Below, one piece after another: positions 1-64,000 of a stretch of 64,000 nt of DNA; the first letter of the stretch is position 1; the number at the start of each line of letters is the position of its first letter. The notes beneath the pieces are model-generated. The model made no database searches and was not told the DNA's origin. It was given only the letters and a program-made list of their open reading frames with translations. The position numbers and the translations under genes are program-made. The stretch comes from Globomyces pollinis-pini. Its lineage: Eukaryota; Chytridiomycota; Chytridiomycetes; Rhizophydiales; Globomycetaceae. The stretch covers positions 1-64,000 of the forward strand of contig MU621158.1 in NCBI GenBank assembly GCA_025399215.1, read 5' to 3'.

Positions 1-812
1 TTCATTAAACAGTCGAGCAGATAAAGGCGTGATACCAGAAGTGAAGAATCGTTTGATACGATTGAACATATTGATATTGGCCTCGTTATTGAGCGTCACT
101 GTTCGGTCACTTTCAATGACATGACCACCATCATTTGACCAAATCCATTCCATCACATTACACGTTAATCCTTCATATGCTACCATGTTAGGTTATCACA
201 CTGAATTACAATTGAATTGTGATACATAGCCAGTTAACTCTCGATTACCGGCAGCTCTCTCTCTTTCAAGAATTTTCAATGCCATCTCTTCTAGTTCATC
301 CCAAGTCTTAGGAGGGTCATTATACCCATACTTTTTGAGTAAATCAGCTCGATAATAAAGAAACCCATATTCTGCCGAAATCGGCAACGCGACTAGAAGA
401 TTAAATAGTTAACCATACCTAATTTTTCACCCAACAGATTATTTCTTGCGACAGCAGGAATATGACCTTCTATCAAATTCTCTAACGTATCGTATTCGGT
501 CAGATCCAACAAGTTATCAGCAAACGCACCAGGCCAAACCACATCAAGCATAATGATATCATTTGTATTATCTTTCATCTTGAATAAATCAGTAACCAAG
601 TCTGCATAGCTGCTTGACATCTGAGAGGTCACCAACTCAAATTTAATATCAATAGCATTATTGGTAGCAACCTTGAAAACGTTTGTAAGACTTTCTAACG
701 AGATCTTTTCGGCAGTGATATTTGATATGGCTGGAATAGCAAGTACTTTGATGGTTAAAGCTCTTACTTGTAGGAGTAAAGTTAGACCTAACAGGATCTT
801 TTGAAAAATCAT
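1..812 (-). CDS. Bacterial-type extracellular solute-binding (ABC sugar-binding family) receptor, N-terminal part
   Basis: The gene starts at ATG 812 and runs off the left edge. A hydrophobic leader (MIFQKILLGLTLLLQ) predicts a signal peptide. The following sequence matches the family 1 extracellular solute-binding fold: DIIMLDVVWPGAFADN, LPISAEYGFLYYRADLLKKY, PKTWDELEEMA and SYEGLTCNVMEWIWSNDGG. Two tiny introns, 393-418 (26 nt) and 180-209 (30 nt), restore one frame, so this is nuclear and expressed-looking, not bacterial contamination. From family knowledge, zoosporic fungi carry such domains fused to class C GPCR-type seven-helix regions; whether that holds here lies outside the window. 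Likely role: binding of sugars or other small ligands at the cell surface. Confidence 0.8.
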
Positions 813-1219
813 TTAGTTAGGAAATATAAGAGCGTGACAAGAATAAACAACAAATTGAAACGCGTACGTTTGCCTGGTTGAATAAGTCCCGCATATTACT
901 AATACCATTTGCATTAGTTTTGGTTGATTGAGTGAGTATTGTAATGAAGATTGAAAAAATAAATTTACTATTTAAATATAAAACTACTAAATTGCCAGCC
1001 TTTTTATAACGTTTATGTTTGCCGCTTCAACTTTTATGATTGCACGAATAAATCTTATGAAAACTTAATGACTAGTCGGGTTGGCATGGAATTTTTAGCA
1101 GGTAGGTATCCTTAAAAATTTCCAAGCGTACCATTGGACATGATTCTTACTATTATATAAAAAGCAGATATAAGATTAAAATATTTATAAAAAAGAGTTG
1201 AAGTAAATTAAACAGAATT
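813..1219. other. Intergenic, 407 bp
   Basis: This is AT-rich sequence between the start of the solute-binding gene and the stop of the convergent-side KEN-box gene. I see no coding pattern, tRNA or repeat in it. It must contain the promoter of the minus-strand solute-binding gene. Confidence 0.5.
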
Positions 1220-2459
1220 CTAAATGGCTTTTTCCAATGAACGACGTTTCTTGTAAACTGGCTCTACATTTTCTGATTTCAAAATACCAGGCTTTTTCGA
1301 CGATAGCTGATTAGGAGAAAAGGCTGATGGTTTGGGAGTAGGTCTTGGACGTAACAGATACATTGTTCTCGGTGTGGGACAAGTCTTGACTTTTCTGGGC
1401 ATACTAGTAGGCTTTACAATACTCTCTTCATAATTGTCTTCTGTTTGATTCACCAACAGCAGTCTTGAATCTGTAGGGTTGCTGGTTTCTTGAGTATGAT
1501 TAAAAGCCATTGGTAGGAAGAGTTTCTGAGACAATTTAGAGTCCTTAATTCTTTCGGGGATACGAGCAGGGGTAGATGGAGACAGGGTATCCATAAATAG
1601 ATTCTTTGGTTTAAACATATTGATTGATGTTGCGCGATAAAAGGCAGACCCTTTGGTGCGAGTCTCTTTTCCAGGAGGTGGCAGGCTAGAAGGTATACGG
1701 AAATTCTTTTTGGAAGGAAGGGGTGATATTATTATCTGAATTTTTTCTTGTTGTATACCAACATAAGCAGGGAAATTACTAATAGGAATGGGGGCAAGTG
1801 GATTTGAGCTTTCATGCCGAGGATCATTATCTCTTGAATGAGACTCTTGTAAAGAGTTTTCTTTGTTGCCAGCAGGGCTAATCAAACCGATTGCTGTAGC
1901 ACTTGATTGATTGATGTTGTCAATATTTGGATCTTCCCAGACATCAAATTCTTCCATCTCGACCACTCTACTTTGCCTGCAAGGAGACCAGAACGAATTC
2001 TTTGAAGGAGCAGTAGATGGAGCCTTTTGCAACATGGATGAAAGGATATTCCATGGTTTTGTTGATTTAGTTTCTGAATGGCTAGATCTGACAGAAGGGG
2101 AGAGAAAGGATTGATTGTATTTAGGAGTCTTCTTAGTTGGAGTAGGGGAAGTAGGATGAGGGATGGGAGTGGTAGAGGAAGAAACCCTTGTAGGAGCGGA
2201 AGGAGTGACCAGGGTACTTTTAGATCTATGAGATTAGCGATGTATTACAATACTTTCTAGGAGTTGAATTACAAGTCTTCAAGTTTGTAAATCTAGACAA
2301 GAAAGTAGGTGATACCAAAGAGTTCCTTGGAGGTGTTCGATCTATACGATGAATTCTAGGAGAATCCAGTACGGTTGATCTAATATTTGTCAGTTGTGGA
2401 AGGTTCTTGTGTGTGACATTTGAAGCGCGACTTCGCAAACTGTACGAAGGTGAGTGCAT
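1220..2459 (-). CDS. Disordered Ser/Pro-rich nuclear protein with KEN box and CDK-type sites (unrecognised)
   Basis: Two exons, joined across a 28-nt intron near 2229-2256, give 403 residues starting at ATG 2459. No folded domain is recognised. Visible features are many SP and TP sites (for example IPHPTSPTPTKKTP), a KEN box in PAGNKENSLQE, an acidic aromatic patch FDVWEDPN, and a basic C-terminus PVYKKRRSLEKAI that could serve nuclear import. KEN plus clustered proline-directed phosphosites is typical of APC/C substrates such as securins, CDK inhibitors and mitotic regulators, but these families diverge fast and no orthology can be claimed. The next gene upstream on the minus strand is VPS29, unrelated in function. 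Confidence refers to the gene model, not to a role. Confidence 0.7.
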
Positions 2460-2659
2460 TTTTAACCAGTCTGGACTTCTGTAAAAATGTTTGATTTTTA
2501 TTTTCCTTGTGTGATCTGTCGGAGTTTCGACTTTAAAAAAACGGAAAAAACATGACTCATTGCACGTTAGCTCATAGTTGATTCAGATAGATGATCTTAA
2601 CTAGTTAATCATAGTGTTGGTTAATAATTTTTGATTTATATTCATGGGAAATTGGAGAG

Positions 2660-3303
2660 TTATTTGATATAATCCAACTTTTCTACTTTCACTTGTCCAT
2701 CAATCAATTTATAAATGTATAATGAAAATCCAACTGGTGATAAATCCATTAGTACAAATGATGGTGTCACTTCTTCAACATACATACTAAATGCTCCCGT
2801 TGCTGATCCTGGATTAATATAGAACTTCTATTTGTTTTAGTTGATCCTAATGATAACCCCATTTTTTTCAAATGCTTGAAATTCATGAGTTCCTCCTGAT
2901 AGTAAAATATCAACTGTCATAGATCTAACTATTGATTCCTTCATAGAAACGTCATTATTATCCAATACATTCCCTTGAACTCCAATTTTAAACCCTTCAT
3001 ATTCTGCTATTTTAGATTTTTGAATAACAGGACAAATTGTTGATAAATATTCCATTGTTTGGGTTGACACATCACCAATGGGTATAATCACTTGAATTTT
3101 GCCTGGTACCTAAGAGATAAACTATCTGTAGAATCTATTACCAATAACTTTTTGAACTTGACTGGTAAATCAATCTGTCGCTCTGGTATATGAAAATCAC
3201 CTACCTTCATTAGTCCAATATAAATACCTTTAATTAATATTTAAACTACCCTCTTACCTAATGTAAGTCGTTATTCTACCCTACCTATTATCAAGATAAG
3301 CAT
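2660..3303 (-). CDS. VPS29: VPS29-like retromer subunit, shortened, metal site degraded
   Basis: Four exons give 165 residues. The 19-nt first exon reads MLILII, and across the first intron this becomes [27 protein letters not shown]. Later landmarks are DVSTQTMEYLSTICP, ILLSGGTHEFQAFEKNG and the diagnostic FYINPGSATGAF...TPSFVLMDLS ending KVEKLDYIK. VPS29 is the phosphoesterase-fold subunit of retromer, which recycles cargo from endosomes. Usual length is about 182-190 residues; here the block carrying RGDFD and the HGH motif is missing without any frameshift, the TGN motif reads IGD, and SGHTH reads SGGTH. Catalysis is therefore not expected, which fits a scaffold role. Intron 1 (3201-3284) divides into three GT-AG modules. 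Other introns lie near 2830 and 3112. Confidence 0.85.
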
Positions 3304-3440
3304 CCTAATTTTTGTTTAAAAATTTTACAGAAAGTCCAGTTGATAAAAAGAAGTTTTTATTAATATAAAGAAACTGAATAAAGAAAAGAAAGAAATTCTA
3401 GTATCTAGGTCTATGTGGTGTAGTCAAAGGTTGGATGGTA

Positions 3441-4541
3441 TCATGACAAGGAGTCTAAAAAGTTCCCCAAGATATCCTTTCCATAAGTGGTTTCATCAGA
3501 GCATGATGGACATCTTATTATAGTCAATCGCATCATAGGGATAATACATTCCCCGCATAATCGATGTGAACAGCTCAATGGTAAAGAGGCAAGTTTTTCA
3601 TTGCATTTACTGCAAGGATGAAGTTTAGATTGTTTCTGGTTTCTAGTTTGTCGGCCAAGGTCATCTTTCGTGTTTAATATTATCTGGTTTTGTTGTTCTG
3701 CTTGTTCTGCTCTATTCTATTTAAGTAACATTCATTCATACCTTAACTGTGCACGACGTTGATTCATCCCGCATTTATTGCATAAATATCCATCCATATT
3801 CTCTCGATCACGTCTCCATTTACCAGCAGATTTTGTTGTTGAACAGTGACCGCAAACTCTTTTGCTTGGATCAATAAATATTCGCTTCAAAGCAGGCTAA
3901 AAGTCAGACTATTCAAGTTACTTGAGATGATTCTGTGCTTGATTCTTCGGAATATGAGGAAGATGGAATAGAATCGATTGGTTCTGCACTTGGTGCTATA
4001 TGGTTCAGCTCAATCTTGATAACCCCATAATCTTCTTCATCTGCTTCATTACTGCAAAATGAGTTGAACATGAACTTACTGAGTTCGATTTGCATTTCTA
4101 CTTCTACGTTGGTTCATTCCACAATTATTACACAACCAACCATTCTTTTTGTCCAGATCTGACCTCCAATACCTTGAATTCTGTGTTTGACAGTGATTAC
4201 AACATCTTTGAGAGTGTTTCTTTTCAAGAAGTGGTGTCATTTGATCATCACAAGCAGTATGCCAACCTCGATAAGCTAAAGGGCCAGTCATTTTAGTTTT
4301 AATCAAATGTGTATGTTTTAGTTTTGTTACTGCGTTTCTGATTCCTGATGGTGTACTAATAAGTGTTACTAATTGAACTTGGTGGGGAGAACACAAAGAA
4401 CACAAACTTTTGATGAAAAGTGGACACTTACTAATTTAATCGGTCAGCTAAATCTTCATTTGTAAACCAGTCATTCGGATTTGCTTGTAAGAAACTTTTA
4501 AGTTCTTCACAAACATTTTTAGGTCGAACTGTGGTTATCAT
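3441..4541 (-). CDS. Winged-helix / double GATA-type zinc finger / RING protein
   Basis: Five exons give 313 residues from ATG 4541. Domains in order: an N-terminal helix-rich segment (EELKSFLQANPNDWFTNEDL, then TPSGIRNAVTKLKHTHLIK) resembling a winged helix; GATA finger 1 with CNHC, YWRSD and LCNNCGMNQRR; an acidic linker (EADEEDYGV to SSSYSEESSTESSQ); GATA finger 2 with CGHC, KWRRD and LCNKCGMNQRR; and a C-terminal C3HC4 RING (CSKC, CSHRLCGEC, CPSC). The fingers have a slightly longer loop than canonical 17-18 residues. GATA fingers bind DNA and RING domains recruit E2 enzymes, so a DNA-bound ubiquitin ligase is a reasonable inference. Introns are 76, 28, 25 and 30 nt. The two fingers look like an internal duplication. 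Confidence 0.8.
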
Positions 4542-5436
4542 CTACAATCCTGTCAATCAAAAATTAGTTACTGTATTTTAAGTTTGTAACGTTGCGAAAT
4601 CTAATTGAATTTTGTTTGTAAGTTGAAGCTTATTGTTATTTCGTTGTGATAACCTTTTGTTTATTTAATTAAAGTCATGAGTGTTTGTGGCATATGATCG
4701 CGAAAACTCCGAATGCTCCTCATTCGCAAACAAACATGTACGAGACAGTTGATCTATCTTGAGATATCAGATGGGAGCACTTTTCATAACAATCTTTGGC
4801 TACCCATTACATTAAATTGCAAAGGATCAAAAAGGTTACTTTTGTTTCAAGAAGTGATCTAAAAAATTATATGACTTTCAATCAAAAACATGGTATATTT
4901 ATTAGAATTATCAATTTTATAGCATTGGTTCATTCAATTTTTTTTGTGAAAGTGTTAAAATCATTCATTAAGCAACATTGGTTTGCTTTCCGTGCATTTG
5001 TCACATAGTGTCAAGGTTGGGATCTGTGTAAGAGAGGTCATAAATAGAAAATCAAATGTAAGCATCTCAAATTCCATTGATTCTATAATACAAACTTTAA
5101 ATTTCATCCCCAACATCAAATGCACGCAGGTTAACGTGGTTTCACTATTTGATATGATGAAATTCATATGATGAACCGCTAGATTATCCTAAAGTCGCCA
5201 TCGTCGTTCATTTCATGTGAGTACCTATAAAGATTTTTCAAATTAAACATTTTGTTATTTATTGAGAACCAGAATCATTGTATATTATCCAAAAAAAAGA
5301 CCAGAAAAATCTTTCCATCAGCGAACGAGTATCTAAACTGTTGACTGATCGGGAAATATTCAAGACAATCGGAAGACGAAAATAAATCACGTGTTGTTGT
5401 TTGTTTGCTTGTGAATTTCTTTGATTTTTAACGACC
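4542..5436. other. Intergenic, 895 bp, divergent promoter region
   Basis: The region separates the divergent GATA/RING and bromodomain genes. Short open frames at 4796-5008 (plus) and 4961-5167 (minus) overlap each other, lack homologous-looking motifs and are probably chance. Nothing else is supported. Confidence 0.45.
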
Positions 5437-6119
5437 ATGAACGCGAATATTATAGAGTTTAAAAGAAATCAAAAGAAACTAAACTCGTTACTAGCATCAA
5501 CTAAACGACATCCAAGTGCTATACCATTTTTATTACCCGTGGATCCAATTAATCATGGTTGTAACGATTACTTTGAAAAAATCAAAAATCCAATGGATTT
5601 ACATACAATAGCAATCAAATTAAATCAAAATACGCCTTTATTATCCAACAATAGTACAATTGAAGAATATGAATTATATGGAGTTCAACAATTTATCAAT
5701 GATATAGTTTTAATCATATCCAATTGTTATCAATATAATCCAGTAGATCATGAAATAAGAAAAAAAGCAAAACAATTGGCAGAATGGTTTGATAGTCATG
5801 TACGATCCATGTTTCAAGGAATTTTAATTGATTGGGAAGGATTTGGAATAACTGATTTAGAATTTAGTACCAACCAGAAACGATCATCTAAGCTTGTAAC
5901 ATATGATGATGATTCAAGTCAATTTGATAATGATTTGTTGGAACTTTCAAAACTTCCCATTACAAAGAAACGTAGATTATCTTCATTTAAGGTTTGATTG
6001 ACGCGCTTTTTATTGATTTTTAGAGGGAAATGTCTCCCGATTCAGAATTAATTGAATTGCAAAAAACTTTATTTGCAATGACTCAACAGATTGAACAATT
6101 ACAAAATCGAGTGAAATAG
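5437..6119 (+). CDS. Single-bromodomain protein
   Basis: Exon 1 from ATG 5437 carries a bromodomain at about residues 10-130: HPSAIPFLLPVDPINHGCND, then the PMDL turn (IKNPMDLHTIAIKLNQ), and helix B/C with INDIVLIISNCYQYNPVDH, where the acetyl-lysine-contacting Asn is present. A basic patch TKKRRLSSFK follows. A 32-nt intron (about 5995-6026) leads to a short last exon coding a coiled-coil tail, ELQKTLFAMTQQIEQLQNRV, and the stop at 6117. Spliced length is 216 residues. Bromodomains read acetylated histones. The single domain plus a short coil does not match the two-domain BET layout, so the protein may be a subunit of a remodelling or acetyltransferase complex; that is inference. Confidence 0.85.
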
Positions 6120-6236
6120 TCGTCGATTGATTCTTACGTTCATTTCTTTCTTTTTTTTTTGAATATTTAGAATAAACTAATTAATTTTTTAATACACTGT
6201 TTATTCAATACTGAATTGATATTTGAACAAATAGTG

Positions 6237-7784
6237 TTACTTATTGGGAATTGGTTTGGCTGCTTGATCAGGTAGATCACTTTTACTCTCCATTCTTTTT
6301 GTTTTGGCTTTCGATACTCTTGGGCCTCTGCTTTCTTTGCTCTTGGACATTTTACTACTATTAGTTCTTCCCACATAATATATTCTTTCAACAACGTAAT
6401 GAAGTAAAACAGATTGTAAAATGATGTGAATCGCTATAGGGTAAGCTTGAAAGATTCCAATAATAATATCTGATTTATCTAATCCTAGTGAGACTCTCGT
6501 GTAGTTTCTAAATTGTGATATTCCAATGTATATAAGACCATTTAATACGTGAAATGATAACAGACCCGCAAATGAAAGGTCTTTCTGCATTAATTCCTTA
6601 AACAATCGCCATGTACTGTAAGTCTTCTTTCGAATGCATAAATAAATAGTTACACCAAGCGGAACAAAGTTTAAGGAGATGAAAAAGATATTCCAATAAG
6701 TAAACATAGCCTTTGCAATATTGATGTTACTGAAAACCCAACCAGTTTTTAAAATTGCATATTCAAAGTACATGTAATTGGAAATGTTGAGAACGGCATG
6801 TACAGGTATGATACATACATAAATCACTATTGTTTTCCAATACGCAACATTTCCAAGTTTCAAGCAAATATAAACCGATCGTAACAAGCAATGTAAAGTA
6901 GCCAAGGAAAAGAATGGGTTAATAAACGACTTTAGGAATGCAGAGTAGGTACCAAACGCCTTCGGTGCAACTGTTAATAGGAAATCGACAATTGCGTAAA
7001 GAAAGAATAATAATCGACCAATAACATCAGAAAACGATTCCCAGTTCATTTTTCGTAAATAGGTACGTAATGTAAGGAAAAAAGCACCACCGTACGCAAT
7101 AACAATCATCATATTGAATAAAATGGCTACAATGTCTAATAATTCAGAGAATCCAATGACAAGTAAACTACTAGGTGCTTGAGCTCTCCATATAAATGTA
7201 TCTTTTGTTCTTTGAGTATCGAATGTTTTTATAGAGATGGTAAGTAAGCCTTGTGGGGTCAATTGAGTCGTTGGTGTATCTGAAATTGGTACAGATGAGT
7301 TTGTTCCCTTGCAACCTTTTTCTGTATACAAATAAAGAACAGAGCTTTGACAACGGTAGAATTCAGCACATTGAGATTCTAAAATATACAATCTATCATA
7401 GTTTGTCACAGTGTCATTTGTAATAACACAATAGGGATTGTTGTTCACGGCCGTTGGCATATTATTGATCACATTATTTACATCAACGTATTCATAAGCA
7501 ACGCTAGCTTGACCAGTAGCTGTTTTATTCAAACTTGTCACGCAACATTGATAAGGTTTTAACTCTGCATTCATTCTACCACAATATCCAACTCTAACAT
7601 CAGTTTTCCACACTCCAAAGAATGGTGGCCAAGTTTCATTTACAGACTTGTCTGTTTTAGCAGTTGGGTTGTTGAATTGGAATTCATACATAGATGTGGG
7701 TGGTCCTTTACATGATTCAGCAGTCATCCATTGAGATTCAAATAATGATTTTCCTAACGCAAACGAGTAAAGGAGATAAATCAT
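6237..7784 (-). CDS. Secreted-ectodomain seven-helix membrane protein (receptor-like, unrecognised family)
   Basis: A single intronless frame of 515 residues starts at ATG 7784. It has an N-terminal leader (MIYLLYSFALGKSLF), about 190 residues of ectodomain with about ten Cys and several N-glycosylation sequons (NET, NKT, NDT, NSS), and then about seven hydrophobic segments (for example LLDIVAILFNMMIVIAYGGA, LLFFLYAIVDFLLTVAP, TIVIYVCIIPVHAVLNI). The C-terminal tail is basic and rich in Ser and Lys (SKMSKSKESRGPRVSKAK). The layout suggests a GPCR-like receptor of the kind expanded in zoosporic fungi. No ligand or G-protein motif can be read. Lack of introns is notable beside intron-rich neighbours. 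Confidence 0.7.
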   Translation of the reverse strand: MIYLLYSFALGKSLFESQWMTAESCKGPPTSMYEFQFNNPTAKTDKSVNETWPPFFGVWKTDVRVGYCGRMNAELKPYQCCVTSLNKTATGQASVAYEYVDVNNVINNMPTAVNNNPYCVITNDTVTNYDRLYILESQCAEFYRCQSSVLYLYTEKGCKGTNSSVPISDTPTTQLTPQGLLTISIKTFDTQRTKDTFIWRAQAPSSLLVIGFSELLDIVAILFNMMIVIAYGGAFFLTLRTYLRKMNWESFSDVIGRLLFFLYAIVDFLLTVAPKAFGTYSAFLKSFINPFFSLATLHCLLRSVYICLKLGNVAYWKTIVIYVCIIPVHAVLNISNYMYFEYAILKTGWVFSNINIAKAMFTYWNIFFISLNFVPLGVTIYLCIRKKTYSTWRLFKELMQKDLSFAGLLSFHVLNGLIYIGISQFRNYTRVSLGLDKSDIIIGIFQAYPIAIHIILQSVLLHYVVERIYYVGRTNSSKMSKSKESRGPRVSKAKTKRMESKSDLPDQAAKPIPNK

Positions 7785-8124
7785 ATCAAAGAGATATTTG
7801 CTGAAAGAAGTTGATTTTTAATCAGAATTGACGTGTTTTTATAAATACAATGACATCACCTTTTTTGCTGGTTGATATCGATCTTTTCAAATACAAGTAG
7901 CCTAAAGCAATAGAAAGGTGCCAAAGTGTTAGCCCCATTTGATTTTCTTACGTGTTGAATCAAACGTTTTATATTTTGAATCTATTTCCTTAACCCAGAC
8001 GCGATTTATTCAATGAAGATGCATATGGACATACATACATTGGTCATCGATATATGTCATGGCCACTATGCGTATGTCATATTGACTTATTTGCGTAAAA
8101 CCTCAAAATACTAATCAATATTTT
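7785..8124. other. Intergenic, 340 bp
   Basis: Promoter-side sequence of the minus-strand 7TM gene and 3' side of the minus-strand DinB-like gene. No gene or repeat is seen. Confidence 0.5.
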
Positions 8125-8688
8125 TCACAGACTTGTATTACTTTTGGTAGGATCAAAGTAAATGAAATCAATTGAAGGTGGTGGCAATCCAAACCGAGGA
8201 CATACAGCAGTAATTTGACCACGATGATGAGTACCATGATTAACTACATGCAACAAAACCGTTCCCAATGGCATTGATTTTTTTGTCCCGCTTGAATCTG
8301 AGTAAGAAAATGAATCATCCAAATCAATTGAATTTGGAAGAGTATCCACATATTCAATGAGTAAATTTGCCTGAGAGAGTATTGAATCTTTAAGTTGATG
8401 GCGGTCTTTGATGTAATCTTCCCAAAATATTGAAGAATCGTTCGGTTTAGCATAGATTTCAGTATGTTGCCAGTAAGGGGCCAGTTTTGGATCAGAAGTG
8501 TTAGTTAAACGACTATACCAAAGCCGATCCGCCAACAAAAGATGGTTTAAGGTACCATGAATGGACCTAAAGCAAAGACCAACATGCCCATGATAGTCAG
8601 TATCGGACATGGAACTCATACAATTGAGTAAAGTTTCGTAGGCCCATTTGTTGTATCTTGCATATCGTTTGATCAAAGAAATGGACAT
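8125..8688 (-). CDS. DinB/YfiT-like putative metal-dependent protein
   Basis: A 187-residue intronless frame starts at ATG 8688 (MSISLIKRYARYNKWAYETL). An in-frame upstream extension to 8820 exists and cannot be excluded as a targeting leader. The pattern is that of the DinB four-helix-bundle superfamily: NKWAYETLLNCMSSM at the start, FRSIHGTLNHLLLADRLWYSR with the first conserved His, and VVNHGTHHRGQITAV with the second pair. In this superfamily three His bind a divalent metal; activities range from thiol transfer to unknown, so no reaction is assigned. The family is mainly bacterial but has scattered fungal members. The absence of introns in an intron-dense region is compatible with horizontal acquisition, though not proof. 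Confidence 0.8.
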   Translation of the reverse strand: MSISLIKRYARYNKWAYETLLNCMSSMSDTDYHGHVGLCFRSIHGTLNHLLLADRLWYSRLTNTSDPKLAPYWQHTEIYAKPNDSSIFWEDYIKDRHQLKDSILSQANLLIEYVDTLPNSIDLDDSFSYSDSSGTKKSMPLGTVLLHVVNHGTHHRGQITAVCPRFGLPPPSIDFIYFDPTKSNTSL

Positions 8689-9026
8689 TGTGAGGGTAAA
8701 TTTGAAACTCAACGTGACATAATCCTCAATTACCAACTGGTATGTGTCTGAGTGCTGGTATATGTGTGGATACAGACTAATAATAAAGACACTATGTAAG
8801 GATTTAAGGGAGCAAGTCATGAATTTAATAAGAACATCATTGTAGATTCAATTAAATACTTTACACAGTCCACAGTAAGTGCTATCTTACAATCCAGTAA
8901 ACCCAAGTACTGTTAAATACTTGCTGGTTCAATTCTCTATTCCTACTAGTAGAGTTGGTGTTGCTATCCAAATCACTCAAGCCACTCAAATCAAATCAAA
9001 TTGAAAAAAAGAAAGAGGGAAAATCT
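8689..9026. other. Divergent promoter region, 338 bp
   Basis: The stretch lies between the divergent DinB-like gene and the holocytochrome c synthase gene. It may include an in-frame N-terminal extension of the DinB-like gene up to 8820. No other feature is seen. Confidence 0.45.
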
Positions 9027-9720
9027 ATGTCTTGTAACAGTGATTCCCTACAGGATGAATGTCCAATGAGAAACAATAATACCAACATATCACAATGTCC
9101 TGTCGATCATAATGATCAACATCCTTTACTCAATCCTACAAATCATATGGATTTACATCCAAATCAAACTCCAGCTCAAGACCAACGCATTCCTTTAGAT
9201 ATTCACCGTGAAGAATCTTCAATTCCAATGGGTGGGAAAAATGACGGAAAGAACTGGGTTTATCCTTCAGAACAGATGTTTTTTAATGCAATGAAGAGAA
9301 AGAATTGGAATCCAAATGAAAAAGATATGAAATCTATTATTCCAATTCATAATGCCGTTAACGAACAATGTTGGCATTGGATTCTCAAATGGGAAGCATT
9401 GCATACCAACACTTGTAAAACTCCAAAGTTATTGAAATTTGAAGGAAGAGCAAAAGATTACACTCCTAAAGCCCGATTTAAACAACTATTGGGGTACTTT
9501 CTATTGGTTGTCTAATTTTTTTTTTTATAGTTATAAGCTCCCTTTTGATCGTCATGATTGGACTATTGATAGATGTGGAGAAACGGTTACCTATGTGATT
9601 GATTTCTACTCAGGGACTCCTGTAGATGGAAAACCCGCATCGTTCTATTTAGATGTGAGACCGGCCATGACCTTTTCTGGCCTGCGTGATAGATTTATGT
9701 TCTGGTGGAAAAATCTTTGA
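9027..9720 (+). CDS. CYC3: Holocytochrome c synthase (cytochrome c heme lyase)
   Basis: Two exons separated by a 37-nt intron (9494-9530) give 218 residues. The first ATG in frame is 9027 ([16 protein letters not shown]); an upstream open stretch has no ATG. The enzyme attaches heme to apocytochrome c in the mitochondrial intermembrane space. Landmarks: two heme-regulatory Cys-Pro motifs (ECPM, QCPVDH), [36 protein letters not shown] with the heme-ligand His, and after the intron [29 protein letters not shown] and the closing [20 protein letters not shown]. The join reads LLG+[10 protein letters not shown], as expected. Length is usual for fungal members. Confidence 0.95.
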
Positions 9721-10004
9721 AAGTAACCTTCCCAATAAAATTTCTTATTTAATAGATTACTTTCAATGGACATTATTTATCATACTGGGAATTTATTGTC
9801 CCTTAGTAACGCGTAGTTAGTTCTTGTTGACGTATTTCATTGTCTATAACGAATTTGTTTATCGTTCAAACAGGAAACTAACCGGAACAACGGTAAGTCA
9901 ACCAAAAAAATTCCTTGATTTCCTTGTTTCCTTCAAAAACTAAAAAAAATATAAAAACCCGAAAATGGGTCTCAACAATTGCAATACAAAATTAAAATAA
10001 TCAG

Positions 10005-11264
10005 ATGGGGCTATCGAAATACGCATATTGGGAGTCATTGATAACAATCATTGGAATGGGGATTCAACTAGCAAATTGTCGATATGGAATCCAACATGCC
10101 ATCAATAAACCTACGCGATACAACTTCTTGATTGCTACAGCAATGACAATATATTTCACTGCCTTCATTCCTTTGCTTCTTACCTCTTGTATTGGTGGAC
10201 CAACTTACGACATCAATGATTCTATTCAACGTAAAATCTTGGTTACGTTACTGTCCATTAATCATAATATCTTGTTGGGAATCTCATCTCTACTCTATAT
10301 TATCCTGATCCAATTCCGATTTCAATCTATAAAGATATTTCATCATTATTCAAGATTTTACGATCGATTATTTCTAGTCACTACCATTCTCACTTGGATC
10401 TCTAGCTTCTTTGTTTTTCTGATTCTGTTACCTATTCTTAGTTACCTTGGTTGGACTGATAGTATCAGTATATCCTCTGCCTTTCAAATTAAAATGGGAA
10501 GTATCTGGTCATTCTACGTTCTATTCATTGATAATTCAATTTCATTTATTTTCTTCTACATCATCACATTTAAACAATTGAAGAATGGAATTAACCAATT
10601 GAAGATTATTAGAGAATTAAAGTTCTCATTAGGGGTATTCACTTTACTTAGTTGGATATCATTATCATTTGCGTTGATTGGTGCTGTATTGTTTAGTCAA
10701 TTACCTATGGAAAGACAATTCTTTTATCGTATTGGAATTTCATTTTCTACCTTGATGTATTCCAGTTCTTTAATTTTTATCTTTAATTTACCTAAAATCA
10801 TTTCCATAGATTTGATTGATAAGAAATCAGGTAATGAAGGGATATCAAAACGAGAATCATTGGTATCTTATTCTAATACAGTTTTAGAAACTACAAAGAT
10901 AACTAGAAAAGTATCACCGAATCCCAAAGGCTTTTATACCACATCCATTATTCAACCATACAAAAATCCTATAGCTACTCCACCTTACCCTATCAGTATA
11001 ATTCATCAACCTATTCCTCATAAAACTCCATTACAATCTCCTACAAATTCAAATACCACTGAAAGATGTCATTCAACACAATCACAATCAACTATACAAT
11101 CATTACAAAATTCTAAAATATCATCCATCACATCCAAGGATATTCAAACAAATTTACCTTTGGTGAGAGTCAATTCTCCATTTACTATTCCAAATCCTAT
11201 ACAATTGAATCATGATTCAGATTCAATTGTTATACCACCTCGAATTGAATCTAGATTTTTTTAA
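10005..11264 (+). CDS. Seven-helix membrane protein with long Ser/Thr tail (unrecognised)
   Basis: An intronless frame of 419 residues starts at ATG 10005. About seven hydrophobic segments fill residues 10-265 (for example ESLITIIGMGIQLANC, FLIATAMTIYFTAFIPLLLT, ILLGISSLLYIILIQF, FFVFLILLPILSYLGW, FYVLFIDNSISFIFFYIITF). The remaining 155 residues form a hydrophilic tail rich in Ser, Thr, Pro and Asn, as in GPCR-like proteins regulated by phosphorylation. There is no clear signal peptide apart from helix 1. It is unlike the 7TM protein at 6237-7784, which has a large ectodomain. A sensory function is only inferred. Confidence 0.65.
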   Translation: MGLSKYAYWESLITIIGMGIQLANCRYGIQHAINKPTRYNFLIATAMTIYFTAFIPLLLTSCIGGPTYDINDSIQRKILVTLLSINHNILLGISSLLYIILIQFRFQSIKIFHHYSRFYDRLFLVTTILTWISSFFVFLILLPILSYLGWTDSISISSAFQIKMGSIWSFYVLFIDNSISFIFFYIITFKQLKNGINQLKIIRELKFSLGVFTLLSWISLSFALIGAVLFSQLPMERQFFYRIGISFSTLMYSSSLIFIFNLPKIISIDLIDKKSGNEGISKRESLVSYSNTVLETTKITRKVSPNPKGFYTTSIIQPYKNPIATPPYPISIIHQPIPHKTPLQSPTNSNTTERCHSTQSQSTIQSLQNSKISSITSKDIQTNLPLVRVNSPFTIPNPIQLNHDSDSIVIPPRIESRFF

Positions 11265-11323
11265 AATAATATATCATAAATTTATAAATCCTATCTTGTT
11301 GCCATATCCTTTGATGGATCTTG

Positions 11324-11443
11324 ATTTTATTGAAATGTAAATCTGGTAACGTTGAAATAACATCTACTATTCTGATTTCAATTATTTTATTGAAATGTAA
11401 ATCTAGTAACGTTGAAAAAACAACTACTATTCTGATTTCAATT
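11324..11443. repeat. 60-bp tandem duplication (two copies)
   Basis: Two head-to-tail copies with a period of exactly 60 bp (roughly 11324-11383 and 11384-11443) differ at only a few positions. They share TTATTGAAATGTAAATCT and CTACTATTCTGATTTCA. The repeat lies between convergent genes, so a chance open frame through it (period divisible by three) is not taken as a gene. Confidence 0.85.
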
Positions 11444-11543
11444 TCAATTGCAAATAAACGATGAATTGAATAGAATATCAATTTATATTACAATCAATTA
11501 AAAGAAATAATAATACTATAGGCATTTGAAAAAATGATAGGGT

Positions 11544-13862
11544 TTAACGTGTAGATGCTTTTTCCAACCATTCACATAATAAACGTAATCGATCTTCAAC
11601 CTTGACAATGGGAATTAATTGGTACAATACATATGGATTTAAGGGTAAAAATTCTCCTAACCAAAAGGATAGTTCGGTACAATCATTGGGCATTTTACCA
11701 TGTTGTCGTTCGAAATGAAGTCGTGCAGTGGGTGGCATGGAATCTAGGAGTTTGATGACAAACGATCGACATTGGTATACGAGTTGTTCAAGTTGTTGGG
11801 GTTGGAATGGTGGTGTGTCTGGATCTTGATCTTCAAAAAGTGTGACACGTGCGTTGATGTAACCAGCATCGGTCGTTTCGGTTTGTTGGATTCGGAATCG
11901 TGTGATGCCTTTCACTTGACATACATAACGTGGTAGGTTACCATCCACTGTGGCTACGATATCGCAACTAAGTAATGGATCGAATCGTGTGATACGGACA
12001 ACGGTACCGCATTGGATGTTACTGTTATGGGTAGGTGGTAGCATCACTCCGAATTGACCATTGGTTTCAATGGCACGTTTGATCATGACCTGGGGTTAGA
12101 TGCTGAGGGCTTACTCGATCACGGGGTTCCGAGAAATGGAGGCTGGTGGAAGAATTGGGAAAGAGAATAGCGCTTTGGAAAATTGGGAGTGTGACAGTGT
12201 TGTTCAGGTACTCTGATTCTAATGTTGGTTCTTTGGGGATGTCTGCTATATTTGTTTGGAATAGTTTGCTAAAGTCCACCGACTGGTTCAGTATCTGCTG
12301 TTGATTCTCTAGTTGGTCATTAACATTGGCGTCATCTAGTTCCATTGCATTGGTATCTGGCTCATAGTCGACCATTTCCTTTTCGGATATATTGTTGTTT
12401 GGTATCGTTGTGTATTGTATCGTTGGATTACTATTTTCTAGTATAGAAGTATTCAGTGAGGGAAGGCTGTTGTTAATGGTTTTTTGTATGGCGCTCAAAG
12501 TTTCCATAATCGGACAATTCTGAAAACTTCTGGTATTTACACTTTGATTACTTCCGTCATTTGCACTGACTGAATAAGACTGACCATAATTGCAAAGTGA
12601 TGAAATAATAAATAACAGCACCGATATGGAGGAATCTAATGGACAATTGAGAAAGTACCATGTGGATGGTAGATGGCGACGACAAAGTGGACAACAATCA
12701 GAATGTTTTTTAGCAGCCAAAACACATGTTCTACAAAACGTATGACCACAAGGAGATGTGACTGGAAAGGTGAGGTAGTCGAGACATATATGACATTTAA
12801 GATCATTTGAGAGTGATATTACTTTGGTAGGGATAGTGTTGAGATGTTCTAAAAGTATTTTGATGGATTTTGGTATGGTTTCTTGGCATAAAAATGAAGA
12901 ACATGCAGATCTTATTTGTGATTTCATATCGTTGCCTAATATTAGAATAATTTAGTTACATATCGATGAAGTTTTTGGACAACATCTAAAGGATTAGTAA
13001 TTATTATTTGATTTTATGAATGTGTTATTATTGAGATTAAAACAACAAAAATCATATCAAACACAAGGCGCAGTCACCTTGAATGATTTTAAGAATGTCA
13101 ATATGGATTAAAGTGACTATCAAATAGATATAACTCCAATTTTAGTGGTTATAAAGAGTGAATTTAGAGTAAAAGAAAAAAAAGTACATACCTAGAGTCG
13201 GGGTTTGAAGATTGCACCTGTTCCAGACATAGGACTAATTTTTCCGATACAATGCCCCTTTTATTCAAATGATTCAGATCATGAGCTTTTTGTGAATCCA
13301 ATTTGGCATCAGCAAAACGACCTAATTGAGCCAGAACCTTTGAACGGACAATGTATGGAAGTTGTAAATGTGGGGATAATTCGATAGCCGGATCCAAGTA
13401 TTTGACTAGTATTTGAGAGAGAGCGGTGGGAATATCTAGATCCTGATGAGTATTTTCAGAATCTGTGATGAGTTTAAGGTTTGATTCAGCAAGACTGACA
13501 AGAGACAGTGATTGGTATTGAGTGGGGAATAATGCTTGTAAAGAGTTTGAGAGAAGGGTATGAATTGAGTTTTCTTTGAACAGATGAGTTTGATTGCAAA
13601 GTTTGTTTGGACATGGATAAGCACCAACACAGCGAACAGCTAGCTATAACCAGTTAGTATTGATGAATTGAACAAGAGAATGATTATGATAATAATTCAA
13701 GATAATTCAAGTTTAATTTCTTACATGATGTTGATTTGTAGCAGGTTCCAATAGAGACTTTGGGAGTCTAAAACAACGTTTACATACTACACAACCACAA
13801 GGAGTAGTGATAGGTTCATAAACTAGTTCATAACAAGCTTTACATTCCATCCATAATTTCAT
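11544..13862 (-). CDS. LONRF-like RING / TPR / RING / LON-domain protein
   Basis: Five exons give 660 residues from ATG 13862. Order: a partial RING (CKACYELVYEP, TTPCGCVVCKRCF); a linker; TPR-like helices (IELSPHLQLPYIVRSKVLAQ, RFADAKLDSQKAHDL); a full C3HC4 RING (CHICLDY, SPCGHTFCRTC, CCPLC) near residue 250; an acidic low-complexity linker; and a LON substrate-binding domain from about 450 (VTLPIFQSAILFPN, LHFSEPRDR, VMIKRAIETNGQFGVML). The same order occurs in animal LONRF proteins, probable ubiquitin ligases. A 26-nt exon at 12960-12985 links the TPR part to RING 2, flanked by introns of 206 and 24 nt; it is inferred from phase and needs transcript support. If wrong, these are two adjacent genes. 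The LON part is interrupted by a 25-nt intron. Confidence 0.8.
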
Positions 13863-14162
13863 TCTTTTTTTTCTGTTTTTATATCGATATTGACTGCTTT
13901 GATTGTATTGTAATTTACTGATTTGCTTTTTTGTAAATTTACTGCTTTGTTGAATGCAATCTTTTTCTGGTTTGTGAGTAACTTTTTAAACCAATTGAAA
14001 CTCTTGTTTATCCGCACTCCCTGGTTTCTCCACTGCCCCTATTTACCCGTATGCCACCACTTAATCATATTTGAAATTAGTTACAATTGTTTCATTTATT
14101 ATTGATAATCGATTAATATAGTCGTTTGTTTATCATCGCGTTAGATTAATATTGTTGTTTGT
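13863..14162. other. Intergenic, 300 bp, with a short imperfect duplication
   Basis: Between two minus-strand genes. Close to the WRAP53 stop, an imperfect duplication of about 22 bp around TTGTTTAT(C/A)ATCGCGTTA is seen at about 14122-14144 and 14155-14177, the second copy reaching into the last codons of WRAP53. No gene is seen. Confidence 0.5.
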
Positions 14163-15651
14163 TTATAATCGCGTTATATCGCCAAGATCCCAAATCTGGA
14201 TATTACCACCATGCTCTTCGTCTAAAAACTGCCGCTCTCCGCTTGTAGTCACAAGTATCCCTTCACTACTAATCTTACTACCATTCATACACACGGGATC
14301 GCCAATTCCATCAATTGCATTCATTCCACTTCCTACCAACTCCCTTCCTATTCCATTTACACCCTCCCCCTGCACATCCACCACATATAGTCGTCCTTCT
14401 GTATCCCCAGTCACCAAATACTCATGATTTAACCCAAACATGATCCTTTGATTCGTTTCCCCTTTCCTTTTAATCCGATACAACACTTCCCCACTTTGCC
14501 TAATATCCCAACATGCAATACTACCCGAATTACGACTGGAACTATACAAATATCGACCATCTTTAGAAAATTCTACTTGACTTAAACCTTGTTGGTTTCC
14601 TGCTTTGTTTTCTGGATCTCGCATTGTCACTAATAACTCGTTATTACGCTCATCGGCTATCCCAATATTGCCCGAAAATGTTCCCATAGCATACATTCCT
14701 GATTGATCCGTGTTGAAATCGATAGTTGATATTACACCTTATGGTTAGGTTGCTTTTATATAATGATTTAAATGTTCTGAAATATATGTAGGTGTTTTAA
14801 ATCTATAAATGTAGAGTATAATACTTATAGTCTTATCCGGTAGACTATTAGAGTATAGTGATAATAGTCTGACGGCGTAGCCGTATAAAAATACTGTAAT
14901 AATAGTGATATAGTAATTGTAGAATATTAAAGATTGTAATTCATAAACATGGTGTAAAATAAATAGTACGAAAAACCAACATACCTTTCAATCCATCTGG
15001 ATGTGCTCTTGAAGGAGTACATTTGACTCTCATTTCCAATTCCCCATAAACATCAAACACATCTACACAATTATCATACCCAGCATAGACTTTATCACCA
15101 TACAAGTTAAACCGCACACACATGGGCGCGGTAATTTCGTCCGCGCCATCTTTAGATTTATAAGTACATCGGAGAGCACCAGTGTTGGAATCCAGGAGGT
15201 GGATTGGATGATCGCGTTTGGTAGTTAGGAAGCAACATGTGGATGGGTCCGTGGTTTTCATGTGTGGGTACCATGCATAATCGTAGATGTCTTCATTGTT
15301 TTTCCATATTTGTGTTGGTTTGTAGTTTCTGTTTAATCCAACAGGTTTATTATTTATGGTTTGATATGGAATTGTATCTGCTTTATCTGTATCCATACTG
15401 TCCAAAACTGTAGTTTCGTTTACAATATTCTCATTGATGTCCCCAGTTGTATTAGCAATCGTATCCAGACCACCAACAACATTTCCATCCGTATAAATCA
15501 ACATTTTCTTTGTGGTTTGTACTAATAATTGAAGACCATCTGGAGACCTAATTGTTAAAGTAAGAGATTACCATGATGGTCTGCTAAAATAGTCTTTACC
15601 ATATACTGTATCTACCAGTTGATTTGATATTTGAACTTTGTTCATTGACAT
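14163..15651 (-). CDS. WRAP53: WRAP53/TCAB1-like WD40 protein (telomerase and small-RNP factor)
   Basis: Three exons give 405 residues from ATG 15651. Introns are 24 nt (15548-15571) and 247 nt (14738-14984). The family binds box H/ACA-type guide RNAs and, in animals, telomerase RNA. Diagnostic blocks: YDYAWYPHMKTTDPSTCCFL, RDHPIHLLDSNTGALRCTY, DEITAPMCVRFNLYGDKVYA, FSKDGRYLYSSSRNSGSIAC followed by WDIRQSGEVLYRIKR, and TNQRIMFGLNHEYLVTGDT. The internal order of beta-propeller blades matches WRAP53. The C-terminus is short (IWDLGDITRL). The second intron is ten times longer than the first and carries stem-loops described separately. Confidence 0.9.
14842..14884 (-). ncRNA. Stem-loops inside the long WRAP53 intron (candidate intronic RNA or small insertion)
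   Basis: Within the 247-nt intron, 14842-14850 (AGACTATTA) pairs with 14862-14870 (TAATAGTCT) around an 11-nt loop, and ACGGC (14872-14876) pairs with GCCGT (14880-14884) around GTA. This is the only GC-rich patch in an AT-rich intron. I see no convincing C/D boxes. An H/ACA-type arrangement cannot be established by eye. It may equally be a degraded insertion. Confidence 0.3.
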
Positions 15652-16962
15652 TTTGATAACTTTTTTCAAAACATTTCTTTAATCTTGAACTTGGATATTG
15701 ATAGAGACTTCATGAATCCTTCTGCTACCTTACTAATTGATAGTTCAATTGAATACGTACAAACTTTAACTCATTCTAATCCATAATTCAATTCATTTTA
15801 AGGTACCGCAACTCTCACTATAAAAGCTCTCATCTTTGTGTTTTTTTTTCTTACATTTTAAACATTTTCTCTTGTAAACTTCATACTAGAATTTGTGATG
15901 ATGATTACAAAAGGAAAAGTGTAGGATATTAGGAAAAGTGTTTTTGATATGATGAACTTACTAGTCTATTAAACCCAGCTCTTCGAATTGTTAGCGCAAT
16001 CATGAGACCAACTAGTTTTTGTTTCTGATCTTATTCACTTAATGTATTGTTTTCACTTACCCCAATCTGTACTTGAATGTAATAGAAGTTATCATTTATT
16101 CTACTACTTGGTTTCAAATCAGCTGCTATTTTTTTTATGGTTCCAAAACCCTTACAATAGCAAATATTGGTGAATCTAACTATATCATCCATTTGGATTT
16201 GTATGGGTTACTTTCTAAGACTTTGTGTGTGAATCCTACTTCATTTAATATGTCTCTGAGATGGTAATGTTGTATCTAGTTACAAATTCTTAATTAAGAT
16301 ACTTAAAAGTTAATAATCCATTATCTTTGTTCTGCATTAAACACTTTTGGTCTATTTCCTACTTTTCAAAGTCTCCCCCTTATTGTATTTGACTACCCTT
16401 GTTTTTATAGTAAAAGGAGTCTTTCCGTAAATAACAGCCAGTTCAATAAAGTTCAATTTTTTAAAATAAAAAGCATAAAAGGAAATGAACTTTTGTATTT
16501 AAACTGCAGTGTTTTCTTAAAACTAATTCTTTTATCATACATAACTTTACAAAAGAGTATGATGTCTTTCATATAACAATACTAAAGATTGTTTTCACTT
16601 TATGCGGATTATTAATAGCCTGTTAACTGTTTTTGTCGCAATATTTAATACAAATCTATCAAAATCGAACAACGCAATTCATTTCTATTTCGCGTTCCAA
16701 ATCATGCTATAAGATAATACATTCTAATTTTCCGTTTCCATTCAATAGAACTACAACAATAGACTCTTGTCCTCAATCTAATTTGAACAATGATTCCATT
16801 GAATCAGAATCATCTCACTATAACTACAAGTAATGATACGATACAAATTATTCAAACTGTTTGTGGTGTGCAGCTCAAATAAACATGTTACAGATATTTC
16901 CCTTTCCAGATCTCCATAAAAAAAAAATGCACTTGAATATACATGCAATGGCCATTATTAAA
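15652..16962. other. Intergenic, 1.3 kb
   Basis: No gene is recognised. Open frames at 16073-16267 and 16633-16833 have no family resemblance. The right end holds one copy (16771-16819) of a diverged repeat also found at 18201-18249. Confidence 0.45.
16771..16819 (+). repeat. Diverged repeat, left copy
   Basis: About 42 of 50 positions match the segment at 18201-18249, including the identical block TTGAACAATGATT and TTGAATCA. The two copies are in the same orientation and flank the HNH-like gene. Confidence 0.6.
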
Positions 16963-18033
16963 TTATTCCGGTAAAAACACAGTGTTTACATACAGATGAG
17001 CGTCACTTGGAATTTTGGAATTCCAATCAATGATGGATTCAATAAGAGCTTTTGCTTCTGGGGACCAATCATCAGAATCTATCAAATGTTGATAGTCTCC
17101 AGGTTGTATGTAGCCACGTTCAATTGCAACCAACCTGTTCACAATTGCGCGGAACTGAATCAACCTTCTTAACGGTCTTGAGGCAGAAGGGAAATCAAGT
17201 GCTTTACCATCATATTGTCCAAATGTTACAGGTTGTGGATTGAGAAATATAAATTCTTTTGCAATGCTTTTGTCCAGAATTCGATATATGAAATTTTGAC
17301 TTGATTGATCATATTCAATAAGAAGTTGTCCACAGTCATATTTAGACTCTACATTGCCATGCAATAAAAGCATATTTTGTGGTGAATTCTTCGTAATATT
17401 TTGACATTCTAAACCACCTGTAAGAATTAATTCTTCGAATTTCCCTTCGTCCCAGGAAGCTTGGAAAATATGAGAACGGTGTACATCAGGGATTGGAAAA
17501 TCAAAATTTGTCAGCATATCCTTGATGGTGCTCGTTTGAGATTGACCGTAATAGAACAAAATTGTTTCGGATTTCAACTGAGCGTTCTCTTGTTGCTTCT
17601 GTCGCTTTTCAGCAACCCTTGTTTGCTTTCTGATTTCTCTTTCGGTTTGAGACAGGCTGTGCTCTGATGGATGAATAGAAGGAGTTGAAAGAGGGAACTT
17701 TGTCACGAGGGTAGGTGAACGGTTGAGAAGTAAGTCTCTTTCAACAGTAATTCGAGCTGTTTGTTGCTTACTGAGTTCCACCAACGTTTGTTGCTTACTG
17801 AGTTCCACCGACGTTTGTTGCTTACTGAGTTCCACCGACGTTTGTTGCTTCTTCAGTTCAACCAATGTTTGCTGAGCACTTGCAAATACAGCTTTCAACT
17901 CCAAATAGGTTGGGTGGTTGATGTTGAGCGGTTGGTTTGCTACTTTCCACTCCCGGAGTTCTTCTCTTGCTTCTCTGAGACCTACTAACGCTTCTTCAAT
18001 CACTGGATCCATTCCAAAAGGAAAGAGTTTCAT
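16963..18033 (-). CDS. HNH-nuclease-like protein with coiled-coil repeats
   Basis: A single intronless frame of 356 residues starts at ATG 18033 (MKLFPFGMDPVIEEALVGL); the longer open frame upstream has only GTG. The N-terminal third is a coiled coil containing four copies of a 9-residue unit (consensus SVELSKQQT), encoded by a 27-bp tandem repeat. A basic Gln-rich stretch follows (TEREIRKQTRVAEKRQKQQE). The second half resembles HNH_2-type domains of fungal accessory proteins: FPIPDVHRSHIFQASWDEGK, then NSPQNMLLLHGNVESKYDCG and QLLIEYDQSSQNFIYRILD. The canonical His-Asn-His spacing is imperfect, so nuclease activity is uncertain. Related domains occur in expanded, fast-evolving fungal families and in some CRN-like effectors. 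Being intronless and between two related repeats suggests an accessory or mobile history. Confidence 0.6.
   Translation of the reverse strand: MKLFPFGMDPVIEEALVGLREAREELREWKVANQPLNINHPTYLELKAVFASAQQTLVELKKQQTSVELSKQQTSVELSKQQTLVELSKQQTARITVERDLLLNRSPTLVTKFPLSTPSIHPSEHSLSQTEREIRKQTRVAEKRQKQQENAQLKSETILFYYGQSQTSTIKDMLTNFDFPIPDVHRSHIFQASWDEGKFEELILTGGLECQNITKNSPQNMLLLHGNVESKYDCGQLLIEYDQSSQNFIYRILDKSIAKEFIFLNPQPVTFGQYDGKALDFPSASRPLRRLIQFRAIVNRLVAIERGYIQPGDYQHLIDSDDWSPEAKALIESIIDWNSKIPSDAHLYVNTVFLPE
17760..17869 (-). repeat. 27-bp in-frame tandem repeat, four units
   Basis: Units begin near 17762, 17789, 17816 and 17843. The middle two are identical or nearly so and the last is diverged. They encode the coiled-coil unit SVELSKQQT of the HNH-like gene. 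Confidence 0.9.
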
Positions 18034-18594
18034 GTGGAATTTATGTTTATACCCCTCCTCACGTGACCATATCACAGATACTTATAATGGTCTAATGAAT
18101 TTCATGATGCCGAGGATTAGTGTAGTACAGAGAGATCCTAATCATGATTTCCAATCTTGGCAAACCCAGCATAGAAAAAAAAACGGAATAGTGCTCATGA
18201 CCTCAATTAAGTTTGAACAATGATTACGTTGAATCACCATCATGTCACTTCTTGGATTTGTACAATGAGCCCCATTATATCAAGACGCGGTTCTTCGTTG
18301 TTCCATTAAAGAACGGAACTCACTCATAGAAATGCGCAACTCTCTAGCAAAATCAATTTATTAGAGCATTCAAATCAAAACACGAAAATCATCCTCCTTA
18401 CATTCCATTCAATGTCCCTTCACATCACCCACCTGCTTGCCTTGAACACTCGTCTTCTGATGGCTTAGCTACTTCTTTATTTGAGTAATCGACTCGGTAT
18501 TTTAGTTTGGTATTGGCAATAATTGACTTGTGGTTGGTAGACGCATCTTGTCTTGTTTTTGCTTTGCATCAACATATCCTTGGTGGTGTGAATA
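18034..18594. other. Intergenic, 561 bp, with repeat copy
   Basis: Holds the right copy (18201-18249) of the diverged repeat. Otherwise no gene pattern is seen. Confidence 0.45.
18201..18249 (+). repeat. Diverged repeat, right copy
   Basis: Same orientation as the copy at 16771-16819. Shared blocks are CTCAAT, TTGAACAATGATT, TTGAATCA, ATCAT and TCACT. Confidence 0.6.
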
Positions 18595-19258
18595 TCAAAC
18601 AACAAGATTATCTAGGAATAAGTAATAAATCATCATTACAGGATATGCTCCTTTGATAGACCACACTAACGCATTCAAGTTTCGAGTACCAGGAGTCGGA
18701 CTAGCCAATTGTCCAATCACTACAATAATCAATGAATTCACTACAAGAATTAAAATTCTTGGAATGGACGATTTCAATAACGCAAACAACAACGCCATAG
18801 TGGACTCATTGGATACTTTCAGTTGTTGTTTGATACTGGTCATCAAGAGAATAAAGATCACTATATCAGCCAAACCCCAAAAGATAAACGCATACGAATG
18901 AGCCACTGCAATCGCTGGGTTTCCAGTAGTATTATCTCGGACACGTAGATACCCAATATTGATACGGCATATCGCAAATGCTAAAAACATAAACCGTAAT
19001 ATCCCACGTAAGACTTTTTTGTAGAACAAGCTGCTTACAGCTACATCCAGTTTGATGGTTGAATAAATCACCGTAGTAGATTCATGAATAATCCAACAGA
19101 TTTCATTCAACCCTAACCACCATCAATACAATCAAACAAACCGAATATGGCGTCGACTAGCCTGTGATTTCGTTGTAGCCGCAATACAACAATGAATTTA
19201 TATCAGTTGACCTGTAATGAAACCATACTATTAATGAGAATACAATTATTTCTCCCAT
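18595..19258 (-). CDS. Small multi-pass membrane protein (unrecognised)
   Basis: Three exons are proposed: ATG 19258 (MGEIIVFSLIVWFHY), a 20-nt middle exon, and a long last exon, giving 194 residues with introns of 50 and 29 nt. The joined start reads HYRLVDAIFGLNEICWIIHE. About five hydrophobic segments follow (LRFMFLAFAICRINIGYL, YAFIFWGLADIVIFILLM, ILILVVNSLIIVVIGQ, GAYPVMMIYYLFLDNLVV). The last exon is certain as an open frame, while the first two exons rest on phase consistency alone. It resembles the C-terminal half of fungal 7TM families, but I cannot name one. Confidence 0.5.
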
Positions 19259-19393
19259 TACCACCATTTTTCCCTTTACTCTCCATTACTAGTATGTAGT
19301 ATTATCGATCTATTTGAATTTAATCACATTATAATGACGGCCGATTACTTGACAACGGCCTTAAAAAAATGTGATTCAAAAAATCAAAAAAAT

Positions 19394-19465
19394 GCTTCGT
19401 ACAGGGATCGAACCTGTGACCTTGGCGTTATTAGCACCACGCTCTACCGACTAAGCTAACGAAGC
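19394..19465 (-). tRNA. tRNA-Ile (anticodon AAU, codon AUU)
   Basis: The minus strand folds into a full cloverleaf of 72 nt. The acceptor stem GCTTCGT pairs with ACGAAGC (7 bp). The D arm is GCTTAGTCGGTAGAGC, the anticodon loop is CTAATAA with anticodon AAT, and the T arm carries the standard GGTTCGATCC. There is no intron. The cloverleaf and an AAU anticodon indicate a nuclear tRNA gene with A34 expected to become inosine. Confidence 0.97.
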
Positions 19466-19719
19466 TATGACGGGTGTTACCAGTTTTACTCTAAGACGTG
19501 GAATCAGAAACCGAATCAAATTGTTTTTGCTTGTTTTCATGGTTCTGGTACTTATTGGAAGTTCATCATAATTATACAGCCAAATGAATGGCCTTCAACT
19601 CACAACTACTTAGAAGGTTGATGACTAAATACTCATTGATATTAACCAGAACAATTAGTACATAATAAAAGAATAAAACGATAAATACAGCAATGAAATG
19701 AAATATATACTTGTACATA

Positions 19720-20295
19720 CTACTTTTTCACGACAGTGATTGGAATTTTGATATGGTGAATAGCATAATCTGATACAGACCCCATCACGAATCTACCATG
19801 AAAATCCATCTAAACTTTACCTTTGAATGACACCATTATTCTGTGAACCAATAATCAATAAATCAAAAGGAACTTCAGCATTTTCAATATACTTTTCTTT
19901 TTAAATATGAGATTTCATTACATTTTCCAGTATCATTCCAACTTCCCCATCACCTAGTATTAAATAATATATTTATACCTTCAATTTGAATGAATTCATA
20001 ATCTAATTGAATATCTTGTAATATTTCATCACATAATAATTTTTCTTTTATAGCTTCATCTTCAATCTATCATTAACGATGAATCAACAAACTTCCAAGT
20101 TTAATGCATTATCTAAATGATCGATATAAGGTATAGAATTAGGAGGATTTTTAGCGATGATATTGATGATCGTCTATTGATTAATTGAATGGGTTTAACT
20201 AATTGATATTTTTTTAAATTAGTGCATAATTGAATAGCATTTTGTAAGGCTTTGATTCCATGTTCGGTTGAATTGAAAGCTAATAAAATATTCAT
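19720..20295 (-). CDS. Universal stress protein family (UspA fold)
   Basis: Six small exons, separated by introns of 26, 26, 25, 30 and 28 nt, give 146 residues from ATG 20295. The beginning MNILLAFNSTEHGIKALQNA matches the UspA start (first strand and helix 1). The end reads FDLLIIGSQNNGVIQ, then RFVMGSVSDYAIHHIKIPIT and VVKK, close to the ATP-binding G-x2-G-x9-G-S/T pattern, here spliced across two exons. All apparent in-frame stops fall inside introns, one of which ends AAG. The family binds nucleotide or lipophilic ligands during stress. The exact role is unknown. Confidence 0.85.
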
Positions 20296-20400
20296 TTGTA
20301 AAAGTTTGAAAATTAAAATGTTTTAATTTTTACTATGGATGACTCATGATGAGTCATACACAACTATATAAAAAATCAAATTACAATTTCCTATCTTTAT

Positions 20401-23400
20401 TCATTTAGGAAATATCATGGGTGATATACTATTCTTCTCTCTACTAAATAAATTACCTGGATTCATATCAATACGATAATGATGATCCCATCCATGAAAA
20501 TAACTTTGAAATTCATACTTTTCACTACCTTCGTTCATCCATATCACATCTGATGTTTTAAAATAGTTCAACATCATCTCTACTATACTTGTTCGTGATG
20601 ATCGTGGTGATTGTATAGGTGTCGTTGTCATCTTTCTCGTATCATTATTGGATTTAAAATATTGTTGAATAGAAGTTTTAGTGAAATTTAAAACAATATC
20701 ATTCACTTGTTTACCTACCCATACATATAATGGTGACTTGAAATTACTTTGTTGTGGATCCATAATCACACATACATCCGATCTTAAATCAGTTTGATTA
20801 AATAATTTTCGAAATTGAATTTGTAAATATCCTGGTTGACTGGTACATATCAAAAATATGGGTTGAAGATTGGTAACCGAAACATATCGAATTTTGGTTT
20901 GATTAAACAATTGACAAAATGATTCAGGTTCATTTCCTATCTACTTAAAATACATTGTATTTACCAGCTGGAATAATAGTCACATTTTCAAGTAATTTGG
21001 AGTTGGATGGATCTTTATCTCCTTCTGTCATCTCTGGTTTAAAGTGAGATTGTAACATATCAATCACTGTCAACACATTTTCATAATCATTCTCGATCAA
21101 TTGATTGACGTACCATAACATATGATGATCTTCGTTATGGTTGTATATGTAAAATGAATCAGATGAATTCAAATATTCAGATCGAAAGTCAATCTGAATG
21201 GCTCGATAAGTTTGGTAAACAGTATCAGTATGTATTTGATAACAACTTTGTTTTGTTGTTTTATGATGCATGTTTTTTGGTCCATAATGTAATACGTATC
21301 CATTTTCAATATGTGACAGTAGAACAAAAGGTTCTTTTCCAAATTCAACTTGTTGTACTTTAACTGTACAATGATACATTTTCGCCACCAATTCTTGCAT
21401 TTCTTGTAATGTTTTTAATTTAAAGGTGGAATAAGCCAACTTGTTTGAATGAACACCTTGAATAAAGTAAACGACACACTCTAGTTGATCTTTAGGATCC
21501 TCTTCGTTTTCTAAATCACCCAATTCCGTTGAAAAATCATACGGTTCCGTTAATATCTGTTGAAATTGATCATTATTTAATCTATAGACACATAGAAAAA
21601 GGTAAGCTTCATGAGTATAAAAGTGACCAATTTCAGATTCTTTTAATTGTACAAACTTTCCTTTTTGAAAAATAAAAGAGGTAAATGATTCCAATAAAGA
21701 ATTGATTTTATGACATGTAGCTTGAATTTGATCAACAAAAGATTCCGTTAGATGATCCATTACAACAGGTTTATAAATCACATCCATATCAATCTTGGCG
21801 GTAGTTTCTACCGTTAAATGTTTCAACACTATCATGAGAGATATGATAATTACTTTTCAATTTGACTTGTGTAAAATCATTTTTGATCTCCCAATCCTCG
21901 AATCGTAACTTGAATACTTCTGGTTCAGCTCCATCTACACATTTGGTGAATCCAACCCATTTTGGTCTTGGTACGGAAGCAACCACTTTCTACCTTATCA
22001 ATATAAAATCTATCATTTACAGCAAATAAATCAGTTGATACTTTTCTTAAATCTTTCCAAGAATCTTTTCCAAACCACATAAATAACTCTACACCAAAAT
22101 CCAATACATAACATCCATCTTTGATCAACATTGTTTGTTTTAATTTTTCAGTTGATACAATATGAGATTCTAAATCTGGTGCAACTTTTGGAAAGACTCG
22201 ATAAAGAATGGTACGATTGGATAATTCTACCAAATCACCTTTAAAATCTATTTTATTTTTAAATAAATGAAATGTTAAATAAAACTTACCTTCAATTTGA
22301 TCTTGATCACGATTACTAAAAAATTCCCAAAATCGATCATCTTCATCATTTTGATCTTGATCATTAATTTCATATCATTGGATACCTAATTCGATAACAG
22401 ATGCTTTACAAGATCGTTCCTGTTTATTGATTCTCCCCAATAACATTCTACCTTTGGATCGATGTTGAAGACTTGATTGTAATCCATTCCATTGATACAA
22501 TTCCAACCCTGAATCTAAAACATAAACACATTCTGATTTTAACGTAGAAATAATCAATTTAACCTAATATAAATGAACAATAGTGTTGAATACCAAATGT
22601 AATGTAACACCTTTCTTTCCTCGTAATTCATACAATCTCGTTGGATACTTTTTTTCTTCTGCCATAAATAAACCAGTTTCAGTTGCAAAAGTTTCATCCA
22701 ATAATGTTAAATCAGTACTAAACAATGATAAGAATAAATCAGATTCATCCGATTCCGTCTAAAAAAATAAAATCAATATCAAAAAATCATTTCAACCTCT
22801 CGAATGATTTTGGAAGGAGATTCCAAAAGGTTTCGTAATACTACTGAATACCTAACTTTAATACCAATTCATCATATTACCTATACAAAATCAATCACAA
22901 TCAAATATTTACATTGCAGCACAAAATTTTTTATCAGTTTCAGCTTCACTACCAATCCAAGTAAATAATTGATGTGTAATTTTATCATCTATTTCAATTG
23001 AATTCAATATAATGTAACAATCAGCAATACAGAATTGACCATAATAATGTGCATCTAATAAAACTGGAATTAAATTTTCCATTCGAAATATAGTTAATCC
23101 TAAAGTAGATCCTAAATTTTGATTGAAAATGGAAGAATAATCCACATTGGATAACGGAGATACGGGTGTCATTGGAGTCACTGGTGGTTTTAATGGTTGT
23201 TTGACTTTGATAGTTTCCAAATCATTGTGAATTAGAATATCAGGAATAGATGTATTAATGGAATGAAGGGATGGTATAGATGTATTTTTTCGTAATTTAG
23301 TCGAATTGACACTTTCCATTGATACATCCGATACAGATTCAATTGTTTGTGATCGAATGGGACTGGTTTGAAGTGCATTGATAAATATCGAACCTATATA

Positions 23401-24375
23401 TCATTGAATTCATCATCTATAATTACCTACACAATAAAATTAATCAAAATATAAAATAAAACCTCTTTTGATATCATCTTGATGAATAGACATTCGTGCG
23501 ACTCTAGAAACACGACCATCCAATTCGGGTTCTTTAATAAAATCTTCCATGGATTGTACAGCGGATTCTTGTTGAGGTATACCTGGTAGTAACTGACCAT
23601 AACTAGCACTTGAAAGATGTGAATTTGATAAATTGGAATTAGATTCAGAATAATCCGATTCGGTTTGTGATAATGATGTATCCGATTCATATGCATCACC
23701 AGAGAGTGGTGATAGATTAGACCGTGGTGAAATCAAATTTTGTTTTGAAGTAGATTCTTTCATATTGGATATCAGCAATGATAATTTCTCTTCTGAATTT
23801 GAATGATTTAATTTTTCAGATGATTTTAATAGATCGGCTGAAGATGAATGTCGAATTTGTCTTAATTGATCGGTTGAATTTGAATAACGTTTATTGAGTT
23901 TATCAAATGATTTGGAGTTGGTGATACGCGTACTTGTTCTTCGTATCGATCTAGTATCAATAAGTGGTTCTTGATCCAATACAGGTTGAACATTTGGTAC
24001 CGTTACTGAATTTTTTAATGAATCAATAGAGAAAAGGGATGATCTAGAAGAATTATCTTGTAATTTTGGATGATTTGAATTTAAATTTTTAGAATGTTTA
24101 GATTGATTTGAAATGGTATTATATCGTTTAACATGATGATGAGATTGACTATTTTTCTTTTTAGTATGAGTATTTGAAATTGTATTTGGACGTTTTTGTA
24201 GAAACATCACTGAAGACTTTCTTCTAGCAGAAGACCAAGAGGAAGGAGAAGCAGCACCATCTGAGAAAGCAAAAGAAATATCTGAAGTTGAAGTTGGTAA
24301 AACAGCTTCTTTGTTTACGAAAACAAGAGGAGGAGGAGGAACAACGGGAGGAGTGACAACAGGTAGCGTACTCAT
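20401..24375 (-). CDS. Villin/gelsolin-family actin-binding protein with long disordered N-terminus
   Basis: Ten exons give 1206 residues from ATG 24375. The first roughly 330 residues are disordered and Ser/Thr-rich after a proline run (TPPVVPPPPLVFV). Gelsolin-type repeats follow, recognised by actin-regulator signatures: FTWIGSEAETDKKFCAA, YELRGKKGVTLHL, VYVLDSGLELYQWNG, CYVLDFGVELFMWFGKDSW, VASVPRPKWVGFTKCVDGAE and the less conserved C-terminal repeats ending SPLYVWVGKQVND. Members sever, cap or bundle actin filaments, often under calcium control. Introns are 69, 61, 38, 30, 30, 42, 31, 25 and 28 nt; the first two are AG|GT tandem introns. There is no clear villin headpiece at the end. 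Its presence fits a lineage with animal-like actin regulation. Confidence 0.85.
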
Positions 24376-24546
24376 GGCTAGTATAGATTATCGGTTCTTT
24401 ACTGTTGATTTTCCTTTTGTTTTTTTTGAATGATTTTCGGTGTTTTTTGGTTTAATTGGTCGCGCTTTTTGATCTTTGTTTGTGACCCTTTTTTTTCTTC
24501 AATTTCTCAAAGGTACGATCTTACAACTCAAATGACCCCATCGTAG

Positions 24547-25999
24547 ATGACCGAACAAGCAGATGATCTGATTGATTATTCCTCAGATGAAGATGATGTG
24601 ACTCAAATAAAACCAACTCAAGCTGCAGTCGTCAAAGAAGAAACAAAACAAGGGACTTATGTTGGTATTCATTCCACTGGGTTTAGAGATTTTTTACTTA
24701 AACCTGAATTATTAAAGGCTATTGGAGAATGTGGGTTTGAACATCCTTCCGAAGTTCAACAGGAATGTATTCCTCAATCCATTTTGGGTATGGATGTGAT
24801 TTGTCAAGCAAAATCGGGTATGGGAAAAACTGCTGTTTTTGTTTTGGCTTGTTTACAACAACTTGATACTAACGTCCAATCTGCAAGTGATCCAGCTGTT
24901 GTCGTTCTATGTCATACTAGAGAATTAGCATTTCAAATTAAAAATGAATTTACTCGTTTTTGTAAATTTTTGGATGTCAAGACTGCTGTCTTTTATGGTG
25001 GAACTTCAATTTCACAAAATGTCGAAGTTTTGAAAAATGAAAAACCTCAAATTATTGTTGGAACACCTGGTAGATTATGTGCCTTGATTCGTGATAAGGC
25101 ATTGAACCTTAAAAGTGTAAAGCACTTTGTTTTGGATGAATGTGATAAATTGTTGGAAGCCATAGGTATGTTTTTATTGATGTTGATCTCTCTTTAGGTA
25201 AGTTTTTTTTGTGGGTGATTGATTTTGTAAAGATATGAGAAAAGATGTTCAAGATATATTCCGTGCTACTCCACATCACAAACAGGTCATGATGTTCAGT
25301 GCTACCTTGAGTGAAACTATCCGACCAATTTGCAAAAAGTTTATGCAAAATGTAAGAGTATTTGTATATTTAACGATTAGCCTTTGGAAATTTTCATTGA
25401 TGATCAGACAAAGTTGACTTTACATGGGTTACAACAACACTATGTGAATTTGGAAGAAAATGCGAAAAATGCTATGCTTAGTAACTTGTTGGACTCTCTC
25501 GAGTTCAATCAAGTAGTTATCTTTGTTCGAACCACTCAACGTGCTGATTCGTTATATTGGTTATTAGAAAATGCATCCTTCCCTTCAATGTGTATTCATT
25601 CCCGTATGCCACAAGAAGAAAGGTATTCATATTGAAAATTTATTTGCAAAGAATCAAAAAGTATCAAGCATTCAAAAACTTTGAAAAGAGAATCCTTGTG
25701 GCCACTGATGTTTTTGGACGTGGGATTGACATGGAAAGAGTCAATGTTGTAATTAATTATGATATGCCAGACACACCTGATTCATATCTTCATCGAGTAA
25801 GACTTTTAGTCTAAACAAGTAGGTTGGACGAGCTGGTAGATTTGGTACCAAGGGGTTGGCGATTTCATTTATTACCAGCATACAAGATGTTGATAAGAAA
25901 ATTGATGATAAAGCACTATTGAAAGCTATTCAAGATCGATTTGAAGTCAAAATCAGTCCAATGCCTGAAAAGATTGACTCTGCTGCATATCTAGGATAA
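24547..25999 (+). CDS. SUB2: DEAD-box RNA helicase SUB2/UAP56
   Basis: Five exons give 433 residues from ATG 24547. It is the spliceosome and mRNA-export ATPase of the TREX complex. Signatures: acidic N-terminus [14 protein letters not shown]-motif [12 protein letters not shown], Walker [24 protein letters not shown], the diagnostic DECD (not DEAD), [24 protein letters not shown] and [13 protein letters not shown]. Introns lie at 25166-25232 (tandem, 32+35 nt), 25352-25380, 25623-25651 and 25797-25822. Divergently paired with the villin gene, with only 171 bp between the starts. Confidence 0.97.
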
Positions 26000-26197
26000 T
26001 TTAGCGTAATAAATGAATGAATTCAGAATTATTATTTTGTATGGGACTCAAACTGTTTTTTTAATTGTACCCAGTGATTAGTACATTGATTTACGAGTAC
26101 TTTTTGTTTTCTAATACAAGAACGAATACAATTTAAAAAGAAACATGTAAGTATATATGAATTAAATATCTATCAACCAAAATCACAATTTCAAAAG

Positions 26198-27425
26198 TTA
26201 TAAATTTTCCATTGCTAACCAGATTAGTTTTACTATTCTTACCAGCTCTTAAAAATTGCATGTTGAGTTCCATATCCGGAGAAGCCAACGTATAATCATC
26301 CTCAGGTGGAGGTAAACGTCTTTGATTTCTTGTAGAACGTTTACGATTTAAAGATTTTGTATTTGAAGCAAAGAAAGTATTTTTATCCCTATAACCTTCT
26401 TCCATCACACTACCAATCTAACAAGTTAAATTTGAACAAAGTACTTTATGAAATCCTTCTGAAATTGTTTCAATACAATCTAATTCTGCTTCTACTGATT
26501 TGGATAATAATTCTAAAATGTATGGAACTGATTCTTGTGATAAAGTATCTGAATAAGTATGATTGATATGAGTTAATAGTTTAACTTCTTCAGCCAATTC
26601 GACTCTGAGATTGAAAGACTAGTTAGAATTAATAATTGGATATTTAAAAACCATATCCATCTGTTCTTTTGTTGTAGTTTTCTTTTTCCTTAACTTTTGA
26701 GCAGCTTCTTCTTCGATATGTATTTGTCGAATTAACTCTTGAATCTTTACTTTATTAGTATCTTGTTTTGCCTAGAAATGAATTTTTAACAAGTATTGTC
26801 ATACCTAGTGGTTAGAAATGATGTCATTGGGGTACTTTTGTTATAATAGGGATCTGTTGGACGCTTGCCATCAATGGCTCTTCCACTTCATTTTCAAGAG
26901 TATTAGCCCAAGTCTGATGTGCATTTGCAATTAATTGAGAAGAATCGATTAAAAAGTCCAAATCAGTGACTAATAAAGAATCAGTGATTTCAGCTAATAA
27001 TGAGATTTAATATAGTTACCAGCAGGTACACAATCAGCAAAATCTTGTAATTCACGAACAAAAGTTTCTGTAGCAGCTGACATTGCTTGAATTTGACGTT
27101 TATAAGCACTTAGAGCTTGAACAAACGTTTGATATTTCATTAAAGATAATGTTTTTAATTCATCCGATTCATAACGTCTTGGGTCAGCCGGCCCACCAAC
27201 GACAGATACTGATACATCATGTCTACCAACAGCAAAAGGGACAATTCCAGCTGAAATAGGTTTTTTTAATTCAGGTGAAGATAATTGAAAAGAATTTCGT
27301 ATATTTGAATCGATAGAATTATTTCTTACGTCTATACCAGAATCTACAGAACGTTTCATTAGAGGAGTAGTTCTAATTGGAGAAGGACCAGAAATATCAT
27401 TTTTAGAAATTCTTTTTGAATTCAT
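26198..27425 (-). CDS. BAR-like (Ivy1/IMD-type) helical protein
   Basis: Six exons give 349 residues from ATG 27425. The central 230 residues are long amphipathic helices with the rhythm of BAR-type membrane-curving domains: LKTLSLMKYQTFVQALSAYK, ATETFVRELQDFADCVPA, DFLIDSSQLIANAHQTWANT, IQELIRQIHIEEEAAQKLRK and VEAELDCIETISEGFHK. Both ends are polar and basic. Yeast Ivy1 and IMD proteins are candidates by pattern, but assignment is tentative. Introns are 26, 64, 33, 27 and 28 nt; the second (26772-26835) is an AG|GT tandem of 31+33 nt. The last intron gives the terminal exon AMENL; reading through it would extend the frame to 26133. Confidence 0.6.
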
Positions 27426-27747
27426 ATTATTTGAGAAACAAGAAAGAATTAAAGTCATGAAACTTTTACCATTCAAACATCATGAAGCCACAAGATAATG
27501 ATTGACCGTTAATCAAAAGCCTGGATTGGATTCCTATTATTTTTTTTATTTTTTTTATCAGGAATTTGATGTAGTATCCTAATAGTCATTTAAATAGTCA
27601 TTTAAATAGTATCCTAATAGTATCCTAATAGTAATTCAGTAGTATTTTATCAAAAGAATCATGGTATCACAAATACACTTTGTGTCTATCAGTGTGTGAA
27701 TTAACTAAGATGAACTATAGTTGTGTGTGAATATAGAAGGTTGTTTA
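27426..27747. other. Intergenic with AT-rich minisatellite
   Basis: Holds an irregular array at about 27573-27640 made of the units AGTATCCTAAT and AGTCATTTAAAT in mixed order. No gene is seen. Confidence 0.6.
27573..27640. repeat. Short-unit tandem repeat array
   Basis: Two interleaved units, ATAGTCATTTAA and ATAGTATCCTA, each recur two or three times in about 68 bp. The array lies between two minus-strand genes. Confidence 0.7.
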
Positions 27748-28420
27748 TTACTGTATAAATATACACCATATTAAAGATATCACATTACCAAAAAATGATC
27801 CATACACTAATGGAATAGGCCATACTTGAATAGGTGACTGCCAATCCAATGGTAATATAAAACTACCTGCTCATTATTTTACTATCATTACCTAACTATT
27901 AAATTGAATTATCATTACCTAACCAACTTCCTAATCCGGTTAATAATCCTTGAATAATAAATCGACGTTTCTTTTTTAAATTTAAAGATTCAAATTCTTG
28001 AATTATAGAAATACTTTGAAAATCAAATCCAACATCCATTAATAATATAGATACAAATAATGAATATAAAATAGTTTGATGTTTCCAACTACTTTTAGTT
28101 GATGATGTTTTTACATTGTAATAGGTGCTCCCATTAATATCATCAAAAAACAATAAAATAAACTAGAAATAAAAACATAGTAAACTATAGGAATGAATTT
28201 AAACTAGAATATAAACAAAAATACAAATTACCTGATGATATGGAGTAAGATTTAATTTGTTTAACGACAATTTAATGACTACAAGTGAAAAATTGATTAA
28301 ATAAAGTGATTGAATAGGATCTTTAATGATATTCACTCCAGGTATTAGATAAAATCCAACTAGGGTACCAATAATAACGTTTAAATACTTCAATTCCATG
28401 TAAAAAGACAAAAATATCAT
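27748..28420 (-). CDS. GPI11: PIG-F/GPI11-like GPI-anchor synthesis protein
   Basis: Three exons give 183 residues from the first in-frame ATG at 28420 (28399 is an alternative). PIG-F/GPI11 is an ER multi-pass protein that partners the GPI ethanolamine-phosphate transferases. The diagnostic C-terminus is clear: LTGLGSWLG joined to SFILPLDWQSPIQVWPIP, then VYGSFFGNVISLIW. The N-terminal two thirds carry hydrophobic helices (YLNVIIGTLVGFYLIPG, SLYLINFSLVVIKLSL, LYSLFVSILLMDVGF). Introns are 69 nt and 52 nt. The second (27867-27918) is an AG|GT tandem of 27+25 nt whose two halves both begin GTAATGATA, as if recently duplicated. An earlier 5' exon cannot be excluded. Confidence 0.8.
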
Positions 28421-28811
28421 CAAATTCAATACTAAAAGTACAATGTATCAGATTCCTTTTCATTATTAAACAAAATAAAATAAAATCTGTCATCTCTTGA
28501 TGTAAACTCTTCGCGTACTGATTTCCGACTCTTTGGGTACTGATTTCCAGATGGATAGACACAAATAATTCAAGGTTATACATGTTGCCAACGTTCTTAC
28601 TTTTCTCGTTCATATCCCTACATCCAGCCGTAGAGACTTGAATATTATTGTACTTTATTCACGCAGAGTACTATAACGAACGATCTTCAAGAGAAACAAA
28701 TGAGAACTGATATCGAGAGTGTAATGAAAGTGATTACTAAACAACATACACTATAACTCATTCAGTGCTTGGTTGGAATAAACATTTTACCATTTTTCAG
28801 AGTATATTTTA
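28421..28811. other. Divergent intergenic region, 391 bp
   Basis: Between GPI11 (minus) and HEATR6 (plus). An open frame reaching 28613 on the minus strand does not join the GPI11 frame convincingly. A short direct repeat of about 16 bp, ACTGATTTCC, occurs at about 28517 and 28539. Confidence 0.45.
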
Positions 28812-31800
28812 ATGACCGAACTGACCAATCAAACAAATGGACAACAGATGCAAACGAATGGACTAACAAATCAAACGAATGAAAATGAAGGAATTTCTTT
28901 TATTCAAACTCAAAGTCCAAATGAAAGTCATATCATTTGGATATTATCAAAACTACCTTCTACAAATATTCAACTATTAAAGTTATTATCTTCTTTATTA
29001 TTCAAATTATCTACATCAGATCATGTATAATTTTATATCATTAACAAAAAAGTTATCAAATGCTCTATTCTTGAAATTATCAGAAATGTATCATTCAAAA
29101 TCTTACTCTTCAAAATATATCATCATTTGTTTGGGTAATTTATGCGTTGGTTTGAAATCTATTCAATTATTATCAAAAATTTGGTTATTATTTTATAATG
29201 CTCTCATCATCGAATCAGATCCTATTGTAAGTCTTTAAAAAAAATATTATTTCAATTCTTTACAATCTATATAATCATTTCATTAATCTATTTGTTTAGA
29301 ATATTATTTCAATTCTTTAGAATCTCTATCATAATTTCATTAATCTATTTGTTTAGAATATTATTTCAATCTTGAAAAGTTTGGAATTATTGACAAATGA
29401 GAATAAATCATTAGCTCAAGAAATTACTCCAAAGATACTACCTACATTACATTCATTATTATTTAAAAACAATACTATAAAATGGGAGAGAAAAATGGAA
29501 TCAGATTCAGAATTTTCAGATATGGATTCAATTCATCCTTTAAAGTAAATTTGAACCTTTTTATTTTATTTTAGAATATCAAATTCACAAAGATATGAAT
29601 GGAAAATACAAATCCAGAGTTTAATTTGCTTACAATCGTTAGTCAAGGTAATCTAATCAACCTTTAACCCAATCTCAGGTACAAATTACAAATCTAACTA
29701 ATATAAAGGTATACGAAATATTTACATTTATATCACAGGTACATACAACATGATATAACAAGTTGTATAGCAATGTCCAAAACTGATACAACCACATTGG
29801 GGAAAGTTTTTACCTTCAGATATCAAAATTGAAAACACACTTGGAATCATTATTCGTCAACATCCAAACCAATTAGTTCGCTATGAAGCATGTAAATTGA
29901 TATCGACCTTTTTTAATGATTCCAAATATCTTGCCATTGCTTCACACGAGTACTTTTTTTTCTTTATACCTTATCGTTTCTTAGTGAGAGGAAATCGGCA
30001 TTTACGTCATTATCACAAATGTTGGCCAATTATATTAGCTTTACTTTGGATTTTATACTTCGAACATTACAGAATGAAAATGATAATGAGTTACTACATC
30101 ATTTATTTAATGTAAACATCCAAAAGTATTGATTGTTTTACAGGTGTTGCAAACATTACTTAATCATTGTGATTTGAAAAATTTACAAAATAGATGTATT
30201 CCCAATATTTTCACACAAGTCAAGAATCAACTTGATCAAGGTTTGTATTTCCCATCACTAAACACATCAGAAAATGATCAATTCTATCAAGCATTAGACT
30301 GTCTGGCAACATTAGTAGATCAATTAGATATATCCATCAGTGAATCGGAAGAAATCATTGAATATGCTATATCATTAGTTGACAAATTCAAATCCGATCA
30401 AAACCAGAATATTCAATTGGCTTTATTACATGTGATTTGCTCTGTTGCCAAAGTTTCTCCTACTGTAGTTTGGTAAATAATACCATTGACTTAATTTATA
30501 GGCAACATTGGAAATCATTGAGTTTATATTTAGAAAATGCTATTTCCAATCCAAATCAGCATATTTGTTTTTCTGGATTAAAATCCATTGAACAGTTTTG
30601 TCATTCTTTAAATCAAGAGAATGTCAATATAGTAAGTGATTCCACATGGTTTATTGTAGGATTATACAGTCACTTGGTGGACTAATGTTTTTGAAATCAT
30701 CTCAAAGAATTCTATTTGGGTATCCGAATCGTTTGCAATCAGGGCTTTGGGATGTACTTTACTAAGTCATATTCCATTTTCAATATTCGAAGAGTTTCCT
30801 GTATAACTTTTTTACAACTAACACACAAAGGTTCGATTAAAGAATTTTTTAATCATGACTTGTATGAGTTTCACTGAAGATGAACATGAAGAGGTTCGAG
30901 CCAATAGTTGTGGTACGATGGGAACATTTATCATCAATACTACAGTAACTATCATTGGGAATCATTTATTGTTAGGATGTATTTTTGATTGATCAAGCAG
31001 TGACACGTTTACCGATTCTATGTCGGGATAAAGTTTTAAAGGTTCGAATTCGTGCTTTTTGGGCCTTGGGAAATTTAGCTGATCATATGTATAAACAAAA
31101 AACTATTATTTTAATGGATCAACGTATTGGTGAAGATCATGCCAATGAAACCATTCTACTACCTCTATTTATTGATTTGTTGGAATCATCTATTAATGGT
31201 TGCAAGGATCATGAAAAGGTATTTTGAATATTTGATGTTGATCTTAGATACGAAGTCATTCCATGAGAGCTCTTGGATTTTTTTATCAAATCTTGGATGA
31301 TAAAATTTTAAAACGTAGTAAAACCTTGACTATCTCTGCCATCAATCATGTTTTGAAGAATATTACCACAGGACCATTTAAAGTAAATTTTATTTTTTGT
31401 TTAATTTTTTATTATTATAGAATCGTTGGAATGCTTGTTATTGTCTTCACCACATGGTTTCGAATCCCAATTTCCCCATGGGACCAAATTACCCCTATAC
31501 CAAAACCATTTTCGATACACTATCCAATGCATTGATTGACAGTGTTAATTTCAAAGTTAAAATAGCTTGTTTAAAAGCTTTATCTGGACCCAATTACCAT
31601 CAATATCAAATTGAAACTTCATCAACCTTTCAAACCATTTACAAAATCATTTCAACAATCAAATCAAGTTTGATGACACTTGATGTAGTATTATCTAAAG
31701 CTACGTACAATGAAAAGTCCAAATACATTCAACTTTTTATAGATGCCATTGAGAATAGTATCATTCATTTCAAGATTGTCTTGGATGTAGAATGGAATTC

Positions 31801-31921
31801 GATTCTTGATGAAATGATGGACCAAATCTCGGAATTGATGAATCCATATGGTAAACCATCTGAACTTAATTTGGATGATTTGGATTGTTTAAAGATTGTG
31901 GATCATGTATTAAATGATTAG
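28812..31921 (+). CDS. HEATR6: HEATR6-like HEAT-repeat protein
   Basis: Thirteen exons give 846 residues from ATG 28812, and the spliced length is an exact codon multiple. The N-terminal region contains the HEATR6/DUF4042-type block: SDSEFSDMDSIHPLK, RYEWKIQIQSLICLQSLVK, then QCPKLIQPHWGKFLPS and a run of helical pairs. Later HEAT units include AFWALGNLADHM, SHSMRALGFFYQILDD and NRWNACYCLHHMVSNPNFPM. The function of the family is poorly known. Introns are 28, 130, 30, 123, 35, 32, 29, 34, 30, 31, 29 and 38 nt. The 123-nt intron (29648-29770) is four GT-AG modules. The 130-nt intron (29227-29356) arose by duplication of its own 3' end. Confidence 0.8.
29246..29372 (+). repeat. Tandem duplication covering an intron 3' end and the exon start
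   Basis: AATATTATTTCAAT occurs three times (about 29247, 29301 and 29357), and each of the two intervals ends with ATTTGTTTAG. The unit is about 56 bp. The last copy is the exon start. Confidence 0.8.
29648..29770 (+). other. Four-module tandem intron
   Basis: Modules of 31, 30, 30 and 32 nt joined AG|GT. Flanking exons join as LQSLVK|QCPKLIQPHW. The second module (30 nt, no stop) could alternatively be an exon. Confidence 0.75.
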
Positions 31922-32034
31922 AATAAAAAATCAACGTGTATGTGTACATTATTGTACTCCAAACCCTCGTTTCAGTTTTTGATCATCAACATTTCATCTT
32001 TTAAAGTAACGTTATTCTGGATATTTATTGAACG

Positions 32035-32595
32035 ATGAATCAATCCATGACTGAGCAACAGATATCCGATCAATTTGAAATTCGATTACTTGAACTTAAA
32101 GAATTGAATGATTTTGTAGATTTAAGTCGATCAACTTATTATGAAGCATATCATCAAAAAGCACCCGAAGAAACCTTACAATATTATATGAAAACAACTT
32201 ATAATCATTCTAACCTTGAAAGAGAAATATTGGAACCTCAACGAAAAACTATGGTGATTTATAACAAAATTACAGGAAAAATGTATGGTTATTGTATGAT
32301 CAATATGAATAAACGTCATGATATGATTGAATCTATCCAACCACATAGTGAAATCAATAGATTTTATATTGATAAAAAATATCATGGTACAGGATTATCC
32401 AAATGGTTTATGAATTATATTATCCAATGGATTTCACAATTCAATATTCATCATCTTTGGTTATGTGTATGGAAAGAGAATGATATTGCTCAAAAGTTTT
32501 ATCGAAAATTGGGATTTGGATTTTTTGGTTTAATTCAACCTTACCAAATTGATGGATTGGATTACCCACTTTATATCTACCAACGATCACCTTAG
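32035..32595 (+). CDS. GNAT-family N-acetyltransferase
   Basis: An intronless frame of 186 residues. GNAT hallmarks: INRFYIDKKYHGTGLSKWFM contains the strand 4 and P-loop region (Q/R-x-x-G-x-G/A type, here YHGTGLS), followed by HLWLCVWKENDIAQKFYRKL and GFGFFGLIQPYQIDG. The pattern is nearest to bacterial PaiA/YtmI-like acetyltransferases. The substrate cannot be read. It is intronless and next to the 13-exon HEATR6 gene, so bacterial origin is possible but unproven. Confidence 0.85.
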   Translation: MNQSMTEQQISDQFEIRLLELKELNDFVDLSRSTYYEAYHQKAPEETLQYYMKTTYNHSNLEREILEPQRKTMVIYNKITGKMYGYCMINMNKRHDMIESIQPHSEINRFYIDKKYHGTGLSKWFMNYIIQWISQFNIHHLWLCVWKENDIAQKFYRKLGFGFFGLIQPYQIDGLDYPLYIYQRSP

Positions 32596-32706
32596 ACAAA
32601 GTACAATCTTATAAATAAATTGATGTTGTTAAATAATTTATTATAAATTAGTATATGAGGTTTTTCGAAATAGTTGTGTACATATGAGGAACAATCAGAA
32701 ATTGGT

Positions 32707-33612
32707 TTAATGACAACTAACCAATTGAATAGGAACATAAAAAGTAGTATATAATTCCGATTCGAAATGTAATTTAATATATAATGAATGAGATACATGA
32801 ACTTGATTTCCATTTGTTTCTGGGTTTAAAAATCCAGATTTGTTGAGATCAAGGATATCAAGTGGAATACGAATTCCAGTTTGAATACTGGATGATTTGA
32901 GTTTCATGACTCGTTTGGTACTATATCGACTTGGTTTTGAAATATCATATAATGATTTGTATTTACCAGCATAAGCTTCGGTATTTTCTATAATTCCATA
33001 TTCCATGTATACAATTGGATAATAACCTTCACCAAGCATTAATGTGGGTCGGAATGGTGAAACGATATGTTGTTGATTGTTGGAATCAGTATGAACAAAT
33101 AATAATCGTGATCCTTCTACTGTACACGAAATATTTGTTTTTGGACTGGTTTGACAAAACATGTCTACCATGGGTGCTAATGTATCCATCGTTGGGGTAG
33201 AATGTACAGTGATGTTTCTAGAGTTTTGTGTCCATGATCCATTGGAAATAGATATCGTGTACTTGATAGATCCTCGTTTCGTTTCAACACTGGCAGGGAA
33301 ATCTAAAGGACATAAATCAACTGTAATAGTCGCTTTGGTAGATTCATTTGAATCAACATTAACAGGGAATGATTTTGTAACAAGTACTTCTTTTGAAATA
33401 CAATGTCCACTTTTGTAACATCGTTCCGTTCCAACAATATTTAAGGTTGTTGTAGAGAAAGTTCCTGTAGTTTGTACAAGTGCCACTAATTGTACGTGAG
33501 GACAAGAATCAGAACAGTGTTTGGAGCCTGGATGTTTAAAGTAAATAGCATTTGGCACGAGTAACGTGTGAGTAGGGTTAATTTGATCAACTAATTCAGC
33601 AAAGTGATTCAT
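32707..33612 (-). CDS. Arrestin-like protein (probable)
   Basis: An intronless frame of 301 residues from ATG 33612, all-beta in pattern. An N-terminal half with TFSTTTLNIVGTERC and FPASVETKRGSIKYTISISN resembles the arrestin N-fold (inward SIKYxI strand). The second half has SSIQTGIRIPLDILDLNKSG, VSHSLYIKLHFESELYTTFY and PIQLV, close to arrestin C-domain strands. Arrestin-like proteins recruit ubiquitin ligases to membrane proteins or signal in pH sensing. No PPxY motif is visible, and the Cys-rich insertions (KHCSDSCPH) are unusual. Confidence in the family is moderate. Confidence 0.6.
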   Translation of the reverse strand: MNHFAELVDQINPTHTLLVPNAIYFKHPGSKHCSDSCPHVQLVALVQTTGTFSTTTLNIVGTERCYKSGHCISKEVLVTKSFPVNVDSNESTKATITVDLCPLDFPASVETKRGSIKYTISISNGSWTQNSRNITVHSTPTMDTLAPMVDMFCQTSPKTNISCTVEGSRLLFVHTDSNNQQHIVSPFRPTLMLGEGYYPIVYMEYGIIENTEAYAGKYKSLYDISKPSRYSTKRVMKLKSSSIQTGIRIPLDILDLNKSGFLNPETNGNQVHVSHSLYIKLHFESELYTTFYVPIQLVSCH

Positions 33613-34859
33613 TTCTCGTGAAATTTTGGATAATTATCTAATTTGGTAATGAATCATTGTTTTAGTGTGTTGTATTTATAGCTTTTTGTTTTGTCCCTTC
33701 TGTTTTGCCACTGCTGAAAACAAAAAAAACGTTTCGATTGATGGAAACAACTCATCAATCACGTAATTTTTAATGTAAATATGCCATAACAAAGCAAATT
33801 TTAACTAGAAGTATTTTGATTTCCGCTTCGGATAGGCATGTTTTTAAATTTGGGGAATTTATCATTTTGGATTTATTCAACTGTGAAGGGTATGAAAATA
33901 TTCCTCAGCCACTCAGTCACCTTTTTTTTTAAAGGGCTGTAATGTGACCATGAAAAAGGAATCGTAAAGGCTTTAGTGATAGATCTGTACAAGATGAAAA
34001 AAACACAAGAACCTTACCTGTTCTTCAATAAGTTGCAGTTATTGCGTGCTAGTTAATATAACTCAATGTTACAATTTCAATTTAGAAACTTGGTATTTGG
34101 TTCCACGAGGTAAAATGCGGTCAATTCCCCCCACAATATCCTTACAGATGGAAAATATTCAATTAAAAAGACTTTATTGAGAGATGAATTACTGTACAGT
34201 CTAGTGTCTTAAAAAACGTTACGTGAATATAACCCAAGTTTGATGCAATAAACCATGCACGGAAAACCAATTTCATAAGAGGACATCATACGAGATAACG
34301 TTACTATCCTTTCCAACAAATAGCTGTTGTTTGCAACTCTACCTTGATTAGGGGTTTCTTTATTGTTTAATGATTAACTTGCCGTTTGGGCGTGTCTCAG
34401 TTTGGTAAAACAAACCCAGTTTTGGAATTCTCTTTGAAATGTTGTCATAGATAGGGAATATTTACTATTTTCATTGTAATCAACGTATAAAGACACATGT
34501 ATCTCTTCTGAATGTGAAAGACGCGATGAACTATAGATTGATATCCATCTATTTTAGAATTATCCGCTTTACTAATATCTCTCCATAGTGATACCATATT
34601 TGAAATCGCACGTAATCCTAATGTGTGATATCACCTAATATAAGATGGATAATTCTAAAGTGAGTCAACTGCTGTTACATGAAATACTTTCATCAGGGGG
34701 CTCGTTAAAAATACCCAGGATCCCACTAAATGATATGGATTACACACCAAGGATATTAAAAATGCAATACAAGGTTCAGTTTTAATTAAAACTTTTCTAT
34801 ATATTTAATTTAATGGGAAAGTAGGTTTTTTGAACAAGAGTTATATTTTCAATAATAAT
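33613..34859. other. Intergenic, 1.25 kb, with a short inverted repeat
   Basis: No gene is recognised on either strand. It holds the inverted repeat 34555-34565 / 34647-34657. Confidence 0.5.
34555..34657. repeat. 103-bp element with 11-13-bp terminal inverted repeats (MITE-like)
   Basis: TAGAATTATCC at 34555-34565 is the exact reverse complement of GGATAATTCTA at 34647-34657, and the match extends imperfectly outward by two bases. No target-site duplication was confirmed and no second genomic copy is visible in this window. Confidence 0.4.
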
Positions 34860-36403
34860 CTACATATCGCTATATTGGCGAAGAGTAATAGAATTCTTCC
34901 TGCTCAAACAATCTGCTACTTTATCACTTGGATAAAGTACAGACCTAGTATAAAACATTTTTTGACGAAGAACCAAAGTGTGAAAGTATAATTCTTGATT
35001 TGAATATTGTTTATAGTCATCATCTCTAATCAATTTGATGAATCGATAGAAATTGGATACAGCCATAATTCGACTTTTACAGTTTTGACATAAAGGATAC
35101 CTAAAGTCATTAAAAGCATCTTTACCATGCTTCATCTACACTTCCATTGATTTTAAACTGATATCGATAGTCTTCACGTCGTCCACAAGTTGTACAACCA
35201 TCCGCTTCAAATGTTCGATTGGTAGGAGATATGACCTTATTAAATTTTTCAAATATGGTCATTTTGAATATGGACACTAGTGCTTCCTCTATCGGATCAT
35301 TTCTTGATTTGTTTTTGGAAAATGAAATGGGAGTGGATAACTCTTGAATTGAAATAGTATCTCTCAAGATGGAGTCCAGAAGGTTTTGTGTAGAAGTTAA
35401 TGGATTACCACCAAATCTTAAACATGGTAAAACATCATCTTCCAATGCATTCTTTAAATACGTTAATTGATAAAATTTAATTGATTTCTTGATTTTTGGT
35501 GAACAATCAATCATTTCTTTAAACTGATTCCAGAGTAGTGGATCAATAATTGATTGACTGTTGAAATCTTGAAATGGTGCTAATATCTATTAGATGTGTT
35601 AATTTACCTTCATTGTTTGTATTCATACTCATTTTTAATTGATATTTGAGCTTATCATTATGATGATCAAATTTTGATATTTGTTTTCGTAACACGGTCA
35701 TTTGTGTTTGATCCTTTTGCAACTCCTGCTTGGATAATGTCAATTCTTCAGTTAAAGCACGTAGTTTTTCTAATGATTTTAATTTTTCTGCATGTTCTAA
35801 TTTATATTCATTCTTTAATGATTCTGTTAATTCTAAAATTTCTCTTTCAGCCCTTTGTCTTTCATTTACTGGATCAGATTGAATTCGTTCAATGTTTTTA
35901 AATTCATTTATCAATTTAATCCCAATAACATTCTTGACCACTTTCATTTCTTCAAGTTTAATAATGGTAGTATCCAATTGCTCCTGTTTCTTTTTAAATT
36001 GTCTTTGAATAGCATGTTTTTCTTTGATTTCTGATTCCAATTGTTTTAGTTGTTGTATCATCATCTGCTTTCCTTCATTTAACTTGAGTTTGATGGTTTT
36101 ATTGTCCTGTTTTAATTTCTTTATTCCTACAATTTCTCCTTGACCTAAAACGTTAGAATTTCTAATATATCATAGGAAGAGTAATGGTTTAAATGTTAAA
36201 AGCTATTTAACCATACATTTTTTGCATTGAATTGGAAAATCTGGTTGAGTGACTTCCTGACAAATACAATCTTCTTTTACTTCAAGTAAATCTTCATTTT
36301 TTTCATTTGGAATGTTTATCGTACTATCATTCTGGTTTAATTGAATGACATTGTTTAGAATCGAATTTTGATCAGTTGAATTGGCGTGAACTTGATTATC
36401 CAT
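34860..36403 (-). CDS. SEC2: Sec2-type Rab guanine-nucleotide exchange factor
   Basis: Four exons give 472 residues from ATG 36403. The N-terminus holds a Cys pair motif (CICQEV...QCKKC, completed across intron 1), then a long coiled coil (QLKQLESEIKEKHAIQRQFK to KLRALTEELTLSKQELQ), which in Sec2 is the catalytic Sec4-binding element. The C-terminal domain is the fungal Sec2 module: LTYLKNALEDDVLPCLRFGG, zinc ligands CTTCGRREDYRYQFKI and YPLCQNCKSRIMAVSNFYRF followed by IKLIRDDDY. It activates the Sec4 Rab on secretory vesicles for exocytosis. Two Sso-like syntaxin genes lie 6-9 kb away. Introns are 72, 28 and 25 nt. Confidence 0.88.
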
Positions 36404-36874
36404 AGTCTTGTAAATAGTTGTGTTAGACGTGCGTGTATAATCAAAAAGAATTTATTTTTTTAGACTCTTACGCGTTTTGGTTGAATTTTCATGGAGTCGT
36501 TTTATGTTATATGTACATTGGAACAAATCAAATTAAAGAATTTAATAACATCCTTCTACGTCATATCTGCATTTGTATTATTGATATCTTTTCAGATCTC
36601 GTAATTTTAAAAATGATTTGTTTTGTGCTCATCAATACTACAAAGAATATAATTTTCCTAATTAAACTCAAAGATATTTGATCTTTATAAAAACAAATGG
36701 AAATATTCCAACGTCTGATCCAAAGTATGTGAAATCGCGTCGAAAGCCAATTCGGATTGTATATAATAGGGAATATCTTTCTGAAAGCACGACATGACAT
36801 TAGAAAGCTATTTATTGGTCAAAACTTATCAGGAACGTGAATTATCAACAGTGATGAACACATTTATATAAAAA
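36404..36874. other. Intergenic, 471 bp
   Basis: Lies between the SEC2 start and the RCE1 stop, both on the minus strand. Short open frames here lack recognisable motifs. Confidence 0.5.
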
Positions 36875-37961
36875 CTATATAAATAATGGGTAAAGACTTG
36901 TATATGTGCAATACCAAGTGGTCAAAATTGAAAATACAATCAACCCAGTGATATACAATGTCGCTCCCATTCCTGTATATTAGTTCAATAATTTGTAACC
37001 TCGTAAATGGGGATCATTTTCCCAAAATGAAAGATCCGGCAAACCAATATAGTTACAAATCATATGGCTAACAATACATGATATTACATTTCCTTCATTT
37101 TGTTAGTATACATAGCAATATACCAGTTTGGAAAAATAGAAATGTAGCAAAGAATCCAAATAAACTCGTATATGTCAATTGTAAGACTGTGGTTTAGTAG
37201 TGAAAATATCAAACCAGCAATTGCTAAAGCATTCTGAAAAGTTCCTCCATTTTTAATATTCTCAATCATATGGTGCAAGTGTGCTTATGGTGAGTATTGG
37301 TATATATACCTATTCCAAACAATAGAGGTGATCCAAAGATAATGGCAGTTTGACTTAACCCACCAGCAACTAATACTGGTACCATGCAAGATCTGAAGAG
37401 TAACTCCTCTATAACTGGTCCCTATGCTCTGAATGCAATTTGACTGTTACAATCTACAAATTATTAATTTGATGTAAATCACTATTATATTCCTGAAATT
37501 TATCCAAGTACAAGTACAGTTGTTCCATAAACTGTTCTGTTTATAATCTACCCAGATTGGACCAATAAAAAGAACAGTCGTCAGTACCTATAACATTAAC
37601 ACTTATTTCAAACCTAGTCTTATTTATATTACAATCCTACAGTCGAGATCAATACAGATGGTAAGAAGTTGGTAAAAGTGAATCCCATCCAAGTGCCAAC
37701 TACCTTTAAAGAATACTATCAAGTCAAAATCAATCAAATAATAGAGTAACAAACATCATTGAAAGTGTAACGAACAATTGCAGTGGATATAATCGAACTT
37801 ATGATTGAACTTTGAATTCGTTTTTTGATGACTTCAACACTATCTCTTGGTAATTTACGTTTGTTTGGAAAGATGTAGAAGGAAGATACTAAGATTGTTG
37901 GAACAGTGATACAGATAATAGCAGCTGTTGAAAACGAAATCAATCCTTTCGGTATTTCCAT
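36875..37961 (-). CDS. RCE1: CAAX prenyl endopeptidase RCE1
   Basis: Eight exons give 269 residues from ATG 37961. The enzyme removes -AAX from prenylated proteins in the ER. Catalytic blocks are all present: GPVIEELLFRSCMVP (paired Glu), LLFGIAHLHHM (His), and VSHMICNYIGLPD (His/Asn). Other support comes from KLPRDSVEVIKKRI, RNII+GPVIEE across an intron, and LTYTSLFGFFATFLFFQTG. Introns are 51, 53, 61, 26, 28, 31 and 27 nt. The 53-nt intron (37588-37640) is an AG|GT tandem of 27+26. Every in-frame stop lies inside a predicted intron. The start is the first ATG before helix 1. Confidence 0.9.
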
Positions 37962-38148
37962 TTGTGTTGGTAAATCGTTGATAAAAAGTAGAATGAGTCC
38001 AGACAAACTCAAAGGAAATAATTAAAGTAAATGGATACTTTGTTGTAAATTTACAAACAACTGGTTCAGTAGTTGTCCGAGATTTCTATCAACAACAAAC
38101 ATATAGAAACAGTACGATAAGGGAAAACAAGTTTATTAAAAAAGATAG

Positions 38149-38604
<456 letters not shown>

Positions 38605-38831
38605 TTAGCATTATTTATGAGTATGCTTGCTGAAAATCCATGTTGTACCTAGCATATTTTTAAGTATACCAGATCTGACAGATCTACTGTGATCTAATAA
38701 AACTGAACAACCAACGAACTATATTCATCAAATATGAATATTTCAGTTCTTCTGATAATAGATTGAAACAAAGATATAACTTGAATTTATATTTAAAGCA
38801 TTGTACAATAAATGGTTCAACGACAAACTAT

Positions 38832-39264
38832 TCAATTAATTCCAAGTGATTTTGCGAAAGTTGTGACTACACCATCTCCTTCAATTACTTCGACATGTTC
38901 ATGACTTTGTAATGTTTCTACAAAAGGTATAAATAAAACAGTAGTGAATTACGAATATGATCATCAGGTAATGTTGCAGAAAATCCCAAGACACTGCTTT
39001 CGTAGCGATGTCCAATAGTACCACCTATGGAATTAAATGAACCAACATACCTTGTTCAACAACTCGTTTGATAGCGTCTTCAATGATAGTGGCCGGAGTA
39101 TTTGCTTTGGTTAGAATTGAATATGTTCAAACCTTTGAAAAGAACTACGTATTTTCCAGAAGACATTGGATTAACTTGAACAGGGAAAAAAGATGATCTT
39201 GAATTTCATTGCTTTGACTAGCACAGAATAAAGCAATCGAAAAGCACAAAGCAAATAGAATCAT
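38832..39264 (-). CDS. Inhibitor I9-type protease inhibitor, probably with signal peptide
   Basis: Five exons give 99 residues from ATG 39264. The core matches the subtilisin propeptide-like I9 fold (as in proteinase B inhibitor): GKYVVLFKANTPATIIEDAI, GGTIGHRYESSVLGFSATLP, DDHIQTLQSHEHVEVIEGDG and VVTTFA. The N-terminus MILFALCFSIALFCA looks like a secretion signal. A 44-nt first intron is required to connect it with the core; without it the frame breaks in a run of six T. Other introns are 28, 26 and 35 nt. Likely role: restraining a subtilisin-type protease. The first exon is the least certain part. Its ATG is only 9 bp from that of the divergent gene. Confidence 0.8.
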
Positions 39265-39273
39265 TGTACAATA
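39265..39273. promoter_or_regulatory. 9-bp gap between divergent start codons
   Basis: Only nine bases, containing the palindrome TGTACA, separate the two predicted ATG codons. Any promoter must overlap the coding parts or lie inside the opposite gene. Confidence 0.5.
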
Positions 39274-39840
39274 ATGGCCTTCAAAACACTGCAGAATACT
39301 ATTGAATCTTTGCTTAAGAAAGACTCTCCGTTCTTGTATTTGGCTACTATTTCAAAAGATCAAAAACCGAGTGTTCGTTGTATTGTCTTCAGGTATTTTG
39401 GAATCAATAGTCTACTGTTCGTCACTGATATACGTTCTCAAAAAGTGAACCATATTTTATCAAATCAACATGCTGAAATCGCTTGGTACTTTTATAATCA
39501 ACGAATTCAACTGAGAATTCCATGCGTCTGCTCATTGCTAGTCTCACCAAATCATTCACTGGGCAATTCAAATAGCAAAGCAGTTGTAATTGATGAAGAA
39601 ATTAGATTGAAGTTATGGAATGAAATATCACCTTCAACTAGAGCGCAGTATTCATGGCCAAATCCAATGCCAAACAATGAAAGTTCAGAATCAAAAGTTT
39701 ACAAAGATACACTATTGATTGGCGATGCAGAATGTGCTGAAGCACTGAATAATTTTGTAGTTCTGGTTGCCAAACCAACAGAATATGAATATCTTGATCT
39801 GAATGTCAGTCCATTAATGCCAATCACTTCGACACTTTAA
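39274..39840 (+). CDS. PNPOx-like FMN-binding protein (Alr4036 type)
   Basis: An intronless frame of 188 residues. The split-barrel flavin-binding pattern is visible: SPFLYLATISKDQKPSVRCI, then FRYFGINSLLFVTDIRSQK, AEIAWYFYNQRIQLRI, RLKLWNEISPSTRAQYSWP and NNFVVLVAKPTEYEYLDLNV. It resembles pyridoxamine-phosphate-oxidase-like proteins of the Alr4036 group found in fungi and bacteria. Substrate and reaction are unknown. It is intronless and divergent from the I9 gene. Confidence 0.8.
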   Translation: MAFKTLQNTIESLLKKDSPFLYLATISKDQKPSVRCIVFRYFGINSLLFVTDIRSQKVNHILSNQHAEIAWYFYNQRIQLRIPCVCSLLVSPNHSLGNSNSKAVVIDEEIRLKLWNEISPSTRAQYSWPNPMPNNESSESKVYKDTLLIGDAECAEALNNFVVLVAKPTEYEYLDLNVSPLMPITSTL

Positions 39841-40116
39841 ATCAACATCCTCCAATATTATAAATAATAAATTGAATGCTTCTACATCTGTTATTTTATT
39901 ACACGGTTAGGTTCATTTTATATTCACGGTTTCTTCTTTTTACTCATTCTGGAGATTTCGGCATCCAAATTCTTTATATCCTTCAAAGTTTGATCTCGGT
40001 TATTCACTGCATCAATGACGTGATTATCTTTACTTCCTTTTGGTTTCTCGTTCGAAAAAGTGTCTTTGGCTAGTTGTGGATTCAATTCAATTCCCGATGG
40101 ACTATAAAATTTAGTT

Positions 40117-42343
40117 TCATATCAAATACCGATTCGTTGTTGGATGAGGAGTTGTTTCTCCCTTTTTTCTAATTTGCTTGCCATTATTTCTCACTCCACC
40201 AACGTTTTCTTTCGGATTTCCTGGCTTTCCTATAAAATTGGACATTTCCTTTGGTTTTTGTTTACTATCACCAACATTGATTGATTGCTGACCCTGTATT
40301 GACTTTCCTTGGGTTACATTCGATTTCACATTCAAAGCCTTCAGGTCACTTACAGGATGTGAAACAGTCAAATCTAAGTCGTCTTTATGATTTGGTTGGT
40401 GAGGGGTACGCGATCTTGATTTGGATTCTATATGTCTATATGGAGTTTGAGACCTTGACCATACATCTTTTTCCTCCTTTTCATAACCATAAGGTGCATC
40501 TGATTTTTTCATTTCTTCAATTCTTAACTGCATTGGAGTTTTTGAACGTTGTTGTAAAGCCTTTTTGGGTACTGCTCTGCTATTTACTTCTTTTGTAGGT
40601 TTTGATGTCTTGGAAGTATGATGATCATTCTTTCCAATTTTAGGTAATTTAACATCTGTCTTTTGAGGTTTAGCTTTTGGTTTAGATGATGGTATTCTAT
40701 TTTGTTGTTTCTTTATGTCTGGTAACTTTACAGTTTTCACCTTTGGTGTACCAGGATAGCTTTTGAAAGATTTCGATTCCGCTTCAATTTCTTGTAGCAC
40801 ACTAGCATATTGTGGTTCTTTTGTTAATATCCCTTTGAGCTTTAAATTTTCTTTCCTTAGTTCTTGAATTTCACGCTTAAGATTAAGTAACATCTCTTCA
40901 TGTGGGTCTAATTGAATTGCTGGTTGATTTTGAATTTTTAGTGCTTGGGTTGAATAACGAAGAGTTTTTAAAGTTTCTTGTATGTTCGTATGTGATGGCG
41001 ATATACATGCAATCATTAAGGCTGATCCTCTCCCACCCAATGAATCTGCCAATAATTTGGTTAATTTTGAATCTCGAAACGGAATGTGATTTTTTCTTTT
41101 TTGAGGATCTGAAAGAGCTGAAATACATTTTCCCAAAGTCAAAAGTGATTTATTGATACTTAATGCCTCTGTGAAAGTATCGAGAGTAGCTCTAGATTGT
41201 TTAACACGCTCACTTCCTAATAAAATTAGTAAGCATGATATACCAGCCAGATCAACAAAGTTCAACTTTCCAAAACGATGTTGTGATGTCTTTTTATCAA
41301 CATTATCAATTCCATGGATTTCCAAATAAACTGTTAACATACTATGACTTCGGGATGAATGTTCATTTAAATTATGACCCCCAACAGTCCGATTTCGAAG
41401 TCCTATAGAATATATTAGTAGAAGAATTAGTACCCTCTTCTAATACAGCTAAACAATCATCTAAATTGTCACAATCAACAATAAACAGTCTTTCTACAAA
41501 AAACCCTCTTTCTTGATTCCATCGAACTGGCAATCCATTATTAAAAGGATTCAATAAGTCTAACACCTACCTATTAGAAATAATAAGATATAAACATTTT
41601 CATTATAGATTTCCAAGTAAGATGATTGTATCCTAATATCAGTTATCTGTCCATTCTTTTTCCATTCATTTATAGTATCAAACAATTGAGCAAGTGCACG
41701 AGGAACTATTCCAACTGTATCTGGATTTGTCTCTTCAGGTGGACCCGTAATTGCTGTATTGAATTAATAAAAATCAATTACTAAATGTTTTTCCAGATCC
41801 TGTCTGACCAAATGCAAATATGGTTGTAGCATAACTAGAAATTTGATCAGGAAATTCTAGATTACCCATTCAATGCTTGATTAATTAAATCTGATACTCC
41901 CGAATCGCTATAGAATAAGTTTTGGTTTGTGGAAGTTCCATAGACTCGACTAAATGACATGACACTAATTTTGCCATCTGGCAAGTACAACTGTATTATT
42001 AAACGAAATAAAATGAATCACTTGTAAAGTTTTTGAATCGTTATTTGCTTGAACTGCCGGATTTGAGTTCACTCTCAGTTGTTTTTCATTTTTATTGAGT
42101 GGTCGAATTCTGAGTTTAATTCAAATTTGTCTATACCTGACAACTACTTGCATTTGACCCGCCACTGGTTCAAGACTTTTAGACGATGATGATTTGGGTA
42201 TTAGTGGTGACGTTGAATCCTATTGATTATTGAATTGATCAGGATATTACATCTACTTTTTTGACCTTTTCAATGGAGTTGTCAACATTATTGTTTTTGA
42301 CATCATCTTGTAATTCTTTTGTTGGTGAGCTAAAAATTCCCAT
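40117..42343 (-). CDS. KIF12-like kinesin motor protein
   Basis: Nine exons give 663 residues from ATG 42343. An N-terminal motor of about 400 residues contains the P-loop GQTGSGKT, SYLEIYNENVLDLLNP, switch I NEHSSRSHS, switch II DLAGSERVKQS, NKSLLTLGKCISAL, HIPFRDSKLTKLL and a neck LKREIQELRKENLKLK following DPHEEMLLNL, a KIF12-like feature. The remaining 250 residues are basic and disordered, with SRSQTP and SRSRTP motifs. Introns are 31, 27, 31, 31, 28, 29, 31 and 27 nt. The last (DLAG|SERV) is 27 nt without a stop, so its retention would insert nine residues in switch II. In animals and some protists KIF12 is linked to microtubule organisation; cargo is unknown here. Confidence 0.88.
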
Positions 42344-42483
42344 ATTTAGGAATTATTACTTTGGTCTAGAGTTAAACTATAAATCGCGAGTTAAAAAAGT
42401 CGCGTTCTTTACAAACAACAATTTTTCAACTTATTGAAACTTACCTAATCTTCACTTCATTATCATCATAATATCCATTTAGC

Positions 42484-43691
42484 ATGAGAGATAGGTTAGG
42501 AGATCTTCAGGTATTCATTTTTATCATTTGAATTTTATATTTATTTTTTAGCCAAGTGAAGAGGAAGCAAAACAACAGGAAGCTACTGAAGCTGCAGCAA
42601 ACAAAAAAAAGCAAAAGAAGGATAAACAAATCAAGAAGACAAATGAATTGAATTCCCCAACTAAACCTGAGGCAGATATGAATTTATTTTTTGAAGAATT
42701 GGCTGATATGAAGAGTCAAATAGCTTCTATACGAAATTCTGTAGATGAAATACGTGCCATTCATGATAAAGCATTGAATAGTGTGACTAGTGAAAAGCAA
42801 AGTGCAGGTATTTAATTTCATTTTGGGTAATTGTATAGAAATATCGAAAGAACTTGAAGCAGCAATGGACAAAACAAATCAACAATGCACAGCAATTCGA
42901 AATAAATTAAAAGGTAATTATAAATTATGAATTAATTGTTGAACAGAGATGGATGTGATCAATAAGCAATTAAAAAAGAAAGATCCAAATGGAAATGATG
43001 TTACCATAAGAATCTCGCAAGTAATTTATTATCATAACTGACTTTTTAGCACGGAGTTTTGACTAGCAGTTTCCTGGAAGTGATGACAGAATATAAGAAA
43101 ATACAAGAAGGTTATCAAAACAAGTTTAAGGACCGAATGCAAAGGCAGGCATTGATTGGTAAATAGTACTATATTTAATGAATCAGTAAAACCAAATGCC
43201 ACAAAAGAAGAAATCGAGAAAATGATGGATGGGGAGGGACAAATGTTTGCTAAACAGGTATATATATTTGATTCATTGTAGATTGTCAACTCCAGCCAAA
43301 GAGTTGAAGCCAAAAAAGCTTTGGAAGATATTCAAAATAAACATAGAGAAGTACAAAGGATTGAGAAAAGTATTTTGGAGTTGGGTCAATTATTTGCTGA
43401 TATGGCCGTACTTGTTCAAGCACAAGGGGAGGTTATTGATCAGATAGCTGTTCATATCGATAATGCTGTTGTTGACACTGAAGAAGGTGTACAAGCAATG
43501 TCTAGAGCAGTCAAGATTCAGAAGAAAACTCGAAAGGTTTGACTGTTTTCCATTTATAGTGACTTTTATTAGAAAATGTGTATCATTATGGTATTAATCG
43601 CGATTGGTGTTATCGTTGTTGTTGTTGGAATATCAAGTAAACTTATTATATCGATATTAACTTAATTATAGAGGGTCTTAAAGTATTTTAA
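42484..43691 (+). CDS. Syntaxin-like plasma-membrane t-SNARE (Sso type), copy A
   Basis: Nine exons give 316 residues from ATG 42484 (MRDRLGDLQ). Order: basic linker; Habc-type helices (FFEELADMKSQIASIRNSVD); SNARE motif IEKSILELGQLFADMAVLVQ continuing IDQIAVHIDNAVVDTEEGVQ with the zero-layer Gln (AQGEVIDQ); and a C-terminal anchor MCIIMVLIAIGVIVVVVGIS. It mediates fusion of secretory vesicles. Introns are 41, 31, 33, 29, 28, 24, 36 and 35 nt. The last intron is optional: unspliced reading ends at 43665 with a longer hydrophobic tail, spliced reading gives KGLKVF. Five intron positions match copy B. Confidence 0.88.
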
Positions 43692-43913
43692 TACTATTTC
43701 TTTCAAATATTATATTCTTAAAGTTTTGCACAAAGTCATATATTATCCATTCTGAGTTGTTTTTTCACAAAATTTGACAGAGTATTTAACTTATTGAAAA
43801 CCAAATAGAATGTATTTGAAGAAATATGAATGTTTATGAACATAATAGTTTAGTTTGTAAACAAACAAGCAATATATGATAGACAATTTCCACTTGATTT
43901 ATCAATCGCCTAC

Positions 43914-45071
43914 ATGAGAGATTTACTAGCCGAAGTGCAAAACGTAACGATTTCCTTGTTTGTTAATGGTATAGCCAGAAGATGGTACAAACACGGAACA
44001 AAAGAAAAAGAGCTTATTTGGTAAAAGCAAAACAGCTCCAGAGAAACAAACTCAAGATGCTATTGAAAAAACCAACAAATTAAATGATTTTTTTGAAGAA
44101 GTCGAGAAACTAAAAGAATTGATTTCCCAGATTAATTTTGGTGTCAGAGTAAACTTTACTATGAATTGATTTCATTTAGTCTATTGCAGAATTATATGGC
44201 AAATCACTCAACGCAATCACAGATAAACAAAGTGCAGGTTAGATAGTCACTAAAATTGATTATTTGATAGATGTATCATCGGAATTAGATAAAGAAGTTG
44301 CTAAAGTGAAAGAAAGTGCGAATACTGTACATATTGGCTTAAAAGAAATGGATTTAAAGATCAGAGAATTAAAAAAATCGGATCCAGATGGTCAATTGAC
44401 AATGCGTAAATCACAAGTATGTCCAATTTTTTTAAAATCCTAGTACGATGTGCTACTAAAACAATTTATGCAATGTATGGAACGTATGTTGAAAATTATG
44501 ATATTGATTTGATTCCATAGGATACCAAGCTGAACAGCATTCGTATCAAGAAAAATCAAAAGAAAGAATGAAGAAACAAGCACAAGTTGGTATGGAATTT
44601 AATTTAACGTATAGTCAATCCCAATGCAACCGAAGCTGAAATTGAAGCCCTTGTTGATGGAGGGCGTGTGTTTGACCACAAGGTAAGTTTGTAATTGGGT
44701 AATATATACAGTTTGAAAACACTCAACATCGTATTGATGTTAAGAATGCTTTGGAAGATATCAATCGAAAGCACTTAGAGGTCGCGAAGGTGGAACAATC
44801 TATCAAAGTATATAATACATGACTGATGAAGTAGGAACTTCAACAACTGTTTATTGACATGAACGTTCTCATTACCGCGCAAGGTGAAAAGGTAGATTCG
44901 ATAACAGATAACATTGGTAACGCAGCAAATGATGTTGAAAGTGGTGTAAACAGTATGGCGAAAGCTGTCAAAATTCAGAAAAAGAATCGAAAGAGATACA
45001 TGTGCATAATGCTTTTTGGTGCCATAGCATTAGCTTTGATAATCACATTAGTAGCTGTATTAAAACGCTAA
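43914..45071 (+). CDS. Syntaxin-like plasma-membrane t-SNARE (Sso type), copy B
   Basis: Nine exons give 305 residues from ATG 43914 (MRDLLAEVQ). The same plan as copy A: DFFEEVEKLKELISQINFGV, a central helix bundle, SNARE motif VEQSIKELQQLFIDMNVLIT then AQGEKVDSITDNIGNAANDV, and a tail anchor MCIMLFGAIALALIITLVAV followed by LKR. Introns are 31, 31, 33, 27, 37, 25, 29 and 27 nt. It lies head-to-tail behind copy A with about 220 bp between them. Shared intron positions (after LQ/QN, SAG, the Q before H/Y, the G before VNPNAT, and KQ/HK) show that the duplication is later than those introns. Protein divergence is large, so the copies are old and may have different partners. Confidence 0.9.
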
Positions 45072-45127
45072 TAAAAAAGTTGTTCCATTTCATTAGCATT
45101 GAATTATATTAACAGTGAAAACATATC

Positions 45128-46338
45128 CTACAAGAAATAGTCGGGGGCAGTTTTCTTTTGAGGAATTCCTCTTGAATCCTACCATTAAGAATTTTTTGGG
45201 TATTACAAGTGGTGCAGCATCAAAGATTTTAAAATTCCTATTCAAGTGTTCATCTAGTTCCAGAATAGCAGCCACGTTACCACATCTAACGTTTTAATAT
45301 AAATAAGGTACCTGTAACAATAATTTGGGGCAGACCAAACAGTAACGATGGTGTCTTTGAACATCAATTTATAACCTTCCATAACAAGTTGATGGGCTCG
45401 AGCAATCAGCTCCTTTAAGCTGTTAGATAAAACTCAAAATACCAAGTTATTTGCGTGTATAAACTAACGTTAGTCAATTTAAATCTTACAGCATTCACAG
45501 CATCGCCACCAAATAGATAACCCGCACCACGAGGTGATAGTCCCCAACCATCAATATCTAATAAATAAGAAACATGACCTTGTCTCACCATCTGGATCTG
45601 ACCAAAGCAAATCGCACATTGCTCCTTCATGTGGAACTTCTTGCTTTCGGTCAATCACTCGAATCTAATAATATTAGTTTATAGTAACAAACTTGATCTA
45701 AGGACGTAATTGATGGTGACAGTCCTCCATGAACACAAAATATCTTTTCATCAATTATAGCTGATAAAGACATGTAATCAAAAATTTCACAACAATATCT
45801 CCAAACATTTACAGATCCATATTTGCGAAGACATTCATCATAAAATCCATACACTTGAGTGATTTGTCTAGATTCATGATTTCCTCTAATCAATGTGATC
45901 TAAAATGAATCAATGATGCTGAAATTACTCTATCAGGGTATCGAACTTTTAGCGCAAGGAGTAAAAGAAAAGTTTCTACTGAATAGAATCCACGATCTAC
46001 AAAGTCACCCATGAAGAGATAATTAGTGTCTGGACATTTTCCACCCACTTTTAGTAATTCCTTTAAATCAAAAAATTGACCATGAATGTCTCCACAAATC
46101 TGCTAGTTAAACCGTGAAGTGAATACTAGATAATCAATACAATCGTTTGATGTATCAAACCTGTGACAGGAGCATCAACCCTTTGAACATTTGATTCTTC
46201 CACTAATATTTCTCTTGCTTTATTACATAAATCTTTGACTTGAGATTCTAATAAGATTTCACACATCAGTAATTGTTGTACATATCTAGATTCAATAAGA
46301 AACTGATCCAATTATTGTTACTTGTCCAAATCACCCAT
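45128..46338 (-). CDS. PPH3: Protein phosphatase 4 catalytic subunit
   Basis: Ten exons give about 311 residues from ATG 46338 ([20 protein letters not shown]). PP4 rather than PP2A or PP6 is indicated by [58 protein letters not shown] and [17 protein letters not shown]. All metal-binding motifs are present (GDIHGQ, GDFVDRG, RGNHE). The conserved carboxymethylated end DYFL is recovered through a 28-nt last intron. A 21-nt exon (FIHANNL) between 26- and 30-nt introns aligns exactly with the family. The junction after PVT (about 46095-46160) is ambiguous: a 41-nt intron keeps an extra GLIHQTI, while a longer one shortens the loop. The enzyme acts in DNA-damage recovery and chromatin dephosphorylation. 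Confidence 0.93.
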
Positions 46339-46557
46339 CTTTGAAAATTGAGTGAAAAAAAACTCAACCAGGATCTTTGACATACAATTTAATCGGAATC
46401 TGTAATTATTTATTAGAGTAAAATCGGAATCTGTGATTGTTTATTAGAGTGCTTTAGGTACTGTTTTTGTAGGTGGTAAATGGTACGGATCCAATTAAAA
46501 AATTTATAACAATGGAAGTAAACAATAATTATAGTTACCACTCTATTTATTATTAAG

Positions 46558-47103
46558 CTACTTGTTGATGCTCTTTACAATAAGTCCATAAATAGAATCA
46601 TCATAAAATACTTGATCTCGATAAAATCCATCTTTTAGTACTCCTTCAAGAGTGAATCCAGATTTCTCTAAAACTTTACAGGATCCAACATTATTAGTTA
46701 GTGCACGAGCAGTTATTCGATGAATAGTTGGGAAGTGAACAGTAACGTGTTCATTCAAAAACATGGGGATAATACGTGCCATGATTCCTTTACCCCAATA
46801 ATCTATCCAATTGTTAATAAACTCATTAAAACAACCTTCCCCTAAATAGAACCCCAATTCTAGAATGTGTGCTAAATTTCCTTCATGTTCTTTTACTCCA
46901 ATACAACCAGCCAACACATCGTCTACTATAATTCCTCGAACATTCTTTGAATTGACCATATTCACAAGTAATTGCTTAGCATCTTTGATAGTAAATGGAA
47001 AAGGGTAATTGTCTCCAAGAAACTGTGTAACTTTCTGATTGTTACAGATATACTGGATTTGATTAACATCTGAACTCAACAGCGCTCGTAATTGAATATT
47101 CAT
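46558..47103 (-). CDS. GNAT-family acetyltransferase, RimJ/RimL type
   Basis: An intronless frame of 181 residues from ATG 47103. The RimJ/RimL layout is seen: MNIQLRALLSSDVNQIQYI at the start, FPFTIKDAKQLLVNMVN, ILELGFYLGEGCF, WGKGIMARIIPMFLN as the acetyl-CoA-binding turn, and RITARALTNNVGSCKVLEKS followed by GFTLEGVLKDGFYRDQVFYD. Such enzymes acetylate protein N-termini or small amines; the substrate is unknown. Similar proteins are widespread in fungi and bacteria. Confidence 0.88.
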   Translation of the reverse strand: MNIQLRALLSSDVNQIQYICNNQKVTQFLGDNYPFPFTIKDAKQLLVNMVNSKNVRGIIVDDVLAGCIGVKEHEGNLAHILELGFYLGEGCFNEFINNWIDYWGKGIMARIIPMFLNEHVTVHFPTIHRITARALTNNVGSCKVLEKSGFTLEGVLKDGFYRDQVFYDDSIYGLIVKSINK

Positions 47104-47402
47104 TTGATTCGATTAGTATTAGAACGATTGATTTTTATATAGCTATAGTAGATTTTAATCTATTGAAACACGTCATCAGAGTCATCTCTCATTTCACTCC
47201 CATTGACAACAATAGTGACTTGAATTTAGCCAAATTATAGATGTTTGATACAGAGCATAATATAATATTATACGATCTCATTAATATGGATTCTTGATTT
47301 GACTGGCCAATTTCCCAGCGTCCTAAAATGACTCATATGACAACTAAAACAAAGTTTCCATCAAAAAACTATAAATAAAACACGATACCATTAAAATGAT
47401 AC

Positions 47403-48353
47403 ATGCTTTTAGATAACGAAGAAAAGGTCCTAACATACGTCAACACAGAAAAATCTTGTTTTGGTAATGAGACATTTGTGGATGCTGTACTTTTGTCGGG
47501 TGGAATGGTCAATTATGTATGGAAAATCACGTCTCAATCTGGTCAAAGCATAGTATGCAAAGTGTACCCACCTTTTATTCGTACACTTCCCCATTTAGCA
47601 TTCGATGTCCGCAGAGCTGAGGTTGAATGGAAAACCATGAATGCTGCGTATCAACTCTCAAAGACCAATAATGCTTGTTGGACAACTCCTAAACCTGTTT
47701 ACTTCGATTCCGAAAATAACTTGGTATTTATGGAGTTTGTTGAAGGAGTTAGTTTGTTCGATTGGTTATCATGTTCTAATTCAGACAACGCAGATCCGCA
47801 AACCTTAGATTGGATCACATCAGCTACAAAGTCCTTTGTAACCGATACATCGATTATTCAGCTTGACAAGGAATTATTAACCAATACACCAATGGTAAAC
47901 TTTTTAAAATCGAGAAAACCATTAATTCCTAACGTATTTGAACGCATTTCAACTGATGAAAAAGAAAAGTGGATTAAACTAGTTCAAAACGAAGATTGCA
48001 GTGATCAATTTATCTATGGTGATCTATGGCCATCAAGTATCCTCTTGAACATCAATGAAAAACGAATCACAATCATTGATTGGGAATGTGCACGTATGGG
48101 AAACTCATTTGAAGACACAACACAGTTGATGGCCAATTTATATCTTATGACCAAAGGAGTGAATTTCAATAATCAATTATCAACAATTCTTTTAGAGAAA
48201 ATCGCTAAAACATTGAATTCCAATGGTAATGAACGAATGCAAGCCGATTTTATTTATACTACGCTAACATTGGTACCAATTGCACATTGGGGGTTACAAG
48301 ATCAACTACAAGTCGCGAATGAATGTGAATTGGTAGCGCAGAAATTACTTTAA
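47403..48353 (+). CDS. APH-fold small-molecule kinase (methylthioribose-kinase-like)
   Basis: An intronless frame of 316 residues from ATG 47403. Kinase-like features: a glycine turn LLSGGMVNYVWKITSQSGQS with the ATP-binding Lys in VCKVYPP, Glu in RRAEVEWKTMNA, the catalytic motif FIYGDLWPSSILLN (His of the usual HGDL replaced by Tyr) and the DFG-equivalent IIDWECARMG. This places it in the aminoglycoside phosphotransferase superfamily, near choline and methylthioribose kinases. YGD at the catalytic motif is unusual but the Asp is kept. The substrate is unknown. No intron is found. Confidence 0.8.
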   Translation: MLLDNEEKVLTYVNTEKSCFGNETFVDAVLLSGGMVNYVWKITSQSGQSIVCKVYPPFIRTLPHLAFDVRRAEVEWKTMNAAYQLSKTNNACWTTPKPVYFDSENNLVFMEFVEGVSLFDWLSCSNSDNADPQTLDWITSATKSFVTDTSIIQLDKELLTNTPMVNFLKSRKPLIPNVFERISTDEKEKWIKLVQNEDCSDQFIYGDLWPSSILLNINEKRITIIDWECARMGNSFEDTTQLMANLYLMTKGVNFNNQLSTILLEKIAKTLNSNGNERMQADFIYTTLTLVPIAHWGLQDQLQVANECELVAQKLL

Positions 48354-48554
48354 AAAACTGTTTGTTAATAAAATATTGCTAATAGTTATTAATCATCGTT
48401 GATCCATTGAAAAAAGTGAAGTGTTCTCGTGGGTGTACTAGCTCTTGTGGTATGACATACCAACTGAAACACCTTAGTCATATGGGTATAATGATGATAA
48501 ACATCTGGCATCTAATGCGTTTGGACAATTTAGGTTTGTTAACCTTTAATTTTA

Positions 48555-49017
48555 CTGTTTCACCATTGTGTTGACGGTCAATGTCATTGATCTGAGTATC
48601 AACCTCGTGGAGACCATCTAATAACACATCTGCATCATTAGATGGGTGTCAAACTCTTGGTTTGATGAGATGGTTCAAGTGTACCAGGGTTTACCACTCA
48701 GTTGACCATCATGTCAGTTTTGAAACACTAGTGAGCATTGACCAACAGGTTTGATGTTCAACGATTCTAGTATTTCACCATTGAGTTGACGGTCAGTGTC
48801 ACTGATTGATGTACTTATTATTGATTATTAAACTGAGCCAGTAGGATATTAATTGCTAACGAAGGAGCATTAATCCTTAGATTTGTAAAGTGAGCAATAA
48901 GGATTAATGCTGTGTTATAGTTTTGACAATCAATGAGATTCTAGTGTTTCGTTTCATTGTCTGCCATTGAGTTGACAATCAATGTCACTTATTTGAATAT
49001 CATCCTCGCATATAGTT
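48555..49017 (-). repeat. Degenerate coding repeats (D-I/T-x-I-N/S-D-I/T-D-R-Q-x-N-G-E)
   Basis: Three clear copies around 48560-48610, 48772-48815 and 48965-49010, and a weaker one near 48690-48720. On the minus strand they read EVDTQINDIDRQHNGE, TSISDTDRQLNGE and EDDIQISDIDCQLNGR, each soon ended by stops. Spacing is about 200 bp. They look like duplicated exons of a decayed protein gene. Confidence 0.55.
48866..48911. repeat. 14-bp inverted repeat
   Basis: AGCATTAATCCTTA (48866-48879) is the exact reverse complement of TAAGGATTAATGCT (48898-48911), leaving an 18-bp loop, within the degenerate repeat region. Confidence 0.7.
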
Positions 49018-49135
49018 AAATTCTAATAAAATGCACTTAATTATAATATAGCATTTTAAAGTATTCTATGTATATATATTTATTAAGAAATGAACAGATA
49101 TTTATCAAAACAAGTAAGGACTGAGATTTGGGTAA

Positions 49136-49306
49136 AATATGATTGCTAAAGAATTGAACCTTCAAGAGTCCAAATTCATGCAACACCACCCATCAACCAT
49201 TGTATCTCACATTCAAAAATTAAAACACAACTATCAAACAGTCGTTCAAGAAAACACTGAATTACAACAGAAAATGCGTACTGTAAAAAAGACTCACAAT
49301 CATACA
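49136..49306 (+). repeat. Perfect 171-bp inverted repeat, left arm
   Basis: Exact reverse complement of 49348-49518 with a 41-bp spacer. On the plus strand it reads as a short frame (MIAKELNLQESKFMQHHP...) that duplicates the minus-strand frame of the right arm. Confidence 0.95.
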
Positions 49307-49347
49307 ATAAATGACAATAACAAGAAAATCAAAGCATAGAAAGAAAG

Positions 49348-49518
49348 TGTATGATTGTGAGTCTTTTTTACAGTACGCATTTTCTGTTGTAATTCAGTGT
49401 TTTCTTGAACGACTGTTTGATAGTTGTGTTTTAATTTTTGAATGTGAGATACAATGGTTGATGGGTGGTGTTGCATGAATTTGGACTCTTGAAGGTTCAA
49501 TTCTTTAGCAATCATATT
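49348..49518 (-). repeat. Perfect 171-bp inverted repeat, right arm
   Basis: Reverse complement of 49136-49306. This arm joins coding-like sequence on its outer side (49519-49850, minus strand), so it is probably the source copy and the left arm the inverted duplicate. Confidence 0.95.
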
Positions 49519-49850
49519 CATGGCATATTAATAGATTTGAATATCTGCTTCTAGTTGACCATTTTTATCGCGTTGATCTTTTAAACGTGTAGCAGTGGTA
49601 TTAAGTTCCCTTTTCATGTTATGCAACTCCTGCTCCATTTTGATCCTGAATGCTAGATGCTTGATATCAGGAATAGGTGGGAACGAGAATGCTGTTACTG
49701 TTTCTGTGTCAACCGGATTATTTTCTTTAACTCGCTTAGCTACGTTTAAAAGATCAACGCGATAGAAATGGTCAACTAGAAGCTGATATTCAAATCTAGC
49801 AATAGTATCTATTACTGGATAGATTTTGATACCAATGTTAATATAGTTCG
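49348..49850 (-). pseudogene. Decayed coiled-coil protein gene (unrecognised)
   Basis: On the minus strand, 49850 to about 49540 reads IARFEYQLLVDHFYRVDLL, AKRVKENNPVDTETVTAFSF, PPIPDIKHLAFRIKMEQELH and NMKRELNTTATRLKDQRDKN, ending QLEADIQIY and a TAA. In the same frame after the stop it continues NMIAKELNLQESKFMQHHP, STIVSHIQKLKHNYQTVVQ, ENTELQQKMRTVKKTHNH in the right arm. No ATG or intron restores a complete gene. Segments with a repeated DID-Q-NGE motif at 48.55-49.02 kb may be its former 3' exons. I do not recognise the family; the helical content recalls coiled-coil scaffold proteins. It could still be an intact gene with introns I missed. Confidence 0.5.
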
Positions 49851-50845
49851 TTTAATCCAGTCATTGATTCAGTTGGTTGAGTGTATTATTAGAATTGTAA
49901 ATGTTAGAATTGTATAGCCAAGGTGTAACTCAGATCCACCCTAAAAAATTAATAATCGTTGATCTAATACCAAAGATGGGGATTGTAAAGGTAAACGTTT
50001 TTGAGAAACAGCAATTGAGACTAATTGATTTCATTGCTTTAAATAGTAATGAAATTTTGCGGCTCTCAGTGTGCTGTATGAAAGTATAAAAGTTTAAAAT
50101 TAGACTTTGACTTTTTCAATCAAACTCTAAATATCAAACTTTATATTAAAAATACCAATGTATTCTGACAAGTTGAATTTGGAAAGTTTTATTCTGTCAT
50201 CATACGGGCAAATTTGTTAATGGCTAATTTGCCCGTTTTCTGAATTTGTTTGATATCAAATAATAGATACTAGATTTAACAATCATCCAGCTATATAGAG
50301 AGAAATGGACATGAATATTCTTTCATTCGTTATCAGTTAAATATAATTGTATGCAAATCAACAAGAATAAGCAAGAGTATGTAACATCTCTCCAAACGCT
50401 ATAACATGCATTCGGGTACAAGATGGATCAGGATTTTAAAATAAAGGATAAAATGACCATCGTATGGCCATCTAATACAATTCCAAGTCGGATTGGACGT
50501 GTGTACCATATGAACGAGTTGGTTAGTAATATTGCCATGCACCCTTGATCTAAGTTAAGTGTTCAATAGCGCCTGTTCATGAGCCAACATTCGATTTTGA
50601 TTCTTTTGGACATTCACTTTCGTTTATATAATTTCATATGTACTGGTTTTCTTGTTGGTATATCATATAGTTATGAACTATTCATTTAGTCTTTGTTAAC
50701 ATAATAGAATATCGTCATCTGATATCAGATATGTGGTCCGGCTTGACCAATATCTTGGCTAATGATAGGCTCAAATTCTACACAAGGTTTGGCTCAATGG
50801 TATACACATATAAAACCAACCATTTACTGTGTGATAAAACCAAAC
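49519..50845. other. Mostly non-coding stretch before the DPBB gene
   Basis: 49519-49850 belongs to the decayed coiled-coil gene. From 49860 to 50845 no gene is recognised; the open frame at 49901-50089 lacks family features. A TATA-like ACATATAAAACC lies near 50807. Confidence 0.45.
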
Positions 50846-51760
50846 ATGTATCCACAATTAATTGTACTATTGTATCTAGTTCCATTTTCATTTGCTGCAG
50901 ACAATTTTAATTTCTTTACTCTGACAGGAACCTTCACTGCACAAGCCACAGTTCGAGACGATGAATGTATCAAAGACGCATCCAAGTGCAAAATCACACA
51001 AGGTGGGAAAGTTGACCCAGGAGCAATTGGAGGTAAAACACAATGTGGAGATAATGCGTTACGGTCTGATCTCATTGGTTTAGATAATGCTCATTTTGGT
51101 TCACAAGAAAATGGAAAAATCACTCCTGTATGTGGTTTGAAGGTAAAATTGTTCAACCCTGCAACAGGTAAAACTGTCTTTGGATTTGCATCCGATCGAA
51201 TCTTTCAAAACCGTGGACCAGGTAATGGTGGTACATCTCAAGTCAATCTCACATCTACACTCAATTCACAACTTGGTGGAACTGGTAAAGACAATATTGA
51301 AAACATTCAAGTGGAAATCTTACCAAAAGGTCAAACTGGAAATAATCAAGCTGCACCTCCAAACAACAAACAACAATCTAAGAGCCAAAAAGCCGAAACA
51401 TTCAATTTCAAAACCCTAACTGGCAATTTCTTTGCCTTTGGTCAAGTTAGACCACCCACTAATAACCCTGCAACACAATGTAACACCGATGGTAATGCTA
51501 ATGACGTTGTCAGTCTTGATTCTGCACACTTTGGCACACAACAGAATGGGCAAAAAACCTCTCTATGTGGACGAGCTGTACGCATCACCAATATGAAGAA
51601 TGGACAAATCGCGTTTGGAAGAGCTTTGGATCGTGATGCTGCCAATGCTGGGCCAGGTCATCGTAACGGGTTCAATGGCATTGTACTATCGGATTCGCTT
51701 AACCGTAAATTAGGTGGAAATGGTCAAAATATCTTCAGTGTTTTTGTGGAAGTGTTGTAA
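50846..51760 (+). CDS. Secreted protein with two double-psi beta-barrel (RlpA/expansin-like) domains
   Basis: The chosen start ATG 50846 gives 304 residues with a good signal peptide (MYPQLIVLLYLVPFSFAA). An upstream in-frame ATG at 50762 would place a TATA-like ACATATAAAACC inside the gene, so it is rejected. Two homologous DPBB units are seen: TGTFTAQATVRDDECI ... LIGLDNAHFGSQENG ... CGLKVKLFNPATGKTVFG ... ASDR, and TGNFFAFGQVRPPTNN ... VVSLDSAHFGTQQNG ... CGRAVRITNMKNGQIAFG ... ALDRD. Both keep the SLDxAHFG and CGxxVxI/LxN hallmarks of wall-associated barwin/expansin-like domains. A Q/N/K-rich linker (NNQAAPPNNKQQSKSQK) joins them. Likely extracellular, binding or loosening polysaccharide; catalytic Asp residues are not obvious. 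Confidence 0.82.
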   Translation: MYPQLIVLLYLVPFSFAADNFNFFTLTGTFTAQATVRDDECIKDASKCKITQGGKVDPGAIGGKTQCGDNALRSDLIGLDNAHFGSQENGKITPVCGLKVKLFNPATGKTVFGFASDRIFQNRGPGNGGTSQVNLTSTLNSQLGGTGKDNIENIQVEILPKGQTGNNQAAPPNNKQQSKSQKAETFNFKTLTGNFFAFGQVRPPTNNPATQCNTDGNANDVVSLDSAHFGTQQNGQKTSLCGRAVRITNMKNGQIAFGRALDRDAANAGPGHRNGFNGIVLSDSLNRKLGGNGQNIFSVFVEVL

Positions 51761-52388
51761 ATTTGTTCAATATATTTTATGGTTTTTTAGTTGGATGTTT
51801 TTGTAAATTTGGTCTGTCATAGCTTTTAAAAGTATTGAGAATGAGAATAGATTTAGTTGTAGAATCACTTGTACAGTTGAGATGAATGTCATCTTTTGTA
51901 AAACGTTGAACTCATGCTGGGCTCATGAAACCTTAACCGTGTAATCCAACAGCCTATTCATATAAAATGGTAATGTAACCCTCACTAGATTATAAACCAC
52001 TGTATACTAAGAAATTGGTGATATGACTCTCACTAGTTTACACGCTAGTAACGTTTCCTCATGTACTCCATAAAGAGGATGCTACGTTATGACTAAGAAA
52101 CAAGGTTGAGAGGACATTTTCTCTTGAATATTCAATCAGAAACTCGATTAAGATTCAGTTAATCAGATAAACGTAATCAATACATATGAACGTCTGCACA
52201 TTACTTATCCACATGTATCCGATAGAAAATCAATTCGAAATGAAAGTCCAAATAGCTCAAAAACAACAACAGTGATTGATGACAAATGATTAATATTAAC
52301 TAAAAAACAAGTGCCAAATGTTAATGATGCCCAAAGCAAAATAACGGCGACTTGACAAGGACCATTTAGTAATGAAAAACGCATACCT
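51761..52388. other. Intergenic, 628 bp, convergent
   Basis: Between the 3' ends of the DPBB gene and the eS24 gene. The similar short blocks CCCTCACTAGATTATA (about 51975) and GACTCTCACTAGTTTACA (about 52024) suggest a small imperfect duplication. No gene is seen. Confidence 0.5.
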
Positions 52389-52811
52389 TTACTTCTTCTT
52401 GTCAGCTTTTTTGCCCTTCTTTGAACCAAAGATTTTCTTGTCACGGTTCTTCTTTTCCTTACGTTGCTTAGCAGAAATGGTCTTCTTGGCACCGATTCCA
52501 TGTCTAAGGAGACGGTATTTAGGTTCGAATTTCATGGCAGCATCGACAGAGTCGTAGATGAGAGCGAAACCAGTGGATTTGCCACCACCGAAAGCAGTCT
52601 TGAAACCAAAGACAAAGACATGGTCTTTTTCAGACTTGTAAAGTTTGGCCATCTTTTCACGCAAATCATCCTTGGAGACGTTAGCACGACCTGGGTGAAG
52701 GACGTCGATGATCATTTGTTTACGTTGCAAGAGTCTGTTTGTAAGGAACTTTCTGGTTCTGATGGTGACTGATTCAGACTATAATGTTAGATGGATGGAT
52801 GGATGTACCAT
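52389..52811 (-). CDS. RPS24: 40S ribosomal protein eS24
   Basis: Two exons give 130 residues. The first exon is only the ATG (52809-52811); a 30-nt intron (52779-52808) follows and exon 2 begins [20 protein letters not shown]. The rest is unmistakable eS24: [72 protein letters not shown] and a lysine-rich tail. The intron contains a GGAT tetranucleotide run. A one-codon first exon is common in yeast and animal ribosomal protein genes. Confidence 0.97.
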
Positions 52812-53180
52812 AGTTAGAGTGTAAAGAAATTGAAGAAATGAAAAAGTGAAGATAAAACTTAAACGCCACACGTATAGAAATAAGCAATAAAGAATCCAAA
52901 GTAGATAGGGATTGAGTTGATTAATAGTAAGGAAGGAAGGAAGAAGGAAGAAGGGATTAGTTGATTATATGAGAATGGCAATTTTTAGAGACCCAATATT
53001 TTAATTTGTGGACCAGATAAATGATGAAACGTAGAGACAGTTCCTACCATCCAAAAGTACCATCTCAATCATCTTCATTGAAATTACTTACTATAACGTT
53101 GAGTTATGGATACAAATATACTGTCCATTAAATCATGGGTCTCTTTGTCATTTGACTCTTTCTTTTTCTCTTTCTAATTC
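52812..53180. promoter_or_regulatory. Divergent promoter region of eS24 and MMSDH genes
   Basis: 369 bp between the two start codons. Contains a GGAAGGAAGGAAG purine run near 52930-52952. No other motif is claimed. Confidence 0.5.
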
Positions 53181-54950
53181 ATGAACGCTACAAATTTCAT
53201 AAACAATTCATTCGCTCCTTTGCCAAATCAATCCATCGATATCATCTCTCCTGCTTCAAATAAAGTCATCGGTAAAGTTGCTTTGTCTTCCCCTGATCAG
53301 GTCGACGCTGCCGTTCAAGCCGCTCATAATGCTTTCTTGTCCTGGAGGTTCTCTCAATAATCCCTAATCCTAGGTAAACTATATTATCACTAATCCTGCA
53401 GGTAATCCCTACCTTTCTTATTCTTAAATAGTTCTCTCACCGTCAAATCTAGAATTCAATACTTGATTCGTTTCCATCAGCTCGTCATCAAGCACAAAGG
53501 TGAGTGCCTTATTGTTTAATTCTCCCAGATGAACTCGCTGATCTCATTGTTCTGGAACATGGAAAAGTATCTATCACTTATCTTACAAATTAGACCAAAG
53601 AAGAAGCTTTGGCGGAAGTCGCAAAAGGAAATGAAACAGTCGAATTTGCCCTATCTCTTCCTCAAATTTACCTTGGAACTCACTTGGAAGTCAGCAGAGG
53701 AGGTACCCTAATCTTCTCTAACTGTAAATAGTCCATTGCCAAGATGTTCGTAGACCGCATGGTGTTGTAGTTTCCATCGTCCCTTTCAGTATTGTTATGA
53801 ACAATCTTATGATTAGATTTCCCTTTCATGGTTCCAATGTGGACTTTACCTATCGCCATCGCAGCTGTAATTACCTACCATTTATCTCTAGGGAAACACC
53901 TTTGTGTTAAAACCTTCCGAAAAGGTCCCATTAACTATGGGATTTACTATGAAATTGATTCAAGAAGCAGGTATTCAACACTTCAATATGATTTACATAA
54001 GGATTCCCTGAAGGTGTCGTCAATATCGTTCATGGTACCGCCTCAGTCGTCCAGCAGCTTTGCGACCATCCGAAAGTCAAAGCAGTCACATTTGTTGGAA
54101 CATCACATGTTGCCGAATTACTCTCCCATCGTTGTAGACTCTTAAATAAACGTGTCTTGTGTCTTGGTGGTGCTAAAAATCACTTGGTCGCATCCCCAGA
54201 TTGTGATATTGATATGGCTTCATCTGATATTGTTGCATCATTCTCTGGCTGTTCTGGTCAACGTTGTATGGCCGCATCCGTCTTACTTACCATTGGATCA
54301 CAACCTAAATTATTGGAAGCAATTGTGAAAAAAGCAGAAGCACTTGGACCAGCTCAATCTGGCAAAAACATTGGACCTGTCATTGATGCCATCTCACGGG
54401 ACAAAATCGTTCGATATATCGAAGAAAGTGAAAAAGGAGGTGCTAAAATATTACTGGATGGTCGTAAATGGATCACCAGGGATGATTTGAAAGCAAGTGG
54501 TGGATTTTGGGTCGGACCAACCGTCATTTTGCACACCAACAAAAAAGACTCTGCATTACATGACGAAATATTTGGACCTGTGATCAGTATCTATGAATGT
54601 AGCACCAAAGAAGAAGCCATCGAGATTGAAAATGCAAACCCGTATGGAAATGCTGGTAACCACATTTTTACAATTAACGACAGCTTGCATCTACACCAAC
54701 CAAGGTGCTATTGCTGAATGGTACACCAAACGATTCAGTGCTGGTATGCTCGGAGTTAATATTGGGGTAAGACGTCTTAACTAACTTGAAGGTACCCGTA
54801 CCTCGTGAACCCTTCTCCTTTGGTGGAATCAATCGATCCAATTTCGGTGATTTTGATATTACTGGTTTGGGTGGGTTAGAATTCTTTACTCATCATCGTA
54901 AAATCACCACCAAATGGACTCCTCCAAAGGAAGCCAGCTGGATGAGTTAA
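53181..54950 (+). CDS. ALDH6A1: Methylmalonate-semialdehyde dehydrogenase (CoA-acylating)
   Basis: Ten exons give 487 residues from ATG 53181 (MNATNFINNSFAPLPNQSID). The enzyme belongs to valine and thymine catabolism and makes propionyl-CoA from methylmalonate semialdehyde. Family-specific blocks: SWSSLTVKSRIQYLIRFHQ, VEFALSLPQIYLGTHLEVSR, MVPMWTLPIAIAAGNTFVLK, VTFVGTSHVAELL, LGGAKNHLVASPDCD, catalytic Cys in FSGCSGQRCMAASV, GVNIGVPVPREPFSFGG and the end HHRKITTKWTPPKEASWM. Introns are 84, 29, 27, 29, 28, 25, 31, 28 and 25 nt. The first (53348-53431) is three AG|GT-joined modules of 26, 28 and 30 nt. No mitochondrial leader is obvious. Confidence 0.95.
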
Positions 54951-55128
54951 TTTGTTGCTCTGGGAATTATAAAAATCACTCATTTGAACCTATAAGTTTA
55001 ATATTTTTTTGGAAATTTGAATTTGAGCTGTTTCGATACCAATCTTGAACTATTAGATTAAATACATCTCTAACGTTGTATAAGTACTCTCGTTGTTCTT
55101 TAGTACTCTTTGGTCCAACGCGAATCCC

Positions 55129-56860
55129 ATGACGATTTCCATTTTTCACTTTCAACCATGTCAGTAAACAGGCAGTAAAACAACAACAAGTAACGTCTAG
55201 CTTAGAAGTAACCGACACACAATCAGGAGAAACACATACAATCCCAATCGTTGAAGATACAGCCAGTAGTACCGAATTTACAAAATTGGGAATCACCATC
55301 TATGATAATGGCTACCTTAACACTGCAGTCTGTCGTTCATCAATTGTAACATCCATATTCTAACATTACCAGAGCTACATTGATGGTGACAAGGGTATTT
55401 TACGATACCGTGGGTATGATATTGAAGAGTTAGCTGAAAAGTCATCATTTCTCGAAGTCTCTTATTTGCTCATCTTTGGAGATTTACCAACTAAGCAACA
55501 ATTCCAAGTATGGCTAAAAGCAATTAATTGAAAATAGATTTGGGAAAATCGAATGATGAACCATACGTTTATCCATGAAAACTTGATTGACTATTTACGA
55601 GTGATCAACCACAAACAATTAACAAATTTAGAGCTTTCGGTATGATGCGCATCCTATGGGAATGGTGATATCAGCTCTAGCCACTCTGTCAACTCTACAT
55701 CCTGAAGCCAATACTGCACTCAATGGCGATGTACGCAAAATCACATATTGACTCTACAGGATATTTACGATTCCGAATCCATGGTTATCAAGCAAATATT
55801 CAGATGTTTGGGTAAATTACCTACTATCGCAGCTTGTGCTTATCGTCATCGTATCGGTCGATCTTACAATTATCCTTCGGATCAATTAGGATATACTGAA
55901 AACTTTCTATACATGTTGGATAGATTATCAGAAATTAATTATGTTCCACATCCGAAATTGGCACATGCATTAGATGTGATTTTCATTTTACATGCTGATC
56001 ATGAATTGAATTGTAGTACTGCAGCGATGCGACAAATGGCATCTACAGGAATCGATCCATTTATTTGTTTATCAGGTTGGTTTATTTTTTATATATTGAT
56101 TTATACGTTTAGGTGTGATAGGTATGTTTCTAATTATAAAGGTGCTGCTTCAGCTTTATATGGACCATCTCATGGTGGTGCTAATGAAGCTGCTCTCAAG
56201 ATGTTGGAAGGTATTCACTTCACACCTCTTTTAATTCTATAGAAATCGGCTCGGTTGAAAATATCCCAGCATTCCTTGAAGTAAACTGACAATAATTGAT
56301 GGATAGGATGTGAAAGCAAAAAAACGTAGATTGATGGGATTTGGACATCGTATTTATAAATCGTATGATCCAAGAGCAAAAATTTTAAAGAAAATATCTC
56401 ATGAAGTATTTGAAGTTATGGGACGTAGTGATTTGATTGATGTTGCCATGGAGTTAGAACGTATTGCATTAAATGACGGTATTTATTTGAAAAAAATGAG
56501 GTGTTAATTATCTAGAATATTTTATCAAACGTAATTTGTATCCAAATGTGGATTTCTATTCCGGTATTATTTACAAAATGATGGGATTTCCAGTATTTAA
56601 AAAGTAACCTAACCGCTAGACTGATTTCTTCCCCGTATTGTTCTGTCTTGCCCGAACAGCAGGTATAACAACTGATAAATTAATAATTAGGATGGTTGGC
56701 ACATTGGAAAGAGCAACTGAAGGATCAAACTCCTATTTTCAGACCAAAACAGGTATACGTTGGAAAATCAAAACGTGCCTATGTACCAATGCATCAAAGG
56801 AAATCTACTGAAGATCCTGCAATGCCTACTCGTTCTCGTAAAGATTTATCTACACACTAG
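55129..56860 (+). CDS. Citrate synthase, bacterial/peroxisomal-type
   Basis: Twelve exons give 455 residues. Landmarks: [77 protein letters not shown] (His), [19 protein letters not shown] (His), [33 protein letters not shown] (catalytic Asp), and the C-terminal [20 protein letters not shown]. The C-terminus, HWKEQ...RPKQVYVG, is that of the hexamer-type enzymes used in bacteria and plant peroxisomes, not of typical mitochondrial synthases. No SKL tail is present. Introns are 31, 27, 30, 31, 29, 66, 32, 26, 37, 27 and 28 nt; the 66-nt one (56076-56141) is a 37+29 tandem. The first exon ([10 protein letters not shown]) rests on phase only. The product supplies the citrate or glyoxylate cycle. 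Confidence 0.92.
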
Positions 56861-56929
56861 TCAATTGACACAATATAATACATTGTTTGAATCATTTGTC
56901 TTCACATGTATATTGATTTATATGTAATT

Positions 56930-59900
56930 TTATTCATAAGATTTACTGAGTAAATACATAGCCTTTTCATTTACTTCCGAAGCTTCAGGTAAATTATACA
57001 ATACACTTAAAATATCCGGATTAGGTTTAATAGTGTAACAACATTGTTGAAATTCCATAATATTTCGAATGATTTTACTAATCATTTCACGTTTGGAAAA
57101 ATTGATAAGATGATCGACAAAATCCGGGTTTCCATCTTCGATATACGTTACTAGGAGTGAGATAATGATAGTAAAAGTTACGATCCGTAAGGTAGGTTCC
57201 TATAAAGGGTATACAAGGTGGTGCTATTGATTTTATACTGGCTCGATAATTTTTATAGGATCCAGATGCGGCCATTAATGTTTCCATTTCTTGGCGTTTC
57301 TAATTTGGTTAATACTACAATATTTACTTTAATGGTTTTGGGTGATACTTCAGCCAAAGTTTTACTTAATCTCATTATACATGCTTTGTTGATTCCTGCA
57401 ATAATAGACATTAATGTTGAATAATTATTCATTGCCATTAGATGCTGTCATATTAGTAGTCATTTGGTTACCGAAGCGATATCTATTAGTTTGCTGATTC
57501 GATCTGCTCGACCTTTTACAGTTTTATGTTCCAATATAGACTTATTACACGTTAGAAATTTAATATTACTTGAGTAACCCATCGAGCATTTGTATTGAAT
57601 CGACGAGTGAGTGCAAATATACCTGGTGCTCGTGTCGCACCATCTTTCTTTGACCATGATTGATTCAACAACTCCGTAGACTGATATTATATATAAAAAA
57701 ACTTACAGCCAAATCTGAAAATAAAGTCCATTCAATAAAAGTCAATTGTTGAGCTACTTCTTCACTTGGAATCGACATCAAATTAACTTTACTTTCTTGG
57801 GGTATCTATGATCAATTTTACATAAAGAATTTTACACTATAGGAAAGTCGGATTTTAGGAGCAGATATCAACCCACCATCTCTCTATTCATCAATACCTA
57901 CAATCTTACCAATCGTGTAATATTTTTTCTAATCTGTTTGGCAGTTGAAAAATGATCTTTGGAAATAATACGATCTGAAAATTCCAATAGCTCATTGCAA
58001 TTACGAACCCCATCGATAGGATTTAAAAACCCGGACGGATATTTCTTTATCCATTGCAATAGAATGTTACAGATACGTAACTGTATTGGTTTTCTTAATT
58101 TCTCAAATTCAGTCCAATTCTGATTTTCTAAATTCAAGACCGTATAACTAAAATCAACATCTAATACTGTTACCTTTGAACTAGTAATTGAATAACAGTG
58201 GAAGTATCGGTGAATGATTGATATGTCAATAGAAAAGTTTTGATATAATCATGATCTATTGGTTAGTTTCATACTTTTACATTCGACTGAATTTTCGGAT
58301 GAAACGGCAGTTAGATTGATGATCAAATCATCTAACGTCCCACTTTTTAAATTTCCAAAAATAGAATTGATATTTGAATTTAATTTAGACTATATAGTTA
58401 ATTCAAATAGAGTACTGGAATTTCATCAGTGGCTTTCCATTGAACGACAAGTTGATCATTTGCAGTTAGATTGAGGTCAGAGATTGAAAGTGATAAATCC
58501 AGTTCTGATATTAGAATTTTTTTAAATTACGTTGGTTGGAGTTAGTATGGGTGATACTATCCATTCGTTCCAACTGATATCCGAACTTTCTACAAATCAA
58601 AGTTTTGTAATCATTCAAGGTCAATTCTTCATCCAAGTCAAGTTTCCAGATGTAATCCATATTTGTGGATGATTTGATCATTGACGATATCATCTTTGGT
58701 TTATAGATGAGTTTATCATTGACTGAAATTTCTTTCAATATAGTCCAAAGATTATCAGTAGGTTTGTATAATTCATCCATACAATTCACCAGTATATAAT
58801 CTTTGGACGGTTTGAGCATCATGATAGGCAATAAATCGGTAAGTTGTGATACGGTTATCGTTGAATCCACTAATAATTCAATGGTTTCGGTATGAATCAT
58901 TAATTTCAATAACTCTTTTTCAATTCGATACTCTAAAGGAAGCGATTGATTGATATGGTATGAATTGATCATTTGATTGGGATTTAACCAAACATTTGTG
59001 TCTGTCATGTACAAACCATAGGTACCTTTACGAGAAAACGATAGTTTTCGATTCGATACCTGAAACTGCACAATAGACAACATATCTAAGCATGAAAACA
59101 CTAAATCAAATTACCCGATACTTTGAAGGTTGGTAATACTTTAATAGCGATTTTTTGATTAAACTCTACCAATAAAATCCTAACCACCATTTCATCAACC
59201 AATTCTCGAAACTCAATAACATCCTATCATCAATATTAAAAAAATACTCACATCTTTCTCGAAATCATATTCAGTCAATGATCGAATAGAATCTAACCAA
59301 GTTCCAAGTTTAGGATGATACAATCCAAATACTTTATCATCCATTTGTAACCTTTTCTTCAATACTTTGATCGTATCATCAACTATACATTCAATATCAT
59401 ATTTAACAAGATATGTTTGGTTGGATGGTGGACAACAAACAATAATATCATGAAATGAATCAATGTTTTTCAACTTAAATTCATCCTATCGTATTAGTTA
59501 TTGAAAATGGTACTCCAGATTGAATATCATAATTCCCAATTGAATTTTCGAAATAGAACCAGTGTGTGATTCCAGAAACGTTACGATCTTTACGACCTAG
59601 TAAAAGACTGTTTTCAAACTGTTCATCAGTTGCTCTGTCCGATTCAGGTACGATTTGTAATTGTGTAATGATATCTTGAATGACTTCATTAACAGTTGAT
59701 GTCAATTGAATTTTGATGGATGAAGTTATTCCTTTCCAATTTATTTTACAATCCACTTTTGAAATATTTTGAGTTCCATAAGGTTTGAAAATACTTGCTT
59801 CACCTATTTATGTTAGTATGATTGAATTACCAGTGAGAACAGAACATGTTTCGAAATCACCTGTAGGTGATCCTAGAGTGCTTCCAATCATGGATTGCGT

Positions 59901-60593
59901 TCCAAACATGGATTGTGTGCCAATAAAACTCTGACTTTGATTCAAACTAGCATGCTTTTGGTTTAACAAGTTTCCAGTTGACCCCCCTTTATCTTTTCCT
60001 AAATAAATCTGATTTGAAATATACCTGAATAGAATCAATAAACAGCTATTATTACCTGTTAAATGAAATTAATGAACATTGAACAAAAAACCTATGATAA
60101 GTTCACAACACAACGCAAACCTGAACAAATCAAAAACAAAAATCTACAAACCTTTCTTTTTAAATGAAAATATAGATCCCATAGAACCTCGTGATTTTGT
60201 CAATTCCTTCACATTTGATAAACTAGACGAACTATTATTAAGTGAACCAGTAGGATGCACAACAATAGCCTGAATCCCTTGTAAACTGCTACTGGTCGAA
60301 ATAGATGATGATGCATCTGAAACTCGTTTTTGATGTTGACGTGATCTTCTTCGATCTTGAGATCCATCTGAACTTGCCAACATCTGATATGATTGTGATT
60401 TCATAATTCCTAATATTGATTGATTGGAAATATTTTACCTATTTTGGGAGTTGCCTATTTTTTTGGACATTTAGTACTCAACTTTTTTTGTTACCTCAAA
60501 TGTTTCGTTTTCATCAATGTCTTCAATGATAATATCTCGTAGTGGTCTTAGTAGGTTGATTTCCTCTCGCATATCCAGAATTGTCGGTTCCAT
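56930..60593 (-). CDS. Ras guanine-nucleotide exchange factor with ubiquitin-like/FERM-F0-like repeats
   Basis: Nineteen exons give 1009 residues from ATG 60593. Order: a disordered Ser-rich N-terminus (QDRRRSRQHQKR, DASSSISTSSSLQ); several ubiquitin-fold segments resembling talin F0/RA domains (VFGLYHPKLGTWLDSIRSLT; TYGLYMTDTNVWLNPNQMIN); a REM domain (KSGTLDDLIINLTAV, YIKTFLLTYQSFTDTSTVIQ); and a C-terminal RasGEF domain of about 240 residues (VAQQLTFIEWTLFSDLA, ALTRRFNTNARWVTQSILE, ASGSYKNYRASIKSIAPPCI, GTYLTDLTYIEDGNPD). It should load GTP on a Ras-type GTPase. Introns are mostly 25-31 nt; intron 3 (59999-60151) is five AG|GT-joined modules, and a 16-nt exon lies between introns 1 and 2. 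The spliced length is an exact codon multiple. Confidence 0.88.
59999..60151 (-). other. Five-module tandem intron
   Basis: On the minus strand modules are 60121-60151, 60092-60120, 60056-60091, 60025-60055 and 59999-60024 (31, 29, 36, 31, 26 nt), each beginning GT and ending AG. Removal of the 153 nt keeps the RasGEF frame (FKKK joined to GKDKGGSTGN). Confidence 0.8.
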
Positions 60594-60968
60594 CGTATCT
60601 CAATTCTATGTTGTGTGTTTTGTAAACAATGGAAAACAAGTCTACACTTATTTTTATACATTTCAAATTTAGACTATTGTTTATTTATTTTGTTTATCGA
60701 TTTATTGGACCTTTTTTTTTTAGTTATCGATTTGTTCTATTTGGTTATACAACTTTGTTATTGATAAAATAATTTAAAACCATTTCACTAGATTGTCATA
60801 ATTGAATTATGTATGAGTCAAATTCTAACACGTTTATTATACTTCCTTTGAATTATAATTATTTATCGAATCCCAAATTAATGAAATGAAAATAAAGCTA
60901 ATTTCGAACGTGTCAAGAGTTTAAAAAATGTTTTTTAAAAATGGGTTAATTGAAAACAATGTAAATGA
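60594..60968. other. Divergent intergenic region, 375 bp
   Basis: Between the RasGEF gene and the mini-cortactin gene. AT-rich with poly-T runs, no gene seen. Confidence 0.5.
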
Positions 60969-61214
60969 ATGGAGAGAAAAAAGTTGACGGAGATGTGGAA
61001 AGCAACGGCAGCGTTACCTAAACCAGCAATCAATCCTGCACCAGAAGATGACTGGGACAGTGATCCAAACTTTGTAAATGACGTTAGTGAAAAGGATCAA
61101 CGTTGGGGAAATCAAAAAACAATTGATGATAAAGCAGCATTGGATTCTGTCAATATGGCAGGTGAAATTGAAACATTAATTGGTAGATTTGAGAAAAGCA
61201 GTCCAAATAAATGA
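60969..61214 (+). CDS. Cortactin/HS1-like N-terminal acidic (Arp2/3-binding) mini-protein
   Basis: Exon 1 from ATG 60969 gives 81 residues: MERKKLTEMWKATAALPKP, then PAPEDDWDSDPNFVNDVSEK and DQRWGNQKTIDDKAALDSV. The block DDWDSDPNFVNDVSEKDQRW matches the start of animal cortactin and HS1 almost residue for residue, including the DDW Arp2/3-binding core. There is no cortactin-repeat array or SH3 domain. A downstream open piece at 61252-61319 (SENEWKEKAAATKKSYGAPA) is probably a last exon, but no in-phase donor was found for that exact start; an acceptor ending at about 61270 would connect in phase. Likely role: activating or stabilising branched actin, alongside the villin gene in this window. 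Confidence 0.75.
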   Translation: MERKKLTEMWKATAALPKPAINPAPEDDWDSDPNFVNDVSEKDQRWGNQKTIDDKAALDSVNMAGEIETLIGRFEKSSPNK

Positions 61215-61617
61215 TAAAAATATGGTTCGTATAATGATAACTGATTGTAGAGTGAAAATGAATGGAAAGAAAAGGCAGCGGCTACAAAAAAGAGTTATGG
61301 TGCACCAGCATCGAAATAAAGTGCATTGATAGGATATTAATCGTAATTTTTGAGGAAATGCTATCGTGAAATGATATGTAGCATTTATTTCGACTATTCC
61401 AGAACAGCAGGTTTTTATCATATGGACAAAATTATAGATAAGATTGATGAAATGGTTTAAGAGGATGTTTCAAGAAACATAGTACGAAAATCAGAAATGG
61501 TAAATATAAGTAAGCTTAAAGATAGACGTGAAAACCACGCAATAACAAACGCTTGTGTTTAAGCAACTGGTGCGTGAGTATTTATTGGGCTAATAAATAT
61601 AGAAGTTGAGAGTCGAT
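61215..61617. other. Probable last exon of the mini-cortactin gene, then intergenic
   Basis: 61252-61319 is coding-like on the plus strand (see mini-cortactin). From 61320 to 61617 nothing is recognised. Confidence 0.4.
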
Positions 61618-62325
61618 TTATAATGGCTTTGTAGCTTGATAGCAGTAATAATCAAAACCACCCTTTTCTGAATCCAGCGTATGAACGGTAATAACGAATT
61701 CAGGAACAAGTTCTAAAAACCTAAACGTTAGAATATTTGGATAACCTAAGTATAATTAATTTAGGAACAAAAACCTTTTTCTAAAATGAGGTTGAACAAA
61801 AGTGATATGTAAGAAGGATCCACCAGGCTTAAGTTGTTTATAAACCTGCTTGATATAAATAGCGACTTTATCCAAAATTTCCTGTTCAGGATCCCAAGGA
61901 TCAAACTTTGACACCAAGAGTGCATCCAATGTACCTTTATCCAGAGCGATATCGAACGTACCAGTGGACTGAATACATGCCTCTAAATCGTAAATATCGC
62001 CCTCCAGCCAAGTCATGAGAGGCATATGGGCACAACGTTCTTTCATTTGAGATATGACAAGAGGAGAGTAATCAATATTGGTGATGGAGTGGTAACCAAT
62101 ATTGTATAAATCTATAGGCAGAGTACTGTTTCCACAACCCTAAAGACATAAATAGAGAAATGATACCAAGTGAATAATGGAATGTGAAGGTAGCATAAGA
62201 GAGGTGAGAATAGGGCATTGGTTTAGCGACAAGAACCAGTCGAAAGTATCTTTGTCGTCAGAATATCTAGTATCCCAGTACTGTTTGAGTTCATATTCGG
62301 AATTGTGAGCAGGTAAGTTTTCCAT
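61618..62325 (-). CDS. Class I SAM-dependent methyltransferase, METTL13/EEF1AKMT4-like
   Basis: Three exons give 208 residues from ATG 62325. The family start is clear: LPAHNSEYELKQYWDTRYSD, DTFDWFLSLNQCP. Motif I is formed across intron 1 (IIHLGCGNSTLP), followed by NIGYHSITNIDYSPLVISQM, the acidic turn WLEGDIYDLE, FDIALDKGTLDALLV and LKPGGSFLHITFVQPHFRKR. Relatives methylate lysines of eEF1A. Introns are 27 nt and 54 nt; the second (61721-61774) is a 29+25 tandem joined AG|GT and its removal gives RKRFLELVPEFVIT, running to the stop at 61618. Confidence 0.88.
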
Positions 62326-62459
62326 AGTGCTTTAGTGTAGTAAAAATATTAATATTAGTAAGTATCCAAGGTAGCAATTGCTGGTAATTCAAATACTGGT
62401 AGAGAGTGTCTGGTTGTGTTGGAGAGACAGGAAAGGAATAAGTAACACAATAATTTTCA

Positions 62460-63077
62460 ATGATGAACAACAGTTTTCAACCGATCCAATTACCAGATGA
62501 TGATGTGGAAGCAGCAACCGGTGGTGGGTATGTGAACAAGTATGAGACTAGTTTGGCAATTCGCTTGGACTTGGAAGCTGCTTTGGCTTATTTGTTTGGT
62601 ACTGTCAATAACTTCTACGTCGTATTATTACTTACTACTACTTACTACTACTACTTATATTACTATTAGTAACGGATAGTACTATTAAATTTGTGCTTGA
62701 TTACTTACTAATACCATTAGGTGGTGTATCTGCTATCTTACTCATTGTACTGGAATTAAAAAATGATTACGTTCGCTTTCATGCTTGGCAATCTTTACTG
62801 TTATTCGTCTCGTCTCTGGTATCCATATCAAACTCACTTCTAGTCAACCATCGTATTCCTCTCATTATTCTCTTCCTTCCTCTCTTCATTAGCCTTCTCT
62901 TTATATATCTTATCAACTGTTTACTTGGCGTAATTTAATTATCTGTTAATTGTTTAGCTACAAAGCTTACTTGTTCTCTGATTCACTCGATAGATTCAAG
63001 TTCCCTTACCTTGGACAGGTATCTAATCATCTTTCATTGACTACTAGATTGCTGAGAACTGGGTGGATGCTGAATGA
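62460..63077 (+). CDS. UPF0132/Tic20-like four-helix membrane protein
   Basis: Five exons give 137 residues from ATG 62460. The family signature is YETSLAIRLDLEAALAYLFG joined to GVSAILLIVLELKNDYVRFH, then AWQSLLLFVSSL. After two small introns come helices 3-4 and a conserved tail, YKAYLFSDSLDRFKFPYLGQ and IAENWVDAE, as in fungal UPF0132 proteins. Function is unknown; the fold resembles Tic20/DUF4870. Introns are 122, 25, 28 and 29 nt. The 122-nt intron contains a TTACTACTA run. Only the spliced frame carries the conserved tail. Confidence 0.88.
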
Positions 63078-63241
63078 TTTATAGTACTAGCTAGTGTTTG
63101 ATTATAATATACTCTTTTGTTACCATGACTTATGAATTGGTATCCATCATTTGTACTATAACTACAATCATGGATCGTATTAGATACTATTGACTACCAT
63201 TGTAGTACCTTGTCCACTCTCTCGTCACATTCTTTTCATTA

Positions 63242-64000
63242 ATGTTTCTCATCAGTGCTCCTGCCAAAGTTATTTTACTAGGCGAACATGCCGTTGTCTA
63301 CAACAAGGTTTCCTTTTCCCTCTTATTCTCTTAGGTTTCTCTTCTTGTACAATTAACTCTCAGGTATGATTCTTTTATTAGCTCAATCACCCTAAGGTAC
63401 CTTACCTTTCTTAATCAAAAGGTATCTCTATATCTATTAATCCCAGCCTTGTATCGCCGTCAGTTTAGATAAACGATCGTTCTGTTTGGCTAAATTATCG
63501 GATTCTCATAATGTTTTGGAATGCCCTGACATTGGTTTGGCTTTTGATTCGTTACATCCTTCATCTGGATTGACTGAAAATGCTGATAAAGCTTTAAAGG
63601 CCTTCTTGTGCTTGTTGGAAAAGACTAAATTCTCTGGTAATGTATCACTATTGAACAAAACTACACTTTCTATCACAAATTCACCTGATTCTACGTAACG
63701 GATTAACAAACTAAAAACACTGAAAGTTGTTTATCTTTTTAGTCTGATTATGAATCATAATCGCTGGATTTTGTATAGACAAATCTATTCGTAAATATGA
63801 ATTCTCTTCGTTATTTCATTGTTAACAAAACTGCCTTACGGATTATCATTACTATTATCAAACACTTTAATCCCTGATATTGAATCTCATCAACACATTT
63901 ACCACCTGTTCACGTTTACAAAGTACTAAATTTTAGGATGCCACTTAACGATTAAAAGTGAAATCCCAGTAGGGGCCGGACTAGGATCGTCCGCTTCATA
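63242..64000 (+). CDS. ERG12: Mevalonate kinase, 5' part
   Basis: Starts at ATG 63242 and runs off the right edge. Exon 1 encodes MFLISAPAKVILLGEHAVVY, the family start. After a 139-nt intron (63308-63446) the frame resumes PCIAVSLDKRSFCLAKLSD and continues LTENADKALKAFLCLLEKTK. The final bases give CHLTIKSEIPVGAGLGSSAS, the GHMP ATP-binding loop. Mevalonate kinase phosphorylates mevalonate in sterol and isoprenoid synthesis. The large intron divides exactly into five GT-AG modules. Exons between about 63638 and 63937 could not be fixed; that stretch holds stops in all simple readings and must contain further introns. Confidence 0.9.
63308..63446 (+). other. Five-module tandem intron
   Basis: Modules 63308-63334, 63335-63363, 63364-63396, 63397-63421 and 63422-63446 each start GT (gttt, gttt, gtat, gtac, gtat) and end AG (ttag, tcag, taag, aaag, ccag), with no base between them. 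Removal of all 139 nt joins NK to PCIAVSLDKRS in frame. Confidence 0.8.

Follow-up and report, generated by a model that had tools for sequence, protein, structure and literature searches.

Chains of abutting minimal introns in Globomyces pollinis-pini and their probable growth by tandem duplication

The origin and multiplication of introns is an old open question, and the account in PMC4974935 points to few cases in which the source sequence is known. Most introns of Globomyces pollinis-pini are 24-33 nt long, and a preliminary description of a 64,000-nt stretch of its genome (the window) had proposed that long introns are integer multiples of this minimal intron. We found that longer introns are often chains (arrays) of 2 to about 10 complete introns of about 28 nt (modules), with no exon between them. 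All of the 13 window introns with 23 AG|GT junctions that had been described are present; eleven had been given coordinates, and we located the other two, in the RasGEF and mevalonate kinase genes. The claim of integer multiples holds for the arrays but not for every long intron, since some simple long introns exist. The earlier remark that about 11 others do not split in this way, so that both classes of longer intron exist, agrees with real simple long introns such as one of 74 nt within the UbiA domain of a COQ2-like gene. The window arrays, with modules of 25-37 nt by AG|GT tiling, are as follows.

3201-3284, minus strand: VPS29, three modules (27+30+27); tiling, and removal of all 84 nt gives a gap-free match to human VPS29
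22852-22912, minus strand: villin-like gene (named in the preliminary description), two modules (32+29); gene finder and tiling
23394-23462, minus strand: the same villin-like gene, second array, two modules (36+33); gene finder and tiling
25166-25232, plus strand: SUB2 helicase, two modules (32+35); tiling, gap-free against DDX39B
26772-26835, minus strand: BAR-like protein (name from the same source), two modules (31+33); gene finder and tiling
27867-27918, minus strand: GPI11/PIG-F, two modules (27+25); gene model and tiling, with the PIG-F domain running across the junction
29648-29770, plus strand: HEATR6-like gene, four modules (31+30+30+32); gene finder and tiling
37588-37640, minus strand: RCE1 candidate (name from the same source), two modules (27+26); sequence tiling alone, spanned by no gene model
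53348-53431, plus strand: methylmalonate-semialdehyde dehydrogenase, three modules (26+28+30); tiling, gap-free against solved homologs
56076-56141, plus strand: citrate synthase, two modules (37+29); gene model and tiling, junction gap-free against citrate synthase 3
59999-60151, minus strand: RasGEF gene, five modules (31+29+36+31+26); gene finder and tiling
61721-61774, minus strand: methyltransferase, two modules (29+25); gene finder and tiling
63308-63446, plus strand: mevalonate kinase, five modules (27+29+33+25+25); tiling and flat-prior gene finder

The spliced SUB2 protein matches a deposited Globomyces pollinis-pini protein (P0001) with full identity along 433 aa, and removal of all 139 nt from the mevalonate kinase gene gives a junction that matches mevalonate kinase without a gap. 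The HEATR6-like junction falls at residue 216, within a DUF4042 match (residues 202-376). The RasGEF domain is present in its protein but away from the array, the Pfam methyltransferase domain stops before the array, and a Pfam search of the BAR-like protein returned no family. In nine genes with arrays of 2-10 modules, comparison with homologs indicated that nothing inside the arrays is translated. The kinase on C1, which we take to be a LAMMER kinase, was assigned by Pfam to protein kinase.

The wider analysis used a 314-kb set (the window and the further sequences L001-L025) containing 24 arrays (63 modules) and 759 single introns. An early gene finder that freely permitted long introns merged genes and was replaced. 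With the first gene finder, which was blind to branch points and arrays, 12 of 35 introns of 48-70 nt could be tiled by AG|GT, whereas 200 shuffles yielded 1.8 on average and never more than 5. Of the 256 tetramers AGGT ranked first, tiling 15 of the 82 introns that measured 48-130 nt; the next best, including the overlapping GGTA, reached 12. A later gene finder, whose prior was neutral as to exon length, called 39 internal exons of zero length in the 314 kb, whereas every length between 1 and 14 nt had 0-3 (two of 1 nt and one of 2 nt, both lengths being partly hindered by the design of the finder, and 11 of 3-14 nt together) and seven exons measured 15 nt, of which a single gene with repeated exons contributed six. 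Scaled up, the 39 junctions would correspond to a number of the order of 2000 in the 18.5-Mb genome. Among the 13 window arrays this finder called nine in full and that of mevalonate kinase partly, and missed those of GPI11, citrate synthase and RCE1.

The 24 arrays comprise 16 of two, three of three, three of four and two of five modules, and by simple arithmetic the long ones are commoner than independent placement would give. When arrays elsewhere in the genome are included, lengths range from 52 nt (GPI11) to 285 nt (a PHYHD1-like gene with 10 modules), and pantothenate kinase has arrays of 9, 7 and 5 modules. No single intron of 45-69 nt was left in the neutral-prior run on the 314 kb, and 28 single 'introns' of at least 45 nt were left, several of which are finder errors and some real. 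Under a flat length prior the finder called 19 introns of 50-69 nt flanked by coding sequence, of which nine could be tiled by AG|GT and the others looked doubtful by eye. Hairpins that would shorten long introns appeared convincing by eye, but 27 long singles folded no more stably than shuffled sequences (mean z 0.03; four with p <=0.05). An Rfam search of 294 of the 314 kb (the window and L001-L023) gave one tRNA and no snRNA.

We also counted, genome-wide, pairs and triples of the word TAGGTA at given spacings. There were 379 pairs at 23-36 nt, 39 at 8-21 nt and 29 at 103-116 nt, and the reversed patterns gave 270, 336 and 234, respectively, indicating that the forward word is both rare elsewhere and enriched at the 23-36 nt spacing. 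A pair could come from the borders of one ordinary intron, yet none of the 759 local single introns would give it, and seven of the nine local pairs lie in arrays, six of these called by the gene finder. Triples, which cannot arise from one intron, numbered 105 at 23-36 nt (10 in the reversed control) and one at 8-21 nt. Patterns for exons of 0, 1, 2 and 3 nt were counted 131, 44, 63 and 64 times (reversed: 261, 137, 180 and 189); the zero-exon excess is only about 1.5-fold because the reversed controls are high, and the spacing tests are the stronger. The pattern GTATGT-N16-TAGGT proved too strict, with seven matches against 16 in its control.

We consider it probable (roughly 80%), judging from sequence, that the arrays consist of abutting complete minimal introns separated by zero-length exons, that they grew by tandem duplication, and that their modules are spliced singly. 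The first step would need an AG|GT at an exon-intron border. Duplication of a segment of about 28 nt containing this AG|GT would yield AG|GT...AG|GT wherever the breakpoints fall, and each duplication would add one intron of the length of the unit. The spliceosome would then remove the modules one by one, in any order, by zero-nucleotide recursive splicing, so that each new unit may be nearly neutral.

The evidence for duplication is direct in a minority of arrays. We compared modules within 100 of the 105 TAGGTA triples (61 loci by our own grouping), which had been chosen by splice-junction pattern irrespective of likeness; the reference was 20,000 randomly drawn pairs of single introns that had the same ends. 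Of the neighbouring module pairs, 22 (from 14 of the 61 loci) exceeded the 99.9% level, 15 (from 10 loci) were above the random maximum, and two were identical; the other 47 loci showed no module likeness at the 99.9% level. Identical modules occur on C12, on C168 and in pantothenate kinase, and the E1 gene on C203 has a perfect 29-nt duplication across an AG|GT junction; tandem AGGT copies with an intron between them were found in this gene and in the 14 loci. In an earlier sample picked for chaining or a repetitive look, which the unselected count above supersedes, four of 23 arrays had near-identical modules. The multiplication of introns by tandem duplication that had been proposed earlier is therefore supported: it is demonstrated for a minority of arrays, and for the rest we infer it. 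The module alignment suggested at that time revealed duplication at these genome-wide loci but no recent duplication in the 24 arrays of the 314 kb, where TRF gave hits in none of the 24 (those of the window included) and only one of 63 within-array pairs exceeded the 99% level. In this set the likeness of adjacent modules exceeded that of adjacent single introns within a gene by only a small margin (mean 4.9 vs 3.75, p 0.03).

No similarity remains among the modules of most arrays, and this favours an alternative that we regard as unlikely: long ancestral introns may have been subdivided by point mutations creating AG|GT, with a spliceosome favouring about 28 nt, and no multiplication would have occurred. 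Arrays also tend to sit near the 5' end of their gene (median relative position 0.21 vs 0.45, p 0.0005; 314 kb), and elsewhere first introns are frequently long. However, subdivision does not account for the identical modules or the 29-nt duplication described above, and it does not predict that the upstream exon ends in AG, as it does in 18 of 24 arrays but in 207 of the 759 single introns (p 2.5e-6, Fisher test). Tandem duplication predicts this excess, since it can start only where exon and intron meet in AG|GT. Note that selection on donor context could also explain the enrichment, and that five of the 24 arrays have neither the upstream AG nor the downstream GT.

The modules (about 23-37 nt) each carry donor, branch-point and acceptor signals as in single introns. 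Among 36 distinct internal AGGT junctions, picked by position alone, 83% had a branch-point score above 0.5, as did 83% of 759 true acceptors, against 16% of 235 intergenic AGGT (p 5e-13), and the donor scores at internal junctions are near those of true donors. Acceptor AG abuts donor GT within a region that is removed in full, which is the sequence mark of zero-nucleotide recursive splicing. These signals bear on a second, rather improbable reading, namely that an array is an ordinary intron excised as a whole in a single step, its internal AG|GT being unused relics of growth. Simple introns of at least 70 nt exist, so length alone would not forbid this, and the deposited model of the PDHK gene takes out most of a four-module array as one stretch. 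On the other hand, internal branch points and donors stand at the level of used sites even where module similarity has been lost, and in the same model a part of module 1 is translated and a histidine conserved in homologs is missing. The PDHK paralogs in the genome are too distant for a comparison of intron positions.

It is similarly improbable that new introns inserted into AG|GT targets, existing intron borders included, by reverse splicing or as introner-like elements. The target preference would be the same, and the 24 arrays may be compatible with such insertion. But no family of similar introns was found across loci in the 314 kb (759 singles and 63 modules, 822 in all; among the 1302 pairs with a common 10-mer the best score was 20, at length 30), and what clear similarity we saw lay between neighbours of the same array. 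Finally, the modules could be an artefact of applying a home-made gene finder to AT-rich DNA, a concern given our home-made models and the often wrong long 'introns' of early versions. This is already refuted by the raw spacing counts, which use no gene model, and homology at nine genes also speaks against it.

With tandem duplication as the preferred reading, we lean slightly towards a wider view in which introns of this lineage come as quantised units: each AG|GT duplication would cheaply add one that removes itself, because the spliceosome is tuned to about 24-40 nt, and arrays would turn over in a satellite-like manner. If so, the number of introns per position would vary freely while the protein stays unchanged. 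One genome in which the neighbouring units of some arrays are identical, those of others have diverged fully and every stage between is represented offers a way to watch introns multiply, and the simple duplication rule explains why breakpoints need not be exact. For zero-nucleotide recursive splicing the arrays would provide a natural system in which steps follow densely, one per about 28 nt. They would also test the maximum intron length manageable by a short-intron spliceosome, and may account for broken gene models in genomes of this sort, as for PDHK and the pantothenate kinase of Globomyces sp. JEL0801.

The ingredients are already known, and in the literature searched we found no genome-wide arrays of this kind. 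The zero-nucleotide recursive splice sites of animals (ratchet points) are described as lying mostly in long introns, and those of Drosophila as needing a cryptic exon at the site (PMC8605326). They share with the Globomyces arrays an AG|GT with no exon nucleotide between acceptor and donor and, as is likely in Globomyces, piecewise removal (PMC8605326, PMC13149111). The Globomyces sites, in contrast, recur every 28 nt or so in up to 10 units, and the arrays, at 52-285 nt, are not the very long introns of the animal form; their modules would be too short for a cryptic exon of the Drosophila type. Stwintrons are complex fungal introns requiring consecutive splicing (PMC9024468, PMC5639578, PMC7138796), nested inside a donor, branch site or acceptor and, in the account of PMC12403724, nearly all of type [D1,2]. 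The Globomyces modules lie end to end instead: from 9408 candidates above the score limit only five nested forms were chosen (one of them [D1,2]), against 37 end-to-end junctions in the same run. Introners, described as dispersed copies of one element (PMC9860276), likewise represent mass intron gain, whereas the copies in Globomyces neighbour each other within one array. A further precedent is the duplication of an AGGT segment, which supplies the GT and AG for a new intron, as in the repeated 24-bp AGGT segments of fission yeasts with introns across them (PMC4974935). The cases presented there are isolated and involve exonic segments with one intron across the copies, whereas in Globomyces the duplicated segment would lie within an existing intron or at its edge, every copy forms a complete minimal intron by itself, and the pattern recurs throughout the genome.

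A tiling check found all 13 introns of the window that the preliminary description had read as arrays, that is, as chains of complete minimal introns (modules) abutting at AG|GT with no exon between, with an identical count of 23 junctions. Arrays of this kind are abutting complete introns. Two of them are the following.

59999-60151, minus strand: RasGEF array, five modules by AG|GT tiling.
63308-63446, plus strand: mevalonate kinase array, five modules by AG|GT tiling.

The window also carries a tRNA gene (19393-19465, minus strand).

No internal sequence is translated in the tested arrays. When the whole array was removed, the homolog match was gap-free at the junction in SUB2, PRPP synthetase and citrate synthase (two modules each), MMSDH and VPS29 (three), PDHK (four; its three-module array adjoins a small gap), mevalonate kinase (five), pantothenate kinase (nine and seven; the alignment is weak past the seven-module array) and a PHYHD1-like gene (ten modules by AG|GT, of which our gene finder split six and kept the last 117 nt unsplit). 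Over 433 aa, the spliced SUB2 model has the same sequence as a deposited Globomyces pollinis-pini protein, and a deposited protein kinase is 98% identical to our model. The genome is taken to be that of G. pollinis-pini or a very near strain; Globomyces belongs to the chytrid order Rhizophydiales. In the deposited PDHK model, the residues VIRYGK of module 1 are kept and the histidine conserved after GQ is lost.

L051 (contig C451:1800-4800), minus strand: pantothenate kinase, three arrays of nine, seven and five modules.

By eye, its third array reads 32+29+32+27+25; the finder parsed it differently, and that parse aligns with an insertion. Also by eye, the protein of a relative (79% identical) shows no gap at either the second or the third array, and that of Globomyces sp. 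JEL0801 matches our model outside the parts where the JEL0801 model is garbled, at the array-bearing gene. No identical full-length deposited pantothenate kinase was found among the matches listed. Two modules in this gene are identical.

The gene finder was trained on 314 kb (the window plus 250 kb) of the assembly (459 contigs, 18.5 Mb). Single introns average 28.4 nt (SD 2.9, n = 759), 653 of the 759 have a GTA donor, and a YTAAY-like branch point lies mostly 7-13 nt upstream of the intron end. An early version, blind to branch points and to arrays, called 35 introns of 48-70 nt, and 12 of them tile by AG|GT (200 shuffles: mean 1.8, maximum 5). Among 152 long introns pooled from this and a flat-length-prior version, 21 tile by AG|GT, with 36 distinct internal junctions. 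Although picked solely by AGGT position, 83% of these junctions have a branch-point score above 0.5, likewise 83% of the 759 singles, as against 16% of 235 intergenic AGGT (P = 5e-13), and their donor scores are near those of true donors. The modules are probably removed one by one, because internal signals score like those of used sites even where the modules of an array have otherwise diverged.

With a neutral exon-length prior, 850 introns were called in the 314 kb, and 9 of the 13 window arrays were called in full. Internal exons of zero length numbered 39, those of 1 nt two, of 2 nt one, of 3-14 nt 11 and of 15 nt seven, six of these in one gene. The 39 zero-length junctions scale up to about 2300 genome-wide and make up 24 arrays, with two modules in 16 of them, three modules in three, four in three and five in two. 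As described before, non-splitting long introns are also present: a COQ2-like protein has a sound 74-nt simple intron inside its UbiA domain. Single introns of 45-69 nt were seemingly absent from this run over the 314 kb, none being left, whereas some of 70-81 nt were present, as though lengths fell into two classes; the empty zone, which depends on the finder, suggests an intron length limit. Arrays lie nearer gene 5' ends than singles (median relative position 0.21 vs 0.45), are more often first introns (9/24 vs 117/759) and more often begin with a GTT donor (7/24 vs 87/759).

Spacing of TAGGTA was counted over the whole genome, independently of gene models. Pairs numbered 379 at 23-36 nt, compared with 39 at 8-21 nt and 29 at 103-116 nt, some of the last falling within arrays; the reversed patterns gave 270, 336 and 234, respectively. 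Among the first 100 pairs listed, spacings centred on 25-30 nt. A pair may also come from a lone intron flanked by an exon-end TAG and an exon-start GTA, but none of the 759 local singles yields one; of nine local pairs, called arrays account for six and the GPI11 array for one, and two belong to neither. Triples (three TAGGTA in a row) numbered 105 at 23-36 nt spacing vs 1 at 8-21 nt (reversed, 10 and 22).

The proposal that arrays multiply by tandem duplication holds for some arrays, as the genome-wide loci and a repeat in an E1 gene show, but found no echo in the 314 kb, where TRF detected repeats in none of the 24 arrays. In this set, modules of the same array were barely more alike than those of different arrays (median 4 vs 3), and 1 of 63 within-array pairs exceeded the 99% level of random pairs. 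Genome-wide, the first 100 triples listed (61 loci) were scored against 20,000 pairs of single introns drawn at random with matching ends. The 99% level was exceeded by 28 neighbouring module pairs (16 loci), the 99.9% level by 22 (14 loci) and the random maximum by 15 (10 loci). Neighbouring modules are identical on contigs C12 (28 nt) and C168 (32 nt), and three in a short-chain dehydrogenase gene (C68) are mutually 89-96% alike. Four further arrays have clearly related neighbour modules by triple match and likeness score.

C194:3382-3560, minus strand.
C225:6566-6725, plus strand.
C152:40559-40683, plus strand.
C165:23216-23307, minus strand.

Among 23 fetched arrays, selected for chaining or a repetitive look, 4 exceed the random maximum, and the 99.9% level is passed by 12 of the 103 pairs of adjacent modules; end modules first assigned to three of them (L029, L030 and L036) are coding, leaving 10, 6 and 9 modules. 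The triple counts and neighbour-likeness scores strengthen the duplication part of the proposal.

In the E1 gene (C203; ThiF and E1_FCCH domains), a 29-nt unit, AATTAATTCATTATAG|GTAATATCAAACT, stands twice in tandem, followed by its first eight bases. This duplication spans an AG|GT junction and gives a rule: duplicating any segment that contains AG|GT adds one module, whose length is that of the unit. The rule would account for the frequency of long arrays and for the surplus of arrays whose upstream exon ends in AG (18/24 arrays vs 207/759 singles; with GTA donors only, 11/16 vs 155/653), an excess not due to position in the gene (29 of 117 first introns). Upstream of the E1 gene (L026, C203:14300-15100), numerous GGGTTA-like words lie scattered, similar to degenerate telomere repeats. 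The HEATR6-like gene of the window has a 57-nt tandem duplication (29243-29370, plus strand; 94% alike, 2.2 copies), which sits in or beside a long intron and creates no AG|GT junction. A protein kinase gene shows a sister event, in which the duplicated unit took in an exon.

L002 (joined piece of contig C1) 11683-11964, minus strand: protein kinase gene, seven introns of 25-30 nt and six near-identical 15-nt exons.

These exons encode RRYDD-like repeats and are conserved, whereas the introns have diverged; the gene also has a 5-module array.

Searches of the open-licence PMC literature, judged by titles and abstract openings, brought up no paper describing arrays of minimal introns that abut. 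The literature used for comparison, in excerpts, was PMC8605326, PMC10156609, PMC5639578, PMC7138796, PMC13149111, PMC9024468, PMC4974935 and PMC2891723.
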